Assembly: GCA_022833215.1 (NCBI GenBank) | Contig: JAIPUZ010000126.1 | Span: 57,041-121,040, forward strand | Source: Mesorhizobium sp. | GTDB taxonomy: Bacteria; Pseudomonadota; Alphaproteobacteria; Rhizobiales; Rhizobiaceae | Reading direction: 5' to 3' | Length of the DNA: 64,000 nucleotides | In this document: positions 1-64,000 of the stretch, piece after piece | Position numbering within the stretch: the first letter of the stretch is position 1 | Layout of the letters: each line of letters starts with the position of its first letter | Notes under the pieces: generated by a model | What the model was told of the DNA's origin: nothing | Database searches by the model: none | What the model saw: only the letters and a program-made list of their open reading frames with translations | Made by a program: the position numbers and the translations under genes

Positions 1-815
1 CGCAATAGAGCCCGGGCAGTGTCAAGGCGAATCCGCCGATACGTCTCCATCACAGAAATGCCGAGAGATTTTGAAAACTGTCTCTGCATCTGCCGAACGG
101 ACAGGCCCGACAGCACAGCGAGCTGTGCAATGGTCAGCGGGTCAGCGATATGCGTCTCCATCAGCTCGATCGCCGCGTGAACCGCTGCGGGAAGCATGCC
201 GAAGCGCGCAGTGATGCTGCTCTGCTGCGGTGCGTCAGGCTGCCGAACCTCGGCCTGGATGAACCAGTCGCTGATCCGCTGGGCAAATTGCGTGCCGTGG
301 TCGCGGGAGATGATAGCGTGCATCATGTCCAGCGGGGCCGCACCGCCGGCACATGTGTACCTGTCTCGGTCGATTAAATAGAGGCGCTGTTCCAGCAGGA
401 GATTGGGAAAGACGCGACGCATTTGGTCGTAGTGATGCCAATGCACTGTGAACCGCCGTTTTTCCAGAAGCCCCGCATCGGCCAGAATCAGAGCCCCACC
501 CGATATCCCACCGAGGGCCACCCCCGTCCTGTCCAGCTCCCGTAACCAGACTGACAATCGGGTATCGCGCGCGGCAAGCGGGTCGCCTCCGGCGATTACA
601 AAAACAATGTCGAAGTCAAACCCGGCCGTAGCGATGTCCTGGGCCTCGCAGAAAAACCCGACCGAAGAGCGCGACTGACCGCCGCCGAGAGACATCACCC
701 GGATGTCATAGAGTTTCTGCGAAGCAAACAGATTTGCCGCACGCATCGGCTCCAACGCGGCTGCGGTCGACATCAGCGCATAGCCGTCCAGAAGGAAAAA
801 CCCGAATTTTTTCAT
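1..815 (-). CDS. GlxA/AraC-family transcriptional regulator (3' end outside window)
   Basis: Transcription regulator with an N-terminal DJ-1/PfpI-like domain (about residues 1-190) and a C-terminal AraC-type helix-turn-helix domain that continues past the window edge. Visible features are the typical start MKKFGFFLLDGYAL, the conserved block YTCAGGAAPLDMM around Cys155, and the beginning of the AraC domain (ADPLTIAQLAVLSGLSVRQ). It is divergent from the sarcosine oxidase operon, with 116 bp between the starts. Members of this family (GbdR/SouR-like) commonly activate glycine-betaine, dimethylglycine or sarcosine catabolism, so a role as activator of the sox operon is likely but inferred. The start at 815 is the first ATG in frame. 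Confidence 0.85.
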   Translation of the reverse strand, partial: MKKFGFFLLDGYALMSTAAALEPMRAANLFASQKLYDIRVMSLGGGQSRSSVGFFCEAQDIATAGFDFDIVFVIAGGDPLAARDTRLSVWLRELDRTGVALGGISGGALILADAGLLEKRRFTVHWHHYDQMRRVFPNLLLEQRLYLIDRDRYTCAGGAAPLDMMHAIISRDHGTQFAQRISDWFIQAEVRQPDAPQQSSITARFGMLPAAVHAAIELMETHIADPLTIAQLAVLSGLSVRQMQRQFSKSLGISVMETYRRIRLDTARALL

Positions 816-901
816 CTAAAGCCTCAAGCTTCGTTTCCTGATGTCCTTTTTAGAAAAGCATATGACCTTACAGAGAAATACCATCAAACACGACGCCTGT
901 A

Positions 902-916
902 GTCTGACCACCAGAC
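902..916. promoter_or_regulatory. Inverted repeat in the regulator/soxB divergent promoter region
   Basis: A 5-bp inverted repeat with a 5-bp spacer (GTCTG-ACCAC-CAGAC) lies just before the AAAGGAG ribosome-binding site of soxB, in the 116-bp divergent intergenic region. It could be a regulator site or a short leader hairpin. Nothing else recognisable is in this gap. Confidence 0.25.
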
Positions 917-931
917 AAAGGAGCGGCGTGC

Positions 932-2182
932 ATGAAATTTTCCGGGTTGAGGGTATTCACGGAGGCTCTGCGCGGCCACAAGGGCTGGAAGCCCCTGTGG
1001 CGCGATCCCGACCCACAGCCGGCCTACGACTACGTCATCGTCGGCGGCGGCGGGCACGGCCTGGCGACGGCCTACTACCTCGCCACGACCTTCAGGAAGG
1101 CGAAGGTCGCCGTGCTGGAGAAGGGCTGGCTGGGGTCGGGCAATATCGGCCGCAACACGACCATCATCCGTTCCAACTATCTCCTGCCCGACAACGAACC
1201 GTTCTACGAATTCTCGATGAAGCTCTGGGAAGGGCTGGAGCAGGAATTCAATTTCAACGCGATGGTCAGCCAGCGCGGCATCGTCAACCTGATCCATACC
1301 GACGCGCAGCGCGACGCCTACCGGCGGCGCGGCAACGCCATGCTGCTGGCCGGCGCCGACGCCGAACTGCTCGACCGCGAGCAGGTGCGGGTGATGATCC
1401 CGTTCCTAAACTTCGACAATGCCCGCTTCCCCATCAAGGGCGGCCTCCTCCAGCGCCGGGCCGGCACGGCGCGCCATGACGGCGTCGCCTGGGGCTATGC
1501 CCGCGGCGCCGACATGGTCGGCGTAGACCTGATCCAGAATTGCGAAGTCACCGGCTTTCGCATCGAGAACGGCCGCGTCAAGGGGCTGGAAACCACGCGC
1601 GGCCATATCGGCGCCGGCAAGGTCGGCGTCGCGGTGGCCGGCTCGACCGGCCGAGTGATGGCCGGGGCCGGCATGCGCCTGCCGATCGAGAGTCATGTGC
1701 TGCAAGCCTTCGTCTCGGAAGGGCTGAAGCCGACCATTCCGGGCGTCATCACCTTCGGCGCGGGGCATTTCTACGTCAGCCAGTCCGACAAGGGCGGCTT
1801 GGTGTTCGGCGGCGACATAGACGGCTACAATTCCTATGCCCAGCGCGGCAACCTGCCGGTCGTCGAGGACGTGGCCGAGGGCGGCATGGCGCTGATGCCG
1901 ATGATCGGCCGCGCCCGCCTGCTGCGCATCTGGGGCGGCATCATGGACATGTCGATGGATGGCTCGCCGATCATCGACCGCACGCCGGTCGACGGCCTCT
2001 ATCTCAACGCCGGCTGGTGCTATGGCGGCTTCAAGGCGACGCCGGCCTCCGGCTACGCCTTCGCGCACCTGCTCGCCACCGACACGCCCCACGATACCGC
2101 CCGCGCCTACCGGCTGGACCGCTTCCAGCGCGGCTACGTCATCGACGAAAAGGGCGTTGGCGCCCAACCGAACCTGCATTGA
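932..2182 (+). CDS. soxB: Sarcosine oxidase, beta subunit
   Basis: FAD/FMN-binding subunit of heterotetrameric sarcosine oxidase, which demethylates sarcosine to glycine and transfers the methyl group to tetrahydrofolate (releasing H2O2). The 416-residue protein has the dinucleotide-binding motif VIVGGGGHGLATAYYL at about 35-50 and the block GTARHDGVAWGY. His182 there corresponds to the covalent FMN attachment histidine of the family. It is first in soxBDAG-folD-purU, and an AAAGGAG ribosome-binding site precedes the ATG. Length and order are standard for the family. A paralogue acting on another N-methyl compound cannot be excluded, because the partner delta subunit is unusual. Confidence 0.93.
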   Translation: MKFSGLRVFTEALRGHKGWKPLWRDPDPQPAYDYVIVGGGGHGLATAYYLATTFRKAKVAVLEKGWLGSGNIGRNTTIIRSNYLLPDNEPFYEFSMKLWEGLEQEFNFNAMVSQRGIVNLIHTDAQRDAYRRRGNAMLLAGADAELLDREQVRVMIPFLNFDNARFPIKGGLLQRRAGTARHDGVAWGYARGADMVGVDLIQNCEVTGFRIENGRVKGLETTRGHIGAGKVGVAVAGSTGRVMAGAGMRLPIESHVLQAFVSEGLKPTIPGVITFGAGHFYVSQSDKGGLVFGGDIDGYNSYAQRGNLPVVEDVAEGGMALMPMIGRARLLRIWGGIMDMSMDGSPIIDRTPVDGLYLNAGWCYGGFKATPASGYAFAHLLATDTPHDTARAYRLDRFQRGYVIDEKGVGAQPNLH

Positions 2183-2192
2183 GGCCGCACCG

Positions 2193-2483
2193 ATGCTGAT
2201 CCCCCATCCTCTTCTCGGCCCGCGCGACGCGCAGGAATTCACGTATCTCGGCGACGCCGCGCTGCTGAACCGTCCCGACGGCATGGCCGCGGACGCGCAA
2301 GCCGCCTTCAACGATTATGTCTACCTGCGCGACAACCCGGCCGGCGTGCATCGGGAACTGTGGTTCCACGAGCAGGGCGACCGGAGCTGGGTGGTTGTCA
2401 CGCGCAATACGGTGACGCATGAAATCCTCGGCGCGGAACTCGCGCGCGACGTGGCGCTCGCCGCCAAGGCAGGCGCCGCATGA
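2193..2483 (+). CDS. soxD: Sarcosine oxidase, delta subunit, lacking the zinc cysteines
   Basis: Small subunit (96 residues) of the heterotetrameric enzyme, between soxB (10-bp gap) and soxA (4-bp ATGA overlap). The framework GPRDAQEFTYLGDAA and the C-terminal TRNTVTHEIL identify the family. Canonical SoxD binds zinc through a CPxCG motif at the N-terminus plus a His and a Cys near residue 60. Here the N-terminus reads MLIPHPLLGPRD and the later site reads FHEQGDRSW, so all three cysteines are missing and only the His remains. This copy is therefore predicted to be zinc-free. The ATG at 2193 gives the family's usual start. Confidence 0.88.
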   Translation: MLIPHPLLGPRDAQEFTYLGDAALLNRPDGMAADAQAAFNDYVYLRDNPAGVHRELWFHEQGDRSWVVVTRNTVTHEILGAELARDVALAAKAGAA

Positions 2484-5410
2484 GACTCGCAGGCGGATTG
2501 ATCGACCTCGGCCGCACGCTGCGCTTCACCTTCGACGGCAAGCCGTATGAAGGCCATCCCGGCGACACGCTTGCTTCCGCGCTGCTGGCGAATGACGTGC
2601 GCCTCGTCGGACGCAGCTTCAAATATCACCGGCCGCGCGGCGTCTTCTCCGCCGGCTCGGAGGAGCCGAACGCGCTGGTCGAGCTGCGCTCCGGCGCGCG
2701 GCGTGAGCCGAACACCCGCGCCACCGTTACCGAACTGTTCGATGGGCTGGAAGCCCATAGCCAGAACCGCTGGCCCTCGCTTTCCTTCGACGCGCTGGCC
2801 GTCAACGACCTGTTCGCGGACTTCCTCACCGCCGGCTTCTACTACAAGACCTTCATGTGGCCGCGCGCCTTGTGGGAAAAGCTCTACGAGCCGGCGATCC
2901 GCCGGGCGGCGGGGCTGGGCAGCCTGTCGATGCAGCCCGACCCGGACGCCTACGACAAGGGTTTCCTGCATTGCGACCTGCTGGTGGTCGGCGCCGGTGC
3001 CGCCGGCCTTGCCGCCGCGCTGACGGCGGCGCGCGCCGGCGCGCGGGTCATCCTCGCCGACGAGGACAGCCGCCTCGGCGGCCGGCTACTTTCCGAGAGC
3101 GACCGGCTCGACGACGCCCCGGCGGGCGAATGGATCACCAAAGCCGAGGCTGAATTCGCGAGCCTCCCCAACATCCGCGTCATGCGCCGTACGACCGTGT
3201 TCGGCGCCTTCGACCATGGCGTCTACGGCGCGGTCGAGCGGGTGAGCGACCATCTCGCCGAGCCCGGCGCACAGGTGCGCCAGACGCTGTGGCGCATCAC
3301 CGCCAAGCGGACGATCCTGGCCGCCGGCGCGACCGAGCGGCACATCCCCTTCCGCAACAACGACCGTCCCGGCATCATTCTGGCCGGTGCTTTGCGCGCC
3401 TACGCCAACCGCTGGGCCGTCAGCCCGGCCCGGCGCGTCGCCATCTTCACCAACAATGACGACGGACACCGCACGGCGCGCGATCTTCTGGCGAAAGGCG
3501 TCGGCGTCGCCGCGGTGGTGGATTCGCGCGCCGACGCCAGGGCGACCGGCGACTATAGGCTGATCGCCGGCGCGACCGTTTCCGGTAGCAAGGGCCGGCT
3601 CGGCCTCACATCCATCGAGGTGACGCACGGCGGCGGGACAGAATGGATCGCCTGCGGCGCGCTCGGCGTTTCGGGCGGCTGGAATCCAAATGTCCACCTC
3701 GCCTCGCATCATCGCGGGCGGCCAATCTGGGACGAGGCGTTGCAAACCTTTTTGCCGGGCGACGACTTTCCTGCGGGCATGGTGGTGGCCGGGGCCGCCG
3801 CCGGCCAGGGCGGCACCGCGGCCGCGATGGCTTCCGGTGCCGAGGCGGCTGTGACGGCGCTGAGCGCGCTAGGCATCGAGGCGAAGCGGCCTACCCTTCC
3901 CCGTGCCGAGGATGCGGCGGCTGGCCTCCAGCCGCTCTGGCATGTGCCCGGCAAAGGCCGCGCCTGGGTCGATTTCCAGAACGACGTCACCGTCAAGGAC
4001 GTCAAGCTGGCCTATCAGGAGAACATGCGCCCGGTCGAGCACCTGAAGCGCTGGACCACGCTCGGCATGGCGACCGACCAGGGCAAGACGGCGAACGTCA
4101 CCGCGCTGGCGGTGATGGCGGAACTGACCGGCAAATCGATTCCGCAGACGGGAACGACGATTTTCCGCCCGCCCTACACGCCGGTTTCCCTGTCGGTTCT
4201 CGGCGGCGGCGACAGCGGCGCACATTTCCGCCCGACGCGGCTCACCCCGAGCCACGAATGGGCGAAGGCGCAAGGCGCGGTCTTCGTCGAGGTCGGCCAA
4301 TGGATGCGGGCGCAATATTTCCCGCAAGCCGGCGAGACGCATTGGCGCCAGACGGTCGACCGCGAGGTGCTGGCGACGCGCAAGGGCGTCGGGATCTGCG
4401 ACGTCACCACGCTCGGCAAGGTCGACGTGCAGGGCGCGGACGCCGCCGAATTTCTCGACCGGCTCTATTGCAACGCCATGAAGAGCCTCAAGGTCGGCAT
4501 GGTGCGCTACGGCCTCATGCTGCGCGAGGACGGACATGCCTATGACGACGGCACCTGCGCGCGGCTTGGCGAGCAGCACTATGTCGTGACCACCACGACG
4601 GCGCAGGCCGGCCCGGTCTATCGCCACATGGAATTCGCCCGCCAGTGCCTCTGGCCGGAGCTCGACGTTCAGCTCATCTCGACCACGGACGCTTGGGCGC
4701 AGTTTTCCGTCGCCGGGCCGAGCGCCCGCCGGCTGCTGGAGCGCGTGGTGGACGGCTTCGACCTTTCCAACGAAGCCTTCCCCTTCATGGCCTGCGCCGG
4801 CCTCACGGTCTGCGGGGGCCTGAGGGCGCGGCTCTTCCGCATCTCCTTCTCGGGGGAACTGGCCTACGAGATCGCCGTCCCCGCCCGCTACGGCAATGCG
4901 CTGATGGCGCGGCTGGTGGAGAGAGGCGCGGACCTCGGCGCGACGCCCTACGGCACCGAAGCACTCGGCGTGATGCGCATCGAGAAGGGCCACGCCGCCG
5001 GCAACGAGCTGAACGGCCAGACTACCGCGCAGATGCTCGGCATGGGCCGGATGGTTTCCGCGAAGAAGGACGCGATCGGCACCGTCATGACCCGGCGCGA
5101 GGGCCTTGTCGCTGAAACGCGCACCCTCGTCGGCCTGCAGCCGGTCGATCCGGCCGAGCCCGTCGTCGCCGGCTCGCATCTCTTCGCTGGGGATGCGGCG
5201 CAGAACACGGAGACCGATCAAGGTTGGATCACCTCGGCCTGCTACTCGCCCCATCTAGGCTCGGCCATCGGCCTCGGCTTGCTCGCCAATGGCGCCGAGC
5301 GGCTCGGCGAGGTGATCGTCGCGGCCAACCCGCTGCAAGGCCAACGCGTCGCACTGCGCGTCGTATCGCCCCATTTCATCGATCCCGAGGGAGAGCGCCT
5401 CCGTGTCTGA
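2480..5410 (+). CDS. soxA: Sarcosine oxidase, alpha subunit
   Basis: Large subunit of sarcosine oxidase (976 residues, normal for the family). It has an N-terminal ferredoxin-fold segment (GHPGDTLASALLANDV, SFKYHRPRG), an NAD-binding domain with VVGAGAAGLAAAL near residues 168-180, and a C-terminal aminomethyltransferase (GcvT-like) domain from about residue 600 that binds tetrahydrofolate and accepts the methylene group as 5,10-methylene-THF. The start overlaps the soxD stop (ATGA) and the end overlaps soxG by 8 bp, indicating translational coupling. No frameshift is seen over the full length. Confidence 0.95.
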   Translation: MRLAGGLIDLGRTLRFTFDGKPYEGHPGDTLASALLANDVRLVGRSFKYHRPRGVFSAGSEEPNALVELRSGARREPNTRATVTELFDGLEAHSQNRWPSLSFDALAVNDLFADFLTAGFYYKTFMWPRALWEKLYEPAIRRAAGLGSLSMQPDPDAYDKGFLHCDLLVVGAGAAGLAAALTAARAGARVILADEDSRLGGRLLSESDRLDDAPAGEWITKAEAEFASLPNIRVMRRTTVFGAFDHGVYGAVERVSDHLAEPGAQVRQTLWRITAKRTILAAGATERHIPFRNNDRPGIILAGALRAYANRWAVSPARRVAIFTNNDDGHRTARDLLAKGVGVAAVVDSRADARATGDYRLIAGATVSGSKGRLGLTSIEVTHGGGTEWIACGALGVSGGWNPNVHLASHHRGRPIWDEALQTFLPGDDFPAGMVVAGAAAGQGGTAAAMASGAEAAVTALSALGIEAKRPTLPRAEDAAAGLQPLWHVPGKGRAWVDFQNDVTVKDVKLAYQENMRPVEHLKRWTTLGMATDQGKTANVTALAVMAELTGKSIPQTGTTIFRPPYTPVSLSVLGGGDSGAHFRPTRLTPSHEWAKAQGAVFVEVGQWMRAQYFPQAGETHWRQTVDREVLATRKGVGICDVTTLGKVDVQGADAAEFLDRLYCNAMKSLKVGMVRYGLMLREDGHAYDDGTCARLGEQHYVVTTTTAQAGPVYRHMEFARQCLWPELDVQLISTTDAWAQFSVAGPSARRLLERVVDGFDLSNEAFPFMACAGLTVCGGLRARLFRISFSGELAYEIAVPARYGNALMARLVERGADLGATPYGTEALGVMRIEKGHAAGNELNGQTTAQMLGMGRMVSAKKDAIGTVMTRREGLVAETRTLVGLQPVDPAEPVVAGSHLFAGDAAQNTETDQGWITSACYSPHLGSAIGLGLLANGAERLGEVIVAANPLQGQRVALRVVSPHFIDPEGERLRV

Positions 5411-5969
5411 CCTGAAGCCCCTGACCGCGCTCGGCGATGCGAGCGCCCGCACCGTCACGCACGGCGTGCTCACACTCAAGGAAAACAACGCCTTGGCGCT
5501 CGTCTCGCTGGCGCTTCGCCGCGATAGCCCGGAGCCCACTCCCTTCGGTCTCGGCCTGCCCGGCCCCGGCCTCTGGGCGAGTAGCGGAAGCATTGCTGCG
5601 CTGTGGACCGGCCCCGGCCAATGGCTGCTCGAAGCCCCCGGCCGCGCTGAAAGCGATTTCGCCGCCGAAGCGGCCGCCGCCTGCCCCGGCTGCTCCGTAA
5701 CGGAGCAGACCGACGGCTTCGCCGCCTTCGAGGTCCGCTCCGCCGCCGGCGAGGAGCCGATTCTCGCGTTGATGGCAAAACTCGTGAACCTCGATTCTGC
5801 CCGCTTCGGCCCCGGCACCGCCACCCGCACCGGGCTCGAACATATGAGCGTCTTCGTCATCCGCCGCGCGGCGGACCGGCTTGCCGTGATCGGCATGCGC
5901 TCGGCCGCCGGCACGCTCTGGCATGCGCTGGAAACCACCGCCGCGCGCCTCGCGGAGCCCCGCGCATGA
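5403..5969 (+). CDS. soxG: Sarcosine oxidase, gamma subunit
   Basis: Gamma subunit of heterotetrameric sarcosine oxidase (188 residues). It overlaps soxA by 8 bp and folD by 4 bp. Recognised by position and by family blocks such as [21 protein letters not shown] and the C-terminal [18 protein letters not shown]. It is a non-catalytic subunit distantly related to the THF-binding aminomethyltransferase fold. Sequence conservation is low in this family, so the call rests partly on operon order. Confidence 0.9.
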
Positions 5970-6835
5970 GGGTGGCACTGATCGACGGCAAGGCCTTCGC
6001 CGGGATGTTGCGCGAAAAGATCGCCCGCGAGGTCGCGGACCTTAAGGAAACGCACGGCCTCGTTCCCGGCCTTGCGGTGGTGCTCGTCGGGCAGGACCCG
6101 GCAAGCGAGGTCTATGTCCGCAGCAAGGGCACGCAGACGCGGGCCGCCGGAATGGCGAGCTTCGAGCACAAGCTACCCGAGACAACGCCGCAGACCGAAC
6201 TGGTCGCCCTGATCGAGCGGCTGAACGCCGACCCGGCGGTGCATGGCATCCTCGTGCAGCTTCCGCTTCCGGGCCATATGGACGCGACGGCGGTGATCGA
6301 CGCCATCGCCCCGGCCAAGGATGTCGACGGCTTCCATATCTCGAATGTCGGCCTGCTCGGCACGGGGCGGACTGCGATGGTGCCCTGCACGCCGGTCGGT
6401 TGCCTGATGCTGCTGCGCGACCGCCACGGCTCGCTTTCCGGGCTGAACGCCGTCGTCGTCGGGCGCTCCAACATCGTCGGCAAGCCGATGGCGCAGCTTC
6501 TGCTGGGCGAGGATTGCACCGTCACCGTCGCCCACAGCCGGACGAAGGATCTCGCCGGCATCTGCCGCCGCGCCGATATCCTGATCGCCGCCGTCGGCCA
6601 GCCCGGCATGGTGAAGCCCGACTGGATCAAGCCCGGTGCGACGGTCATCGATGTCGGCATCAACCGCATCGAGCGGGACGGCAAGTCTCGGTTGGTAGGC
6701 GATGTCGATGCCGCCGCCGCCGAGGTCGCGGGTGCCCTGACGCCGGTTCCTGGCGGCGTCGGCCCGATGACCATCGCCTGCCTTCTCGCCAATACCGTGA
6801 CGGCGTGCCGCCGCGCGCACGGCCTCGCCGCCTAA
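5966..6835 (+). CDS. folD: Bifunctional methylenetetrahydrofolate dehydrogenase / methenyl-THF cyclohydrolase
   Basis: FolD (289 residues) oxidises the 5,10-methylene-THF made by sarcosine oxidase to methenyl-THF (NADP-linked) and hydrolyses it to 10-formyl-THF. The active-site pair Tyr50/Lys54 in [11 protein letters not shown] matches E. coli FolD numbering. The nucleotide-binding segment [18 protein letters not shown] and the C-terminal [15 protein letters not shown] are both present. It is coupled to soxG by a 4-bp overlap. A plasmid copy dedicated to demethylation is usual beside soxBDAG in Rhizobiales. Confidence 0.96.
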
Positions 6836-6859
6836 ACGTCCTATCGACCGGAGAGCGTC

Positions 6860-7744
6860 ATGACCAAATACACCCTCACCGTGACCTGCCAGTCCAGGCG
6901 CGGCATCGTCGCGGCCATCGCGGGATTCCTTGCCGAGAACGGCTGCAACATCAGCGACAGCGCCCAGTTCGACGACGCCGAAACCGGCCGCTTCTTTATG
7001 CGCGTGAGCTTCGTCAACGAGACGGGATGCGGGCTCGCGGCGCTGCGCAAGAGTTTCGCGCCGGTCGCCGAAAGCCTCGACCTGACCGCCGCCTTCCACG
7101 ACGAGAACGAGAAGATGAAAGTCGTGATCATGGTGAGCCGCTTCGGCCACTGCCTGAACGACCTGCTCTATCGCTGGCGGATCGGGGCGCTGGCCGTCGA
7201 TATCGTCGCGGTGATCTCAAACCACATGGATTACCAGAAGGTGGTGGTGAACCATGACATCCCGTTCCATTGCATCAGGGTCACCAAGGACAACAAGCCG
7301 CAGGCCGAGGCCGAGCAGATGCGGATCGTGCGCGACACCGGCGCCGAACTGGTCGTTCTTGCACGCTACATGCAGGTGCTTTCGGACGAAATGTGCCAGG
7401 CGATGTCGGGGCACATCATCAACATCCACCATTCGTTCCTACCGTCATTCAAGGGCGCGAACCCCTACAAGCAGGCCTTCGAGCGCGGCGTGAAGCTGAT
7501 CGGTGCGACCTCGCATTACGTCACCACCGACCTCGACGAAGGGCCGATCATCGAGCAGGACACGATCCGTGTAAGTCATGCGCAATCGCCCGAGGACTAC
7601 GTCAGCCTTGGCCGCGACGTCGAAAGCCAGGTGCTGGCTCGCGCGATCCACGCCCATATCCACCGCCGCGTCTTCCTCAATGAAAACAAGACCATAGTTT
7701 TCCCAGCCTCACCCGGAAGCTACGCAAGTGAAAGAATGGGTTAG
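6860..7744 (+). CDS. purU: Formyltetrahydrofolate deformylase
   Basis: PurU (294 residues) hydrolyses 10-formyl-THF to formate and THF, recycling the cofactor consumed during sarcosine demethylation. It has an N-terminal ACT domain (TLTVTCQSRRGIVAAIAGFL, residues 4-80) and a formyltransferase-fold catalytic domain with INIHHSFLPSFKGANPY and SHYVTTDLDEGPIIEQD carrying the Asn-His-Asp catalytic set. A GGAGAG ribosome-binding site precedes the ATG. It is the last gene of the operon. The C-terminus SPGSYASERMG looks complete, and its stop codon coincides with the edge of a foreign gene remnant on the other strand. Confidence 0.95.
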   Translation: MTKYTLTVTCQSRRGIVAAIAGFLAENGCNISDSAQFDDAETGRFFMRVSFVNETGCGLAALRKSFAPVAESLDLTAAFHDENEKMKVVIMVSRFGHCLNDLLYRWRIGALAVDIVAVISNHMDYQKVVVNHDIPFHCIRVTKDNKPQAEAEQMRIVRDTGAELVVLARYMQVLSDEMCQAMSGHIINIHHSFLPSFKGANPYKQAFERGVKLIGATSHYVTTDLDEGPIIEQDTIRVSHAQSPEDYVSLGRDVESQVLARAIHAHIHRRVFLNENKTIVFPASPGSYASERMG

Positions 7745-7872
7745 CGGTTCGCCCATCAGCAGGACGCTGGGGTTGAATACGATGGCCCATGCCAATGCAA
7801 TGCGCTGCGGCCAATCGCCGGACAGTTGGCTCGGAAAGCGCGACCAGTATCGCCATCTTGACCAACTGTAGG
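7742..7872 (-). pseudogene. Fragment of an ABC transporter ATPase
   Basis: The minus strand reads RFPSQLSGDWPQRIALAWAI followed by VFNPSVLLMGEPL. This matches the ABC signature and Walker B region of PotA/UgpC-type ATPases (LSGGQxQRVALARAL ... LLMDEPL) with several damaged positions (GG to GD, D to G). Neither the upstream Walker A nor the downstream part is present, so it is a short decayed remnant abutting the purU stop codon. Confidence 0.5.
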
Positions 7873-8305
7873 GCACACTTTCCACGTTATTCCGCGAGGC
7901 CGAGCGCGCGCCGACGTATATCGCCGGCTGGTTGACGACGATTTGCGGCGACTATGACACCGTCGAAAACATCGCCTCTTTCGAGGCCATGGACGCCGCG
8001 ATCCTTGCGATTGATGCCGACGAGACGGCCGTCAGCATCCTCGTTGCCAAGCGCCGCACCTATATCGGCTGTCATGAATCCCGGCCATGGTCAAAGGGCC
8101 GCGGCATGCCCTGCCTTGTGAGCCGCTGCATCAAAACCGGCCGGGTCAGAGGTGGAGGGCCCGAAGGACGTCAGCGCGAACCATGCGTGACGAGATTCCA
8201 GATTGCGAGGAGGGTGCCGGTAGCTCACGCCCGTGGTGCCGTTGTGGAGTGCCGCGAGACGGATGCGCGTGATCGTGACAAGCTTGCCAAGCTGGAGCAA
8301 CCGTT
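7873..8305. other. Gene-free stretch, no recognisable product
   Basis: About 430 bp between the ATPase remnant and the RidA-like gene. A plus-strand frame around 7905-8070 reads protein-like (YIAGWLTTICGDYDTVENIA and onward), but it has no convincing start, loses any protein-like character after about 8070, and I could not assign it to a family. It is most likely a gene fragment left by the same rearrangement that created the ATPase remnant. Confidence 0.4.
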
Positions 8306-8701
8306 TCACTCGCTGACCTTGGCATAGGTCTCGATCTCGATCCTTTGCCAGGGTCGGAACAGCGAGGCCACCTGGATAATCGTGGTGGCTGGTTTAATCT
8401 CGCCGAATGCTTCGAAATGAGCACGGGCCACCAATTCCTTGTCATCAATGTCGCGAAGATAGCAGATGGTGCGAACCACATGCTCGAACCCCGCGTCGGC
8501 GTCCTTGAGCGCTTTCTCGACGATTCCCAGAACCACCTTTGCCTGCTCGTAGGCGTCGCAGTTCTCGTAATCCTTGGTCACGCAGGTTCCGGACACGTGG
8601 ATATCCGAGCCGACGCGGACCGCGCGGGAATAGCCGTGGACGTTTTCATAAGGAATGCCGGAAGAGATATTCTTGCGGCCCTTGGGCAGAGTAACAGTCA
8701 A
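8306..8701 (-). CDS. RidA/YjgF/YER057c/UK114-family protein (non-canonical)
   Basis: 131-residue protein of the Rid family, whose archetype RidA hydrolyses reactive enamine/imine intermediates made by PLP enzymes. Family features are the SSGIPYEN start region, the core VHVSG-like strand (SDIHVSGTCVT), FEHVVRTICYLRDID and the C-terminal IEIETYAKV. The catalytic Arg of RidA (Arg105 in E. coli) would fall in PATTIIQVASLF, where this protein has Thr. It therefore belongs to a Rid subgroup without proven imine deaminase activity. It is the last gene of the minus-strand catabolic cluster that ends here. Confidence 0.85.
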   Translation of the reverse strand: MTVTLPKGRKNISSGIPYENVHGYSRAVRVGSDIHVSGTCVTKDYENCDAYEQAKVVLGIVEKALKDADAGFEHVVRTICYLRDIDDKELVARAHFEAFGEIKPATTIIQVASLFRPWQRIEIETYAKVSE

Positions 8702-8786
8702 GTTTGTTAGCTTTCTGAAGGAATGGCCGGGAGGTGCCGGCTGCGGGCAACGGAGCAGCCGGCGGCGATATGATGGAAAGGGTGGA

Positions 8787-9983
8787 TTAGATGACCGTAA
8801 GCGAACGATCGTGCTTGGTCAGGATCTCACAGCCTGTATCCGTGGACACCCAGGTTTCGCTGAATCCCACGCCGGGCGTAGCGGCTTCGCGGACACCGAC
8901 CGGGGAGTGGAAGGTCATGCCGGGTTTCAGCTCAAGTTCTACACCTTCACGGATGTAATAGATGTCCTCGCTCCAAGTTGGGGGCATGCCAAGACCGATG
9001 GCGTAGGCGTAGACACGTTGGGACCCAGGCGCACGCGTGATGGTGTTCATGCCATCCCCGATTTCTTTCGCGATGTCATGGAAGGAGCGTCCTGGTTTGG
9101 CAGCTTCGAAGAGAGCGTCGAGGGTATCGTTGACGATGTTCGCGCGGTTGACGATGTCACCCGAAGGCTTGCCGATGGCGACCGTGTGATAGAGGGCGCT
9201 CGTGTAGCGGCGGTAGGCGGCACCGAACTCCAGCATCATGGTCTCGCCTGAGTTGATCGGGACCCGCCGGAACGTCGTGTGGCCGATGCCGCTGGTCGGG
9301 CCGGCCGAAACGATCGGCTGCACGCTGAAGTATTCGCTGCCCTCTTCAAGCATCGTGTTGGTGAGAATCGCCGCCACCTGGTTGTCGGTCATGTCGGGAC
9401 GGATCTTTTCGAGGAGCGTGGAGAACGCCTTGGTAGTAATGCGGCCCGACTGGCGCATGTATTCAATTTCGGCTGCCGACTTGTAGCGGCGCGGCTGCGC
9501 AACGACGTCCGACGCCTCGATGAAGGTTGCGTCCGGCAGCGCGCGTCTCAGGCCTTCGTTGGTCTCGATGCTGAGGCCGGGACGCTTGGTTTCAAGGCCG
9601 ATGCGCTTCGTCTCATAGCCCAGCTCCTTGACGATGTCGGCCAGATCCGCGCCGATGCCTTCCGAGAACGACCACCGGACACCGCGCACATCCTTGACCC
9701 AGCTGTTGAGAATCGTCGGCCCGATCTCGAGTTGATGCATGTGCAGGACCGGTTCGCCTTCGATCGGCAGCACCATGCAGCTGTACCACCCGGTTCCGAA
9801 GCTGTGGTAGCCGCTCAGATAGCTCAAATCCGGAGCGAATGTGACGATCATCATATCGAGGCTGCGCTCGGCCATCACCGTCCTGACATTGGCAATACGC
9901 TGGCGAAACTCCTCTTCCGTAAATGCCAGTTCCTTGGGAACGGAGAGGCTTGTGATGTTCTTGATGAATTCCTTGAAGTTCAT
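8787..9983 (-). CDS. M24-family (creatinase / ectoine-hydrolase-like) hydrolase
   Basis: 398-residue pita-bread-fold protein with a creatinase N-terminal domain (about 1-165) and an M24 C-terminal domain. The metallopeptidase metal ligands are largely lost: the usual DxGxxxxxYxSD reads LEFGAAYRRYTSALYHT, and the HG box reads AIGLGMPPTWSED, while ELKPGMTFHSPVGV and FSETW resemble DoeA/EutD-type ectoine hydrolases and creatinase. A C-N bond-hydrolysing role independent of two metals is likely, but the substrate is unknown. It lies between the serine hydrolase gene and the RidA-like gene on the same strand, consistent with one catabolic operon with the amino-acid ABC transporter. Confidence 0.8.
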   Translation of the reverse strand: MNFKEFIKNITSLSVPKELAFTEEEFRQRIANVRTVMAERSLDMMIVTFAPDLSYLSGYHSFGTGWYSCMVLPIEGEPVLHMHQLEIGPTILNSWVKDVRGVRWSFSEGIGADLADIVKELGYETKRIGLETKRPGLSIETNEGLRRALPDATFIEASDVVAQPRRYKSAAEIEYMRQSGRITTKAFSTLLEKIRPDMTDNQVAAILTNTMLEEGSEYFSVQPIVSAGPTSGIGHTTFRRVPINSGETMMLEFGAAYRRYTSALYHTVAIGKPSGDIVNRANIVNDTLDALFEAAKPGRSFHDIAKEIGDGMNTITRAPGSQRVYAYAIGLGMPPTWSEDIYYIREGVELELKPGMTFHSPVGVREAATPGVGFSETWVSTDTGCEILTKHDRSLTVI

Positions 9984-10039
9984 TCTCTAGCGTCCTTTGC
10001 TATTCGCGTTTGCAGGCGTTTTGATTGATGTGTCCGGAG

Positions 10040-11317
10040 TTACCCGCGAAGCGCGCGTCCGAGCGCGAGCATCTGCGGCATGGTGATCGGGTCGTTGAAA
10101 GCGGAAGCGGCCAACGGGTGCGACGCAAAGCGTGCGACCACCATCTCGGCCTTGGGCGCAATATACAGGCGCTGGCCGTGAATGCCGCGCGCTTCGACAG
10201 CATCAAGCTCGTTATGGGAATGCCACCACTGGCTCCGGTAAGAGTAGCCGGGCAAGGATTCGGCGTAGGAACCAATTGCAAATTTCCGGCGATCGCCACC
10301 GCGACGTATGTCATCCACCACGGCGTCCGGAATGACCTGTCGCCCGTCCCATTCCCCTCCCCGCCGCATCAGTTCTCCGAACCGCGCAAGGTCGCGGAGG
10401 CTCGTGTAGAGGCCGCCGCTCGCGGAGGGCATGCCGGCGGGGTCGACAACCATGTAGCCGTCCTCCTCGCAGCCGAGAGGCGCCCACAGCTTTTCGTGAA
10501 GGAGCTGGGCAAAGGCGCGTCCGGTTGCCCGGGCCGTTATCCATGCAAGAAGCTGGGTGTTGACGCTCTTGTAGGCGAAAGCCCGCCCGTGCTCGCCTTC
10601 CTTGCGGACGGTCAGGAGGAAATCGGAGGATGTACGGGGACCGTCATAGTCGGCGGGCCGCGGCCGCGTCCGGCATGCCCGCATGTAAATCGAGGAACTG
10701 GAGCGGTCGTCTATCTCGTTTTCGCTATAGTCGAGGCCGGTCTCCATATCCATGACCTGGCGCAGGGTGGCGTCTTCCCAAGCGGTGCCGCGGATCTCGG
10801 GAAGGTAATGGGGGATTGTCTCGAGGGGGTCGAGCACCCGTTCATGGACGAGGATGGCCGTCAGCGTGCCCGCGTAGGACTTCGTGACCGAGAAGCACGC
10901 GTGCGGCAGGTGGGCTTCCAGCGCTCCGAAATACCTCTCGTAGACGACCCGGCCACGGTGGAGGACAATGATGCCATCGGTATAGGTATCGGTCAGCGCG
11001 TCGCTGAAGCGAAGGATCCGGCCGGTCGTATCGGTGAACTCGAGCGCGTCGATAATGCTCTCATCGGCTGTCGAGGCGACACCCAGCGGTTTGGAGCGGC
11101 CTTGCCCGCGATGGATAGCGACGGTCGGAACGAGCTCACGCATATGCGAGAGGCTCCAGCGGAGTTGCGGAAACTGGAGCCAGCTCTCGCCTTCAAAGGC
11201 GACTTGCTTCTCAGGCGGTGGCGGAAATCCCTGCATCCAACCCAGGGAACGCGGATCGCTGGCGCGCCCGTCGAGGTGGCACTTGCCCGCGAATTCGACG
11301 GTATTGTCTGAACTCAT
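10040..11317 (-). CDS. Serine hydrolase of the class C beta-lactamase / 6-aminohexanoate-dimer hydrolase type
   Basis: 425-residue protein with the SxxK catalytic motif in CFSVTKSYAG and the Tyr region FAYKSVNTQLLAW, the arrangement seen in NylB-like amide/ester hydrolases and EstB esterases. I placed the start at 11317 (MSSDNTVEF) because a GGGGGAA ribosome-binding site precedes it; a longer reading frame upstream overlaps the transporter gene. No signal peptide is visible, so it is probably cytoplasmic and acts on an imported amide or ester. It lies downstream of the binding-protein gene. The family assignment is secure, the substrate is not. Confidence 0.83.
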   Translation of the reverse strand: MSSDNTVEFAGKCHLDGRASDPRSLGWMQGFPPPPEKQVAFEGESWLQFPQLRWSLSHMRELVPTVAIHRGQGRSKPLGVASTADESIIDALEFTDTTGRILRFSDALTDTYTDGIIVLHRGRVVYERYFGALEAHLPHACFSVTKSYAGTLTAILVHERVLDPLETIPHYLPEIRGTAWEDATLRQVMDMETGLDYSENEIDDRSSSSIYMRACRTRPRPADYDGPRTSSDFLLTVRKEGEHGRAFAYKSVNTQLLAWITARATGRAFAQLLHEKLWAPLGCEEDGYMVVDPAGMPSASGGLYTSLRDLARFGELMRRGGEWDGRQVIPDAVVDDIRRGGDRRKFAIGSYAESLPGYSYRSQWWHSHNELDAVEARGIHGQRLYIAPKAEMVVARFASHPLAASAFNDPITMPQMLALGRALRG

Positions 11318-11435
11318 TGCTATTCCCCCGGCCGCAGATAAACGCAGCATCTGCTCCCGCCCTCCAATGGGCGCAGGTCCTCGTCCGGAAACACTTAGAG
11401 TTGCCGGCGCAACGACGTTGTTTGGAAGGTTTGAC

Positions 11436-11460
11436 GGCGCCGGGTGCTCGGCTCGGCGCC
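11436..11460. repeat. GC-rich hairpin between binding-protein and hydrolase genes
   Basis: Perfect 7-bp inverted repeat GGCGCCG / CGGCGCC with an 11-nt loop in the 158-bp gap after the binding-protein gene. There is no T-run on the minus strand, so it is more likely an mRNA-stabilising or processing hairpin than a terminator. Confidence 0.35.
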
Positions 11461-11475
11461 GCGTTCGGGTTTCCG

Positions 11476-12312
11476 TTACTTGCCCGCGTTGATGGTGGCG
11501 GTCGTCCCGATCGAGCTGTCCTCGGTCAGCTTCCACTTTTCAATCAGCTTGCCGTAGGTGCCATCGGCAATGACCTCGTCCAGCGCAGCCTTAAGCTTGT
11601 CTCCGAGCTCGGTGTTGGTCGCTAGGAAGGGGAAGCCATACATGACAGTCACGAGGGGCTCTCCGAGGGCAGTGTACTCATCGACGCCGGTCAGCTTGGC
11701 CTGGGCAAACGAGCTCTTCGCGGTGAACCCCGCATCGACCCGACCCTGTTTCAGCATCAGCTGCTGGTCCGGGGTGCTGTTGGCCGCCTGTTGCTCGAGC
11801 GGCGGCTTGCCGGCCTTGACGCAGTTCTCCTCGTTCCACCGTTCCACCGCGGCGCCCGTCGTCGACGACCCGCGGGTCATCGCCACACGTTTGCCGCACA
11901 GTGCCGTCAAGTTGGTGAATTCGCCCGCCCTCTGGTTCGTTGTGTAGAACGTGTAAGGGTCGTTCATAAAGTCGAGGTAGCTGACGTCCGCCCGCTTCTC
12001 AGGGTTATCAACCATGACCCCGGTAGCCACATCCATCCGACCGACCTTGAGTGGTGCGAAGGATGCCTGCTCGGCCCAAGCGGCCTCGACCCAGTTAATC
12101 GTCAGGCCTGCCTTTGCGGCGATCGCCTCCATAACGTCGTGGTTGAAACCCGTCAGCTCCCCGGTTTGGGGGTCCTTGAACTCGAGCGGCGGGTAGGTGG
12201 TGATCGTACCGACGTTGATCGTTGTTTTCGCGTCCTGCGCCAACGCTGTTCCCGCCGACAGGGCGGCGGCGAGCGTAAGGGCCAGGAGACCCTGCAGTTT
12301 GTTAGATGTCAT
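11476..12312 (-). CDS. Polar amino acid ABC transporter, periplasmic binding protein
   Basis: 278-residue family 3 solute-binding protein with a Sec signal peptide (cleavage after ALA, about residue 25). Characteristic blocks are TYPPLEFKDPQTGELTGFNHD, the TRGS motif and GRVDAGFTAKSSFA. It would capture an amino acid or a small amidated/betaine-type amine in the periplasm for the ATPase and permease encoded just upstream. An AAGGGGA ribosome-binding site precedes the ATG. The ligand cannot be read from the sequence. Confidence 0.9.
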   Translation of the reverse strand: MTSNKLQGLLALTLAAALSAGTALAQDAKTTINVGTITTYPPLEFKDPQTGELTGFNHDVMEAIAAKAGLTINWVEAAWAEQASFAPLKVGRMDVATGVMVDNPEKRADVSYLDFMNDPYTFYTTNQRAGEFTNLTALCGKRVAMTRGSSTTGAAVERWNEENCVKAGKPPLEQQAANSTPDQQLMLKQGRVDAGFTAKSSFAQAKLTGVDEYTALGEPLVTVMYGFPFLATNTELGDKLKAALDEVIADGTYGKLIEKWKLTEDSSIGTTATINAGK

Positions 12313-12353
12313 GTGTATTCCCCTTTTTTCCCTGCGGTTGAAGACTTGGGTCG

Positions 12354-13148
12354 TCAGCTGAGAACAGCTGATATGAAATCCTGGGTTCGTGCCTGCGTAG
12401 GATTGCCGAGGATCTGGGCGGGTGGCCCGCTTTCGATGATTAGGCCGCCGTCCATGAAGACGACGCGGTTTGCGACTTCGCGGGCAAAGCCAAGTTCGTG
12501 GGTGACGACAACCATCGTGGTCCCTGAAGCCGCAAGGTCGCGCATGACCGACAGCACTTCACCAACAAGCTCCGGATCGAGCGCAGAGGTCGGTTCATCG
12601 AAGAGCATGAGCGTTGGCTTCATCGCAAGCGCCCGCGCAATCGCGACGCGCTGCTGCTGTCCGCCGGACAATTCGACGGGATAGGCATCGCATTTATGCG
12701 ATAGGCCCACTCGGCCCAACAATTCCCTTCCGTAGGACTCCGCTTTCCGCTTGTCAGTCTTGAGGACCTGTACGGGGCCTTCGGTGACGTTCTGAAGAGC
12801 GGTTTTGTGCGGAAACAGGTTGAAGCGCTGGAAAACCATGCCGGTAGCGAGACGCTGACGTGCGATTTCACGCTCAGACAACTCCAGTAGCCGGTCGCCT
12901 GCCCGACGGTAACCAACCAACTCTCCGTTGATCCAGATGGCACCGCCATCGATCGTCTCGAGTTGGTTGATGCACCTGAGGAACGTGCTCTTGCCCGAGC
13001 CGGAGGGACCGATCACGCAGACTACCTCTCCCAGATTGATGTCAAGATCGATTCCTCGGAGAGCTTCAAAGCTGCCGAATGACTTACGGACCTCGCGGGC
13101 GCGCACGGTTGGACTCATCGCGTTTGCTTCAGTCACCAGCTCAGCCAT
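12354..13148 (-). CDS. Polar amino acid ABC transporter, ATP-binding protein
   Basis: 264-residue GlnQ/HisP-type ATPase: Walker [20 protein letters not shown]-loop [16 protein letters not shown], signature [17 protein letters not shown], Walker [16 protein letters not shown] chose the start at 13148 because it overlaps the permease stop (ATGGCTGA) and follows an AAGGGAG ribosome-binding site; an in-frame ATG at 13166 lies inside the permease gene. It forms a transport operon with the permease and the binding protein. Confidence 0.93.
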
Positions 13149-13983
13149 GACGGGCTCCCTTCGCAAAATAGCGCTCGACCCTGCTCTGGAGGATGGAAAG
13201 AATGGAGATGACGGCGAGGTACCAGAACGTCGCCACGAACAGCAGTTCGATGACGCGGCTGTTGACGTAGTAAATGCTCTCGGCGGCGTACATTACCTCG
13301 GAGAACTGGATCACGCTCGCCAACGAGGTCCACTTGACCATGCCTATGAACTCGTTGCCGAGCGGCGGCAGGATTACTCGCATGGCCTGCGGCAGGATGA
13401 TGCGCCTCAATGCCTTCAGGCGATGCATGCCTATGGCCTTCGCGGCTTCATACTGCCCGCTGTCGACTGAAAGCAGGCCGCCACGGACTACTTCGGAAGC
13501 ATAAGCGCTCTGTGCAATACCGAGTCCTAGAAACGCGGCGACGAACGGGGTCATCACATCGACGGTCCGCCATTCGAACAGGCCCGGGATACCTATGACC
13601 GGGAAGATCAGCGCGAGATTGAACCAGATCAGCAACTGCAGCAGCGAAGGAATGCCGCGGAACAACCATACATATCCGACTGCAACCCAGTTCACGATTG
13701 GGTTGCTCGAAAGCCTCATAACTGCAATGACGACACCCAGCACAATGCCGAGCAGCATGGCGAGAACCGCCAGCAGGACCGTGTTGCCCAGACCAACAAG
13801 TATCGTCCGCGCCGTCAGGAATTCTCCAGCTACTGACCACGCAATCTGACCACGAGCGAATGCAACGATGATCCATGCGACAACGGCGAGTACTGCTGCC
13901 GCGGCTACATAGCGGCCGACGTGGGACCGGCGTACGCGTTTCAGCGCCAATAATTCCTCGAACGCGTCAGTTTTTGTGTTCAC
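13141..13983 (-). CDS. Polar amino acid ABC transporter, permease
   Basis: 280-residue HisM/GlnP-type inner-membrane permease with an extended cytoplasmic N-terminus and about five membrane segments. The EAA loop is visible as [22 protein letters not shown]. Only one permease gene is present, so a homodimeric channel is expected. It is the first gene of the minus-strand operon, which starts opposite the GntR regulator across a 300-bp gap. Confidence 0.92.
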
Positions 13984-14309
13984 CAGATAAGCCCCTGTTG
14001 TGGAACGCCTGCTCTTACAAGGCAGGCTTAAAACTCACTTCGACTGTGTCAGCTCCGTAACGGCATTCGGGAGATCACCCTGCTGCCGATCCAACGGATT
14101 CGTTCAATTATAGAACCAAAACTCCAGTATCCGGTCTCTGCACGCTTCGGTCGCCAATCTGTACACCGAATTTTTTTCTAAACAAGGGGGTTTCGGCAGA
14201 TTGAGAACTCATCTTGCATACTGACTAGAATATCCCTCGATTTCCTATATGGTTAGCTTGAATCTAACAGCGGACCGTCATGTGCCCGCCACGACTGAGA
14301 GGGTTCGGG
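13984..14309. promoter_or_regulatory. Divergent promoter region between transporter operon and GntR gene
   Basis: This AT-richer gap of about 325 bp separates the transporter operon from the divergently read GntR gene. It contains a 5-bp-arm palindrome GTTAG-N7-CTAAC at 14252-14268, just before the regulator, of the size and form bound by GntR/FCD regulators. A 6-bp inverted repeat GCCTGC/GCAGGC lies at 14007-14027, just upstream of the permease start. Either could be an operator for the adjacent regulator. No gene is seen. Confidence 0.4.
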
Positions 14310-15047
14310 ATGCAGGAAAAGGTTTCGCAGCGGGACGGCCTGAAAGCACTCAACATGATCCGCCAGCGCATCCTTAGGCTCGAGCTTGGTCCCGGCTCGG
14401 TGCTTGACGAGGCAGAGCTCGCACAGGCCATGAAGCTATCTCGGACACCGGTCCGCGAAGCTATCATCCAGCTCATATCGGAAGACTTGGTTATTCGTGA
14501 CGGCAGGTCCGCTCGCATTGCGCCCCTCAATCTCGACGACATTCCCCGGCTGTTCGGCGCCCTTCTCGTCTCGAGCCGGATGATCAACAGGCTTGCAGCG
14601 GAAAACCGCACGATCACGGATCTCAAGCGGATCGAAGCCGCTCACTTGGCATTCGAGGAGACGATGTATGTCAACGACTACCTCAAGCGTCAGGACGCGA
14701 ACCTAGCCTTCCACATGGCAATCGCAGACGCCGCCCGAAATCCCTATTTCTACGATTTCTATCGCCGGACCCTGATGGCGTCCTCCCGCTTTTCAGGTGC
14801 CACCTTTGTCGCTGCGAGCCAGTCAGAAGACACCACCCAATTTGTAACGGAAACTTCGAATCCGGACCTCCACGCCCACATCACCACCACGTCCGAGCAT
14901 CACGGATTGATCCTCAAGGCGATCCAGGAAAGGGACATCGAGATGGCGGATAGGCTGGCGGCCGAACACCAAGAACTCTGGTACAATAGGCTCCAGCGCC
15001 TGATCTTTCCCTCGGCCTCCTCCGCAGCGAACCTTTCGCTCCGATAG
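14310..15047 (+). CDS. GntR-family transcriptional regulator (FCD-type)
   Basis: 245-residue regulator with an N-terminal winged helix (LAQAMKLSRTPVREAIIQLI) and a C-terminal FCD domain. Its metal/ligand residues are visible as DANLAFHMAIADAARNP, a mid-domain His and AAEHQELW. The ATG at 14310 has a GAGAGGG ribosome-binding site; an upstream in-frame ATG at 14280 does not. It is divergent from the ABC transporter/hydrolase operon and directly upstream of the aminotransferase, so it probably responds to the substrate of this cluster. Confidence 0.88.
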   Translation: MQEKVSQRDGLKALNMIRQRILRLELGPGSVLDEAELAQAMKLSRTPVREAIIQLISEDLVIRDGRSARIAPLNLDDIPRLFGALLVSSRMINRLAAENRTITDLKRIEAAHLAFEETMYVNDYLKRQDANLAFHMAIADAARNPYFYDFYRRTLMASSRFSGATFVAASQSEDTTQFVTETSNPDLHAHITTTSEHHGLILKAIQERDIEMADRLAAEHQELWYNRLQRLIFPSASSAANLSLR

Positions 15048-15117
15048 TCGGATGCCCCGATCGGAACCGCGATCCCGCGCCACCCCCAGCAACATTCCAA
15101 AGGCATGGATTTCCGAC

Positions 15118-16455
15118 ATGTACGCTTCGCATGCGCGCAACGCGCCATCACTTGACAACTTCTGGATGCCGTTTACGGCCAACCGCCAGTTCAAGGCGGC
15201 GCCACGAATGCTAGTTGGCGCGAGCGGAATGTATTACCAGACGGATGACGACCGTCTCGTGCTCGACAGCAGTTCGGGGCTGTGGTGTGTCAACGCCGGC
15301 CATGGTCGGCAGGAGATTGCCGATGCGGTTGCCGAGCAGCTGGCGGCGCTGGAGTATGCGCCTTCTTTCCAAATGGGCCATCCTCTTGCCTTCGAATTCG
15401 CGGAAAAGCTGGCTGCGACTGCGCCCGGAGGACCGGCAGCACTTCTCGACCGAATCTTCTTCACCGGCTCGGGGTCGGAGTCCGTCGATACGGCGCTGAA
15501 AATCGCGATTGCCTACCAACGCGCCATCGGCCAAGGGACCCGCACACGCCTGATCGGCCGGGAACGGGGCTACCATGGTGTCGGCTTCGGCGGCATAAGC
15601 GTCGGCGGCATCGTAAACAACCGCCGGGTCTTTCCGACACTTCCTGGCACCGACCATATCCGCCATACCCACGATCCGGACCGAAACCTTTTCTCGAAGG
15701 GACAGCCAGAACACGGAGCAGAGCTGGCGGATGACCTCGAGCGGCTTGTGGCGTTACATGGCGCGGAAACCATCGCGGCCGTGATCGTCGAACCGGTCGC
15801 CGGGTCCACCGGGGTGCTCGTTCCTCCAAAGAACTACCTTGAGCGCCTCCGTTCGATTTGTGATCGTAACGGCATCCTGTTGATATTCGATGAGGTCATC
15901 ACCGGATTTGGAAGGTTGGGTATGCCATTCGCGGCGGACTATTTCGGGGTTGTTCCTGACCTGGTCGCGACCGCGAAGGGACTGACCAACGGAGCGTTCC
16001 CCATGGGTGCCGTCTTTGCCGGGCGCAACATCCACGACGCGGTCATGGATGTTGCCGCCGGACAGATAGAGTTGTTTCACGGGTACACGTATTCAGGGCA
16101 TCCCGCAGCGTGCGCCGCAGGCCTCGCCGCACTTTCGATCTATCAGAGGGAACGGCTCTTCACGGCAGCATCGTCGATCAGCGATTACTGGCAGGAAGGG
16201 ATTCATTCCCTCCGCGGGCAGCCACATGTCGCAGACATCCGGAACATCGGTTTGATCGGCGGCATCGAGCTCGCGAGCCGACCTGGCGCTCCTGGAAAGC
16301 GGGCTTATGACGTCTTCCTTGAATGCTTCAATCGCGGCCTTCTCGTCCGCTACACAGGTGATATCATCGCACTGTCCCCGCCGCTCGTGATCGAGAAAAC
16401 GCATATCGACGATATCGTCACGATTCTGGGCGACGCCTTAAAGAACACAATATAG
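15118..16455 (+). CDS. Class III aminotransferase, omega-amino acid:pyruvate type
   Basis: 445-residue PLP-dependent aminotransferase. The internal-aldimine lysine is Lys287 in ATAKGLTNGAFPMG, and the conserved Asp is in LIFDEVITGFGRLG. The N-terminal SLDNFWMPFTANRQFK and the arrangement FQMGHPLAFEFAEKLA are typical of beta-alanine/omega-amino acid:pyruvate transaminases. The cluster encodes a transporter and two hydrolases, so it probably transaminates an omega-amino acid released by hydrolysis. The start is uncertain: an in-frame ATG at 15052 would add 22 residues with no family similarity. Confidence 0.88.
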   Translation: MYASHARNAPSLDNFWMPFTANRQFKAAPRMLVGASGMYYQTDDDRLVLDSSSGLWCVNAGHGRQEIADAVAEQLAALEYAPSFQMGHPLAFEFAEKLAATAPGGPAALLDRIFFTGSGSESVDTALKIAIAYQRAIGQGTRTRLIGRERGYHGVGFGGISVGGIVNNRRVFPTLPGTDHIRHTHDPDRNLFSKGQPEHGAELADDLERLVALHGAETIAAVIVEPVAGSTGVLVPPKNYLERLRSICDRNGILLIFDEVITGFGRLGMPFAADYFGVVPDLVATAKGLTNGAFPMGAVFAGRNIHDAVMDVAAGQIELFHGYTYSGHPAACAAGLAALSIYQRERLFTAASSISDYWQEGIHSLRGQPHVADIRNIGLIGGIELASRPGAPGKRAYDVFLECFNRGLLVRYTGDIIALSPPLVIEKTHIDDIVTILGDALKNTI

Positions 16456-16529
16456 ACGACGGGGACGCCCGGACTGTTTGGAGCTCGCCACCTCTCCTAC
16501 CACCGTCCACTCTTACGCTCCCGCGGATA

Positions 16530-17225
16530 CTATTCGTCCATGATGGTGCCAGCGCCAAGGTCGCCCCCACCAGCGAACCTAGGCATGATATCGCCGGCCA
16601 GCAGCTTTTCTTTGCTAAGCAAGCCCGCATCCTCGAGCGCCTCGAAGTCGGGGAGATCGCGAAGGGTTTCGAGCGCGAATTCCAGCAGGAACGCCTGCGT
16701 GGTGACATAGGTGTAGGGCGCGCCCGGCTGCGGCGCGCGCGGACCGGATGCGATGAATCCGAAGGAGCGAAGGTTGCCGATCAGGTCGCGGCTGATTTCC
16801 TTGCCAAAGAAGCTGGATAGTTCGGCGCGGGTGATCGGCTGGAAATATGCGATGCACATCAACACCAGCACTTCAGACTGCGTGAGGTCGACTTTGCGCT
16901 CATTTCCGCCGACGGCCGTGCGGATCGCATCGGCATAGGCGGGACGGGTCAGGTGCTTCCAGCCGCCGGCGACGGCAACTAGGTCATAGGGGCGCCCGCG
17001 CAGTTCCTCGCGGATGTCGTCGATGAGGAGATCGATGCTGCAGCTCTTGCCGACGATCCGTGTCAGCGTTTCGCGGCCGACCGGCTCACTCGCGGCAAAA
17101 ATGGTTGCCTCGACGCGGTTCATCCATTCGCGCCAGCGCGCCTCCGGCGGCAGATGGTCAAGTTCGCGGTCGAAGAGCCCATCCTCTTCCGTCCGCCCGC
17201 GCCTTCTACGCGTCGTTTCCGCCAT
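16530..17225 (-). CDS. ScpB-like chromosome segregation/condensation protein
   Basis: 231-residue protein with the two winged-helix domains of ScpB (EATIFAASEPVGRETLTRIV, then TQSEVLVLMCIAYFQPITRAELSSFF and TYVTTQAFLLEFAL). Chromosomal ScpB pairs with ScpA and SMC to condense DNA; no scpA or smc is visible here. It lies 5 bp downstream of the DUF1403 gene and the two are almost certainly co-transcribed. This pairing next to a tyrosine recombinase and repABC suggests a role in plasmid segregation or multimer resolution, which is inference. Confidence 0.85.
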   Translation of the reverse strand: MAETTRRRRGRTEEDGLFDRELDHLPPEARWREWMNRVEATIFAASEPVGRETLTRIVGKSCSIDLLIDDIREELRGRPYDLVAVAGGWKHLTRPAYADAIRTAVGGNERKVDLTQSEVLVLMCIAYFQPITRAELSSFFGKEISRDLIGNLRSFGFIASGPRAPQPGAPYTYVTTQAFLLEFALETLRDLPDFEALEDAGLLSKEKLLAGDIMPRFAGGGDLGAGTIMDE

Positions 17226-17230
17226 GATCG

Positions 17231-18184
17231 TCAGAGCCCGTAGATGCGAAAGCTCGTGCGGCCGCTGAGTTCGCGCACGGCGCCGAGTTCGACCAGCCGA
17301 TCGAACAAGCGACGGCTGGCCCAGCGTGACAGGTTCCTGGTCGTCAATGTGCCCGACACCGCATCATCGACAACCAGACGCTCGACAACGTCGCCGGCCG
17401 CTTTGGATCGCAGCTTCGGAACGATCTCCCGAAGCCGTTCCGCCTGCGCCGCCATGTCCGCCGCCAGCCGGCAGGCTTCTGCCGCTCCGAGCGCCGCGCC
17501 GATGAAGGCGACCTGCTCAAACGCATCACTGCCGGGTCGGGCGCGCCGTCCCTCCGGTCCCGAACGCAGCAGCGGCGCGTGGATCTGGGGGGTAAGAACG
17601 GGCACCGTGTAGCGCCAGCCCATGCGCCAGGACAGCGCGCAGTCTGCCAGCCACCAGGCGAGGATTTCGGCTTGTCGGTCTTCCCGCATGACGGCAGCGG
17701 CGATGTGGGCCGCGACGACGGGGGCCGGCGCGCCTGCACGCACTTCGTTCCGTGCGACATCGATCAGATCGCCAAATCCGTCCGACCAGCCGACACCGAG
17801 CAAGCCGGCGACCGTCTGCAAATCCTCGACGCCGGGCGGAGCCAAGCGGCTGGCGAGCCGCCTCCACGCGGCGAGCACATTGCCGGCGGGCCCTGGCTCG
17901 TCACCATGCTGACGGAGCAACCAGGCGTCCCGCAATGCCGCTTCATCCTCGGAACGGCCGATCAGCTTTACGCCGGCGCTTGCGGCTTTCAGCGCCAGAC
18001 GATGCCGCCACGCGCCGCTCCATTCGGGTTCGGCTTGCACGAGATTGTCCAGCGCATTCAACGCGCTGCCGGCCATGAAGGCGACCTCGACAGGGTCGTC
18101 GATTCGGCCGCGCGGCGTCGCCCACGCCGGCACGCGCGGGACCGGGAGCGAGACTTGCGATGCGGGTGCGGGCTGCCGACTCAT
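17231..18184 (-). CDS. DUF1403-family protein
   Basis: 317-residue protein of a family without known function, common on rhizobial plasmids beside ScpB-like genes. It is mainly alpha-helical and Ala/Arg rich. Recognisable blocks include VEVAFMAGSALNALDNLV, RHRLALKAASAGVKL, DAWLLRQHGDEPGPAG and the C-terminal RLFDRLVELGAVRELSGRTSFRIYG, which resembles a small winged helix. It is coupled to the ScpB-like gene and divergent from the tyrosine recombinase. It may stand in for ScpA as the ScpB partner, which is speculation. Confidence 0.82.
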   Translation of the reverse strand: MSRQPAPASQVSLPVPRVPAWATPRGRIDDPVEVAFMAGSALNALDNLVQAEPEWSGAWRHRLALKAASAGVKLIGRSEDEAALRDAWLLRQHGDEPGPAGNVLAAWRRLASRLAPPGVEDLQTVAGLLGVGWSDGFGDLIDVARNEVRAGAPAPVVAAHIAAAVMREDRQAEILAWWLADCALSWRMGWRYTVPVLTPQIHAPLLRSGPEGRRARPGSDAFEQVAFIGAALGAAEACRLAADMAAQAERLREIVPKLRSKAAGDVVERLVVDDAVSGTLTTRNLSRWASRRLFDRLVELGAVRELSGRTSFRIYGL

Positions 18185-18357
18185 CTTCAGCAGCGTAAAC
18201 GGGACGTGCGGTTTCAGCCAGCATTTTCCGCACTAACCGCACCGCCTGTCGCTTATATTTTATGTCCGGTAAGCTTGCCTTATCGGACGTACGGGGATAC
18301 CCTGCCGGAACATGGCCGATTCCCCGTTCAACCCCGCCAAAATCGCCCTCGGCAGAC

Positions 18358-18477
18358 CGGATTTCGTGAGACTGGGCCCGAATCCGGCACGCTTCCCGGG
18401 CGGCGGTGGCGACGCCCGATGTCACGCAGTCTCACGATTTCCGATTCGGATGCAGGCAGTCTCATGAATTCCGCTTC
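18358..18477. repeat. Three copies of a 17-bp element upstream of the tyrosine recombinase
   Basis: The sequence CAGTCTCAYGAWWTCCG occurs inverted at 18358-18374 and directly at 18427-18443 and 18457-18473 (30 bp apart). All three lie within 120 bp in front of, or at the start of, the tyrosine recombinase gene. Copy differences are limited to three positions. This looks like a set of recombinase-binding or autoregulatory sites. The rest of the 18185-18357 gap shows no gene. Confidence 0.55.
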
Positions 18478-19534
18478 ACCGCCTGACGGCGCTTCGCCCG
18501 AAGATCTCCCAGACATCGTCGATCTCGTCCTGGAAATGGGGCGGCCGCCGGCGCATGTCGAGGCGCTGGTCGAGACCGCGAAGGACTATGCCCGGAACGC
18601 CAGCTCGGAAAACACCCGCTCCGCCTACGCCAAAGACTGGCGCCACTTCACCTCCTGGTGCCGGCGCAGCGGCTTTGAGCCCCTGCCTCCCGACCCCAAA
18701 ATCATCGGGCTTTACATCGGCGCCTGTGCGGCCGGCGGGGCGAAGCTCGGCGGCCCAGCGCTCACCGTCGCGACCATCGAGCGGCGGCTGTCGGGCCTCG
18801 CCTGGAATTTTACCCAGCGTGGCTTTTTTCTGGACCGCGCTGACCGCCATATCGCGACCGTGCTCGCCGGCGTCCGTAGAAAACACGCAAAACCGCCGCG
18901 CGTGAAGGAGGCCCTCCTCGGCGACGATCTTCTCGCCATGATCGCCACGCTCGGCCATGATCTGAGGGGCCTGCGCGACCGCGCCATCCTGCTCATCGGC
19001 TTCGCCGGCGGCCTGCGGCGCTCGGAAATCGTCGGGCTCGACGTCGAGCGCGAGGAAAAGAGCGATGGGGCCGGCTGGATCGAGATCTTTCCGGACAAAG
19101 GGGTGCTGGTCACGCTGCGCGGCAAGACCGGCTGGCGCGAGGTCGAGGTCGGCCGCGGCTCCAGCGACCACTCCTGCCCCGTGGTCGCGCTCGAGACCTG
19201 GATCAAATACGGCCGCATCGCTCGCGGGCCGCTGTTCCGTCGCATCTTCAAGGACAACAAGACCGTCGACGTCGAGCGGCTGTCCGACAAGCATGTTGCC
19301 CGCCTCGTCAAGCAGACGGCGCTCGCCGCCGGAGTCCGCGCCGATTTGCCTGAAGCGGAACGCAGCCTGCTGTTTGCCGGGCATTCGCTGCGCGCCGGCC
19401 TCGCCTCGTCGGCCGAGATCGAGGAGCGCTACGTGCAAAAGCAGCTCGGCCACGCCTCGGCGGAAATGACCCGCAAATATCAGCGCCGGCGCGATCGGTT
19501 CCGCACCAACCTCACCAAGGCGTCGGGGCTTTAA
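18464..19534 (+). CDS. Tyrosine-type site-specific recombinase/integrase
   Basis: 356-residue recombinase with a SAM-like N-terminal core-binding domain (ENTRSAYAKDWRHFTSWC) and a catalytic domain. Catalytic residues are Arg in GFAGGLRRSEIVGL, the HxxR box HSLRAGLASS (about 307), GHAS and the nucleophile Tyr339 in MTRKYQRR. The start could also be 18419; I prefer 18464 because the extra 15 residues are encoded by the repeated 17-bp elements. It is divergent from DUF1403-scpB. It most likely resolves plasmid multimers or mediates integration; which of these cannot be told from sequence. Confidence 0.9.
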   Translation: MNSASPPDGASPEDLPDIVDLVLEMGRPPAHVEALVETAKDYARNASSENTRSAYAKDWRHFTSWCRRSGFEPLPPDPKIIGLYIGACAAGGAKLGGPALTVATIERRLSGLAWNFTQRGFFLDRADRHIATVLAGVRRKHAKPPRVKEALLGDDLLAMIATLGHDLRGLRDRAILLIGFAGGLRRSEIVGLDVEREEKSDGAGWIEIFPDKGVLVTLRGKTGWREVEVGRGSSDHSCPVVALETWIKYGRIARGPLFRRIFKDNKTVDVERLSDKHVARLVKQTALAAGVRADLPEAERSLLFAGHSLRAGLASSAEIEERYVQKQLGHASAEMTRKYQRRRDRFRTNLTKASGL

Positions 19535-19561
19535 GAGTCCCCTCCCCTGCCCCGGATCGGA

Positions 19562-20131
19562 TCAAGATGTGCGCTCTCGTTGCCGTCTTTCCGAGTCTCT
19601 TCGCCTTCTCCAGCCGTCCCAGTCGACGGGTTCCGAGCTGACGACACTGAGATCCGTCGGCGTGAAACGTTCGGTAAAAAGAATGAGGTTCTGGCAGGGC
19701 CACCGCGCGCTCGGTGCCAGGATGCCGTCGAACCCGAGGAAGGCGGCCGCATCACCGATTTCCTGTGTGCGCTCGTAAGACAGCGATCCATAAGTCTCCG
19801 GCGTGACGCCAAGTGCCTTCAACTCCGTCAGGTTGGCTATCCGTAACGTCCTTTGAGTGCGAACCGAAATCCGATAAAGAACCGACCGGATTTTGGAGGG
19901 AAAAACAGGCTGGCGGCTCAAATGAAAGTGAATCTCTTCGAGCGAGCCTTCCCGCTCCAGCGAGGTGTAAAGCACGTCGAACGAGCCCGGATCCCAACGA
20001 GCTCCGGCCGGATAGCCGAGCAACGGCTCGCGTTCTTCGCGGACAATGCGCCAGACTTCTCCCTCGAATGACACGCCTTTGTGCGTGTCAAGCAAGTCAA
20101 GCAGTTCGAGGTCTCTTGCCCGCCGCTCCAC
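19562..20131 (-). CDS. RES-domain toxin (NAD+ phosphorylase type)
   Basis: 189-residue protein with the RES-domain pattern: GARWDPGSFDVLYTSLERE, EIHFHLSRQPVFPSK and a C-terminal region with a conserved Trp/Arg block. RES toxins degrade cellular NAD+ when freed from their Xre antitoxin. It starts with GTG at 20131, nine bases after the stop of the Xre antitoxin gene, so the pair is co-translated. It probably works as a plasmid stabilisation system. It is convergent with the tyrosine recombinase. Confidence 0.85.
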   Translation of the reverse strand: MERRARDLELLDLLDTHKGVSFEGEVWRIVREEREPLLGYPAGARWDPGSFDVLYTSLEREGSLEEIHFHLSRQPVFPSKIRSVLYRISVRTQRTLRIANLTELKALGVTPETYGSLSYERTQEIGDAAAFLGFDGILAPSARWPCQNLILFTERFTPTDLSVVSSEPVDWDGWRRRRDSERRQRERTS

Positions 20132-20140
20132 CCCGTCGCC

Positions 20141-20479
20141 TCAGATGTAGGCGCCAGCATCGAGGCGTTCGATCACCGCCAGGACTTCCTGCGTCCGGTC
20201 CGCATTGATGAGATCGATCGCCCGCTCGTTGTTGAGAAGCGGATGGCGTGAATGCAGCCACAGCCGCGTTTCATCGGCAGTGTAAAAGTCGGACAGGCGG
20301 TCAACAACATACCGCAGATCGGCAATGACCGTCTGGGTTCGAAGATTTGGAGAGCCGTTGCCATGCGACCACCGCGATACGGTAGCGGTCGATACATCGA
20401 CAATGTTGGCGATGTCCTTGCCTTGCAGGCCTCCCCGAGACCGAAGATCGTCCAGAATTCGTGCTACAGCTGTGCTCAT
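20141..20479 (-). CDS. Xre/MbcA/ParS-type antitoxin
   Basis: 112-residue antitoxin with an N-terminal helix-turn-helix (GKDIANIVDVSTATVSRWSHG) and a C-terminal toxin-binding region (LWLHSRHPLLNNERAIDLI) typical of antitoxins paired with RES toxins. It is expected to neutralise the downstream RES toxin and repress the operon. Its ATG follows the stop of the upstream 430-residue gene by 5 bp, so all three genes form one unit. Confidence 0.88.
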   Translation of the reverse strand: MSTAVARILDDLRSRGGLQGKDIANIVDVSTATVSRWSHGNGSPNLRTQTVIADLRYVVDRLSDFYTADETRLWLHSRHPLLNNERAIDLINADRTQEVLAVIERLDAGAYI

Positions 20480-20484
20480 GTCAT

Positions 20485-21777
20485 TTACCTGCGGTGCGAA
20501 GCTACGCTCGCACCCCTCCCCTGTCGCCGCGGTGGAACGGGTGCCCTTGGCTGGCCGGCAATCGTGCCGTTCAAGGACTCCAGCACCGCATGCATCTTTT
20601 CCAGCCGGTCGCTACTGCGTTGCAGAAGCTTAGACAAGCCTTCATCCGATAACTTGAGCTTGGCAGCCGACCGCGCGACCCGCCCTGCGGCCGCCAGCTC
20701 TTTTTCAAGGAAGTGTTGCGGACGCCGTGTCTCTGGAACCGATGATAATTCTCCGATCTGGCGCGCGCGCTGGCGCAGATAGTGCGCCTTAGGATCCTTC
20801 AATGTGTCGCTCAGACCATTCGGACAGCAAGACCGATCGTGGCAGCTCAGCAAGGACCTGGCCCCCTGTGCCGCCATCAAGGCGTCGACCTGTTTTACGC
20901 TGAGCAGGCGATCCAACCCGCCGATCAGCACCCGCTTCTCACGCCCCCCGCCGCCAGTTTGAGGCGGTTTCGCCCAATCGCTGGCATCGAAGCGTTCCTT
21001 CTCCGCAACCCCATGGCAAATCCCGCCGGCAGCGCCGAAAGCTGCAATGGCGACGCCCACAAGGCCTCCGACACCATCAGCGACGATAGGAACTTCCAGC
21101 CTATGAAAATCCATCATCGCAGCAATGTACCGCCGCAATCCCATCGGGGTAGCATCGGAGCCAAAGCCGGATATGCGGAACCACAAATTGTCGAACGGCA
21201 CATTCTTCAGTGCCGCTATGAACGCTCGGCGCTGAGCAGGATCACGAAGGGACGCATTCTTGATCATCAACGGGTAGTCGATGCCGATGTGCTTGCCCCC
21301 TTCGGCGTCGAGCGCGCGGCGCAGCGCGGCGGTCGCCTCACAGTCTAGTGCAAAGAGCTGGTCCGTCGAGCCGTCAAGGACATGCGAGGGTGCCTGCACG
21401 GCATGAAAGCCGTACTTCACCGCAAAGCGGGCTATTTGTCCGATGACGTCCCGGTTCGCGTTCGGTCGCAGATCATCCGGCGTCAACACACTCTCAGGAT
21501 TTGCCCAGGGCGCCGCCCTCGCCGCGCCTCCAAATCGGCCGATCGACGAGAGTTCGGCGACATTGGTATCCAGGATCAGTTCGCCGCCGGCATCCGAAAG
21601 GGCGGTGAGAAGGTCGTGCTGCCTGAGCGCTGCTGATGCTTCCACGACAACACGGTGAACCATCATCTTCCCCGAGCCCAACAGGGTCTCGAGCTGCCGG
21701 TGACCGCTTGTTCCCAGGCGCAAAAAGTGACCCACCGGTTTCGGCTGGCCATGCAGATAGACGACGTTCTCGTTCAT
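20485..21777 (-). CDS. Hypothetical protein, first gene of the Xre/RES operon
   Basis: 430-residue protein I do not recognise. Its middle shows alternating strand/helix blocks suggestive of a TIM barrel: GELILDTNVAELSSIGR, HAVQAPSHVL, HIGIDYPLMIKN, LWFRISGFGSDATPMGL and VPIVADGVGGLVGVAIAAFG. It then has a Cys/His cluster SCHDRSCCPNG followed about 12 residues later by KAHYLRQRAR, which could bind a metal. The last 80 residues are basic and helical. It has a strong ribosome-binding site (CAGGAGC) and its own promoter (21794-21829). It is 5 bp upstream of the antitoxin gene, so it is probably functionally linked to the toxin-antitoxin pair. Confidence 0.7.
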   Translation of the reverse strand: MNENVVYLHGQPKPVGHFLRLGTSGHRQLETLLGSGKMMVHRVVVEASAALRQHDLLTALSDAGGELILDTNVAELSSIGRFGGAARAAPWANPESVLTPDDLRPNANRDVIGQIARFAVKYGFHAVQAPSHVLDGSTDQLFALDCEATAALRRALDAEGGKHIGIDYPLMIKNASLRDPAQRRAFIAALKNVPFDNLWFRISGFGSDATPMGLRRYIAAMMDFHRLEVPIVADGVGGLVGVAIAAFGAAGGICHGVAEKERFDASDWAKPPQTGGGGREKRVLIGGLDRLLSVKQVDALMAAQGARSLLSCHDRSCCPNGLSDTLKDPKAHYLRQRARQIGELSSVPETRRPQHFLEKELAAAGRVARSAAKLKLSDEGLSKLLQRSSDRLEKMHAVLESLNGTIAGQPRAPVPPRRQGRGASVASHRR

Positions 21778-21793
21778 CTTGTGCTCCTGCCGT

Positions 21794-21829
21794 TATTTAC
21801 GTTCTGATTTCACCTTTGTCAACATATGT
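21794..21829 (-). promoter_or_regulatory. Promoter and operator-like palindrome of the three-gene Xre/RES operon
   Basis: On the minus strand a perfect -35 TTGACA (21822-21817) is followed after 17 bp by TAAATA (21799-21794), about 17 bp before the start codon of the 430-residue gene. The palindrome ACATATGT (21822-21829) overlaps the -35 box and is a good candidate for antitoxin autorepression. Confidence 0.5.
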
Positions 21830-22019
21830 AATCAATCTGCAACTCGGCGCGGATGTTCGATCCTGCGTCCTTATCCTCTGGATTTGGAAATCGGCCCCGC
21901 AACGAGCTCTCAGGCGCTGCAAATGGCCGCTGAGCAACGTGGGCTCGACTGGTCACCGGAGCGATTGCGCCGGCCGTCAAATGGATGGGAGGAAATCCCC
22001 GCCTCGCCTGCCCGAGGAT

Positions 22020-22202
22020 CGTCTGATGACGCTGGTTGCCGGGATTCAATCGTCCAATCCGCAGCTTACGCTGCGCGAAATCGCCAGCCAGCTGGAAAGG
22101 CTGCACGAGCGCACGCCGCGCGGCGGGACGAAATGGGCGCCCTCATCGGTCAAGAACCTTCTCGACCGTGCGAAACGGAACGGCTTGCTCAGCAAGGCCT
22201 GA
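22020..22202 (+). pseudogene. C-terminal remnant of a serine recombinase/resolvase
   Basis: The plus strand reads RLPEDRLMTLVAGIQSSNPQ, then LTLREIASQLERL, then RTPRGGTKWAPSSVKNLLDR. This is the C-terminal HTH end typical of large serine recombinases and invertases (LREIAxxLxxxGxxTPRGxxWxxxxVxxxL). No catalytic N-terminal domain precedes it. The bases 21830-22019 upstream hold no recognisable gene. Confidence 0.45.
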
Positions 22203-22302
22203 GACGCAAGGATTGAGTTGGCGCGAACGCAATACCCATCGCGTGCCCTGATCGTAGCCGGAATTGGCCAAAGAATCGTAAACGCCGGAGCGCCCTTCCA
22301 CG

Positions 22303-22512
22303 ATGGACACCAGGATCATCGACAGCCGAGACGATTTTGCGCGATGGGCGATCGACCGCGCCAATGCGATCCTGACCGATCAGGGTTCGGACCTCGCCAC
22401 CGCCGCCCGCAACGGGAACGAAGCGCAAATCGGCGAGACCGCTCAGGCTTTGGGTCAGGCGATCGTTGATGCCTTGCTCGAGGCGTTTGACGGTCTTATG
22501 GGCGGCGACTGA
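22303..22512 (+). CDS. Small hypothetical protein
   Basis: 69-residue acidic, Ala-rich, predicted all-helical protein (start MDTRIIDSRDDFARWAID; end ALLEAFDGLMGGD). I do not recognise it. It begins with ATG at 22303, sits alone between the recombinase remnant and repC, and is convergent with repC. Coding status rests on the clean reading frame and amino-acid composition only. Confidence 0.45.
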   Translation: MDTRIIDSRDDFARWAIDRANAILTDQGSDLATAARNGNEAQIGETAQALGQAIVDALLEAFDGLMGGD

Positions 22513-22589
22513 GACATCGGCTCGGACCGCGGGAATGGCTGCTCCACCAAAAGCGGGACCGAAATTCGAGTGCACAGATCCGTCCGGCA

Positions 22590-23906
22590 TCACGATTTTG
22601 GCCGACGCAAGCTTCTCAGAAGCGCTTCGGAGACCTCGAGCCGCCCTTCCCGCTTGTCGGCATCGTCCGGCGGGCCGCCACGGGTCTGCGCGGCCGCCTT
22701 TTCGGCGTCCAGCTTGGCGCGCAACAGTGCCATGACCATCGGCCAGGCCGAGAATTTCCCGTCGCGGGCCCGATCTGTCAGGCTGCGCAAATAACCGCCG
22801 GCGTTGTTGATCTGGTCGGCGCGCTGGTAGATCGCCGCCAGGGTGATCGCCGCCTGCCGTTCACCCATAACCTCGCAGGCCTCCCGCCAGGCGCTCGGGC
22901 TGACCCCCAGCATCGGCCGGGCGACCTCCGCCGCCGCCAGAAAGTCGCGCCAGTTGCGGATTTCGGCGTCCTTCGCCAGCTCACGCCAGTTTGCGCAGGC
23001 GTCCAGCACGATCCCAAGGGGCAACTCACGTTTCGGCAAGCTGTGCAGGTTGTGGTTTTCCGCGGCACTGCCACCCGCTTCTTCCTTATTTCCTAAGCCG
23101 TTTTCAGATTCAGATAGAGAGTCTGGGTTTGAATTCTGTATGTGGCGACCAGAACGGGACTCATTGGCGTCCGGATTCATTGTTTTCGTGAAGGATTCCA
23201 ATGCCTCACGGATTTCGATCCAGAGCAGATCGAGATCCTCGCAGATGTCCTCGATGAGCTGCCGTGGCGCTGTCCTGGGGAGACGGCCGATGATGTCCTG
23301 ATAGACCCGGGTCATCTTGCCCCAATTGCCCGGCACGCCCTCCTCGATGCCGGCGTCGATCATCTTCACGATATCCCGACGCAGAAGCGTCAGGCGCTCC
23401 CTGACGGCCTTGTAGGCGCGTTTCTCGGCCTGAACCGTCTCGGCTAGTTCGGCGAACTCCTCGGCGCGCGCGACGATCGGCGACAGGTCGAAGCCGTAGG
23501 CCTGCTCGATCTGCCCGCTCCTGCCCTTGCGCGCGAAGCGCTTGCCGTTCGGGCTGTCGCGGCGGACGATGAGACCGCAATCGACCAGGACCGCCAGGTG
23601 ACGCCGCAGCGTCGTCGGCGGCATGCCGTTCGCCCGGGCCATGAGCTGCTCGTTCGACGGCCATACGATCAATTCGCCGTCGGCCGAGAGCTCCGTGTCC
23701 GGATGGAAGGACAAAAACGCGTTGAGGATCGCCAGCGCGCGATCGGTGGCGCCGATCAGATCCTTGGCCTCACGAATGGATTTGAAGACATGCCATTTCT
23801 GAACGCGCGCGCCTTCCGGCATGGCGTTCGCCACGGCCTGGCTCGCCATCATGGCAAGCGTCATCGGCCGCCGCCCAAAGGGCGTCGTTGCTATGTGTCC
23901 CGTCAT
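22590..23906 (-). CDS. repC: Replication initiator RepC
   Basis: 438-residue replication initiator of the repABC family. Its N-terminal DNA-binding winged-helix region is seen as LSFHPDTELSADGELIVWPS, NGMPPTTLRRHLAVLVDCGL and RRDSPNGKRFARKG. The C-terminal domain includes CANWRELAKDAEIRNWRDFL and SPSAWREACEVMGERQAAI. It is third in repABC, separated from repB by about 280 bp that carry a predicted antisense RNA. RepC binds the origin that lies within its own gene. The sequence is intact. Confidence 0.96.
   Translation of the reverse strand: MTGHIATTPFGRRPMTLAMMASQAVANAMPEGARVQKWHVFKSIREAKDLIGATDRALAILNAFLSFHPDTELSADGELIVWPSNEQLMARANGMPPTTLRRHLAVLVDCGLIVRRDSPNGKRFARKGRSGQIEQAYGFDLSPIVARAEEFAELAETVQAEKRAYKAVRERLTLLRRDIVKMIDAGIEEGVPGNWGKMTRVYQDIIGRLPRTAPRQLIEDICEDLDLLWIEIREALESFTKTMNPDANESRSGRHIQNSNPDSLSESENGLGNKEEAGGSAAENHNLHSLPKRELPLGIVLDACANWRELAKDAEIRNWRDFLAAAEVARPMLGVSPSAWREACEVMGERQAAITLAAIYQRADQINNAGGYLRSLTDRARDGKFSAWPMVMALLRAKLDAEKAAAQTRGGPPDDADKREGRLEVSEALLRSLRRPKS
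23080..23185. other. Putative replication origin inside repC
   Basis: A clearly AT-richer stretch inside the otherwise GC-rich repC coding sequence (for example GAATTCTGTATG near 23130). In repABC replicons oriV has been mapped to an AT-rich segment in the middle of repC. The location here fits that rule; exact boundaries are a guess. Confidence 0.5.
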
Positions 23907-24015
23907 GGTTCTGCCCTCTAGCTCTTAGGCAAAGCAAAGGCGCTCACCAAAACGGCGTCCAAATCTCCTCACGGAGACTCTTGACTGTGATTCGCGGAAG
24001 TGAGATTCTCGTTGT

Positions 24016-24069
24016 CGCCAAACGAACGAGAGAGGCTTCCGAGACGCTGTTTCGGGGGCCTTTCTTTTT
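24016..24069 (+). ncRNA. Predicted counter-transcribed (antisense) RNA controlling repC
   Basis: In the repB-repC gap, on the strand opposite repABC, a -35 TTGACT (23981-23986) and a weak -10 GATTCT (24004-24009) with 17-bp spacing are followed by an intrinsic terminator ending at 24069. The predicted transcript is about 54 nt. This matches the position, orientation and size of the ctRNA (incA/RepE) of repABC plasmids, which limits RepC synthesis and sets incompatibility. The 5' end is estimated from the promoter. Confidence 0.7.
24034..24069 (+). terminator. Intrinsic terminator of the antisense RNA
   Basis: GGCTTCCGA pairs over 9 bp (two G-T pairs) with TCGGGGGCC around a 9-nt loop, followed by TTTCTTTTT. 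It is oriented for plus-strand transcription, opposite to repB and repC. Confidence 0.75.
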
Positions 24070-24147
24070 ACCGCATGCTACCTCTATGTTTGTTGCGCCA
24101 TGCTTTGGCTTCGGCCGAGACCGTCACCCTTCCAGTGCCTCGCCCAT

Positions 24148-24165
24148 CCTTGTCAGCTGACAAGG
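24148..24165. other. parS-like palindrome between repB and repC
   Basis: Perfect 18-bp palindrome CCTTGTCAGCTGACAAGG just downstream of the repB stop. A near-identical copy lies inside repB at 24430-24455. Location and palindromy fit a RepB-binding centromere (parS) site. Assignment is by inference, since parS sequences differ between repABC plasmids. Confidence 0.6.
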
Positions 24166-24185
24166 TTTTGCGCTCCGCACCGAAA

Positions 24186-25208
24186 TCACACCTCGCCCTC
24201 CCGGGCAAAAAACCTCTCCATCAACACCGGCAGTTCCTCCTCGAGGAAACCGCCAAACGCCGCCGCGTATTCGGCTGCTATCGATAGCTTGATATCACCA
24301 CCGGAGAATGTCGCCTTTCCGACTACCTTTCCGGCTGGCCCCTTAATATCCTTCTCGCTGCGGGACCGTGGCGGGTCCTTCCTCACCGCAGCTAGAGCGT
24401 GCTTGAACCGTTCATCTGATGGCAGGGATAAAACCTTGTCATCTGACAAGGTTTTCTGCACTCGTGTCAGAGCTGACTGGTCCTCGCTCACAGCAGTAGC
24501 CAATGCAATCCATCGCGGACGGCCGACCTTAGGCGCACGGCCAATTTTCTCTATCACGCCCACCGGAAGCGCCCGGCAAACCGACCTGAGACGCGCCAAT
24601 TCCGGATCATCAATTGACAAGGCGGCGCGAATATCTCGTGCTTTGATGCCCGCCGCGTCCATTCGCCAAGCGAACAGCGCGCGTTCAATCCAACTGAGGT
24701 CTTGTCTCGCGGCGTTCTCAATGCCCTGCGCCACGACAAGCTCGCTGTCTGACAATGACAGGATCGTGGCTTTCACCTTGATGCCGAGTTCCGCTGCCGC
24801 TCGCCAGCGGCGATGCCCGTAGACGACCTGATAGCGGCCCTCCGAGTCAGGATGCCGCCGAACCTGGATCGGAACCTTCTGGCCCTCCTCCAGGATTAGC
24901 TTCTTGAGTGCTTCGAGGTCGGCATCACTGTCGTCAGGAAGCCTATCCGGAAACGGCGATGGATCTATCAGCTTTGGGTCGAGTTCAGTACCACCACCAG
25001 CGTCGACAAGTGCCCGCAGGTTATCTCGCTCCTCCCGCAACTCTGCTAGCGACCGTTGGGTCGCACCGATTACGCCCGCCCCAACCCGGGCTAGCGGTTG
25101 CGCAGAGGGAGGCGAATGGTTCTTAGACTCCGAAGCTCCCGCTTCCGACTGCGAGAACGCTCCAAAGTTCGCGAGAATTGACTTTCCGCCAGGACGCTTC
25201 GCCATCAT
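24186..25208 (-). CDS. repB: Plasmid partition protein RepB (ParB family)
   Basis: 340-residue centromere-binding protein. The ParB/Srx box is seen as KVPIQVRRHPDSEGRYQVVYGHRRWRA-type sequence (VVYGHRRWRAAAELGIKVKA), followed by the HTH region (ENAARQDLSWIERALFAWRM, IKARDIRAAL). It overlaps repA by 4 bp (ATGA at 25208), which decides the start; another ATG at 25220 is in frame. It works with RepA in segregation and copy control. Confidence 0.95.
   Translation of the reverse strand: MMAKRPGGKSILANFGAFSQSEAGASESKNHSPPSAQPLARVGAGVIGATQRSLAELREERDNLRALVDAGGGTELDPKLIDPSPFPDRLPDDSDADLEALKKLILEEGQKVPIQVRRHPDSEGRYQVVYGHRRWRAAAELGIKVKATILSLSDSELVVAQGIENAARQDLSWIERALFAWRMDAAGIKARDIRAALSIDDPELARLRSVCRALPVGVIEKIGRAPKVGRPRWIALATAVSEDQSALTRVQKTLSDDKVLSLPSDERFKHALAAVRKDPPRSRSEKDIKGPAGKVVGKATFSGGDIKLSIAAEYAAAFGGFLEEELPVLMERFFAREGEV
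24430..24455. other. Second parS-like palindrome, inside repB
   Basis: A 26-bp near-perfect palindrome with arms AAAACCTTGTCA and TGACAAGGTTTT around a TC centre, within the repB coding sequence. It shares CCTTGTCA-N2-TGACAAGG with the intergenic copy at 24148. Confidence 0.55.
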
Positions 25209-26431
25209 GTCCGTCCCCAACTTTGCTTGATCAAGCCGAGGATTTGGTCATTGACAGCGTCGATAGACTCCCGCGCACGCTTCACCGTCGCAGCGGAGAT
25301 GTTGCCGGATTCAAGCTCATAGAGAGTACGCTTCGCCAAGCCCGCCGTTTCAATCGCCGCACTCTCGACTGCCGTTGACGTGAGAACGTCTTCCGTGAAC
25401 AGATGCCGAAGCATTGTGACGACATGGACCTGAGACTGGTCCATAGGATCGTGCCTGGTCACGACATATCGCAGAAAATCCTGCTTCATCGTTGCGCCAG
25501 CATCCCGAATGACGGAGATCAGATCACCCATCATCAAAAGGAATTGGCTCATCGACATGACGTCGAGCATGGCCGGATGGACGGTGACGAGAAGACCCGT
25601 CGCAGCATAAATGGCTCCAAGTGTCAGGAAGCCAAGGGAAGGGGGGGTATCCAGGATGACGACATCATACCGATCCTCAACCTCCGCCAGAGCGAGACGC
25701 AACCGCTCGAAAAAGATGCTCTCGGCGTCCGTCCGCCGCTGCGATAGGAATCGCGGTGTCTCATGTTCATATTCCATAACCTCGATATTTCCCGGGATCA
25801 GGTCGATGCCCGTAAAATACGTGGGTCGAACAATCTCAGCGATTGGGCGACGATCATCGTCGTACCGTAGGGCTGCATAAATGGTCTCGTTGTGCTGCAC
25901 GTCCATTTCTGGCTGCGCGCCAAACATCGCGGATAGTGACGCCTGTGGATCGAGATCGATCGCGAGAACGCGATAGCCATGGAGCGCCAGATAGTGGGCG
26001 AGGTGCGCGCTCGTCGTCGTCTTAGCACTGCCGCCTTTGAAATTTGCGACGGCCAAAATCTGCAGATGCTCGCCGCCCCGGCGATGCGGCAGAAATCTCA
26101 ACGCCTCTGTCGGTCGTTGAGCTGCAAACAGCTCACGAAGTTCGTTGATTTGCGCCAGCGTGTAGACGCGATGATTGTTTTCAAGGCGGGCAGGGACGGG
26201 GCCTTTCCCTTCGTTGGACATCAACTTGAGAGTCGATTCGGGAATAGAGGTCAGCCGTGAAACTTCGTGAATCATGAAGTTCCTGAGACTCTTCTGGGCG
26301 TCCGGCGGGTACATCTGCTGGCGCCTCGCCTGCAGATGTTCGGAGAGCATGCCAGCATGCCGGACGATCTTGTTAGCCGGATCCTCGCTCTGCACTCTGA
26401 TTGCGGCTTGCACGGCCATTGTCGATTTCAT
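25205..26431 (-). CDS. repA: Plasmid partition protein RepA (ParA ATPase)
   Basis: 408-residue ParA-type ATPase with an N-terminal DNA-binding region and a deviant Walker A FKGGSAKTTT at residues 131-140. Further family blocks are VLAIDLDPQASLSAMFG and VVILDTPPSLGFLTLGAIYAATG. It is the first gene of repABC; with RepB it segregates the plasmid and represses the repABC promoter upstream of 26431. The sequence is intact. Confidence 0.96.
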   Translation of the reverse strand: MKSTMAVQAAIRVQSEDPANKIVRHAGMLSEHLQARRQQMYPPDAQKSLRNFMIHEVSRLTSIPESTLKLMSNEGKGPVPARLENNHRVYTLAQINELRELFAAQRPTEALRFLPHRRGGEHLQILAVANFKGGSAKTTTSAHLAHYLALHGYRVLAIDLDPQASLSAMFGAQPEMDVQHNETIYAALRYDDDRRPIAEIVRPTYFTGIDLIPGNIEVMEYEHETPRFLSQRRTDAESIFFERLRLALAEVEDRYDVVILDTPPSLGFLTLGAIYAATGLLVTVHPAMLDVMSMSQFLLMMGDLISVIRDAGATMKQDFLRYVVTRHDPMDQSQVHVVTMLRHLFTEDVLTSTAVESAAIETAGLAKRTLYELESGNISAATVKRARESIDAVNDQILGLIKQSWGRT

Positions 26432-26807
26432 TCCTCTTTGTCGGCCTACATGCGCCTTATCGGCTTTTGCCCGACAAGCAGCTAGGCCATGATTCTCCGC
26501 CTGCGTCCAGTGGTTTAAGGTTAACAGCCGGTTAACGCGATATCATTGCGAGGTAGCGGAGATGCGGGTTTTCCTGTTCCATATCAGTTCCTTAACCGAC
26601 ATCTTGGTGTCGAGCTTCGCCAGCTATCGCTAGTAATTCTATTAGGTGCTGCATCCCCTAGTTTCACGCCGGCAGCGGGCGTTATCCCGCCATGGAGGCC
26701 GACTCACCCCGGATCGCATCGAATCTCACTCATACTTTCACTAGTCGCGACCGCCGGCCAAATCATGCCTTTTTCCTTCCAGTTTCAACCGAACTGGAGG
26801 GAGATGG
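26432..26807. promoter_or_regulatory. Divergent control region between repABC and traI-trb
   Basis: Gene-free 376 bp between divergent repA and traI. It contains the inverted repeat pair TTGTCGG (26438-26444) / CCGACAA (26471-26477), a linked GGCCTA/TAGGCC pair, and a direct repeat GGTTAAC at 26519-26525 and 26530-26536. These are candidates for the RepA/RepB operator of the repABC promoter. No convincing 18-bp tra box of the Ti type was seen. Confidence 0.45.
26779..26797. promoter_or_regulatory. Inverted repeat overlapping the traI ribosome-binding site
   Basis: CCAGTT-N7-AACTGG, with the last bases forming part of the traI Shine-Dalgarno region (GGAGGGAG, 26796-26803). It could be a LuxR-type operator of unusual sequence or an RNA hairpin that limits traI translation. 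Confidence 0.35.
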
Positions 26808-27431
26808 ATGCGGGCAATTGTTGTGTCGCCGGCGGAACACGCTGCTGCTGCCGATCTCATCGACTCAATGCACCGCTTGCGCGCACGAGTGTTTCGCGAG
26901 CGGCTGGACTGGGATGTCGAGGTCAGGCGGGGCAGGGAGGTCGACGAGTTCGATTCTTGTGAACCGACCTACATCCTGACCGTCACGCGATCCCACGATG
27001 TCGTCGGATGCGCTCGCCTGTTGCCAGCAACCGGCCCCACGATGATGTCGGTCCTGTTCCCCGATCTCGAGCGGGCCGGTCTGCTGCGCCCGCATGCAGC
27101 CATGGTCGAGAGTTCGCGCTTCTGCGTCGACACGTCGCTCGAGGAAGGGAGGGCAGGGGGGCCGCTGCACGACGTGACGCTCACCATGTTCGCGGCGATC
27201 ATCGAATGGTCCATTGCGGCCGGTTACAGTGAGATCGTCACCGGTACCGATGTGCGGTTCGAGCGCATCCTCAAGCGCGCCGGTTGGCCGATGCGCCGTA
27301 TTGGCGAACCGCGGCGTCTCGGCAACACGCTCGCGGTGGCCGGATTGCTCCCCGCCGACCACGACAGCTTCGAACGCGTCAGGCCGGCGACCTACCGGTC
27401 GCTTCTATCGCCGCGCGTTCGCGCCGCCTGA
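26808..27431 (+). CDS. traI: Acyl-homoserine-lactone synthase TraI
   Basis: 207-residue LuxI-family synthase that makes the N-acyl-homoserine lactone used to couple conjugation to population density. Conserved blocks are RARVFRERLDWDVEV, EFDSCEPTYILT, VGCARLLPATGPTMM and the VESSRFCVD motif. It is the first gene of the traI-trb operon, as on Ti plasmids, and its stop overlaps the trbB start (TGATG). The cognate full-length TraR is not in the window. Confidence 0.95.
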   Translation: MRAIVVSPAEHAAAADLIDSMHRLRARVFRERLDWDVEVRRGREVDEFDSCEPTYILTVTRSHDVVGCARLLPATGPTMMSVLFPDLERAGLLRPHAAMVESSRFCVDTSLEEGRAGGPLHDVTLTMFAAIIEWSIAAGYSEIVTGTDVRFERILKRAGWPMRRIGEPRRLGNTLAVAGLLPADHDSFERVRPATYRSLLSPRVRAA

Positions 27432-28417
27432 TGGGGTTTACCGGAATGGTCCAGCTCCGTTCGCATCCGCGCCTCGTGCGCAAACTGCAGGACGCGCTCG
27501 GCGACGAGCTCTGCGTGGCGCTCGATGACGCAAGCGTGGTGGAGATCATGCTCAATCCCGACGGCCGGCTCTTCATCGAACGGCTTGGGCACGGAATTGC
27601 CGCCGCCGGCGAGATGACGGCCGCGGCCGCCGAAATAGTGATCGGCAGCGTCGCCCATGCCCTGCAATCGGAAGCGGACGACGAGCAGCCGATCATCAGC
27701 GGCGAGTTGCCGATCGGCGGGCACCGTTTCGAGGGACTTCTCCCTCCGGTCGTGTCTCGGCCGACCTTCAGCATCCGCCGGCGTGCATCGCGGCTGATCC
27801 CGCTGGACGATTATGTGAAGTCCAAGGTGATGACGAGGAAGCAGGCAGACGTCATTCGCAACGCGATTGCATCACGCCTCAACATCGTCATCTCCGGCGG
27901 AACCGGATCGGGCAAGACCACGCTCGCGAACGCCGTCATTTCCGAGATCGTCGGCGCCGCGCCCGAGGACCGCATCGTCATTCTGGAGGACACGGCCGAA
28001 ATCCGCTGTGTCGCGGAGAACGCGGTGGCGCTGCATACCAGCGACACGATCGACATGGCGCGCCTGCTCAAGAGTACCATGCGATTGAGGCCCGACCGCA
28101 TCATCGTCGGCGAGGTGCGCGATGGCGCGGCCCTCACGCTCCTGAAAGCCTGGAACACCGGCCACTCCGGCGGCGTCACCACCATCCACTCCAACAGCGC
28201 CATGTCGGCCTTGCGCCGGCTGGAGCAGCTCACTGCCGAGGTGAGCCAGCAGCCGATGAGCGAGGTGATCGGCGAAGCCGTCGATCTCATCGTCTCGATC
28301 GAGCGATGCGGGCGCGGCCGCCGCGTGCGCGACGTCATCCATGTCGAGAGCTTCAACGGCTCCCGCTACGAAACCGAAGCCTATTCCCAGATCGACGAGG
28401 ACAGCCATGCGGCCTAG
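27431..28417 (+). CDS. trbB: Conjugal transfer ATPase TrbB (VirB11 family)
   Basis: 328-residue hexameric secretion ATPase for pilus assembly and DNA transfer. Walker A is [10 protein letters not shown] (Lys162); the Asp box is [10 protein letters not shown] and Walker B is [13 protein letters not shown]. The start at 27431 overlaps the traI stop; a longer frame reaches back into traI but without family similarity. It overlaps trbC by 11 bp. Confidence 0.95.
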
Positions 28418-28784
28418 CATTTCATCTTCTGTGGCGGCCGGCGCGCTCGCTCTCGTTCTTTGCACTGCGCTTGTCGCACCGGCTTTCGCCTCCGGCGGCG
28501 GCGGCCTGCCCTGGGAGGGGCCGCTCCAGCAGATCCAGCAATCGATCACAGGACCGGTGGCCGGCTTCATCGCGCTCGCGGCCGTCGCGATCGCCGGCGG
28601 CATGCTGATCTTCGGCGGCGAGCTCAACGATTTTGCCCGCAGGCTCATGTACGTCGTGCTGGTCGCCGGCATCCTCCTCGGCGCCACGCAGATCGTAGGC
28701 CTGTTCGGGGCGAGCGGCGCCTCGATCGGCGATGTCGCCGGCAAGGCGCCGCAGGCAAGCGCTGGGGACAGGAGAAATGACTGA
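28407..28784 (+). CDS. trbC: Conjugal pilin TrbC (VirB2 family)
   Basis: 125-residue pilin precursor with a signal peptide (cleavage after AFA, about 28) and two hydrophobic segments ([19 protein letters not shown] and [20 protein letters not shown]). RP4-type TrbC is processed and cyclised to form the sex pilus. It overlaps trbB and trbD. Confidence 0.92.
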
Positions 28785-29070
28785 GCACGGCGCGGGTCTT
28801 GCCCGCTCCCGCATCCACCGGGCGCTGTCACGGCCGAACCTGCTGCTCGGCGCAGACCGTGAGCTGGTTCTGCTCACCGGCCTGGCCGCCACCATCCTCA
28901 TCTTCGTGGTGCTGACCTGGTATGCCGCGCTGCTCGGGATCTCGATCTGGATCGTGGTTGTGGCGGCACTTCGGATGATGGCCAAGGCCGACCCGATGAT
29001 GCGGCGCGTCTATGCCCGTCATATCGGCTACCGCGCGACCTATCGCCCGACCTCGACGCCCTGGCGCTGA
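28777..29070 (+). CDS. trbD: Conjugal transfer protein TrbD (VirB3 family)
   Basis: 97-residue inner-membrane protein with the VirB3 pattern: short cytoplasmic N-terminus ([20 protein letters not shown]), hydrophobic hairpin ([19 protein letters not shown]) and basic tail ([16 protein letters not shown]). It overlaps trbC by 8 bp and lies 10 bp before trbE. Confidence 0.92.
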
Positions 29071-29080
29071 GGAGACTGCC

Positions 29081-31537
29081 GTGGTCGCGCTTCGCTCCTT
29101 CCGCCATTCCGGGCCGTCCTTCTCCGACCTCGTGCCTTATGCGGGAATCATCGCCAACGGCGTGATCCTGCTGAAGGACGGCTCGCTGATGGCGGGCTGG
29201 TATTTCGCGGGGCCGGATTCGGAAAGCTCGACCGACGCCGAGCGCAACGAGGTCTCGCGCCAGATCAACGCCATCCTGTCGCGCCTGGGCTCCGGCTGGA
29301 TGATCCAGGTGGAGGCGGTCCGTGTGGCGACGACGGAATACCCCGCGCGCGAGGATTGTCACTTCCCGGACCCTGTCACGCATGCGATCGACGAGGAACG
29401 GCGCGAACGGTTCGAGAAGGAGAGGGGGCATTTCGAGAGCCGCCATGCACTGATCCTGACCTGGCGCCCGCCCGAGCGGCGACGGTCAGGTGTCGCACGA
29501 TACGTTTATGCCGACAGCGAAAGCCGGACCGCACGCTACGCCGACACCGTGCTGGAAAACTTCCAGACGTCCATCCGCGAGATCGAACAGTATCTCGCCA
29601 ATGTGGTGGTCATCCGACGAATGGTCACGCAGGAGGTGGAGGAGCAGGGCGGGCTGCAGACCGCGCGCTACGACGAGCTCTTCCAGTTCATCCGCTTCTG
29701 CATCACCGGCGAGAACCATCCTGTCCGGCTACCCGAAATCCCGATGTATCTCGACTGGCTGGCGACGGCCGAGTTCAGCCATGGTCTGACGCCAATGGTC
29801 GAGAGCCGCTATCTGGCGGTGGTCGGGATCGACGGTTTTCCGGCCGAGAGCTGGCCAGGCATCCTGAACGCGCTCGATCTGATGCCGCTGACCTATCGCT
29901 GGTCGAGCCGCTTCATGTTCCTCGACGACCAGGAAGCAAGGGCTCGGCTGGAGCGAACGCGCAAAAAGTGGCAGCAGAAGGTTCGACCGTTCTTCGACCA
30001 GCTCTTCCAGACGCAGAGCCGCTCGATCGACCAGGACGCGATGCTGATGGTGGCCGAGACCGAGGATGCGATCGCGCAGGCCTCCTCCCAGCTCGTCGCC
30101 TACGGCTATTACACGCCGGTGATCGTGGTCTTCGACGAGAACCAGGAGCGCCTGCGCGAGAAGGCCGAAGCCGTGCGCAGGCTGATTCAGGCCGAAGGCT
30201 TCGGTGCACGCATCGAGACGCTGAACGCGACGGAAGCGTTTCTGGGGAGCCTGCCCGGCAACTGGTACGCCAACATCCGCGAGCCGCTCATCAACACCCG
30301 CAACCTGGCCGACCTGATCCCGCTCAATTCCGTCTGGTCGGGCACGCCGACGGCGCCTTGCCCCTTCTATCCGCCGGGATCGCCGCCGCTGATGCAGGTC
30401 GCCTCCGGTTCTACGCCCTTCCGGCTGAACCTGCATGTCGACGATGTCGGCCACACGCTGATCTTCGGTCCGACGGGATCGGGCAAATCCACGCTGCTTG
30501 CGCTGATCGCCGCGCAGTTCCGGCGCTATGCCGACGCCCAGATCTTCGTCTTCGACAAAGGCCGCTCGATGCAGCCACTGACACTGGCCGTCGGCGGCGA
30601 CCATTACGAGGTCGGGGAAGGGGAGGGGGCCGATACTCCTGCACTGGCATTCTGCCCGCTCGCCGATCTCTCGACAGACGCCGACCGGGCCTGGGCGGCG
30701 GAATGGATGGAGATGCTGGTGGCGCTGCAGGGTGTCACGGTCACGCCCGACTACAGGAACGCCATCTCGCGCCAGGTCGCGCTGATGGCGGAAGCGCGCG
30801 GCCGCTCGTTGTCGGATTTCGTGAGCGGCGTGCAGATGCGCGAGATCAAGGACGCATTGCATCATTACACTGTCGACGGCCCGATGGGGCAGCTGCTCGA
30901 CGCCGAGGCGGACGGTCTGTCGCTCGGTTCCTTTCAGACCTTCGAGATCGAGCAGCTGATGAACCTCGGCGAGCGCAGCCTCGTTCCGGTGCTCACCTAT
31001 CTTTTTCGGAGGATCGAAAAGCGGCTCACCGGCGCGCCCAGCCTGATCATTCTTGACGAAGCCTGGCTGATGCTCGGCCATCCGGTCTTCCGCGACAAGA
31101 TCCGCGAGTGGCTGAAGGTGCTGCGCAAGGCAAATTGCGCCGTCGTTCTCGCCACCCAGTCGATCTCCGACGCCGAGCGCTCCGGCATCATCGATGTGCT
31201 GAAGGAGTCCTGTCCGACCAAGATCTGCCTGCCCAACGGCGCCGCGCGCGAGCCCGGCACGCGCGAGTTCTACGAGCGGATCGGCTTCAACGAACGGCAG
31301 ATCGAGATCGTCGCGACCGCGCTGCCCAAGCGCGAATACTACGTCGCCTCTCCGGAGGGACGACGCCTGTTCGACGTGGCGCTCGGGCCTCTGGCGCTCG
31401 CCTTTGCCGGCGCCTCCGGCAAGGACGACCTGAAAAAAATTGCGGCCTTACGGGCCGAGCACGGGGCCGACTGGCCCGTCCACTGGCTCAAGCAGAGAGG
31501 ATTCAGCGATGCGGAAACGCTCCTTCAGACTTCTTAG
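29081..31537 (+). CDS. trbE: Conjugal transfer ATPase TrbE (VirB4 family)
   Basis: 818-residue ATPase energising type IV secretion. Walker A is GPTGSGKSTLLALI (Lys469) and Walker B is LIILDEAWLMLG. The start is GTG at 29081, just after a GAGGAG ribosome-binding site that overlaps the trbD stop; an upstream in-frame ATG lies within trbD. Length is standard. Confidence 0.94.
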   Translation: MVALRSFRHSGPSFSDLVPYAGIIANGVILLKDGSLMAGWYFAGPDSESSTDAERNEVSRQINAILSRLGSGWMIQVEAVRVATTEYPAREDCHFPDPVTHAIDEERRERFEKERGHFESRHALILTWRPPERRRSGVARYVYADSESRTARYADTVLENFQTSIREIEQYLANVVVIRRMVTQEVEEQGGLQTARYDELFQFIRFCITGENHPVRLPEIPMYLDWLATAEFSHGLTPMVESRYLAVVGIDGFPAESWPGILNALDLMPLTYRWSSRFMFLDDQEARARLERTRKKWQQKVRPFFDQLFQTQSRSIDQDAMLMVAETEDAIAQASSQLVAYGYYTPVIVVFDENQERLREKAEAVRRLIQAEGFGARIETLNATEAFLGSLPGNWYANIREPLINTRNLADLIPLNSVWSGTPTAPCPFYPPGSPPLMQVASGSTPFRLNLHVDDVGHTLIFGPTGSGKSTLLALIAAQFRRYADAQIFVFDKGRSMQPLTLAVGGDHYEVGEGEGADTPALAFCPLADLSTDADRAWAAEWMEMLVALQGVTVTPDYRNAISRQVALMAEARGRSLSDFVSGVQMREIKDALHHYTVDGPMGQLLDAEADGLSLGSFQTFEIEQLMNLGERSLVPVLTYLFRRIEKRLTGAPSLIILDEAWLMLGHPVFRDKIREWLKVLRKANCAVVLATQSISDAERSGIIDVLKESCPTKICLPNGAAREPGTREFYERIGFNERQIEIVATALPKREYYVASPEGRRLFDVALGPLALAFAGASGKDDLKKIAALRAEHGADWPVHWLKQRGFSDAETLLQTS

Positions 31538-32309
31538 GACCGGTTTGCTGGTCTCGCTCCTGGCGATGGCCGCGGCGCCGCAATCGGCGCTCGGCGGCGC
31601 TGCCACCGGCAATGCGACGGAATGGACGCAGCTCCTCAACAATGGCGAGCTGGTTTCGCTGGTCGGCAAGTCCACGGAGCAGATCAACAACCAGATCACG
31701 CAGATCTCGCAACTGGCCCAGCAGATCGAGAACCAGATCCGCATGTACGAGAACATGCTCCAGAATACCGCTCAGCTTCCGTTCCACACCTGGAGCCAGG
31801 TCGAGAACGACCTTAACCGGCTTCGCAGCCTGGTCGTGCAAGGGCAGGGGATAGCCTTCTCCATGTCGAACGCCGACGACGTGCTGAGGCAGCGCTTCCA
31901 GAGCTATGCGGACTTCAAGACGGGACTCGCCGACGGCGAGACGTTCGCCTCTCAATACGAGAGCTGGTCGACGACCAATCGCGACACGATCGGCGGCGCT
32001 CTGAAGGCGGCCGGGCTTACGGCCGAGCAATTCTCATCCGAAGAATCGACCATGAAAGAGCTCAGGTCCATGTCGGAATCGGCCGACGGCCAGATGAAGG
32101 CGCTGCAGGTCGGTCACGAGATCGCGGCCGAACAGGTAGCCCAGGCGCAGAAACTGCGTGCGCTGGTCGCCCAGCAGACGACCATGATGGGCACCTGGTA
32201 TCAGTCCGAACAGGCCGACAAGGATCTCGCGCAGCTCCGTCGCGAGCGGTTCTTCAATGCCGGGCTTCCGAATGCGCGCGGTGGCCAGACGATGGAGCCG
32301 CGCTGGTGA
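31509..32309 (+). CDS. trbJ: Conjugal transfer protein TrbJ (VirB5-like)
   Basis: 266-residue exported protein with a Sec signal peptide (to about residue 30) and a long helical, Gln-rich coiled-coil-like region (TEQINNQITQISQLAQQIEN). TrbJ is a minor pilus or adhesin component and in RP4 is linked to entry exclusion. It overlaps trbE by 29 bp and trbK by 4 bp. Confidence 0.9.
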   Translation: MRKRSFRLLRTGLLVSLLAMAAAPQSALGGAATGNATEWTQLLNNGELVSLVGKSTEQINNQITQISQLAQQIENQIRMYENMLQNTAQLPFHTWSQVENDLNRLRSLVVQGQGIAFSMSNADDVLRQRFQSYADFKTGLADGETFASQYESWSTTNRDTIGGALKAAGLTAEQFSSEESTMKELRSMSESADGQMKALQVGHEIAAEQVAQAQKLRALVAQQTTMMGTWYQSEQADKDLAQLRRERFFNAGLPNARGGQTMEPRW

Positions 32310-32530
32310 GCCGCCTGACCATCATTCTGGTCGTGACCGGCCTTCTCGTGGTCGCAGCTGCCGTGACCGTCTTCATCTCGCTGCCCCCCGGCGACGGGGC
32401 AGGCGCGTCCGAAGCAAGCGAGCCCGCGACGTCATCCGACGCCGACAAGCGCCGACGTGCCGAGCGGTTCTTCGGCGGGGATCCAGACCGCGACGTCCGG
32501 GGCGGACAGGAGATGAAGCCGAGATGGTGA
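32306..32530 (+). CDS. trbK: TrbK-like small protein (putative entry exclusion)
   Basis: 74-residue protein with one N-terminal membrane segment (TIILVVTGLLVVAAAVTVFI) and a charged tail ending KPRW. It starts with GTG overlapping the trbJ stop and overlaps trbL by 7 bp. Position and topology fit TrbK, the entry-exclusion factor, but there is no lipobox cysteine as in RP4 TrbK; it resembles the alternative rhizobial type. Confidence 0.75.
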   Translation: MSRLTIILVVTGLLVVAAAVTVFISLPPGDGAGASEASEPATSSDADKRRRAERFFGGDPDRDVRGGQEMKPRW

Positions 32531-33711
32531 TCGCGAAACCGTCGCGTACAGTCGAGCTTGCTCTTGGCGTCGCCGTCCTCGTCCTGATCACGAGCGTTCC
32601 GGCCCTTGCCCAGGACGGCAGCGTGCTCACCAATCTTGAGAACCAGGTGGTGACCGCCACACGCGGCTGGCAGGACACGGTGATGGATGCTGCGCGTTCG
32701 CTATTCTGGATTCTCGCGGTCATCGAGATCGGCATCGCCGCGGTTTGGCTCGCCATCAACGCCGCCTCGCTCGACAGCTGGTTCGCCGAGCTGGTGCGGC
32801 GCATCATGTTCATCGGTCTCTTCGCCTTCATCCTCGACCAGGGGCCGACGCTGTCGAAGGCGATCGTGGACAGTCTCTTCAACATCGGCGCGTCGGGCGG
32901 CTCGGCCTCGCCCGCCGATATCTTCAACGCCGGCATCCGTGTCGCCTCGAAAATGTCGGAGCAGGCGAAGTTCGGCCTGTTCGAGGACAATGCGCTCGCC
33001 ATCGCGGCCGTCTTCGCCATGGTGGTCGTCGTGGTGTCCTTCAGCCTCGTCGCCGCGATCTTCGTCGCCGTCATGGTCGAGATGTATGTCGGGCTGCTCG
33101 CCGGCATGATCATGCTGGGGCTTGGCGGCTCGAGCTACACCAAGGATTTTGCCGTCCGCTATCTGGTCTATGCCTTCTCCGTCGGCATGAAGCTGATGGC
33201 GCTGGTCATGATCGCCCGTATCGGCTCCGAGGTCCTGATTGGCCTGGCCGAAGAGCCGGCGGCGACGACGGACCAGTTCATCACCACGCTGGCGATCGCC
33301 GGCATCTCCGTCGTCGTCTTCATCATCGCCATGTATGTCCCGCCCATCATCCAGGGCGTGGTGCAGGGCGCCTCGGTCGCAGGCGGCATGGAAGCGATCC
33401 GCCATGGCGGCCAAGCGGCGACCTTTGCCGCCGGAGGCGCCTTCCTCGGCGCGAGCGCGGCGGGCGCGGGCGCGTCGGCCGCTCAAACCGCGCGGGCGGG
33501 CGGCTCCACTTTCGCCGGGGCGGCGCTGCGCGGCATGGCCGCCGGCGTCGGCCAGGCGGGCTGGGCCGCCGGCTCCGCGGCAAAGGAAAAGGCGATCGCA
33601 TCACCGGGAGCCTATGCCGGTTCCCTGCTTGGCCTCGCCAATGCGAAGCTCGACGAGGCGCGTCAGAAATCGCCGCGCCGTCCGGCGCCGCCTCCGCTAC
33701 AGGATTCATGA
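32524..33711 (+). CDS. trbL: Conjugal transfer protein TrbL (VirB6 family)
   Basis: 395-residue polytopic inner-membrane protein with a signal-like N-terminus (PALAQDGS at about 28), about six membrane segments between residues 60 and 290, and an Ala/Gly-rich C-terminal tail. The start at 32524 overlaps trbK. TrbL forms the membrane channel of the mating-pair apparatus. Confidence 0.93.
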   Translation: MVIAKPSRTVELALGVAVLVLITSVPALAQDGSVLTNLENQVVTATRGWQDTVMDAARSLFWILAVIEIGIAAVWLAINAASLDSWFAELVRRIMFIGLFAFILDQGPTLSKAIVDSLFNIGASGGSASPADIFNAGIRVASKMSEQAKFGLFEDNALAIAAVFAMVVVVVSFSLVAAIFVAVMVEMYVGLLAGMIMLGLGGSSYTKDFAVRYLVYAFSVGMKLMALVMIARIGSEVLIGLAEEPAATTDQFITTLAIAGISVVVFIIAMYVPPIIQGVVQGASVAGGMEAIRHGGQAATFAAGGAFLGASAAGAGASAAQTARAGGSTFAGAALRGMAAGVGQAGWAAGSAAKEKAIASPGAYAGSLLGLANAKLDEARQKSPRRPAPPPLQDS

Positions 33712-33726
33712 GCGCAGGATTGATCG

Positions 33727-34389
33727 ATGGCCAGAACCACTCCACCGGACAATCCCTATCTTGCCGCGCGCCAGGAATGGACCGAGCGCTACGGCTCCTA
33801 CGTGAAGGCAGCCTCGTCGTGGCGCATCGTCGGCGTCACCGGCATGCTGCTTGCCGTGATCAGCACCTCCTATGCGCTGTACCAGAGCACGCAGGTCAAG
33901 CTCGTCCCCTACATCGTCGAGGTAGACAAGCTGGGCAGCGCCGTGAGCGCCGGCTTCCCGCAACAAATCGAATATGCCGACCCGCGCGTGGTGCGCGCCA
34001 CGCTCGGCGACTTCGTGTCGAACTTCAGGAGCGTCACGCCCGACGCCGTCGTCCAGAAGGGCTACATCGACCGAACCTACGCGCTGCTCAGGACTTCCGA
34101 TCCCGCGACGGAAAAGATCAACAATTGGTTCAGATCGAACTCGCCCTTCGAGAAGGCGCGTACCGCGACGGTCGCCGTCGAGGTCAACAACATCGTGCCG
34201 CTGTCGAACCAGAGCTATCAGATCGACTGGACCGAATACGAACGCGACCGGAAGGGCAAGGAGACGGCTGTGCGTCGCTTCCGTGCGGTTGCGACCGTCA
34301 CGCTGACACCTCCGCAGGACGAGGCGGTCATCCGCCTCAATCCGATCGGCCTCTACATCCGCGATCTCGACTGGACCGCGCAGCTCTAG
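33727..34389 (+). CDS. trbF: Conjugal transfer protein TrbF (VirB8 family)
   Basis: 220-residue bitopic inner-membrane protein: cytoplasmic start with [18 protein letters not shown], one membrane segment ([18 protein letters not shown]) and a periplasmic VirB8 domain. It bridges inner- and outer-membrane parts of the secretion channel. It starts 15 bp after trbL. Confidence 0.94.
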
Positions 34390-34402
34390 GAACCGCCCGA
34401 CC

Positions 34403-35239
34403 ATGACACGTCAGATATCCATGGCCGCGCCGGCCCTCGTCCTTGGCATTGCCCTTGCCGCCGCGCCCCTCCTCCTTCCGGAAGCCCGCGCTCAGGGCAT
34501 GAGCGCCAACGAGGCCAAGGGCACCGCGATTTCCGGCCAATGGCGCGGGAGCCGCGGGCTGGTCACGAAGGGACCGGACGGCAAGGTGATCTTTCTTTAC
34601 GGCGAGGTGCAGCCCTCCGTCGTCTGTTCGCCGCTTCAGGTCTGCGACATCGAACTGCAGCCGGGCGAGATCGTGCGCGACGTCCTGCTCGGCGACACGG
34701 TGCGCTGGAAGGTCGAGCCCGCGACCTCCGGCGCCGTCGGCGGCCAGGCGATCCATCTGGTGGTCAAGCCGTCGGAGCCTGGGCTCGTCACCTCGATGGT
34801 GGTGACGACGTCGCGGCGGACCTATCACATTCAGCTCAAATCCAGCCAGAGCCAGTACATGGCGCGCGTCGGCTTCGAATATCCCGAGGACGTGTCGGCC
34901 AAGCTCGCCGACGTCAATGCACGGCTGGAGGCAAGCACGATTCCCGGCACCGGCGTTCCGGCTGAGCAGTTGAACTTCCGCTATTCGGTGAGCGGCCGCG
35001 CCGGCTGGCGGCCGACCCGCGTCTACAGCGACGGCGAAAAGACCTACATCCAGTTCCCGCGCTCTCTCGTCGGCCAGGACGCGCCGGTGTTGTTCGTCGT
35101 CTCCGGCGGCCAGAACCGGATCGTGAACTACCGCATGAAGGGCGACATGATGGTCGTCGACTATAACGTCGATCGTGCGGTGCTCGTGTCCGGCGTCGGC
35201 TGGAAGCAGGAGAAGATCACGATCAGGCGGGGAGGATAG
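34403..35239 (+). CDS. trbG: Conjugal transfer protein TrbG (VirB9 family)
   Basis: 278-residue periplasmic/outer-membrane-associated VirB9-type protein with a signal peptide ending ARA (about 31). Family blocks include [18 protein letters not shown] and [20 protein letters not shown]. It joins TrbH and TrbI in the outer-membrane core complex. Confidence 0.94.
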
Positions 35240-35242
35240 GGG

Positions 35243-35695
35243 ATGTCCGACCGCCGCTCCTGCCTTTCCTTCCTTAGCCTCGCCGTGTTCGCCGGATTTC
35301 TGGCCGGCTGTCAGTCGCTGGATGCCGGCGGGGTGATCGCCAGCTCTGCCCCGCCCGAGATTTCCGGCCGGGCCGCGAGCGCGATTGCCGGCGACATGGT
35401 GAGCCGTCTGGCCGAGCAGATCGGACCCGGCACGGCGACCATCCGGCTGAAGCCCGACGGCTCGCCGTTCGGCGATGCTCTCGAGGGCGCCCTCAAGACG
35501 TGGGGTTACGCCATCGTCACCGACCAGAAGCCGGATGAGAATAAGCTGATCCCGCTCGCCTACGTCATCGACAGCTACGACGGTCATATCCTCGCCCGTC
35601 TCTCCACGACGACGGTCGAGTTGGGCCGTGCTTACGACGTGACGCCAACGGGTGCTGCGCCGGCGAGTCCGCTGTCGGTCATGCAGCGCGGGTAG
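35243..35695 (+). CDS. trbH: Conjugal transfer lipoprotein TrbH (VirB7-like role)
   Basis: 150-residue lipoprotein: signal peptide with lipobox LAGC (Cys23), then a small folded domain ([20 protein letters not shown]). In P-type systems TrbH is the lipoprotein of the outer core. It starts 3 bp after trbG. Confidence 0.9.
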
Positions 35696-35706
35696 GGGAG
35701 GGGCCG

Positions 35707-37005
35707 ATGGTACAATCCCTGCAATTGGGTGGCGCGCCGGACAACGCCCGGCCGCAGATGCGCCGCGTGAACCGTTTGCCGATCATCGTTGCGATCGTCC
35801 TGGTGCTGTTGTTCCTTGGGGTGATCTTCTACGGCCTCAGTTCGCGCGGACTGTATTTCCGAAACGAGCCGGAGAACGGCGGGCAGGGAGGTCCCCCTGC
35901 ATCGAGCTACGGCGACCAGCTGAAACGCGGTGTTCCTGACGGCATCATCGGGGAGCCGGCTGAAACACAAACGTTCCAACCCACGCCTCCAATGCCTGCA
36001 CCAGCGGAAAATCCGTTCACCTCGCCGCCGGAACGACAGGAAACTGCCGCGCCAGCGCCCCAGCAGCTTGAGCCCGAGGAGATCTGGCGGGCGCGTCTCC
36101 AGCGCGAGGCCGACGAGCAGTATTTCCGCGAACGGCAGCGGCAGCGTCTGGCCAGGCTTCAGGCCAACGACACCGCCTACGATTCCCCGATTGCGGTCAA
36201 TATAGACAAGGCAGAGACTGGAACAGACGGCGCCGGTGCGCCACCTTCCAGTGGCGCATCGGCACCAGCCGGCTCGGCGGCCGATCTCTATTCGGCGGCC
36301 CTGAAGGCAGGACTTGCCGGTCAGAACATCGATCCCAACGGGCAGGGTGCAAAGGAAGACTTCTTCAACACAGATCTGCGTGAGGCAGGGTATCTCCCGA
36401 ACAGCGTCGTCCCGCAGCAGTCACGCTATGAGTTGAAACGGGGTTCCGTCATTCCGGCGACGCTGATTACCGGCGTCAATTCCGATCTTCCCGGTCGTAT
36501 TACCGCCCAGGTCAGCCAGAACGTCTACGATAGTGCGACAGGTCGCCACCTGCTCGTTCCCCAGGGAACGAAGTTGCTCGGCCGCTACGACAGCAAGGTC
36601 TCTTTCGGTCAGTCCCGCTTGCTGGTGGTATGGACGGATATGATCTTCCCAAACGGTTCGACGCTGCAGCTAGGCGGGATGTCGGGCACCGACGCCGAAG
36701 GCTATGGCGGCTTCACCGACAAAGTGGACCGCCATTATCTCAGGACGTTCGGCTCGGCGGTGCTTCTTGCGGCAATCGGCACGGGAATCGACATGGCCGT
36801 TCCCGAAAGTTCAACGCTCGCGACACAGGACACTGCTTCCGACGCGGCGAGGCGGAACTTCGCGGAGACCTTCGGCCGTGTAGCCGAGCGGACGATTAGC
36901 AAGAATCTGGACGTCCAGCCTACTCTGCGCATCCGGCCGGGATATAAGTTCAATGTCCTTGTGGACCAGGATGTCGTGTTTTCGCGCGAGCGGCATCCGC
37001 GTTAA
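35707..37005 (+). CDS. trbI: Conjugal transfer protein TrbI (VirB10 family)
   Basis: 432-residue VirB10-type protein: one membrane segment near the N-terminus (IIVAIVLVLLFLGVIFYGL), a Pro-rich linker, and a C-terminal beta-barrel domain (KRGSVIPATLITGVNSDLPG, LLVPQGTKLLGRYDSKVSFG, TLRIRPGYKFNVLVDQDVVF). It completes the trb operon. The last codons (RHPR and stop) lie in bases that also encode, in another frame, the start of a short-chain dehydrogenase fragment, so the natural C-terminus was probably replaced by a rearrangement. Confidence 0.92.
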   Translation: MVQSLQLGGAPDNARPQMRRVNRLPIIVAIVLVLLFLGVIFYGLSSRGLYFRNEPENGGQGGPPASSYGDQLKRGVPDGIIGEPAETQTFQPTPPMPAPAENPFTSPPERQETAAPAPQQLEPEEIWRARLQREADEQYFRERQRQRLARLQANDTAYDSPIAVNIDKAETGTDGAGAPPSSGASAPAGSAADLYSAALKAGLAGQNIDPNGQGAKEDFFNTDLREAGYLPNSVVPQQSRYELKRGSVIPATLITGVNSDLPGRITAQVSQNVYDSATGRHLLVPQGTKLLGRYDSKVSFGQSRLLVVWTDMIFPNGSTLQLGGMSGTDAEGYGGFTDKVDRHYLRTFGSAVLLAAIGTGIDMAVPESSTLATQDTASDAARRNFAETFGRVAERTISKNLDVQPTLRIRPGYKFNVLVDQDVVFSRERHPR

Positions 37006-37197
37006 TGCGGTTGCGCCCGGCTGGGTGGAGACGCGCATTTCGGAAGGGCGCGGACGGATTCGGCGCGCTCGTTAAGATGCTCGCATTCCCTTGGGGCGGT
37101 GGGCCGCCACGGTGGAGATTGCCCTGTGGTGGCGTTCCTCCTGTCGGACGGCGCATCCTATGTCCACGGAGCCATTATCCCTGTCGACGGCGGCTAA
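36992..37197 (+). pseudogene. C-terminal remnant of a short-chain dehydrogenase/reductase
   Basis: Three frames successively encode GIRVNAVAPGWVETRIS (from 36992), ARIPLGRWAATVEIA (about 37076-37120) and VAFLLSDGASYVHGAIIPVD ending at 37197. Together this is the conserved C-terminal third of a classical SDR. Two frameshifts make it non-functional. The catalytic and NAD-binding parts are missing because the gene was cut at the trbI end. The rest of the gap to 37353 holds nothing recognisable. Confidence 0.8.
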
Positions 37198-37353
37198 CTG
37201 GCAGCCTGATCCAATACAGCCGTTTCAGCTCGACTATTCGGAGCTTTGCCCTCGAAAGGGGCGGAGCGACACACTCGGCGAGAGGCTGAGCGCCCTTTCG
37301 CCGAGCGCAACCTGCTGCTCGCCACGGATTGCGATAAGCCAATCGAAATAGCA

Positions 37354-38082
37354 CTATTTGACAGTTGCTTCCGGCGCTGCGAGGAGAGTCTGCCATGTGG
37401 CCAGGGCTTGAGACAAGTGTCGGTCCATCATTCCCACTGCCAATTCGGTACGACGACCCTCAATGGCTTCAAGTATCTCACAATGATCGTCATAAGCTTG
37501 CGTGCTCCGCGAATAATCCGAAAAGTATATTATGCGACGCTGTTTTGAAAATTCATAAAATAATTTCACAGTGCGAAGCAGTATTGTATTTTGCGTTGCA
37601 GCGACGATTCCAAGATGGAACGCTTCATCCTCAGCTTCAATTGTCTTTTTGCTATCGATTGCAAGTTTCGTTCTTTTGAGAATTTCCTTCAGCTGATCTA
37701 TGTCCTGATCTCTCCTTCTGTCGCAGGAAATCCGTACGCTCTGCAGCTCCAGAATACTTCGCACTTCAAACACGTCCTTAGTCTCTTCAGCTTGGAACGG
37801 CAGACCAGAAGACGCACGAAGAACCAGGGCCTCAATGCTACTTTCCTCGGAATGTCTAAGATAGATCCCAGAGTTAGGCCTTCGCTCAATGACACGCATC
37901 GACTCGAGAGCGGCCAAAGCCTCGCGAACCGCCCCGCGACTGACATTGAACCTGTCGGCAAAATCACGTTCCGATGGCAATCGTTCGTTCGGCTGATATC
38001 GACGCTCATCAATGAATGAGAGCATTTTACCTACAACGTTCGGGACCCCGGCAATCCTATCGCTTTCCGCTTTTTCAAGCAT
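37354..38082 (-). CDS. GntR-family regulator (FadR subfamily), likely regulator of the island
   Basis: 242-residue regulator with a winged helix (RLPSERDFADRFNVSRGAVR, then EALAALESMRVIERR) and an FCD ligand-binding domain (DEAFHLGIVAATQN, YDDHCEILEAI, DRHLSQALATW). I place the start at 38082 (MLEKAESDR). The 20-bp element RYYGG-N5-CCAATYTGGT occurs 127 bp upstream (38209-38228) and at four other promoters of this island. This makes the protein the best candidate for the factor that binds them, probably as a substrate-relieved repressor that also controls itself. Confidence 0.88.
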   Translation of the reverse strand: MLEKAESDRIAGVPNVVGKMLSFIDERRYQPNERLPSERDFADRFNVSRGAVREALAALESMRVIERRPNSGIYLRHSEESSIEALVLRASSGLPFQAEETKDVFEVRSILELQSVRISCDRRRDQDIDQLKEILKRTKLAIDSKKTIEAEDEAFHLGIVAATQNTILLRTVKLFYEFSKQRRIIYFSDYSRSTQAYDDHCEILEAIEGRRTELAVGMMDRHLSQALATWQTLLAAPEATVK

Positions 38083-38208
38083 TTTTCGGTCTTTTTCCAG
38101 TTGTTCGTCAGTCCCAATCAGGTCCAACCCGATACGGAAAGGTGATAAGTCATACGCGGATGGCTTGGCAACTCGTACCCTAAGTACCAGTGAAACCCTA
38201 ACCGGTCT

Positions 38209-38228
38209 ACCAAATTGGTAAATCCGAC
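38209..38228 (-). promoter_or_regulatory. Operator-like element A, upstream of the gntR gene
   Basis: The minus strand reads GTCGGATTTACCAATTTGGT, matching RYYGG-N5-CCAATYTGGT shared with sites B-E. The core TACCAAATTGGTA is a perfect odd-length palindrome, as expected for a GntR dimer. Its position supports autoregulation. Confidence 0.65.
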
Positions 38229-38259
38229 TCCGCTCGCCGCGCTTGGCCAACACTGAACT

Positions 38260-38423
38260 GATGGGGGATGCCCCTTCGCCCGGCGTCGTATGATGCCGTC
38301 CGCGCCGGTGTGGCGCTGTCGAAGGAGGAGACCATGTCAGACGTGCATATTTTGGCGATCGACCTCGCCAAGCGGAGCTTCCAGGTCTGTGCCACCGATC
38401 GGGGTGGGGCGTGTGTGGATGCC
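38260..38423 (+). mobile_element. IS110-family insertion sequence remnant (left end)
   Basis: An ATG at 38334 with a GAAGGAGGAG ribosome-binding site opens MSDVHILAIDLAKRSFQVCA and continues to about 38423. This is the N-terminus of an IS110-type DEDD transposase, preceded by the short upstream segment usual for these elements. The frame then runs into unrelated sequence. Only about 30 codons remain. Confidence 0.65.
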
Positions 38424-38614
38424 CCCATAAGTGCAAGTGATTTTTCAAACGGCTCGGGGTGTGATCGGGTGCAGTCATGTGTCAGGCCTTAAAATGCGGC
38501 TCTCATCATGGCCGCTGGCCGGTATGGCGATGCGGAGTGTGCAGCTCACCACCCGACTTGGAGGTCAGTCTGCCGCAAAGTTTATCGGTAAAACCCGCTT
38601 CCAGGCACATTCCG

Positions 38615-38644
38615 CAGGCAAAAGCGGTTTCACGCTTTTGCCTG
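38615..38644 (-). terminator. Perfect hairpin after glcG
   Basis: A 12-bp perfect inverted repeat CAGGCAAAAGCG / CGCTTTTGCCTG with a 6-nt loop lies 8 bp downstream of the glcG stop on the minus strand. It lacks a following T-run but is well placed to end or protect the glc transcript. The bases 38430-38610 show no gene. Confidence 0.5.
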
Positions 38645-38652
38645 AAAATGCG

Positions 38653-39084
38653 TTAGCCCTTGTCCGCGGCCAGGCCCACCTGTTCGACAGCATGCGCCGC
38701 GCAGATTTCGTCGTTGTCCGATGTATCGCCGGAGATTCCAACAGCACCGAGGGTTTCGCCCGCTTCCCCGCGTATTATGACACCACCGGGAACCGGGACG
38801 ATCTTCCCGCCGGAAACGCCGGACAGGGCTTGGACAAAATGAACGCGCTCGGCGGCGGCCGCGTTCAGCCAGCGGGAGCCCGAACCGACCGCCAGGGCGC
38901 CATAGGCTTTGCCAAAGGCGATTTCGAAGCGGAGCATGGAAGAACCATCCTGCTTCTGGAATGCGATGAGGTGGCCGCCTGCATCGAGCACCGCGACCGA
39001 AAGCGGCTTCAGGTTGAGCTCCCGCCCCCGATCCAGCGCGGATTCGATTATGCGATTGGCGACATTCAACGTGATGGTATTCAT
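38653..39084 (-). CDS. glcG: GlcG/HbpS-family protein
   Basis: 143-residue protein of the GlcG/HbpS (DUF336) family: LKPLSVAVLDAGGHLIAFQ, RFEIAFGKAYGALAVG and GGVIIRGEAGETLGAVGISG. It is found with glycolate oxidase genes; its function is unproven (HbpS binds haem; a stabilising or protective role is often suggested). It starts 26 bp after glcB and is last in glcDEF-glcB-glcG. Confidence 0.9.
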   Translation of the reverse strand: MNTITLNVANRIIESALDRGRELNLKPLSVAVLDAGGHLIAFQKQDGSSMLRFEIAFGKAYGALAVGSGSRWLNAAAAERVHFVQALSGVSGGKIVPVPGGVIIRGEAGETLGAVGISGDTSDNDEICAAHAVEQVGLAADKG

Positions 39085-39110
39085 GCATCTTATCCTGTTC
39101 CGAAAACTTT

Positions 39111-41291
39111 CTAGCCGGCCGCCTTCGCCTTCAGCTCCAGCCGGCGCGCATGCAGCACCGGCTCGGTGTAGCCGCTCGGCTGGGCGCGGCCCTTGATGAC
39201 CAGATCGGCCGCCGCGAGGAAGGCGATGGACTGGTCGAAATTCGGCGCCATCGGGCGATAGTTCGGGTCGCCCTCGTTCTGGCGGTCGACCACGCCGGCC
39301 ATTCGCTTCAGGGTCTCCATCACCTGCGTCTCGGTGACGACGCCATGATGCAGCCAGTTGGCCATGTGCTGGGCCGAGATGCGCAGCGTCGCGCGGTCCT
39401 CCATCAGGCCGACATTGTTGATGTCCGGCACCTTGGAGCAGCCGACGCCCTGATCCACCCAGCGCACGACATAGCCGAGAATGCTCTGTGCATTGTTGTC
39501 AAGCTCGCGCTGGATGTCCTCCGGCGACCAGTTCGGGCGCGTGGCGACCGGAATGGAAAGGATGTCGTCGAGCTCGGCCTTTTTGCGCGACTTCAATTGC
39601 TCCTGCACGGCCTTCACGTCCACCTTGTGGTAATGCGTGGCGTGCAGCGTCGCGGCGGTCGGCGAGGGCACCCAAGCGGTGTTCGCGCCGGCCCTGGGGT
39701 GGCCGATCTTCTGCTCCAGCATGGCCGCCATCAGGTCGGGCATGGCCCACATGCCCTTGCCGATCTGGGCATGGCCCTGCAGGCCGCATTCCAGCCCGGT
39801 ATCGACGTTCCAGCTCTCATAGGCCTGGATCCAGGCCGAGGTCTTCATGTCGCCCTTGCGGATCATCGGGCCGGCTTCCATGGAGGTGTGCATCTCGTCG
39901 CCGGTGCGGTCGAGGAAGCCGGTATTGATGAAGGCGACCCGGTCCTTGGCGGCGCGGATGCACTCCTTGAGGTTGACCGTGGTGCGGCGCTCCTCGTCCA
40001 TGATGCCGAGCTTGATCGTGTTCTTCTTCATGCCGAGCAGCTTCTCGACGCGGCCGTAGAGCTCGACGGAGAACGCGACCTCCTCCGGCCCGTGCATCTT
40101 CGGCTTGACGACATACATGGAGCCGGCGCGCGAATTCCTGAAGCGGCCCTTCGGCCCGATGTCGTGCAGGGCGATCAGCGACGTGATCGCGGCATCCATG
40201 ATGCCTTCCGGAATCTCGCTGCCATCCTCCAGCAGGATGGCCGCATTGGTCATCAGGTGGCCGACATTCCTGACCAGCATCAGCGAGCGGCAGACGACCT
40301 CGAAGGACGAGCCGTCCGGCGCCTTGTATCTCAGGTCGGGATTGAGCTTGCGGGTGAAGGTCTTGCCGCCTTTCTCGACCTCTTCCTTCAGGTCGCCCTT
40401 CATCAGGCCGAGCCAGTTGGCATAGACCGCCACCTTGTCCTCGGCATCGACCGCCGCGACCGAATCCTCGCAGTCCTGGATCGTGGTCAGCGCCGATTCC
40501 ACCCAGACATCGGAGATATGCGCCGGATCGTTCTTGCCGATGTTCGATTCCGCGTCGACCAAAATTTCGATGCCGAGGCCGTTATTGCGCAGCAGGACCT
40601 GCGTCGGCGCGGTCTTCCTGCCGAGATAGCCCGCGAACTGCCTGCCTTTCGCGAGGCCGGTCGTCTTGCCGCCGGTCAGCGTCACGACCAGCTTGTCGTC
40701 CATCACGGCGAAGCTCTTCGCCTTGGTCCAGCTCGCGCCCTTCAGCGGCACGGAATCGTCGAGAAAGCGCCGCACCCATTCGATCACCTTCGCCCCGCGC
40801 CTGGGGTTATACCCCTTGCCCTTTTCCGCGCCGTCCGTCTCGGGGATTGCGTCGGTGCCGTAGAGCGCGTCGTAGAGCGAGCCCCAGCGCGCATTGGCGG
40901 CGTTCAGCGCGTAGCGCGCATTCATCACCGGCACGACGAGCTGCGGGCCCGCGACTTTCGCGATCTCGGGATCGACATTCTTCGTCGTCACCTTGAACGC
41001 CTCGCCTTCGGGAACCAGGTAGCCGATCTTCTTGAGGAATTTCTTGTAGGCGTCCAGATCGACCGCGCCCGGATTCGCCCGGTGCCAGGCGTCGATCTTC
41101 TCCTGGATCTCGTCGCGCTTTTCGAGCAGCGCCCGGTTCTTCGGCGCGAGGTCGTGGACGATCCTGGCGAAGCCGGCCCAAAACTCGGCAGGCTTGATGA
41201 CGGTGCCCGGCATCGCGCGCTTGTTGACGAAATCGTAGAGCCCGCGATCGACCTGCAACCCGCCGACTTCGATCCGATTCGCCATGTCCAA
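39111..41291 (-). CDS. glcB: Malate synthase G
   Basis: 726-residue monomeric malate synthase condensing glyoxylate with acetyl-CoA to give malate. Hallmarks are [55 protein letters not shown] and [20 protein letters not shown]. It lies between glcF and glcG, so glycolate made glyoxylate by GlcDEF is directly assimilated. Full length, no disruptions. Confidence 0.96.
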
Positions 41292-41334
41292 AGCTCCGTT
41301 ATGACGCCCTCACAGGCGCGTATCATTTCGCGGA

Positions 41335-42627
41335 TTACGGCGTCCCAAGTCCTGCGGGTTTAGGCCCGCCGGTCGCCCAATCTAGAAGCTCGGCGATATG
41401 AACGACTGGAATGTCCGTTCCCGATCCGATCTGCATCATGCAACCGATGTTTCCGGCGCCAATAACCTGCGGCGCGGTCGCCTCCAATGTCGTGATCTTG
41501 CGCGACTTGAGTTGGGACGAAATCTCGGGCTGCATCAGATTATAGATGCCGGCGGAGCCGCAACAGATGTGACCATCGCGCGGCTCCACCACTTGGAAAC
41601 CTGCTGCTTTCAACAGATCCTTGGGCGCGGCTCGGATCTGTTGCCCATGCTGAAGCGAGCATGCGGCGTGATAGGCTACCCGGAGGGGCTCGGCATGGGC
41701 CGGTTCCCTGAGGCCGATAGAGTTCATTACTTCGCTGATGTCCTTTGCCAGAGCCGAAACGCGCGCGGCGTCTGCCGCCAGCGGATCGTCGCGGAACATG
41801 TGGCCATAGTCCTTCACGGTCGTTCCGCAGCCGGACGTGTTGATGACGACGGCGTCGAGGCCGTCGCCATCCAGTTCGGCGACGAGCGCCCGGATGTTTG
41901 CGGCCGCCATGCGGTGGCTCTCATCGGTCTTGCCCATATGGTGCGTGAGCGCACCGCAGCAACCCAGCCCTTTGGGAATGACGACCTCGCAACCGTGTCG
42001 TTGCAACAGCCTGATCGTGGCGTCGTTGATGTCGGTGTTCAGGACGCGCTGTGCGCAGCCGGTCAACAGGGCGACGCGCTTCTGCCTGCCGGTCTCGGCG
42101 GCGAAGGTCTGGGGGCGGTCGTTGAAACTGGGTGAGGGGATTTGGGCCGGCACCATGTCAAGCATCGCCCTTAGGCGGGCGTCCGGCAGCAGCCTTCGAA
42201 ACGGCTTCGCAAGCTTCCCGCCGATCAATGCGAGACGGAACCGACCGGGATAAGGTAGGATTTTCCCCAGAATCCAACGTAGCGCGCGGTCGTCCCACCG
42301 GCGCTTGTAGTTTTTCTCGATGTATTCCCGTGCGTGATCGACGAGATGCATATAGTGCACACCAGAAGGGCAAGTGGTCATGCAACTCAGGCAACTAAGG
42401 CAGCGGTCGATATGCTTCACCGTTTGCCTGTCCGGGACCTTGCCGTTTTCCATCATATCCTTGATCAGGTAAATGCGTCCGCGCGGGCTGTCGAGTTCAT
42501 CGCCAAGAACCTTGTAGGTAGGGCATGTGGCCGTGCAAAAACCGCAGTGAACGCACGATCTGAGAATTTCGTTCGAGCGCCTGGTCGTCGCGTCGGTCAA
42601 CTGTTCTGCCGTGAAGTTCGTCTGCAT
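41335..42627 (-). CDS. glcF: Glycolate oxidase iron-sulfur subunit
   Basis: 430-residue subunit with two [4Fe-4S] cysteine motifs (C25-x2-C28-x2-C31-x3-C35 and C76-x2-C79-x2-C82-x3-C86) and two C-terminal CCG domains (GLGCCGALTHHMG, CCGSAGIYNL) that carry electrons from GlcD/E to the quinone pool. The start at 42627 immediately follows the glcE stop; a longer frame is an overlap artefact. Confidence 0.95.
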   Translation of the reverse strand: MQTNFTAEQLTDATTRRSNEILRSCVHCGFCTATCPTYKVLGDELDSPRGRIYLIKDMMENGKVPDRQTVKHIDRCLSCLSCMTTCPSGVHYMHLVDHAREYIEKNYKRRWDDRALRWILGKILPYPGRFRLALIGGKLAKPFRRLLPDARLRAMLDMVPAQIPSPSFNDRPQTFAAETGRQKRVALLTGCAQRVLNTDINDATIRLLQRHGCEVVIPKGLGCCGALTHHMGKTDESHRMAAANIRALVAELDGDGLDAVVINTSGCGTTVKDYGHMFRDDPLAADAARVSALAKDISEVMNSIGLREPAHAEPLRVAYHAACSLQHGQQIRAAPKDLLKAAGFQVVEPRDGHICCGSAGIYNLMQPEISSQLKSRKITTLEATAPQVIGAGNIGCMMQIGSGTDIPVVHIAELLDWATGGPKPAGLGTP

Positions 42628-42628
42628 C

Positions 42629-43777
42629 TCAGCGTCCCATCCGGCCCGGGTTGAAAATCCCGGCGGGATCAAAAACGTTGCGAAGCGACGCTGCCAGGGC
42701 CGCCGCGCCCGGGGCTTCGTTTATGAACGCGGGACCCGTACCGCCGGGGCCGGGACGCGCGAGCGTCACCACCCCTTCCGGAACTGCGGCGCGCACGGCG
42801 GCGCAATCCGCGTTCCCGCAATACCAGATCAGCGCCGCGCCCCAATCGAGCGAGCTCTCGCCTCCCAGACGTTCGAGGGCTTCCATCGTGGCGGGTGCTT
42901 CGGTAGGCTTGACTAGGATGCGCCAGACGGCATCGGAGCGGTCGGCAAAGTGGCGAACGTCCCTCAGGTTTCGCCACAAATGGCGGCTTTTCCCATCCTC
43001 AAGCGTGTCGATATCCCGGCCGCGGAACAGGGCTTGCAGCCGCTCGCACCGGTACTCGACCTGACGAGACAGTCCTTCGATGCGCAGCCATGCCGTTCTG
43101 TCGAAGAATGCGGCGCCGGAAACTTCGAAAGGCGTCGCCAGCGCCGTCGAGAATATGGCGACGGCCTCGCGTGATGACAGCCCGCCGAAGACCAGAGTCT
43201 TCTGGGCCTCGGCCGAAGGAAGCGTTTTCAGGGCCACCTCCGTTAGGATGCCAAGCGTCCCATGCGAGCCACAGAGCAATTTCCCGAGGTCCATCCCGGT
43301 AACGTTCTTCATCACCCGTCCGCCATTCCTGATGATCCGGCCTTGCCCGTCGACGAACCGGACGCCGAGCAGGTGATCGCGGCATGCGCCGGCTTGAATG
43401 CGTCTTGGCCCGGAGAGGTTGGCGCCGACCATGCCGCCGATGGTCGGCGTGCCGTCTGTCGCAAGCAGCACGCGATAATCCATCGGCTCGAAGGCTAGCG
43501 ACTGGCCCTCGGTCGCCAGCAGCCGCTCGATCTCACCGACCGACGCGCCCGTACGTACGATCAGGGTCAGTGCGCCCGGCTCGTAGGCGACGATCCCGCC
43601 AATCTCGCGTGTCGTCAGAACCGAATCTGCCGCAACGGAGGCGCGGCTCTGGGTGCCACCTCCGCAAATATGGAGTTTCCGCTTCTGCCGGAAGCTGTCC
43701 GCGACGAGTGCCGCCAGCTCGGCTTCGCTCCCTGGAACCGCCGCATCGGCGCCCCGGCTTTCCGTCCCCTCCGTCAT
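42629..43777 (-). CDS. glcE: Glycolate oxidase FAD-binding subunit GlcE
   Basis: 382-residue subunit with a FAD_binding_4 core (LHICGGGTQSRASVAADSVL, VSGAAFFDRTAWLRI, GMVGANLSGPRRIQAGACRD, HGTLGILTEVALK). It forms glycolate dehydrogenase with GlcD and GlcF. Its ATG overlaps the glcD stop (ATGA at 43777-43774), which fixes the start. Confidence 0.94.
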   Translation of the reverse strand: MTEGTESRGADAAVPGSEAELAALVADSFRQKRKLHICGGGTQSRASVAADSVLTTREIGGIVAYEPGALTLIVRTGASVGEIERLLATEGQSLAFEPMDYRVLLATDGTPTIGGMVGANLSGPRRIQAGACRDHLLGVRFVDGQGRIIRNGGRVMKNVTGMDLGKLLCGSHGTLGILTEVALKTLPSAEAQKTLVFGGLSSREAVAIFSTALATPFEVSGAAFFDRTAWLRIEGLSRQVEYRCERLQALFRGRDIDTLEDGKSRHLWRNLRDVRHFADRSDAVWRILVKPTEAPATMEALERLGGESSLDWGAALIWYCGNADCAAVRAAVPEGVVTLARPGPGGTGPAFINEAPGAAALAASLRNVFDPAGIFNPGRMGR

Positions 43778-45228
43778 ACCCTTTTCGCCGCCTCCCGATG
43801 AGGCTGGCTGATCTCGAGAGGGAAGACCTTCGCCGGATTCAGCAGCCAATGAGGATCGAGCGCCCCCTTGATCTCCATCTGGATCGCCATGTCGTCCGGC
43901 GCATATTGCTTCGTCATAAGGTCGCGTTTTTCGATCCCCACGCCGTGTTCGCCAGTGAGGCAGCCGCCCATGTCCACGCACAAGCGAAGAATGTCGCTTC
44001 CGAAGGATTCGGCTCGCTCGAGGTCGCCGGGCTTGTTGGCGTCGAACAAGATCAGGGGGTGCATGTTTCCGTCGCCGGCATGAAAGACATTGGCGACCTC
44101 AAGCCCGTGTTCCTTTGAGAGCTCGCCGATCCGTTTCAGGGTGTGGGGCAGCTTCGAAACCGGCACCGTGCCGTCGAGGCACAGATAGTCGCCTAAGCGG
44201 CCCATCGCCCCGAAGGCCGATTTGCGGCCCTTCCATATCGCCAGCGACTCGTCGGCGTTGCGGCTGCTGCGGAATTCGGCGGGGTTCAGTTCCGATGAGA
44301 TTGCCTTGATGCGCTCGATCTGATCGGCGATTTCGTCTTCCGAGCCCTCGACCTCGACGATCAGGACGGCGGCGCAATCGGGATAGCCCACTTTTGCAAA
44401 GGCCTCGACCGCACGCAGGCAGACATCGTCCATGTACTCGATCGCCACCGGCAGGAGGCCGGAGCGAATGATGCGGGCCACGCATTCGCCCGCCGTTTCG
44501 GCGCTGTCAAAGCCAATCAGCATCGGCCGTGCGCCCTCGGGGCGCGGCAGGATGCGCAACGTCGCTTCGGTCACGATCGCGAGTTGCCCTTCGGAGCCGC
44601 AGATAAGCCCCAGGATGTCCAGACCCGCCATGCCGAGATGGGGACCGCCAAGCTGGACGATCTCTCCGGTGGCAAGCACCATGCGGACGCCGAGAAGGTT
44701 GTTCGTGGTGACGCCGTATTTCAGGCAGTGGGCGCCGCCGGAATTCATCCCGATATTCCCGGCGATCGTGCACGCAAGCTGCGACGACGGGTCCGGTGCG
44801 TAGAAAAACCCTTCCGCCTCCAGCTCCGCGCTGACGGAAAGGTTGGTGACGCCCGTCTGAACCCTGATGAAACGGTTTGCGGTATCTATCTCGAGAACGG
44901 CCCGCAGCCGCATGGTGCCGATGACCACGCTATCGGCAGTCGGAAGCGCTCCGCCTGCCAGCGACGTGCCGGCACCGCGCGGGATAACCGGAACACGCAG
45001 ATCGTGGCAAATCTTCATCGCCGCCGCCACCTGCTCGGTAGTGCACGGTAGAACCACGGCGAGCGGCGGACATCGGTAGGCGGTCAGCGCGTCGCACTCA
45101 TATGCGCGGGTTTCCTCGGGGTCCGAGACGATCGCGTCCGCGGGAAGGACGGCCCTCAACGCCGCGACGATTTCGGGCTTGCGGGCGATGATCGCAGCGT
45201 CGGGAGCGGGCATGGCAATTCTGGACAT
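43774..45228 (-). CDS. glcD: Glycolate oxidase catalytic subunit GlcD
   Basis: 484-residue FAD-linked oxidase: FAD-binding PRGAGTSLAGGALPTADSVV, GAHCLKYGVTTNNLLG, CGSEGQLAIVTEATLRILP and C-terminal CLTGEHGVGIEKRDLM. It oxidises glycolate (or a related 2-hydroxy acid) to glyoxylate. The start is set at 45228 (MSRIAMPAPDAA); upstream in-frame residues have no similarity. It is the first gene of glcDEF-B-G and lies 255 bp downstream of the CoA-transferase gene on the same strand, so transcription may begin at the CoA-transferase promoter. The gap 45229-45483 shows no gene. Confidence 0.95.
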   Translation of the reverse strand: MSRIAMPAPDAAIIARKPEIVAALRAVLPADAIVSDPEETRAYECDALTAYRCPPLAVVLPCTTEQVAAAMKICHDLRVPVIPRGAGTSLAGGALPTADSVVIGTMRLRAVLEIDTANRFIRVQTGVTNLSVSAELEAEGFFYAPDPSSQLACTIAGNIGMNSGGAHCLKYGVTTNNLLGVRMVLATGEIVQLGGPHLGMAGLDILGLICGSEGQLAIVTEATLRILPRPEGARPMLIGFDSAETAGECVARIIRSGLLPVAIEYMDDVCLRAVEAFAKVGYPDCAAVLIVEVEGSEDEIADQIERIKAISSELNPAEFRSSRNADESLAIWKGRKSAFGAMGRLGDYLCLDGTVPVSKLPHTLKRIGELSKEHGLEVANVFHAGDGNMHPLILFDANKPGDLERAESFGSDILRLCVDMGGCLTGEHGVGIEKRDLMTKQYAPDDMAIQMEIKGALDPHWLLNPAKVFPLEISQPHREAAKRV

Positions 45229-45483
45229 TGGCTCAAACCTGTCTGATCGAAAGCATCGAAGAACGAGACGCTCCTTCGCACCCGCCTTCATCGAGGCACA
45301 AAAGATGCGCAGGCTCGCGATGAGGCGACCTATGAGCATCGCAGCTGTTTACCGGGCTCCACGCGGGAGATCCGCTGGGCGAAGGAGAAGCGCGATATCT
45401 CGCTGCGGCGGCTCGCCAGCGATAGTCTTGGCACGTCGAACGCCTGACAACCGCAACCGAGGGCGCGCGCAGCCCGCCCTGTG

Positions 45484-46701
45484 TCATCCGCAATAGATAA
45501 TCTTGTCCTTCTCAAGCCGCGATATTTCATCATCGCCGATGTCGAGGATTGAATTGAGGATGTGCTTCGTATGCTCCCCAAGCATCGGGGGACTGATGGA
45601 ATACTCGATTTCCGTTTGCGAGAATTTGATCGGATTGGCCACGAGCGGCACCGTCTTGCCCGTGGTGTGGGGAAGGTTGATCTGCAATTGGCGATGGATG
45701 ACCTGCGGATGCGCGAATGCCTGGTCGAGCCGGTTGATCGACGCGCATGGTACGCCGATGGGTTCGAGAAGGGCGATCCAGTACTCCGTCGTTTCCTGGG
45801 TAAGATGCTCGGTCAGGATCGAGACCAGAGCGTCGCGGTTCGCCAGGCGATCCGTGTTGGTGGTGAAACGGGGGTCATCGCAGAGGACTTGCAGCCCGGA
45901 CGCCATGCAGAATTTCCTGAACTGCTGGTCGTTCCCCACCGCGAGGACGAATGACCCGTTGCTCGACCTGAACACCTGATAGGGCACGATGTTCGGATGA
46001 GCATTTCCATATCGCCGCGGCGGTTTCCCGGTGGTCAGGTAGTTCAGATTCTGGTTCGCCAGAGCGGCAAGCTGGACATCGAGAAGCGCCATGTCGATAT
46101 GCTGGCCCTCGCCCGTCCGCTCGCGATGCAGTAAGGCCGACAGCACGCCCGTTGCGCTGTACATTCCGGTGAGGAGATCGGAAATTGGGACGCCGACCTT
46201 CTGGGGCCCGCCGCCGGGTTTGTCGTCGGCCTCGCCCGTGATGCTCATCAGCCCGGATATGGCTTGGATGGCCATGTCGTATCCGGCCACGGTCTTCATC
46301 GGGCCGGTCTGGCCGTATCCCGTGATGGAGCAGTACACTATGTCCGGCTTGATGAGGCGGAGCGTTTCAAAATCCAGCCCATACCGCTTCATGTCGCCGA
46401 CCTTGTAGTTCTCGATAAGAACGTCGGCCTTCTTGACCAGAGATCGAACGATGTCAGCGCCGGCTTGCGTGGCGATGTCTACGCAAATCGAATGCTTACC
46501 GCGATTGGCGCTGAGGAAATAGGCGCTCTCGGTCGTTCCATCCAGATGCGGTGGGCCCCAGTGGCGGGTGTCGTCGCCGGTAAAGGGGCGTTCGATCTTC
46601 CAGACCGTCGCCCCTAGATCGGCTAAAAGCTGCCCGAGCCACGGGCCCGCTAGAATCCTCGATAGATCAAGAACTTGGTATCCACTCAACGGTCCGGCCA
46701 T
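45484..46701 (-). CDS. Family III CoA-transferase (CaiB/BaiF type)
   Basis: 405-residue CoA-transferase that moves CoA between carboxylic acids. The catalytic Asp is Asp175 in GVPISDLLTGMYSATG. Family blocks are LDLSRILAGPWLGQLLADLG, RGKHSICVDI, YCSITGYGQTGP and GEGQHIDMALLD. I chose ATG at 46701 (MAGPLSGYQVLD); a GTG at 46710 is possible. It is divergent from the ABC importer, with operator-like site B 66 bp upstream. It probably activates or recycles an acid intermediate of the island's pathway; the substrate is unknown. Confidence 0.9.
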   Translation of the reverse strand: MAGPLSGYQVLDLSRILAGPWLGQLLADLGATVWKIERPFTGDDTRHWGPPHLDGTTESAYFLSANRGKHSICVDIATQAGADIVRSLVKKADVLIENYKVGDMKRYGLDFETLRLIKPDIVYCSITGYGQTGPMKTVAGYDMAIQAISGLMSITGEADDKPGGGPQKVGVPISDLLTGMYSATGVLSALLHRERTGEGQHIDMALLDVQLAALANQNLNYLTTGKPPRRYGNAHPNIVPYQVFRSSNGSFVLAVGNDQQFRKFCMASGLQVLCDDPRFTTNTDRLANRDALVSILTEHLTQETTEYWIALLEPIGVPCASINRLDQAFAHPQVIHRQLQINLPHTTGKTVPLVANPIKFSQTEIEYSISPPMLGEHTKHILNSILDIGDDEISRLEKDKIIYCG

Positions 46702-46767
46702 CTCAACCACTCACATTGCGATTAACGTGCCTCTCTATGGAAGCTATGGCGAAACGTAACTGGACAT

Positions 46768-46787
46768 ACCAGATTGGTCAATCCAAT
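46768..46787 (-). promoter_or_regulatory. Operator-like element B, upstream of the CoA-transferase gene
   Basis: The minus strand reads ATTGGATTGACCAATCTGGT, one base off the core of sites A, C, D and E. It is in the same orientation relative to its gene as sites A, C and D. Confidence 0.6.
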
Positions 46788-46855
46788 AATTTTGCCCCGC
46801 GTCCTGTGGGTGCTATAAAAAATCTATCAAGGGGGACATTGACGAAGCAGCGGGA

Positions 46856-46875
46856 TTGGTCTATCCAATTTGGTC
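46856..46875 (+). promoter_or_regulatory. Operator-like element C, upstream of the ABC importer
   Basis: ATTGGTCTATCCAATTTGGT, 73 bp before the ATPase start. A TTGACG box (46840-46845) ends 10 bp upstream, so the element would cover the -10 region, a position suited to repression. Confidence 0.65.
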
Positions 46876-46948
46876 TACAAGTAGGTCATCGGGAGGGATG
46901 GCCTGCGAAGCCCACAACAGGGCATCACGTTTAGGGAGGTTACGCTGC

Positions 46949-48067
46949 ATGGCGCGAATATCGCTCCAAAATGTCTCCAAGTCGTTTGGTGGCGACCAGG
47001 GCCCATGGGCCGTCAAGGATTTCTGCCTGGAGATAGAGGATGGCGAGCTCATTGTTTTTGTCGGACCTTCCGGATGCGGAAAATCGACGACACTGCGGAT
47101 GATCGCCGGCCTTGACGAGACCACTTCGGGCACCATCACGATTGGCGGGCGGGATGTCACCGGTCTGCCGCCGAAAGATCGCAATGTTGCAATGGTCTTT
47201 CAGAACTATGCGCTGTATCCGCAGAAGTCGGTCTACGACAACATGGCATTCGGCCTACGGGTGCGCGGTGAAGCGAAGCAGGAGATCGACCGGCGCGTGA
47301 GGGCTGCTGCGGTCAGCCTAGACCTCGAATTCCTTCTCGACCGCAAGCCGCGACAGCTTTCGGGTGGACAGATGCAGCGTGTTGCACTCGGGCGCGCGCT
47401 CGTGCGGGATCCCGATATTTTCCTTCTGGACGAGCCGCTTTCCAATCTGGACGCGAAGCTGCGTGTCAAGATGCGGGAAGAAATCGCGACGCTCCATGCC
47501 CGCCTCGGGGCAACGATGATCTTCGTGACACATGACCAGGTCGAAGCAATGACGCTTGGAGACCGCATCGTGATCATGCGCGATGGCCTTATCCAGCAGG
47601 CTGGGAAGCCTCTCGAACTTTATGATCGACCCGCAAACACGTTCGTAGCCGGGTTTATCGGTTCGCCCGAAATGAACCTGGTCGACGGGCAGTTCTTCGA
47701 CACAGGCGGGCGGCTCGAGGTGCGAGCGGGAGACCTTTCGGTAGGCATACCAGAAAAGACCTTCGCTAGGAGCGGACAGAACGTGACGCTTGGAATCCGG
47801 CCCGAGCACCTCGTCATCTCTAACGACTCGCCGCTTGAGATGACCGTGAACTTGGTCGAGCAGATCGGCGCGCAGACGTATCTCATGGGCACGCTGGCCG
47901 GCCATAGGATGCGTGCCGTCTTCGAGCGTCGAGATGAAATCCGCGCTGGTGACAAACTGCCTATCGCCTTCCCGAGTGAGCGACTTCACCTGTTCGACTC
48001 GGCTAGCGGTGCGTCGCTGCGGATAGCGCAAAGGAGCGGCAAAATCGGCGCAAAGGAAAATGCGTAA
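46949..48067 (+). CDS. CUT1-type ABC importer, ATP-binding protein (UgpC/MalK-like)
   Basis: 372-residue ATPase: Walker A VGPSGCGKSTTLRMIAG, Q-loop FQNYALYPQKSVYDN, signature LSGGQMQRVALGRAL, Walker B DIFLLDEPLSNLDAKL, then a C-terminal TOBE/OB domain (from about 235) as in MalK and UgpC. The start at 46949 follows GGGAGG. It is the first gene of a plus-strand importer operon, under operator-like site C. Confidence 0.94.
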   Translation: MARISLQNVSKSFGGDQGPWAVKDFCLEIEDGELIVFVGPSGCGKSTTLRMIAGLDETTSGTITIGGRDVTGLPPKDRNVAMVFQNYALYPQKSVYDNMAFGLRVRGEAKQEIDRRVRAAAVSLDLEFLLDRKPRQLSGGQMQRVALGRALVRDPDIFLLDEPLSNLDAKLRVKMREEIATLHARLGATMIFVTHDQVEAMTLGDRIVIMRDGLIQQAGKPLELYDRPANTFVAGFIGSPEMNLVDGQFFDTGGRLEVRAGDLSVGIPEKTFARSGQNVTLGIRPEHLVISNDSPLEMTVNLVEQIGAQTYLMGTLAGHRMRAVFERRDEIRAGDKLPIAFPSERLHLFDSASGASLRIAQRSGKIGAKENA

Positions 48068-48277
48068 TCGCCCCGCGAGAGCGGCGGGTCAGGCTGATAC
48101 TCCGCCCCTGGACCGTGGGAGGCGCCACCGGACTTCAGCGGGAGCTCTGTGACGCGTGCTAACGAACGCTCCTCCGGAGCGTCATAAAGGAGGAGAGCCA
48201 CCACTATACTCGATACCGGCGATGTTAATTATTGGACATTTGGCTTGAACTGACAACTGAACAAGGGAGGAGCAACA

Positions 48278-49627
48278 ATGAGCATCTACATTCCAGGTCG
48301 AGGGAACATGGCGGCAAGCTTGTCCGGCATGACCCGCCGCAACTTTCTTATATCCACGGCCGCCATCGGAGCAGCGAGCGTAGCGGCGCCTGCAGTGGTG
48401 CGAGCCCAGTCCGGCGTCACGCTTCGGTTTCTCAACACCGAAACCTCGGTCGCCAGTCAGACGGCCCTGAAAAACGCTTGCGATGAGTACGAAAGCAAAT
48501 TCGGCGTCAAGATAATTATAGATTCGTCTCCGATCAGCGGAACGATGGAAAAGGCGATGGCGGCCATCAATGCCGGCCAGTCATACGATATCGTCACCTC
48601 CGGGTTCATCGCCGTGGTCCTGGAGCTTGTCGATGCTGGTGTTCTCATTCCGTTGACCGACATGGTCAAGAAGTATGACTGGGGCAAAGGCGCTGCCTGG
48701 GAGTACGAGGGAGAGAACTGGTACTACCCGTTCGATTACAATCTCGTCGTGAATTACTACAGGAAGGATCTCTATGCCCAGAAAGGGCTGAAGATCCCCG
48801 AGTCCTGGGACGAGTTTGTGGAGAACTGCCAGGCGCTTACCGTCCTTGACGGTGGGAATGTCGATGTCGGCGGTTGCGTCATACCTCTGGCAAGCGACAG
48901 CTCGACCAACTGGGCGAGCTTCGGAAACATGTTCGCGGAAGGCACCCAGCTTTTCGACGGCGACTGGAACGTCGTCCTCGACCAGAACGAGAATGCGGAC
49001 CGCGCCGCGCGTTTCCTGGATTTCTATGCCGAGCTGTACAAGACCATGCCGCCCGGCATGAATGCCGTGGGTTACGCTCAGCTCATGAGCCTCTTCGCCA
49101 CTGGAAAGGCCGCCCATACTCTCTATTCGGGTCGCCTGGTCGAGACCCTCGAGGCGACCAACCCCGAGCTGGCGGATCAGTACGGCATCTTTGCATCGCC
49201 CGGCAGCACCGGCCAGAAGGCGCTCTCCTATGCCTTTGACGGGTTCCTGGTCTTCAAGACGAAGCAGAGCGAGGAGGCGGTCAAGTTCCTGCAATGGTTC
49301 GTCGACGAGCACTATGTGGACTGGCTGCTTTCCGCGTGGATGAACAACCATCCGTCGCGCATGGATATATATGAGGATGAGCGGTGGAAGAGCCACCCCA
49401 TGATTAAGAAGCATTGGGAGACGATGATGCAGATGAAGTCCTTCATCGACGGGGACGGCGTCACCATCACGTCGGTCGACACGAGCGGTCCCTCGATCGA
49501 CGTGCGTCCCTGCAACGTATTCAACGCAAATATCCTGCCCGAGATGCTTCAGCAGAAGGTTCTCGGCAACCGGTCGTCCGCTGATTGCGTCGCCGCGGCG
49601 GCGCAGCGAATTCGATCCATCATCTGA
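48278..49627 (+). CDS. CUT1-type ABC importer, solute-binding protein (Tat-exported)
   Basis: 449-residue family 1 extracellular solute-binding protein with a twin-arginine signal (Arg20-Arg21 in MTRRNFLISTAAIGAAS; cleavage after VVRA, about 45). The mature part includes NTETSVASQTALKNACDEYE and DGFLVFKTKQSEEAVKFL. A strong GGGAGGAG ribosome-binding site precedes the ATG. Tat export of a binding protein is less common than Sec export. Family 1 proteins bind sugars, polyols or polyamines; the ligand is not readable. The 210-bp gap before it shows no gene. Confidence 0.9.
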   Translation: MSIYIPGRGNMAASLSGMTRRNFLISTAAIGAASVAAPAVVRAQSGVTLRFLNTETSVASQTALKNACDEYESKFGVKIIIDSSPISGTMEKAMAAINAGQSYDIVTSGFIAVVLELVDAGVLIPLTDMVKKYDWGKGAAWEYEGENWYYPFDYNLVVNYYRKDLYAQKGLKIPESWDEFVENCQALTVLDGGNVDVGGCVIPLASDSSTNWASFGNMFAEGTQLFDGDWNVVLDQNENADRAARFLDFYAELYKTMPPGMNAVGYAQLMSLFATGKAAHTLYSGRLVETLEATNPELADQYGIFASPGSTGQKALSYAFDGFLVFKTKQSEEAVKFLQWFVDEHYVDWLLSAWMNNHPSRMDIYEDERWKSHPMIKKHWETMMQMKSFIDGDGVTITSVDTSGPSIDVRPCNVFNANILPEMLQQKVLGNRSSADCVAAAAQRIRSII

Positions 49628-49673
49628 TTGCCGATCGGAGCGGCCCCTGCCGCCCCGGTTTCTCGTCCAAGGG

Positions 49674-50555
49674 ATGGTTCTTATGGTTCAAGACTGGCGA
49701 ATTGTTGCGTTGTTCATAGGCAGCATCGTGCTGCTTGGAGTTATCATCGGGGGGCCGTTGATTTATGCGATTATGCTGTCCTTCTATTCGGCAAAATCGT
49801 TTATCGGCGAACTTCAGTGGGTCGGCCTGAAGAACTATACCAGTGCACTGCAAGATCCGCTGTTCTGGCTTTCCTTCACCAACGGCCTGATAATCGCGAT
49901 TTCGGCGATTGTTCTGCAAGTCGTTCTGGGCGTCGGCATCGCGATGGTGCTCAACAAGCGGTTTCTCGGCCAGACCGTCGTCCGGGCGATCGCTATCCTC
50001 CCCTATTTCCTGCCAACCGTCGTCGCCTGCCTGATCGCCCAATGGATGCTCGATCCGAACTACGGATTGTTGAAGAGTATTCTGGCATCCATCGGCGCCG
50101 GAATGCCCGACTGGAGTTCTCATGCATTTACGGCCAGAGGCACCATCGTCCTCGTCAGCGTGTGGTTGTGGACACCGTTTGTCGTAACCTGCGTTCTTGC
50201 CGGTTTGCAGACGATCCCCACGCAGCTTTATGAAGCCGCACGCGTCGATGGCGCCGGAGCGTGGCGGCAGTTCTGGCACGTCACGATACCCGGCTTACGC
50301 TCGGTTCTCATCGTGGTCATCCTGCTACGCGGCATCTGGATGTTTAACAAGTTCGACCTGATATGGCTTTTGACCAAGGGCGGGCCGCTGAACCAGACCG
50401 AAACCTTGCCGACCCTAGCCTACAGAAAGTCGTTTCTGGAGTTCAATTTGGGCGGCGGCGCCGCTGTCGCGACGATCTCGTTCCTCATTCTCGCGGGCGT
50501 CATACTCGTCTATCTGCGCCTGTTCCCCATCGACGATGCAAAGCAAGGCCGGTAA
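49674..50555 (+). CDS. CUT1-type ABC importer, permease (MalF-like)
   Basis: 293-residue inner-membrane permease with six predicted membrane segments and the EAA loop YEAARVDGAGAWRQFWHVTI. It starts 46 bp after the binding-protein gene and ends 2 bp before the second permease gene. It forms the transport channel with the next gene product. Confidence 0.92.
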   Translation: MVLMVQDWRIVALFIGSIVLLGVIIGGPLIYAIMLSFYSAKSFIGELQWVGLKNYTSALQDPLFWLSFTNGLIIAISAIVLQVVLGVGIAMVLNKRFLGQTVVRAIAILPYFLPTVVACLIAQWMLDPNYGLLKSILASIGAGMPDWSSHAFTARGTIVLVSVWLWTPFVVTCVLAGLQTIPTQLYEAARVDGAGAWRQFWHVTIPGLRSVLIVVILLRGIWMFNKFDLIWLLTKGGPLNQTETLPTLAYRKSFLEFNLGGGAAVATISFLILAGVILVYLRLFPIDDAKQGR

Positions 50556-50557
50556 GC

Positions 50558-51508
50558 ATGAAAAGCCATGTAGAGAGATTGCCCATCGATTCCGACGCGC
50601 AGGTTCCCGGGCGCGAGCCAATTCGTTACCAGCCGTCATCGCGATATGGGAAGGGTGTTCAGGAGAAAACCTTCTGGAAATCGTTCAAGAAATGTTCCAT
50701 GAAATTCGGCCTCTATATAGCCGTGCTCGCTATATGTTTGTATTCGTTCTTCCCGATATACTGGATGATGATTTCCAGCGTTCGGCCTTCTCAACGATTG
50801 TTCCTCGATTCATCACTGGTATTCTGGCCGCCGGATTTCAGTTCATATGTTTCCTTGTTCCAGCAGACGAACTATATCGCCAATTTCATAAATAGCGTTC
50901 TGATGGCGGTCGGAACGATTGTTGTCTCCATCGTCCTGTCGGCATTTGTCGCATATGGCGCCACGCGCCTGCGTTTCCGGGGCAAGACGACGCTCGTAGC
51001 ATCCATGCTTTTCGCGTATATGTTTCCTCCCCTTATGCTGGCGATCCCGATGGCGGCGGCTTTCCGCTCGTTCGGCCTCACCGATACGCTATGGGGGCTG
51101 CTGATCGCGCATCTTGCCATTTCCCTGCCGCTCGCGGTCTGGCTGCTGTGGGGCTTCTTCAAGTCAATGCCGTTCGATCTTGAAGAAGCTGCGATGGTAG
51201 ACGGCTGTTCTCAATTCGAAGCGTTTATCAAGGTCGTCTTGCCGTTGTCCGCTCCCGGGCTCATCACTGTGGCCATCTTCTCGTTCCTTCTCTCTTGGGC
51301 CGACTATGTGTTCGCGCTGATACTTATTATGAGCGACCAGAGAAAGACGCTTCCCGTCGCTCTGGAATCGTTGCTCGGCGCCCATGATTTGCGGTGGGGT
51401 GAAGTCTTGGCTGGCGCCTCGCTGATAGCTCTACCTTTGTTCTTAATATTCATCTTCTGCTATCGGTATTTCGTCGCCGGGTTGTCGGCGGGTGCGGTGA
51501 AGGGATGA
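50558..51508 (+). CDS. CUT1-type ABC importer, permease (MalG-like)
   Basis: 316-residue permease with an extended N-terminus, six membrane segments and the EAA loop LEEAAMVDGCSQFEAFIKVV. The ATG at 50558 directly follows the first permease; a longer frame overlaps that gene. An intrinsic terminator lies 11 bp after the stop. Confidence 0.92.
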   Translation: MKSHVERLPIDSDAQVPGREPIRYQPSSRYGKGVQEKTFWKSFKKCSMKFGLYIAVLAICLYSFFPIYWMMISSVRPSQRLFLDSSLVFWPPDFSSYVSLFQQTNYIANFINSVLMAVGTIVVSIVLSAFVAYGATRLRFRGKTTLVASMLFAYMFPPLMLAIPMAAAFRSFGLTDTLWGLLIAHLAISLPLAVWLLWGFFKSMPFDLEEAAMVDGCSQFEAFIKVVLPLSAPGLITVAIFSFLLSWADYVFALILIMSDQRKTLPVALESLLGAHDLRWGEVLAGASLIALPLFLIFIFCYRYFVAGLSAGAVKG

Positions 51509-51519
51509 TCCCGTCAAGT

Positions 51520-51545
51520 AAAGGCGGAAGATCGGCCGCCTTTTT
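51520..51545 (+). terminator. Intrinsic terminator after the importer genes
   Basis: AAAGGCGG pairs with CCGCCTTT (8 bp, 8-nt loop) and is followed by TTTTT. It separates the importer from the GMC oxidoreductase gene that starts at 51585, so the downstream genes depend on readthrough or an unseen promoter. Confidence 0.75.
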
Positions 51546-51584
51546 GACTTGCGTTTGAAAAACATCACCGACCGGAGAAGGTCC

Positions 51585-53243
51585 ATGTCGAGTTACGACT
51601 ATATTATCATTGGTGCAGGTTCCGCCGGGTGTGTTTTAGCCACCCGCCTGAGTGAAGACGCCAATGTGAGCGTTTTGCTGATCGAGGCGGGCGGAGGGAA
51701 GTCGCTGTTTGTCGATATGCCCGCCGGAATCAGGATCCTCTATACGAGCGATCGGTACAACTGGCGCTTTTGGACTGAGCCGCAGCGACATCTTGACAAT
51801 CGCCGGATCTATATTCCCAGGGGGAGGGTTATTGGAGGGTCGTCATCAATCAATTCGATGATCGCGATCCGCTGCAACCCTTGGGACTACGATTCGTGGG
51901 CGTCTCGGGGCATGCCTAAGTGGAGCTTTTCCGCAATGCTCCCCTATTTGCGCAGGATTGAGGATGCTAGCCTGGTTGTTCAGCCTGATAATGGAACGCG
52001 CGGGCACAGCGGACCCATCAAGCTTTCCTTCGGGCCACGGCGCTCGACCACGCAGGCGTTTGTCGACAGTCTCGTCGCTGCAGGTTTGCCTGAGAACAAT
52101 GGATTCAACGGGTCGTCGCAGATAGGCGCGGGCTTCTACGAACTTACGATAGCACATGGAAAGCGGTCCGGCGCATTCAAGTACTTAGAACGCGCCAAGG
52201 GACGCCCAAACCTCACCATTCTGCCAAATTGTCATGTTCGTCGCATCAACGTTGAAGGAGGTTCTGCCAGTGGCGTGATCGTGGTTCAGAATGGCCGCGA
52301 GAGGACAATCAACTGTGATCGAGAAGTTCTGCTGACGGCAGGCGCAATCGGTTCGCCGCAGCTTTTGATGTTGTCGGGTATCGGGCCTGCTGATCATATG
52401 CGGTCTCTCGGCATTAAACCGGTTCACCACCTCCCGGGTGTGGGAGAGAATCTTCAGGACCATCTCGACTGCGCGGTTCGCTTCGAGGCATCGCAGCCGA
52501 CGACGTTGACCCCCTATATGGGCCTCCTGAAAGGCGGGATGGCCGGTGCTCGATACATTCTCAAAGGCGATGGGCCGGCCGCTTCACAGGCCGTGGAGGC
52601 GGGGGCGTTTTGGGGCCCCGACCGATCGTCGCCGTTGCCGGAGTGGCAGGCGCACTTTGCTAACGTTCTCCGCAATCCGCCGCCCGGCGAGCGTATCGCT
52701 CACGGCTTCGCTGTTCGCGTATGTCAGCTCAGGCCACAAAGTCGCGGTACGGTGAGATTGCGAAGCGGGGACCCCGCCATTCCACCAGCAATCGACCCGC
52801 GTCTTGGGTCCGAGCATGCGGACCTCGCGAGTCTGAGAGATGGCGTGCGCGATATGTGCGATATGATGATGTGCGGACCACTCAAGAACTTCGTAAAACG
52901 CCCGATCGATGCGGAAGCCTTTGGCAATCTCTCCTCGCTGGAGACTTTCGTGCGAGCGCGGGCCGAGACGGTATATCATCCCGTTGGGACCTGTCGCATG
53001 GGTGCTGATGATGCATCGGTCGTGGACCCGAGCATGAAAGTCCGCGGTCTTGATGGTCTGCGGGTCGTCGACGGTTCGGTGATGCCAACGCTTCTAAGCG
53101 GCAATACAAACCTGCCCATTATGGCGATGGCCGAGAAAATCGCTGACGAACTTATTCACGGTGAAAGCTTTTCGCCTGAGTACCCGATCGCTGGGCAGAT
53201 GCTTGCGCATGACGCGCATGGGCGCCGCCCGCCCTCCTCCTGA
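51585..53243 (+). CDS. GMC-family FAD-dependent oxidoreductase (alcohol/choline dehydrogenase-like)
   Basis: 552-residue glucose-methanol-choline oxidoreductase. It has the FAD-binding YIIIGAGSAGCVLATRLSED, the IPRGRVIGGSSSINSMI segment, GAIGSPQLLMLSGIGP, and the catalytic His in YHPVGTCRMG plus Asn in SGNTNLPIMAMAEKI. It oxidises a primary alcohol to an aldehyde, typically passing electrons to a carrier. A GGAGAAGG ribosome-binding site supports the start at 51585. In this island it is the likely first oxidation step; polyethylene-glycol dehydrogenase (PegA) belongs to the same family. The substrate is unproven. Confidence 0.9.
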   Translation: MSSYDYIIIGAGSAGCVLATRLSEDANVSVLLIEAGGGKSLFVDMPAGIRILYTSDRYNWRFWTEPQRHLDNRRIYIPRGRVIGGSSSINSMIAIRCNPWDYDSWASRGMPKWSFSAMLPYLRRIEDASLVVQPDNGTRGHSGPIKLSFGPRRSTTQAFVDSLVAAGLPENNGFNGSSQIGAGFYELTIAHGKRSGAFKYLERAKGRPNLTILPNCHVRRINVEGGSASGVIVVQNGRERTINCDREVLLTAGAIGSPQLLMLSGIGPADHMRSLGIKPVHHLPGVGENLQDHLDCAVRFEASQPTTLTPYMGLLKGGMAGARYILKGDGPAASQAVEAGAFWGPDRSSPLPEWQAHFANVLRNPPPGERIAHGFAVRVCQLRPQSRGTVRLRSGDPAIPPAIDPRLGSEHADLASLRDGVRDMCDMMMCGPLKNFVKRPIDAEAFGNLSSLETFVRARAETVYHPVGTCRMGADDASVVDPSMKVRGLDGLRVVDGSVMPTLLSGNTNLPIMAMAEKIADELIHGESFSPEYPIAGQMLAHDAHGRRPPSS

Positions 53244-53328
53244 AAGCCTCCGTTTACCGTCCGCGGAACGCTGTAACGGTGCGAAAGCGCCCAAACCGTT
53301 TTCGTAGCTTTTGAACTCGCAGGGTACG

Positions 53329-54711
53329 ATGGCTGATTTTGATGTTGATCTGGCAGTAATTGGTGGTGGTTCAGGCGGGGTCCGCGCGGCGCGGGTTGCT
53401 GCTAGCTATGGGGCCAAGGTCATTGTTGCTGAAGGAGATCGGGTTGGCGGGACCTGCGTCATCCGTGGCTGCGTGCCCAAAAAGCTTATGGTTTATGCTT
53501 CAGATTTCCAGAAAGAGATCGGGAACGCGGCGGGCTTCGGATGGTCGATTCCCCCAGCGAAATTCGATTGGGGAGTATTGACGGGAAATAGAGACAGGGA
53601 AGTCTCCCGTCTCGAAGCCGCATATACGTCGGCGATCGAACGGTCGGGAGCGCGCCTAGTGAAAGAGCGCGCGACGTTCCAAGACGCTCGTACCTTGCGA
53701 CTTGCCAATGGGGAGACGGTGCGTGCTCGCAATATACTGATTGCCACAGGCAGCATGCCGAACCACGGGGAGGCAATACCGGGCATCGAGCATGTCATCT
53801 CGTCCGACAAGGTCTTTGAGCTTCGTGAATTGCCGAGACGGATCATAATTCAAGGAGGAGGCTACATCGCGGTTGAGTTCGCATGCATATTTGCCGGTCT
53901 CGGTTCGAAAGTGACTTTGGTTTGTCGGAGCGACAACATCCTGCGCGGTTTCGATCAAGACATAAGGACACATGTTCGGGATGCTCTGGAGCAGCAGGAG
54001 ATTAGGATTGTCACTGACTGCCGGATCAAAAGAGTCGACAGGATGGACGAAAGCAGTGGCGTATTGAAAGCTAGTCTTTCAAACGCTGAACAGCTCGTCG
54101 CCGACCAAGTCATGTTTGCGATCGGACGAAAGCCCAACACTCAAGGCCTAAATCTCCAGAAATCTGGCGTTGCGCTAAGTGCTGACAGCGGCGGCGTCGC
54201 GGTCAACGAGAACTCGCAGACGAATGTGCCCCATATCTATGCGGTCGGCGACGTGACAAATCGCGTCAACCTTACCCCTGTAGCCGTGCGCGAAGCGCAG
54301 GCCTTTGCAGATTCGGTATTTGGCAAGCGTCCCACGCAGGTCGACTATACGGATATCCCGACTGCGGTTTTCTCGCGTCCGGAAGTCGGATCAGTTGGAC
54401 TATCGGAGGCACAAGCCTGTGCCCGGTTTGAAAGGGTGGACATCTACAAAACGGATTTCCGGCCGATGAAGGTTGCCCTCTCCCACAGCTCCGAACGAAT
54501 GATGATGAAACTCGTCGTGGATGCCGATTCCGGGAGGGTCGTCGGCTGCCATATTGTCGGATCTGGCGCTGCGGAGATCATCCAGGCAGTTGCGATTGCG
54601 ATAAGAATGAAAGCCGTAAAGGAGGACTTCGATGCAACGATGGCTCTTCATCCAACTGCGGCGGAAGAACTTGTCACGATGCGGACGGCCACCAGGCGCT
54701 GCGTTCGTTAA
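53329..54711 (+). CDS. gor: Glutathione-disulfide reductase-like flavoprotein
   Basis: 460-residue pyridine nucleotide-disulfide oxidoreductase. It has N-terminal FAD binding (LAVIGGGSGGVRAAR), the redox-active disulfide Cys43/Cys48 in GGTCVIRGCVPKK, a second nucleotide site (GGGYIAVEFACIFAGLGSKV, with Arg residues following as in NADPH-using enzymes) and the C-terminal His-Glu pair in LHPTAAEELVTMR. These fit glutathione reductase better than dihydrolipoamide dehydrogenase. It presumably keeps glutathione reduced for the GST encoded downstream. It lies 85 bp after the GMC gene on the same strand. Confidence 0.85.
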   Translation: MADFDVDLAVIGGGSGGVRAARVAASYGAKVIVAEGDRVGGTCVIRGCVPKKLMVYASDFQKEIGNAAGFGWSIPPAKFDWGVLTGNRDREVSRLEAAYTSAIERSGARLVKERATFQDARTLRLANGETVRARNILIATGSMPNHGEAIPGIEHVISSDKVFELRELPRRIIIQGGGYIAVEFACIFAGLGSKVTLVCRSDNILRGFDQDIRTHVRDALEQQEIRIVTDCRIKRVDRMDESSGVLKASLSNAEQLVADQVMFAIGRKPNTQGLNLQKSGVALSADSGGVAVNENSQTNVPHIYAVGDVTNRVNLTPVAVREAQAFADSVFGKRPTQVDYTDIPTAVFSRPEVGSVGLSEAQACARFERVDIYKTDFRPMKVALSHSSERMMMKLVVDADSGRVVGCHIVGSGAAEIIQAVAIAIRMKAVKEDFDATMALHPTAAEELVTMRTATRRCVR

Positions 54712-54884
54712 CGCATTTTGTAGCAAATCGGATTCCTCTGGCGTTACCTAAATGCGGCTGAGCAGACACGATCTCCATCAGGGCAACGACTATGTAACGA
54801 TCGCATGAATTGGCCGAATACATGAACGCACCCGCCGAACGCGATATGTCTTAAAACGCTTGCGCCTGCGGGGCCATCTATACA
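54712..54884. other. Gene-free stretch before the insertion-sequence remnants
   Basis: No coding sequence or clear signal is visible between the reductase stop and the IS3 remnant. It may include the unrecognisable end of the IS3 element. Confidence 0.3.
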
Positions 54885-55168
54885 TGAAGCTCTCGATGAA
54901 GCCGTTCTGCATCGGCTTGCCCGGAGCGATGTAGTGCCATTCGACGATTCGACGCGGTTCTGATCCGCCCAGGCGAGGATGGCGTTCAAGGTGAGCTCGC
55001 TGCCATAGCTGACGATCATCCTCGGCCGGCCGCGTTCGGCGACGAGCCTGTCCAACTCGCGGGCAACCCGCATGCCGGACAACCACGTATCGACCGGTAG
55101 CGCCAGGCATTCCCTCGTGCAGTCTGCAGTCGTCGACGACGGCGAGGATACGGAAGCGGCGGCGGTAG
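54885..55168 (-). mobile_element. IS3-family transposase OrfB remnant, C-terminal part
   Basis: Minus-strand frames encode RRRFRILAVVDDC, then RECLALPVDTWLSGMRVARE, then GRPRMIVSYGSELTLNAIL and WHYIAPGKPMQNGFIESF. This is the integrase (DDE) core of IS3-family OrfB, broken by at least two frameshifts. The upstream half of the same gene lies beyond the IS256 element at 56556-56800, so the IS3 copy was split by that insertion. Confidence 0.8.
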
Positions 55169-56555
55169 TGTCCAGAACCTTTCGCACTTTTTCTTAAGCG
55201 ACGGCTCCGTGGGTTGAGGTCTGCTCCGCGTAGAGCGGATCCATGTTCATATATTTGCGCGTCGACCACTGACTGCCGGCAATATGCCTCAGCCGGGCGG
55301 CCGCCAGGTTCAGGCAGCTCTGCCCGTCCGGGAATGCCCCCACGACGCGGGTGCGCCGTCGGATTTCTTTCATGATCCGCTTCAGCGGATTGTTGGTCCT
55401 GATCTTGAGCCAATGGCTGTCGGGGAAGGTAGAAAGTCAGGGGCTCATCGATATGCGTCTCCATTAACTCGGCCGCTTTCCCGAGCTTTTGCCGGCGTAG
55501 GTCCTCGATGATCATGGCAGCCTTCTCCTGCGCTGCTTCTCGGCTTTCCTGGGCATGGATCGCCTTGAGCATATGGCTGATTTCACGCACCTTGGTCTTT
55601 GACACGTGGCTGAACACGTTCCGGTAAAATGCACCATGCAGCGCTGCCAGCGCGCCTCGGACAGATAGTCGGCGACGCTTTCCACTAGGCCGCGGCAAGC
55701 CGCTCAAGCCGCGGTCGGTGGCGCAAGACGCCGACCAGCCGGACTTGTCCTCCTTGGCGCCTTCGCAGATGCCGGTAACCCTCGGAATTGACGGCGCTGG
55801 CCACCGGCAGCGAGACGTTGCGCACCTCGCCCGCCCAGGTCCGCTTCATCACGATGCCGTCGAGATAGAGATAGGGGTGATCGCCCTCGATCGGCGCGGT
55901 TTCGCCATTCCTCGATCTTCTCGACCCGCGTGCCTCACAGCGCCTCGGTGATGTCCTCCACGCGCCGCACCGAGACACCGGCCAGATACATCTCGATCAG
56001 CTGCCTCTTCGAGATATTGATAGACGAGCTCTTCGAGCGAGTACCTGCAGTGCTCTACGATCTCGATCGTCCGCGCCAAAGCTTCCGTGTAAAGGGGGGA
56101 AAGAGCCGCGCCATTTCTTCCGGCGGCTTCATATAACGGTCGGCGTGCCGCTCGCGCTCAAAGCCGACATCGCTGAATGCGCTGCTCGACGCGGAGGCGG
56201 ACCGCTTGTGTGGCGCAGGGCGCTATGAACGCAATGAAGGCAGCCAGGACACGTGGGCCGGCAGCTACGAGCGGGCACTGCACAGGCCGGCGAGGTGACG
56301 CTGAAGGTGCCGAAGCTGCGCCGCCAGATTTTCGAGACGGCCATCATCGAGCCGCCTCTCGACCGAACTCTCACTCCGTCGATAGCGCCTCCTCGACCGT
56401 CCCGCGCACCATCGCGGCAAGGTGATCCTTGATTTGCGCTTCGTCGATCCGGATCACCTCACCCACGCCCGCATCCTTTTCGTAATCCATCCTTGCGCTC
56501 CTTCCGTCACTGTAGAAGAAGCCGTCAAATCTGAAAGTGCGAAAGATTCTTCACG
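55168..56555 (-). mobile_element. IS256-family (mutator) insertion sequence, decayed
   Basis: The transposase starts at 56490 (MDYEKDAGVGEVIRIDEAQI). It can be followed through several frames: AMVRGTVEEALSTE then stop, ISRRGVSVRRVEDITEALWG, PYLYLDGIVMKRTWAGEVRN, HGAFYRNVFSHVSKTKVREI, and near 55205-55400 RRRTRVVGAFPDGQSCLNLA. Multiple frameshifts, internal stops and an internal deletion make it inactive. The ends share CTTTCGCACTTT in inverted orientation (about 55178-55190 and 56534-56546). It is inserted in an IS3 OrfB gene. Confidence 0.82.
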
Positions 56556-56800
56556 TTATCGCATCGGCCGTCGGTAAGCTGGTCCGACACGAAGTCCAGC
56601 TCTCGTCGGGGCGCAGCGGCACCAGCATCGGCGCCCTGCTGCTGATCGCCCGCTTGCGGTCGCCACGCCTGCGCCACCGGTGAACTTCTCCTATCCGTAG
56701 AGCCGGAACAATTTCTTGCGGTTCACGACGAGCCCTTACCGCCTCAGCATCACGAGGAGTCGCCGTAACCGAACCCCCCTGCGCTATCGCCTTCATCCTC
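56556..56800 (-). mobile_element. IS3-family transposase OrfB remnant, N-terminal part
   Basis: The minus strand encodes fragments around RKKLFRLYG, RKRAISSRAPMLVPLRPDES and LDFVSDQLTDGR, which precede the DDE core found at 54885-55168. Joining the two halves across the IS256 element restores the usual OrfB order (QLTDGR then FRILAVVDDC). Frameshifts are present. Confidence 0.7.
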
Positions 56801-57070
56801 CCGCGAACGTCGCGGTCGTCGGGACGGCTGGTCTGTAGCGAACCGTCATGCGGCGGCAGCCGATGTCTTTACACGCCCGCCGTTCGCTCATCCCGAAGGC
56901 AAGTTCTGTTTGGAAGCCCGTCACTTTCAGCCCGTGGAGGGCTGTCCAATACCGGCCAAGGCGCGATCAACGTGTGCTACTGCCGAAAGGACCGTGCCGA
57001 CCAGATACATCAAGGATAGCGATGGCGCAGTTCAGGGCGCGATCTACTCCAAAACCCATTGACTGCCAGA
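56801..57070. other. Gene-free upstream region of the flavoenzyme
   Basis: About 270 bp without a recognisable gene, between the IS remnant and operator-like site D. An open frame runs through it into the flavoenzyme but has no ribosome-binding site or family similarity. A TTGACT box lies at 57059-57064, a likely -35 element. Confidence 0.35.
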
Positions 57071-57090
57071 ACTGGATATGCCAATTTGGT
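57071..57090 (+). promoter_or_regulatory. Operator-like element D, upstream of the flavoenzyme gene
   Basis: ACTGGATATGCCAATTTGGT, 78 bp before the GTG start. The TTGACT box at 57059-57064 puts the -10 region inside the element, as at sites C and E. Confidence 0.65.
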
Positions 57091-57168
57091 CGAACCAGAT
57101 CGCGATGTTTCCCGAACGTATGCGCACCTGGATGGTTGGACGTTGAAAATCTCGAAGGAGGAAGCGCC

Positions 57169-58821
57169 GTGGCGAAGGAAAAGAGCGGCTACTATGGCAC
57201 GCGTAGGAAATTCTGGACGTGGGGATATGAAGGGGAAGACAATTCCCAGGACGAAATCCGTATCATGCGAGAACGCGTGGAGCAGCGGCTTGGGATTAAG
57301 GATATCGAAGTTCTCTCGGACCCGACCCTTGATGAGATTGAACTTTATCCGTCGCGCATAAAGATTCCGCGAACGCTGGAAGACTTCTGCACCACGGAAA
57401 AGTGGGACAGAGTTGTCCATACGTACGGTAAGGGTTTCAAGGACATGACCCTTATTTACCGGCGCGATTTCAAGAAGGCTCCGGACGTCGTGGCGTATCC
57501 ACGCGACGAAGAAGACATCGCCGCCATCTACGACTGGTGTGGCGAAAACGGCTATGCATGCATACCGTATGGCGGTGGATCGAGCGTCACAGGTGGCTTC
57601 TGGGGTCCCGAGCGCGACGCCTTTCCCGGCGTGGTAGTTATTGACCTGGGCAACCTCAACCAGATTCTTGAAATCGATCCTGTGTCACGCTGCGCGCGGA
57701 TTCAGGCAGGCATTCTCGGGCCGGCTCTGGAAGAACAGCTGAAGCCGCACGGCCTCACCCTGCGCCATATTCCGCAATCATGGGAATTCTCGTCGCTGGG
57801 CGGCTGGATTGCAACCCGTTCGTCCGGGCACTATGCGACCCATCTCACACATATCGACGACATGGTGGAAAGCCTGCGCGTCGTAACGCCCGCGGGAACG
57901 ATCCAGAATCGCCGGCTGCCAGGCTCGGGTGCAGGACCCGATCCGGATCGCCTGTTCATCGGGTCCGAAGGCACGATGGGCATCATCACCGATGCATGGA
58001 TGCGTCTGCAGGGACGTGTGAAATTCCGTGCGAATGCATCGATCTCCTTCAAGTCGTTTTATGAGGGTGCCAAGGCCGTCCGTCAGATCACCCAAGCGGG
58101 ACTGTTCCCGGCGAACGCTCGTTATCTCGACGAGCAGGACGCCAAATTCTACGGCGCTGGAGACGGCACCGATTCCGTCTTGCTGCTGGGCTTCGAATCC
58201 GCCGATCATCCAGTGGACGCGTGGCTGGAGCGTGGTCTCGAAATCTGCAAGGACTTCGGTGGCGTCGTGAAGCAGCGCGCGGGAACTGCGGACAACGCGC
58301 TGGAGACCAGCCGCAGCGGGCCGCAGGGTAACTGGCGGCACCAGTTCAGATATCTGCCCCGGCTGATGCATACGCGCGCTGCGATGGGTATCGTCAGCTT
58401 CACCTTTGAAACCGCCTATACTTGGGATCGGTTCGAAGAAGTCGATACCGAGATCATGCGTCGCGTACGGACGGCCCAGAAGGAACATCTTGGCGGCGGC
58501 ATCGTCTGCCGCAGGTTCTCCTTCCTGTATCCGGACGGTCCGGCTCCCTACTACTCGATCATGGCTCCTTCGACACATGCCAACAGCCTTGAAGCCTATT
58601 CGATGCTTCACGATGTGGCGTCGGACGCGCTAATTGAGCTCGGTGCCACGATCACGCACCATCATGCTGTCGGCAAATCGTTCCGTCCTTGGTACGACAA
58701 GGAAGTCGATCCGTTGTTCCGCCGTGTGCTGGCGGCTGCGAAAACCGAACTCGATCCAAATTGGATGTTGAACCCTGGCCTGCTTGTTGACAAGCCGGCA
58801 GGATTGAAGATCGTCGGATAG
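57169..58821 (+). CDS. FAD-linked oxidase related to alkyl-dihydroxyacetonephosphate synthase
   Basis: 550-residue flavoprotein of the VAO/GlcD superfamily. The FAD-binding segment PYGGGSSVTGGFWGPE is at about 134-149, followed by SLGGWIATRSSGHYATHLTH, IGSEGTMGIITDAWMRLQG and, near the end, the triple His497-499 in THHHAVGKSFRPWYDKE. This His block is the active-site signature of AGPS, the enzyme that makes the ether bond of ether lipids. The start is GTG at 57169 behind a strong AAGGAGG. It is followed 13 bp later by the GST gene. A role in making or breaking an ether or hydroxy-acid bond is plausible; plain 2-hydroxy-acid dehydrogenase activity is the alternative. Confidence 0.85.
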   Translation: MAKEKSGYYGTRRKFWTWGYEGEDNSQDEIRIMRERVEQRLGIKDIEVLSDPTLDEIELYPSRIKIPRTLEDFCTTEKWDRVVHTYGKGFKDMTLIYRRDFKKAPDVVAYPRDEEDIAAIYDWCGENGYACIPYGGGSSVTGGFWGPERDAFPGVVVIDLGNLNQILEIDPVSRCARIQAGILGPALEEQLKPHGLTLRHIPQSWEFSSLGGWIATRSSGHYATHLTHIDDMVESLRVVTPAGTIQNRRLPGSGAGPDPDRLFIGSEGTMGIITDAWMRLQGRVKFRANASISFKSFYEGAKAVRQITQAGLFPANARYLDEQDAKFYGAGDGTDSVLLLGFESADHPVDAWLERGLEICKDFGGVVKQRAGTADNALETSRSGPQGNWRHQFRYLPRLMHTRAAMGIVSFTFETAYTWDRFEEVDTEIMRRVRTAQKEHLGGGIVCRRFSFLYPDGPAPYYSIMAPSTHANSLEAYSMLHDVASDALIELGATITHHHAVGKSFRPWYDKEVDPLFRRVLAAAKTELDPNWMLNPGLLVDKPAGLKIVG

Positions 58822-58834
58822 GGATTCTTCAGCG

Positions 58835-59524
58835 ATGATTGATCTATACTTCTGGCCAACCCCCAACGGGTATAAAGCCGCTATAATGCTTGCAGAGTTG
58901 GACTTGGAGTACCGTGTAATTCCGGTTGATATAACGGCAGGAGAGCAGTTTAATCCGGACTTCCTGAAGATCAATCCAAACAACAAGGTGCCGGCCATCG
59001 TGGATCACGATGGCCCGCACAACAAACCTTATGCGGTTTTTGAATCCGCGGTTGTACTGATCTATCTTGCGGAAAAATCAGGAAAATTCCTTTCTCAGGA
59101 TCCTGAAAAACGCTATGAAACGCTAAAGTGGCTTGTCTTCCAGAATTCGACAATGGGTCCAATGCTGGGCCAAGCACACCACTTCATGGTGTATGCGGAT
59201 GAGAAGATAGATTACGCCATTGAACGTTACGACCGGGAAGTTGGTCGAATATACAACATTCTCGAAAAACGCCTTGGCCAACATGAATATCTTGCCGGCG
59301 AGTATTCGATCGCTGATATCAGCACATTCCCTTGGGTTCGCACCCGAAAATTGCATCGACGCGACTTGTCGGAGTACCCGAACATTGATCGATGGTACCA
59401 AGCGATCAAAGACCGTCCGGGGGTTCGGGCGGGCATAGATACGTTGTCCGACAGCAAACGATGGGAAGCTAAGCCGGGCACCGAGGCTTGGAAGAACATG
59501 TTCGGAAAGAACGGAAGCTCGTAA
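58835..59524 (+). CDS. Glutathione S-transferase (Nu-class / YfcG-like)
   Basis: 229-residue GST with the thioredoxin-fold N-terminal domain (LYFWPTPNGYKAAIMLAE, INPNNKVPAIVD, VFESAVVLIYLAEKSG) and the helical C-terminal domain (LAGEYSIADISTFPWVR). The TPNG active-site motif without catalytic Tyr/Ser/Cys is typical of Nu-class enzymes, which act as disulfide reductases or glutathione-releasing enzymes. It starts 13 bp after the flavoenzyme gene; with the glutathione-reductase-like gene upstream it points to a glutathione-dependent step in the island's pathway. Confidence 0.9.
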   Translation: MIDLYFWPTPNGYKAAIMLAELDLEYRVIPVDITAGEQFNPDFLKINPNNKVPAIVDHDGPHNKPYAVFESAVVLIYLAEKSGKFLSQDPEKRYETLKWLVFQNSTMGPMLGQAHHFMVYADEKIDYAIERYDREVGRIYNILEKRLGQHEYLAGEYSIADISTFPWVRTRKLHRRDLSEYPNIDRWYQAIKDRPGVRAGIDTLSDSKRWEAKPGTEAWKNMFGKNGSS

Positions 59525-59551
59525 CAATCACACAAATCCTCCCAGGCGTCA

Positions 59552-59576
59552 GGCGCGGCGATCTGTTCGTCGCGCC
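59552..59576. terminator. Hairpin after the GST gene
   Basis: A 10-bp stem (GGCGCGGCGA / TCGTCGCGCC, one G-T pair) with a 5-nt loop, 27 bp after the GST stop. No T-run follows, so termination is uncertain. The rest of 59525-59719 has no gene. Confidence 0.45.
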
Positions 59577-59741
59577 TGCGCCGCGTAGCGGCACTTGAGG
59601 CAGCGGTTCTCCCTGCGGGGGCTAGCTCAGGATCTTGAACAATTCTGAGCGACCGTAAAGCCGTTTGAAGTCACCTACTATATCGGGCCACGAATCCGGC
59701 TGATGGATTGATTATCTACTTGACAGCCGAGGGATTGGATG

Positions 59742-59761
59742 ACCAAATTGGATATACCAAT
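59742..59761 (-). promoter_or_regulatory. Operator-like element E with consensus -35 box, upstream of the acyl-CoA synthetase
   Basis: The minus strand reads ATTGGTATATCCAATTTGGT. A perfect TTGACA (59720-59725) lies 16 bp upstream, so the element covers the -10 region. An ATG at 59739 overlaps the operator and would be untranslated or the first base of the transcript. This argues for translation starting at 59799. Confidence 0.65.
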
Positions 59762-59798
59762 AGCCGCGCTGAAACTATCAGGATCTGGGGAAATTGAG

Positions 59799-61364
59799 AT
59801 GGATTTTTCGGCCGAACTGCCTCGTCGCATTCATATGATCTTGGAGGAAGGCGCGACGTTCGGTGAGTCCCGCGTCGCCTTTACAGACGAAAACGGGATT
59901 GATTGGTCCTACCGCCGGCTGATTGACACTGTCGAAGCTGTCTCTAGTGAACTGCGGGAACTAGGGATTCGGCCGGGTGATCGGATGATGATCGTTTGCG
60001 AAAACTCGATCGGGGCTATCGTTCTAATGTACGCTGCTAGCCGGTTGGATGCATGGGCGGTGCTAGCGAACGCCCGGCTCAGCAAGCATGAACTTGCTCT
60101 TATAGAAGAGGATTGCCAGCCGCGGCGTATATTTCGCACCCATCCCAACGTGTCTGCAACAGATGCGGGTGACGATAATGCTGATGTGCGGCTCTTTACT
60201 GGCATTGGCGCCGTGACGATCGGTCCGTTAAATGAGAACAGCGCGCCGGAAGAAGTACACGAAGGATCCGCAGAGCAAGTCGCCGTTCTAGTCTACACTA
60301 CTGGAACCACGGGGCGCCCCAAGGGGGTTATGCTGAGCCATCGCAATCTGACTTTCGTCTCAAGCAGGGGAAGACGAACACAAACTCTTTCTCGCGACGA
60401 TGTCGCCTTGTGTGTCATGCCGATATCTCATTCGTACGGGCTCGTGTTGATGCAAGGCATGTTGTACGCCGGCGCGCGCATGAAAATTATGCCGCGATTT
60501 TCATTACAAGAAGCGCTGGATGCTGTTCGCAGCGGAGAGCTGACGATTTTCAACGCCGTTCCTGCCATGCTGACCCGGGTGGTGGCACATGTCGAACAGA
60601 CTGGGGAAAAGCTCACGCCTAACAACCTCCGGTACGCCTACACGGGCACCGCGCCGCTCGATCTGTCTTTGCGTAAGAATGTCGAACGGCTGTTCGGCGT
60701 AGTTCTGCAAAACGGATACGGATTGACGGAAACATCGCCGACGATCAGCCGGTCGCGTTATTCGATGGGTAGCGACGAGGTCAACATTGGTCCACCGATA
60801 CAAGGGGTTGAGATCAGGATCGTCGGACCTGACGGTCTGGATGTCCCAGAGGGCCAGCCGGGAGAATTGCTAGTTAGAGGTCCCAATGTGATGTTGGGAT
60901 ACTATCGCCAACCGAAAGCGACCGCCGAAGTTATTGACGAGGACGGCTATCTTCATACTGGCGATATCGTCAGCCGCAACGATCGGGGCGAATTAGTCAT
61001 TCAAGGTCGATCGAAGGAATTGATCATTCGCTCTGGCTTCAATGTCTATCCTCCGGAAGTCGAAGCCGCCCTAAATGCGCATCCCAGCATTCTTAACTCC
61101 GCCGTGGTCGGTCGTCCTGTTGAGGGAAATGAGGAAATTATAGCCTTCGTGGAAATGTTACCTGAAAGGCGTTGCGAGACGGATGACATTAAGTCCTTTC
61201 TGAAAAGCCGTCTTGCCCAGTACAAGTTGCCGCAGCAGATTATTGTTATGCAAAATTTGCCGATCGCTCCGAATGGAAAGATAAAGAAGAACGACTTGAA
61301 AAAATACTTGGATAATTTGAGCGATCCGATGGTCACGTGCTTCCGAGAACGCTCTGGGTCATGA
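59799..61364 (+). CDS. Acyl-CoA synthetase (AMP-forming)
   Basis: 521-residue adenylate-forming ligase: phosphate-binding loop VYTTGTTGRPKGVMLSHRNL, NGYGLTETSP, YLHTGDIVSRNDRGEL, SGFNVYPPEVEAAL and the C-terminal lysine in PNGKIKKNDL. I use the ATG at 59799 (MDFSAELPRRIH) with a GGGGA ribosome-binding site, because the in-frame ATG at 59739 lies in the promoter/operator. It activates a carboxylic acid to its CoA thioester; with the aldehyde dehydrogenase 64 bp downstream it would process an aldehyde to acid to acyl-CoA sequence. The PEG operon of Sphingopyxis also contains an acyl-CoA ligase gene. Confidence 0.9.
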   Translation: MDFSAELPRRIHMILEEGATFGESRVAFTDENGIDWSYRRLIDTVEAVSSELRELGIRPGDRMMIVCENSIGAIVLMYAASRLDAWAVLANARLSKHELALIEEDCQPRRIFRTHPNVSATDAGDDNADVRLFTGIGAVTIGPLNENSAPEEVHEGSAEQVAVLVYTTGTTGRPKGVMLSHRNLTFVSSRGRRTQTLSRDDVALCVMPISHSYGLVLMQGMLYAGARMKIMPRFSLQEALDAVRSGELTIFNAVPAMLTRVVAHVEQTGEKLTPNNLRYAYTGTAPLDLSLRKNVERLFGVVLQNGYGLTETSPTISRSRYSMGSDEVNIGPPIQGVEIRIVGPDGLDVPEGQPGELLVRGPNVMLGYYRQPKATAEVIDEDGYLHTGDIVSRNDRGELVIQGRSKELIIRSGFNVYPPEVEAALNAHPSILNSAVVGRPVEGNEEIIAFVEMLPERRCETDDIKSFLKSRLAQYKLPQQIIVMQNLPIAPNGKIKKNDLKKYLDNLSDPMVTCFRERSGS

Positions 61365-61428
61365 GTCCGGAGCCTCCCCGACATGGTCCGCAATCCCGTA
61401 AAACTCGATATGGAGAACCCGCCCCGCC

Positions 61429-62865
61429 ATGACCACCTTGCATGCTAACCTGATTGATGGAGCTTGGGTCGAAGGCGAAGCCGCGCCCAACATTAACCCC
61501 TCCAACACCAACGACATCGTCGGCACCTATGCGCGCGCTACGCGAGCAGACGCCCAAGCTGCGATCGCCGCCGCCAAGCGTACATTCCCGAAATGGTCGC
61601 GCACGAGCCCCTTGGAGCGCCACGCCGTTTTGCGCAAGGCGGCCGACGAAATTCTCGCCCGCAAGGACGAACTCGGTCGACTTTTGTCGCGCGAGGAAGG
61701 CAAATCACTGGCCGAGGGGGTCGGCGAAACGATTCGTGCGGCCCAAGTCTTCGATTTCTTCGCGGGCGAAACGCTCCGGCTGGCCGGCGAAACGTTGCCC
61801 TCTGTGCGTCCGGGCGTCGGAGTGGACGTGACGCGTGAGCCGGTCGGCGTAATCGCCATCATCACGCCGTGGAACTTCCCAATCGCCATTCCGGCGTGGA
61901 AAATCGCGCCGGCGCTCTGCTACGGCAATACTGTGGTATTCAAGCCGGCTGATCTCACCCCTGGCTCCGCCTGGGAGCTGGTTGACATTCTCCAGCGCGC
62001 AGGGCTGCCAAGGGGTGTACTCAATCTCGTAATGGGCCGTGGTTCAGTCGTCGGCCAAGCAATGCTCGATAGCCCCGACATAGATGCTATAAGCTTCACA
62101 GGCTCGGTGGAGACCGGCCGGCGTGTGGCGGCCTCCTGCGTCGAACACGGCAGGAAGTTCCAACTCGAGATGGGCGGGAAGAACCCGCTGGTCGTGCTCG
62201 ATGATGCGGACCTCAATGTGGCGGTCGACTGCGCCGTCAACGGTGCATACTTTTTGACCGGCCAGCGCTGCACGGCTTCCTCACGGCTGATCGTGACCGA
62301 AGGCATCCACGATCGCTTTGTCTCAGCAGTTACCGAAAGGCTTAAGAGCCTCGTCGTCGACGACGCGCTCAAGCCGGGAACGCAGATCGGTCCGGTAGTG
62401 GACGAAAACCAACTCAGCCAAGACGAGAAGTATATCGCCATTGGTCGTGAGGAGGGCGCTAAGCTGGTGTGTGGAGGCGAAAGACTGAATCGTGAGACGC
62501 CCGGCTTCTTCTTGCAGCCCGCCTTGTTCACCGAGGCGACCAACAATATGCGCATCAGCCGCGAAGAGATTTTTGGTCCCGTCGCGGCGGTAATTCGTGT
62601 CAAGAATTATGAAGAGGCGCTGGAGACCGCGAACGATACGGCATTTGGCCTGTCCTCAGGGATCTGCACGGCCAGCCTGAAACATGCGACGCACTATAAG
62701 CGCAATGCCGACGCCGGCATGATTTTTGTCAATCTGCCCACTGGCGGCGTCGATTTCCATGTACCGTTCGGCGGCCGCAAGGCATCAAGCTTTGGCCCCC
62801 GCGAACAGGGCCGCTACGCCGCCGAGTTCTACACGACCGTCAAAACGGCCTATACGCTGGCCTGA
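61429..62865 (+). CDS. NAD(P)-dependent aldehyde dehydrogenase
   Basis: 478-residue ALDH with Asn149 in ITPWNFPIAI, Glu247 in LEMGGKNPL and the nucleophile Cys281 in TGQRCTASSR. The C-terminal GGVDFHVPFGGRKASSFGPR resembles alpha-ketoglutarate semialdehyde and related dehydrogenases. It is co-oriented with the acyl-CoA synthetase and probably in the same transcript. In the island it would oxidise the aldehyde made by the GMC dehydrogenase, or glycolaldehyde. The substrate is inferred. Confidence 0.92.
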   Translation: MTTLHANLIDGAWVEGEAAPNINPSNTNDIVGTYARATRADAQAAIAAAKRTFPKWSRTSPLERHAVLRKAADEILARKDELGRLLSREEGKSLAEGVGETIRAAQVFDFFAGETLRLAGETLPSVRPGVGVDVTREPVGVIAIITPWNFPIAIPAWKIAPALCYGNTVVFKPADLTPGSAWELVDILQRAGLPRGVLNLVMGRGSVVGQAMLDSPDIDAISFTGSVETGRRVAASCVEHGRKFQLEMGGKNPLVVLDDADLNVAVDCAVNGAYFLTGQRCTASSRLIVTEGIHDRFVSAVTERLKSLVVDDALKPGTQIGPVVDENQLSQDEKYIAIGREEGAKLVCGGERLNRETPGFFLQPALFTEATNNMRISREEIFGPVAAVIRVKNYEEALETANDTAFGLSSGICTASLKHATHYKRNADAGMIFVNLPTGGVDFHVPFGGRKASSFGPREQGRYAAEFYTTVKTAYTLA

Positions 62866-63353
62866 CGGGCTCATGCCGGTCCGCTTACCAGTCCCGGGGG
62901 ATCCCCGCGCCGTGACGGCTCCGCCCACGGCGCAGGCCGCGGCTGGAGTGATTCCGCCGAGGCTGTCAACGTTTGAGCCCGCTCTATGTAGTGGCGACCT
63001 TGCCTCGCTCGGTCCGCGCGAGTGTCGACTAACACCTGTCTACCCCGACCAAGTAGCAGTCGGGCCTTTGCCCGTCTTTGAACGGCGCAAGCGTTACCGG
63101 CTCGCGCTACCGCCGCGATGGCCAGCCAGGCATTGGCGGCAGCAAGGACTGGGGGAAGATGCAGCTCGTGCAGATGGAACGCTTCGTGACGTCGAAGCAT
63201 GCTCGGGATCTGCCAGATAATGCACTCTGTGATTTACTACGAGGTCGGCGCCTGAATTAGAGCAAGAGATGTTCCCACGGACCCACTAGGAAGCCGGGAT
63301 ACCGGGTCAACGCATCACATGCGCTCCAGTAAAACCACGTGAGAGGATTGTGA
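62866..63353. other. Gene-free stretch between the aldehyde dehydrogenase and TraR-like genes
   Basis: 488 bp with no recognisable gene. Short open frames exist on both strands but have Arg/Ala/Pro-rich, GC-driven composition and no family similarity. No tra box was found. It may be a rearranged junction between the catabolic island and the plasmid backbone. Confidence 0.4.
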
Positions 63354-63890
63354 ATGCAGACTTGGTTCCAGAAACTCATCGACGCCTCGTCGGTCGCCTC
63401 AACTGAGGCTTCCCTGAGGGAGGCGCTGCCGGGGCTCGTTCACGAACTCGGCTTTGACTGTTATGCCTATCTCAACGTGCAACCTGTTCGAACATATGCC
63501 GTTTCCAACTATCCGGAGGAGTGGCAGGCCCGCTATTTCGACCGCAACTATACACGTGTCGATCCGGTCGTGGCGATGGCGCGCGCGAGGATGCAGGCAT
63601 TCTCTTGGACCGCAGGAAGCCCGAGGCAAGTGCGTTCAAAGGCGGTGAGAGCGTTCTACGCCGAGGCAGGCGATTTCGGGATCCGATCGGGGATCAGCGT
63701 GCCCATTAGGACCGCCTTCGGCCATATGTCCATGCTGACGCTCGCGTCGAACAGGCCGTCACTGTCGCTGGAGACGGATATCGACCAGATGGCCGCCGTC
63801 AATGCCGTCGCCTTGCTTCATGCGAGCCTGGAACACTATGACGCCAAGCCGACGGCCGCCCATTCGATCGAACTGACCGCCAAACAGTAA
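63354..63890 (+). CDS. TraR-like quorum-sensing regulator truncated to its signal-binding domain
   Basis: 178-residue protein corresponding to the N-terminal autoinducer-binding domain of TraR. The acyl-homoserine-lactone contact residues of TraR are all present at the same numbers: Tyr53, Trp57, Tyr61, Asp70, Trp85 and Thr129. The frame stops at LTAKQ, where the LuxR-type helix-turn-helix would begin, and none of the three forward frames to the window end encodes one. This is the architecture of TrlR, the dominant-negative TraR derivative of some Ti plasmids, which blocks TraR by forming inactive heterodimers. Bases 63891-64000 show no gene. Confidence 0.85.
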   Translation: MQTWFQKLIDASSVASTEASLREALPGLVHELGFDCYAYLNVQPVRTYAVSNYPEEWQARYFDRNYTRVDPVVAMARARMQAFSWTAGSPRQVRSKAVRAFYAEAGDFGIRSGISVPIRTAFGHMSMLTLASNRPSLSLETDIDQMAAVNAVALLHASLEHYDAKPTAAHSIELTAKQ

Positions 63891-64000
63891 GCATCCGAGC
63901 AGGCACGCGGCTGAGAGACGCGCGCGTGATGTTGAGCTGAGCTATGATGCAGGGATTGGGTTTCAGGCGGCCTGCTGATGAGGCGCTGTCTCGGGCTGGC

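Follow-up and report, generated by a model that had tools for sequence, protein, structure and literature searches.

The 64,000-nucleotide stretch of DNA analysed here (the window) carries what is probably a mobile, plasmid-borne module for the catabolism of polyethers such as polyethylene glycol (PEG), whose transcription units appear to be governed by their own FadR-type GntR protein with repression relieved by a small acid. The original prediction had tied genes on both strands, and on both sides of insertion-sequence debris, into one GntR regulon; this reading of the sequence is supported by pattern and matrix scans, conservation and co-occurrence. Sites, conservation, co-occurrence and gene identities were all computed. 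The regulator is of a known kind, and we found no description of the island regulon in the open-access literature.

Five exact copies of the operator pattern ACCARATTGG-N5-CCRRY are present in the window, all upstream of gene starts annotated in relatives, in keeping with the promoter locations first proposed for them. Operator 1 (38202-38228, core 38209-38228, plus strand) stands upstream of gntR, operator 2 (46759-46787, core 46768-46787, plus strand) in the CoA-transferase promoter, operator 3 (46855-46881, core 46855-46874, minus strand) in the ABC importer promoter, operator 4 (57071-57098, core 57071-57090, minus strand) in the flavoenzyme-GST promoter and operator 5 (59734-59761, core 59742-59761, plus strand) in the acyl-CoA synthetase promoter. 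Four of these coordinates had been predicted exactly, but the importer site, given as 46856-46875, was one base off and correctly spans 46855-46874. Exact matches to ACCARATTGGNNNNNCCRRY number five in the window versus none in each of 100 dinucleotide shuffles. The 10-mer ACCAAATTGG is indeed shared by four copies, and the copy at 46768 carries ACCAGATTGG. Since the bare 10-mer with one mismatch allowed occurs 13 times in the window against 4.56 expected, the full 20-mer is the discriminating element. Mechanically called reading frames cross four of the five operators, as upstream extensions, and the annotated gntR start is not the same in all relatives' records.

Across the host's own genome (4,548,661 bases scanned by pattern), the exact 20-mer occurs at six places, five of which are the window operators; the sixth (C10) falls within an open reading frame that reads as an ABC-transporter ATPase. 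A further 12 places carry one mismatch. Matches with up to two mismatches occur at 217 places, compared with 45 for the reversed pattern, and are therefore common and uninformative; the pattern with an outer TGG at spacing 4 occurs at 39 places, and relaxed patterns of both kinds were dropped as evidence. A matrix trained on 24 nonredundant sites, with the window, Aminobacter, Pseudorhizobium and Nitratireductor excluded from training, was then applied to the window and to 20 own-genome places (18 with at most one mismatch and two of the 199 with two). The same five operators rank first in the window at 27.6-37.6 bits, compared with a maximum of 15.5 in six Markov random 64-kb sequences and at most 13.0 at the 15 other own-genome places (13 with zero or one mismatch, two with two). 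Equally good sites in coding DNA were not found by the exact and matrix scans, the latter including those two of 199 two-mismatch places. In 12 other genomes, 18 exact operators were found, 16 of them in or adjoining islands, against one for the reversed-pattern control; the three of these genomes that lack GntR hold none. Chance similarity as the origin of the sites is ruled out by the shuffles, the matrix scores and these exact-site counts.

Judged from their sequences, the genes served by these promoters probably form a polyether catabolic cluster. On the minus strand, the CoA-transferase gene (45484-46710; class III, CaiB/BaiF, by family profile matches) is followed by genes for glycolate oxidase subunits GlcD-like (43774-45339, NCBIfam below cut-off), GlcE (open reading frame 42629-43981 with the true start inside, NCBIfam below cut-off) and GlcF (41335-42672, NCBIfam above cut-off), for malate synthase G (39111-41291, NCBIfam above cut-off), which converts glyoxylate to malate, and for a GlcG/HbpS-like protein (38630-39088) that has no NCBIfam match and whose relatives are annotated 'heme-binding protein'. 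The genes of this run are separated by short gaps, the exception being 144 bp ahead of glcD, and scanning found a single terminator-like match, which lies within the CoA-transferase gene; transcription from the CoA-transferase gene on into glcDEF-B-G is a plausible reading of this layout. The plus strand encodes a UgpC-type importer ATPase (46949-48067, NCBIfam above cut-off), a substrate-binding protein with two permeases (48278-51508, by profile matches and the annotation of relatives), a GMC flavin alcohol dehydrogenase resembling PEG dehydrogenase (51549-53243), a glutathione-disulfide reductase (53311-54711, NCBIfam above cut-off), an FAD oxidase predicted to act as an ether-cleaving PEG-carboxylate dehydrogenase (57169-58821), a glutathione S-transferase (GST; 58835-59524), an acyl-CoA synthetase (59802-61364), which we take to be PegE-like, and an aldehyde dehydrogenase (61429-62865, profile match). 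Insertion-sequence debris is present within the island.

A close reference is the sphingomonad system, represented by the PEG-degradative genes of Sphingopyxis macrogoltabida/terrae (pegA, pegC, PEG-carboxylate dehydrogenase and GST). Proteins of the Sphingopyxis EY-1 plasmid share 90.7% identity with the flavoenzyme, 92% with the GST, 67% with the acyl-CoA synthetase and 64% with the GMC dehydrogenase, and by this identity the flavoenzyme-GST pair predicted to cleave ethers in the sphingomonad PEG system is present here. EY-1 grows on PEG and PPG. The resemblance does not extend to the aldehyde dehydrogenase, which is only 33% identical, or to regulation and uptake, where EY-1 has an AraC-type regulator, an MFS transporter and a TonB receptor in place of GntR and the ABC importer. 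Charoenpanich 2006, going by its title, reportedly concerns dual AraC/GalR regulation of the sphingomonad PEG genes. No AraC-type regulator was found among the island proteins classified by profile search, and no operator within three mismatches was found at 11 EY-1 genes, for each of which roughly 420 bp was examined; one place with a single mismatch occurs elsewhere in the EY-1 stretch, inside an annotated kinase gene.

The regulator (242 aa, 37354-38082, minus strand, exact start uncertain) matches PF00392 (winged HTH) and PF07729 (FCD) above the gathering score. The protein has a FadR-type fold: Foldseek matched it to FadR, VanR, NanR and LldR with query-normalised TM-scores of about 0.41-0.63. 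Residues R39, R49 and R53, presumably DNA contacts by FadR numbering, are identical in all 18 aligned sequences, as are D152, H156, H200 and H222 (pattern Asp-x3-His...His...His), which we assume from the spacing in LldR (CGL2915) to be the FCD metal ligands. The winged HTH and FCD domains are shared with PdhR, LldR, GlcC, NanR and GlcR. Its score is under the cut-off for each NCBIfam family that it hits, among them NanR (114 versus 260 bits), LldR (90 versus 311), PdhR (65 versus 330) and GlcC (48 versus 301), and assignment to any of these four was rejected. The island GntR further differs from FadR-subfamily regulators in its polyether-island targets and in the adjoining inverted box and frequent second palindrome of its putative operator.

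That operator, as judged from the aligned sites, is longer than 20 bp and often a double palindrome. Removal of near-identical copies reduced 54 sites to 33, with L021:982 excluded manually, along with the part of L022 beyond 12000, which contains no match; adding L157 gave 56 sites, of which 35 were kept. Among these 35 distinct sites, 26 have a GG placed 4 or 5 bp ahead of the CC, which creates a second palindrome beside the first; the outer GG is absent at these spacings in nine and occurs at spacings 2, 3 and 6-8 in none. The outer GG box lay outside the search pattern and is hence unselected, whereas the CCA box belonged to the pattern and owes its invariance in part to that selection. 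According to PMC4494728, FadR-type regulators commonly recognise TKGT/ACMA boxes in TKGT-N3-ACMA sites, and NanR binds direct repeats. The island sites resemble known FadR-subfamily sites in their palindrome, their TTGG/CCAA boxes and the 5 bp between GG and CC. The TTGG and CCA boxes and the GG-N5-CC spacing are present as selected by the pattern, and the flanking T and A of TKGT-N3-ACMA are variable, being found in 21 and 18 of 33 sites, respectively. Additional half-sites are described for the GntR family, in the form of a weaker box next to the palindrome and 7-12 nt away from its centre (PMC4494728). The CCA box here resembles them in lying ~10 nt from the centre; it differs in being strong and in that, at 26 of the 35 sites, a second palindrome is formed with the unselected outer GG.

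We then compared operator and regulator across relatives of the flavoenzyme. The best 80 of 101 relatives were kept, giving 78 loci, of which 13 were left out because the match start was not at the standard position, and 65 remained. Among these best 80 of 101, an operator (at most two mismatches, at most 200 bp upstream) was found at 23 of 36 loci with at least 74% flavoenzyme identity (L026-L061) and at none of the 29 below 74%. In the 33 genomes of those 36 loci, a GntR homologue accompanies the operator in 20 of 22 genomes and is found in 0 of 11 without it (Fisher test p about 4e-7, relatedness ignored); the counts are not independent, because many loci on both sides of the table are near-identical recent copies. 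Several operator-less loci are copies of one sequence, since L053-L056 and L058 share the same upstream match. The search detected no GntR in two operator-bearing genomes, G004/L029 and G029/L057, both MAGs. One counted match, in G005, is partial (167 aa). In rearranged islands the operators stay with the same genes, as with a separate site at the GMC gene in Bradyrhizobium, and in Aminobacter glcDEF has decayed while the promoter is kept; in this comparison the GlcE query was out of frame (three stops as X), so GlcE was effectively outside it. The regulon appears to have been kept intact through plasmid transfer and changes of gene order. Among 61 genomes of host relatives, the PEG flavoenzyme (E <= 1e-100) occurs in two, the host's own and one at 51% identity, and the island is therefore accessory.

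In the mechanism we propose, GntR dimers, perhaps two per site, would occupy the operator when inducer is absent. This target would consist of the core palindrome ATTGG-N5-CCRAT, the CCA box next to it and, at most sites, the outer GG box, which completes a further palindrome that overlaps the first and has its centre 13.5-14 bp away. Bound GntR would cover the promoter just downstream of the -35-like box and block RNA polymerase. The inducer may be a small acid of ether or glycolate metabolism, such as 2-hydroxyethoxyacetate, PEG-carboxylate (alkoxyacetates), glycolate or glyoxylate; held at the FCD metal site, it would release GntR from DNA. Proteins for uptake (ABC importer), alcohol and aldehyde oxidation (GMC and aldehyde dehydrogenases), CoA activation and glutathione steps (synthetase, CoA-transferase, GST and reductase), ether cleavage (flavoenzyme) and glycolate and glyoxylate disposal (glcDEF and malate synthase) would then be made together with GntR itself. 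We infer GntR binding, the two dimers, repression and the effector, and take the likely substrate from homology.

The promoter boxes bear directly on the sign of this control. The original prediction placed the operator over the -10 region at three promoters, and the TTGACN boxes on which it drew are present and conserved: TTGACG at the ABC promoter (46839-46844, plus strand; TTGAC kept in aligned relatives), TTGACT at the flavoenzyme-GST promoter (57059-57064, plus strand; TTGACY in all 6 sequences of an alignment that includes the window) and TTGACA at the synthetase promoter (59720-59725, plus strand), where TTGAC is conserved, lying 22 bp before the core in seven of eight listed sites and 24 bp in the eighth. 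A sigma-70-like consensus scan, however, found no matching -10 at the three boxes (46839, 57059 and 59720), so the placement rests on TTGACN and a 17-bp spacer. Several ABC and flavoenzyme sites of Afipia and Bradyrhizobium also have other TTGAC offsets, and together these points make the repressor geometry weaker than it appears. That the scan found no consensus promoter at either the flavoenzyme or the synthetase site lowers the standing of repression and raises that of an alternative in which GntR owns the operator and mainly activates, like E. coli GlcC, which is of FadR type, neighbours glcDEF and is described in PMC11323563 as an activator. We consider this alternative unlikely, as the operators sit just 3′ of conserved TTGAC boxes, which suits repression, and the GlcR of Alphaproteobacteria is reported as a repressor released by glycolate.

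GntR as the candidate binder is favoured by its co-occurrence with the operator on moving islands, by the site upstream of gntR itself and by the lack of another close relative in the host genome, where eight further matches reach only 24-35% identity. It is quite improbable that another FadR-type protein encoded elsewhere binds these sites, even with the similar TKGT/ACMA boxes of such regulators (PMC4494728) and the two operator-bearing MAGs in which no orthologue was detected. A site upstream of gntR is not universal: only 7 of 26 GntR loci retrieved have a nearby operator-like site with at most one mismatch, and the gntR of Xanthobacter dioxanivorans YN2 has none upstream at up to two mismatches in the stretch read, so autoregulation is not a general feature. 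Promoter or mobile-element repeats that were simply inherited and have no regulatory role would accord with the insertion-sequence debris and the many recent copies, but are hardly credible here: similarity among aligned relatives peaks in the operator and drops in the flanks, the sites vary outside the boxes and occur on both strands, and they are conserved even where the flavoenzyme is only about 75% identical. There is also a small chance that the regulon is right and its substrate is glycolate or another hydroxyacid, given glcDEF and malate synthase within the island and the small carboxylic acids named as FadR-type effectors in PMC4494728; against this, the flavoenzyme and the GST match those of an organism that grows on PEG and PPG at 91-92% identity, and glcDEF is dispensable, having decayed in Aminobacter.

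The preferred reading, a GntR-repressed polyether regulon, yields a predicted regulator, operator and gene set, makes GntR a candidate sensor for ether acids and links the PEG module to a dioxane-degrading plasmid. A search of the open-access literature turned up no paper naming a regulator of these genes outside sphingomonads. Both PEG and 1,4-dioxane are ether pollutants that occur widely. More tentatively, and with the odds somewhat against it, a single mobile regulator of FadR type might serve Alphaproteobacteria as a common switch for the catabolism of polyethers and 1,4-dioxane, recognising a double-palindrome operator and responding to an ether carboxylic acid such as 2-hydroxyethoxyacetate; a planctomycete MAG and a second Roseovarius island would have diverged versions (about 43%) of both regulator and operator, and such a switch would offer a ready-made biosensor for ether pollutants. 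The nearest mention is of GntR regulators that adjoin dioxane monooxygenase (DxmA-like) genes or are raised in strain CB1190 (PMC12542641).

A plasmid of YN2 carries the island with the same genes; its GntR is 62.5% identical, and three of the island promoters have operator-like sites, whereas the gntR there shows no upstream site with at most two mismatches in the stretch read. YN2 is a 1,4-dioxane degrader. On dioxane versus citrate, its glcFED cluster 2 and two aldehyde dehydrogenase genes rise modestly, 1.32-4.27-fold (PMC8508750), and we infer that these belong to the plasmid island, as their number order fits. The word 'GntR' does not appear in the main text of that paper, which describes the two aldehyde dehydrogenase genes as constitutive and highly expressed on citrate (PMC8508750). 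Other genes (mox and gcl) rise far more on dioxane, and a second glcDEF-glcB cluster is also up (PMC8508750).

The 20-bp operator (core strand ACCARATTGG-N5-CCRRY) occurs five times in the window, at 38209 (gntR, site 1), 46768 (CoA-transferase, site 2), 46855 (ABC importer, site 3), 57071 (flavoenzyme-GST, site 4) and 59742 (acyl-CoA synthetase, site 5). All five copies named in the original prediction are recovered, four at the coordinates it gave and the third displaced by one base, to 46855-46874. Dinucleotide shuffling of the window, repeated 100 times, yields no copy. The host genome (4,548,661 bases) holds six exact places, comprising the five window sites and one inside an open reading frame that reads as an ABC-transporter ATPase. 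Relaxing the pattern to up to two mismatches gives 217 places in the host genome (reversed pattern, 45), which leaves strict and matrix-scored matches as the informative ones. A 31-column matrix was built from 24 nonredundant sites in other genomes, leaving out the window, Aminobacter, Pseudorhizobium and Nitratireductor. The five operators rank top in the window (37.6, 35.8, 33.3, 31.9 and 27.6 bits in the forward reading), together with sites 4 and 2 read in reverse (31.8 and 31.6 bits); the next-best place, at 15.0 bits, overlaps site 2, and the top score in six Markov sequences of window length is 15.5. The matrix sets the operators (27.6-37.6 bits) clear of 15 further host-genome places (the other 13 that differ from the pattern by no more than one base, plus two with two mismatches), which score at most 13.0. 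Each of the 15 falls within a reading frame of 200 codons or more, although by this coarse criterion four of the five real operators do too, because frames extend upstream of their genes.

Aminobacter plasmids carry islands with the same regulator at 88% DNA identity, as does a plasmid of Pseudorhizobium flavum, at 97.6% over its best-matching place (47% of the query). P. flavum keeps all five operators without a mismatch; Aminobacter keeps three, with one mismatch at the flavoenzyme site and two at the ABC site. The aligned operators are more conserved than their flanks, with conserved columns at 21/24 versus 83/177 outside for gntR (3 sequences), 19/25 versus 24/104 for the flavoenzyme (6 sequences), 22/28 versus 72/210 for the CoA-transferase (4 sequences), 20/26 versus 74/212 for the ABC importer (4 sequences) and 27/27 versus 118/155 for the synthetase (2 sequences).

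A flavoenzyme scan of species genomes gave 78 loci from the best 80 of 101 relatives, and 65 were scored for an operator within 200 bp upstream at up to two mismatches. The operator is present at 23 of the 36 loci with at least 74% flavoenzyme identity and at 0 of the 29 below 74%. Within the 33 genomes holding those 36 loci, a GntR homologue (E <= 1e-30) is found in 20 of 22 operator-bearing genomes, at 91% to 58% identity, with a partial 53% match in genome G005 and 43% in a planctomycete MAG; the two without a detected homologue are both MAGs. None is found at this threshold in the 11 operator-less genomes, sphingomonads included. These 33 genomes represent far fewer independent events, since many loci are near-identical copies in both halves of the comparison; clearly separate flavoenzyme clades lie at 98%, 95%, 91%, 79% and about 75% identity. 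The exact pattern occurs at 18 places in 12 genomes searched, 16 of them in or beside islands (one, G024:C4:86168, assigned by position only, 1.4 kb beyond the sequence examined) and two outside (contigs G001:C10 and G008:C8). It is absent from the three GntR-less genomes among the 12, and the reversed pattern matches once in the same set. Across islands of differing gene order the operator precedes the CoA-transferase, ABC, flavoenzyme and synthetase genes, and a separate GMC gene has its own copy in Bradyrhizobium; the operator keeps company with the same genes through changes of gene order. Not every unit has one everywhere, as only 7 of 26 GntR loci carry an operator at up to one mismatch in the fetched stretch. 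Taken together, sites, matrix scores, conservation and co-occurrence support the proposed GntR regulon and extend it to a conserved one, probably for polyethers, with GntR binding, repression and signal as predicted features. A second flavoenzyme in Roseovarius azorensis (L042, L125; 79% identity) is accompanied by a GntR of 43% identity and, judged by eye, by a diverged site of double TGG-N5-CC form whose two centres lie 14 bp from each other, with four mismatches to the pattern.

The core hardly varies among 33 nonredundant sites, in part through selection by the search pattern. Outside that pattern, an outer box at -7 to -5 reads T in 25, G in 21 and G in 25 of the 33. Among 35 sites, the outer GG precedes the CC of the CCA box by 5 bp in 18 and by 4 bp in 8, without overlap, and at spacings of 2, 3, 6, 7 or 8 in none; a second palindrome is thus present in 26/35, its centre 14 or 13.5 bp away from that of the first. 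In the window the spacing is 5 at 46768 and 57071 and 4 at 38209 and 59742, and 46855 is without an outer GG. The high reverse-reading scores of sites 2 and 4 fit the symmetry of a double palindrome. For GntR-family palindromes, additional half-sites at a distance of 7-12 nt have been described (PMC4494728).

A TTGAC box lies 22 bp before the core at seven of eight listed synthetase sites and 24 bp before it at the eighth. On the other strand it lies at +27 (flavoenzyme) and +31 (ABC) in the window, Paracoccus and others, and is placed otherwise at several Afipia and Bradyrhizobium flavoenzyme and ABC sites. The original prediction placed the element over the -10 region, consistent with repression. 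At three window promoters a 17-bp spacer from TTGAC indeed puts the -10 hexamer within the operator, which favours repression, but these hexamers match TATAAT poorly and a consensus promoter scan lists no promoter at the three.

The island regulator (37354-38082, minus strand) has GntR and FCD domains and a predicted FadR-type fold (pLDDT 84.9), and Foldseek matches its model to FadR, VanR, NanR and LldR at query-normalised TM-scores of about 0.41-0.63. Three arginines and a D-x3-H...H...H set are invariant in 18 aligned sequences; we take the former to be DNA contacts by FadR numbering and the latter to be the FCD metal site by LldR spacing. FadR-type effectors are described as small carboxylic acids (PMC4494728), so an ether acid or glycolate/glyoxylate is the predicted effector here. 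Paracoccus GlcR is reported as a FadR-type repressor of glcDEF that glycolate releases (PMC11323563).

The FAD oxidase and GST genes (57169-59524) share 87.9% DNA identity over 2.4 kb with a plasmid of Sphingopyxis macrogoltabida EY-1 (proteins 90.7% and 92% identical), a strain that grows on polyethylene and polypropylene glycol, with the responsible plasmid genes not named (PMC4669395). The island GMC dehydrogenase, acyl-CoA synthetase and ALDH are 64%, 67% and 33% identical to EY-1 proteins. In the Sphingopyxis route as reported, PEG dehydrogenase and aldehyde dehydrogenase yield PEG-carboxylate, and a PEG-carboxylate dehydrogenase then splits the ether bond of this product, giving glyoxylate and a PEG of reduced length (PMC7299911); long PEG-carboxylates are said to be processed by acyl-CoA synthetase and GST (PMC6987047, citing Somyoonsap 2008). 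The island flavoenzyme is a candidate PEG-carboxylate dehydrogenase, given that it is paired with GST and that EY-1 grows on PEG. The island further encodes an ABC importer, class III CoA-transferase, glutathione reductase, glycolate oxidase and malate synthase G. From the EY-1 relatedness, the Sphingopyxis route and this gene set, we infer a polyether, oligo-ethylene-glycol or alkoxyacetate substrate. The nearest solved relatives of the flavoenzyme (57169-58821) are alkyl-dihydroxyacetone-phosphate synthases; these catalyse ether-bond formation, the opposite of the cleavage predicted for the island enzyme.

Xanthobacter dioxanivorans YN2, which degrades 1,4-dioxane, also has the island on a plasmid (GntR 62.5% identical), with operator-like sites at three island promoters (1, 1 and 2 mismatches); the 41.7-kb stretch holds three more two-mismatch places, none at island promoters. 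In the reported transcriptome of dioxane versus citrate, glcFED cluster 2 (GE05986-88) rises 1.32-3.40-fold and the ALDH genes GE05991 and GE05994 rise 2.84-4.27-fold (PMC8508750). By our mapping, the GE numbers and names given there fit the plasmid order glcF, glcE, glcD, GST, flavoenzyme, ALDH, ACS, reductase, ALDH. The same source describes the ALDH genes as constitutive, with high expression on citrate too, and reports far larger rises for mox and gcl and an increase of a second glcDEF-glcB cluster (PMC8508750), so the transcriptome is a modest, if independent, hint for the regulon. Ancylobacter polymorphus ZM13 has its flavoenzyme-GST genes next to a multicomponent monooxygenase cluster (L156:8282-22371); the 41.6-kb stretch examined there contains no GntR match and no operator at up to one mismatch, with three places at two.

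In Aminobacter, an EthD-family gene (L021:5272-5586) adjoins gntR, and EthD and GntR genes are reported next to dioxane monooxygenase genes (PMC12542641). A decayed glcD remnant (L021:8789-9284) stands in place of the window's glcDEF; glycolate oxidase is lost in this island and likewise in Nitratireductor (L154), with the upstream promoter and malate synthase retained. In the window, a TrbI conjugation gene (35707-37005) directly adjoins the island, which therefore lies within a conjugative plasmid backbone. An IS110-like transposase frame, recognised by eye, starts just upstream of gntR (38260-38480), and an IS256-family transposase remnant with other IS debris (54744-56900) separates the glutathione reductase and flavoenzyme genes. 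A TraR-like quorum-sensing gene is represented by its N-terminal part only (63354-63890; 177/234 model positions). It shares the strand of the ALDH gene, lying about 490 bp past it and 110 bp short of the contig end, and the layout resembles that of the substrate-linked traR/trlR genes in Ti plasmids.
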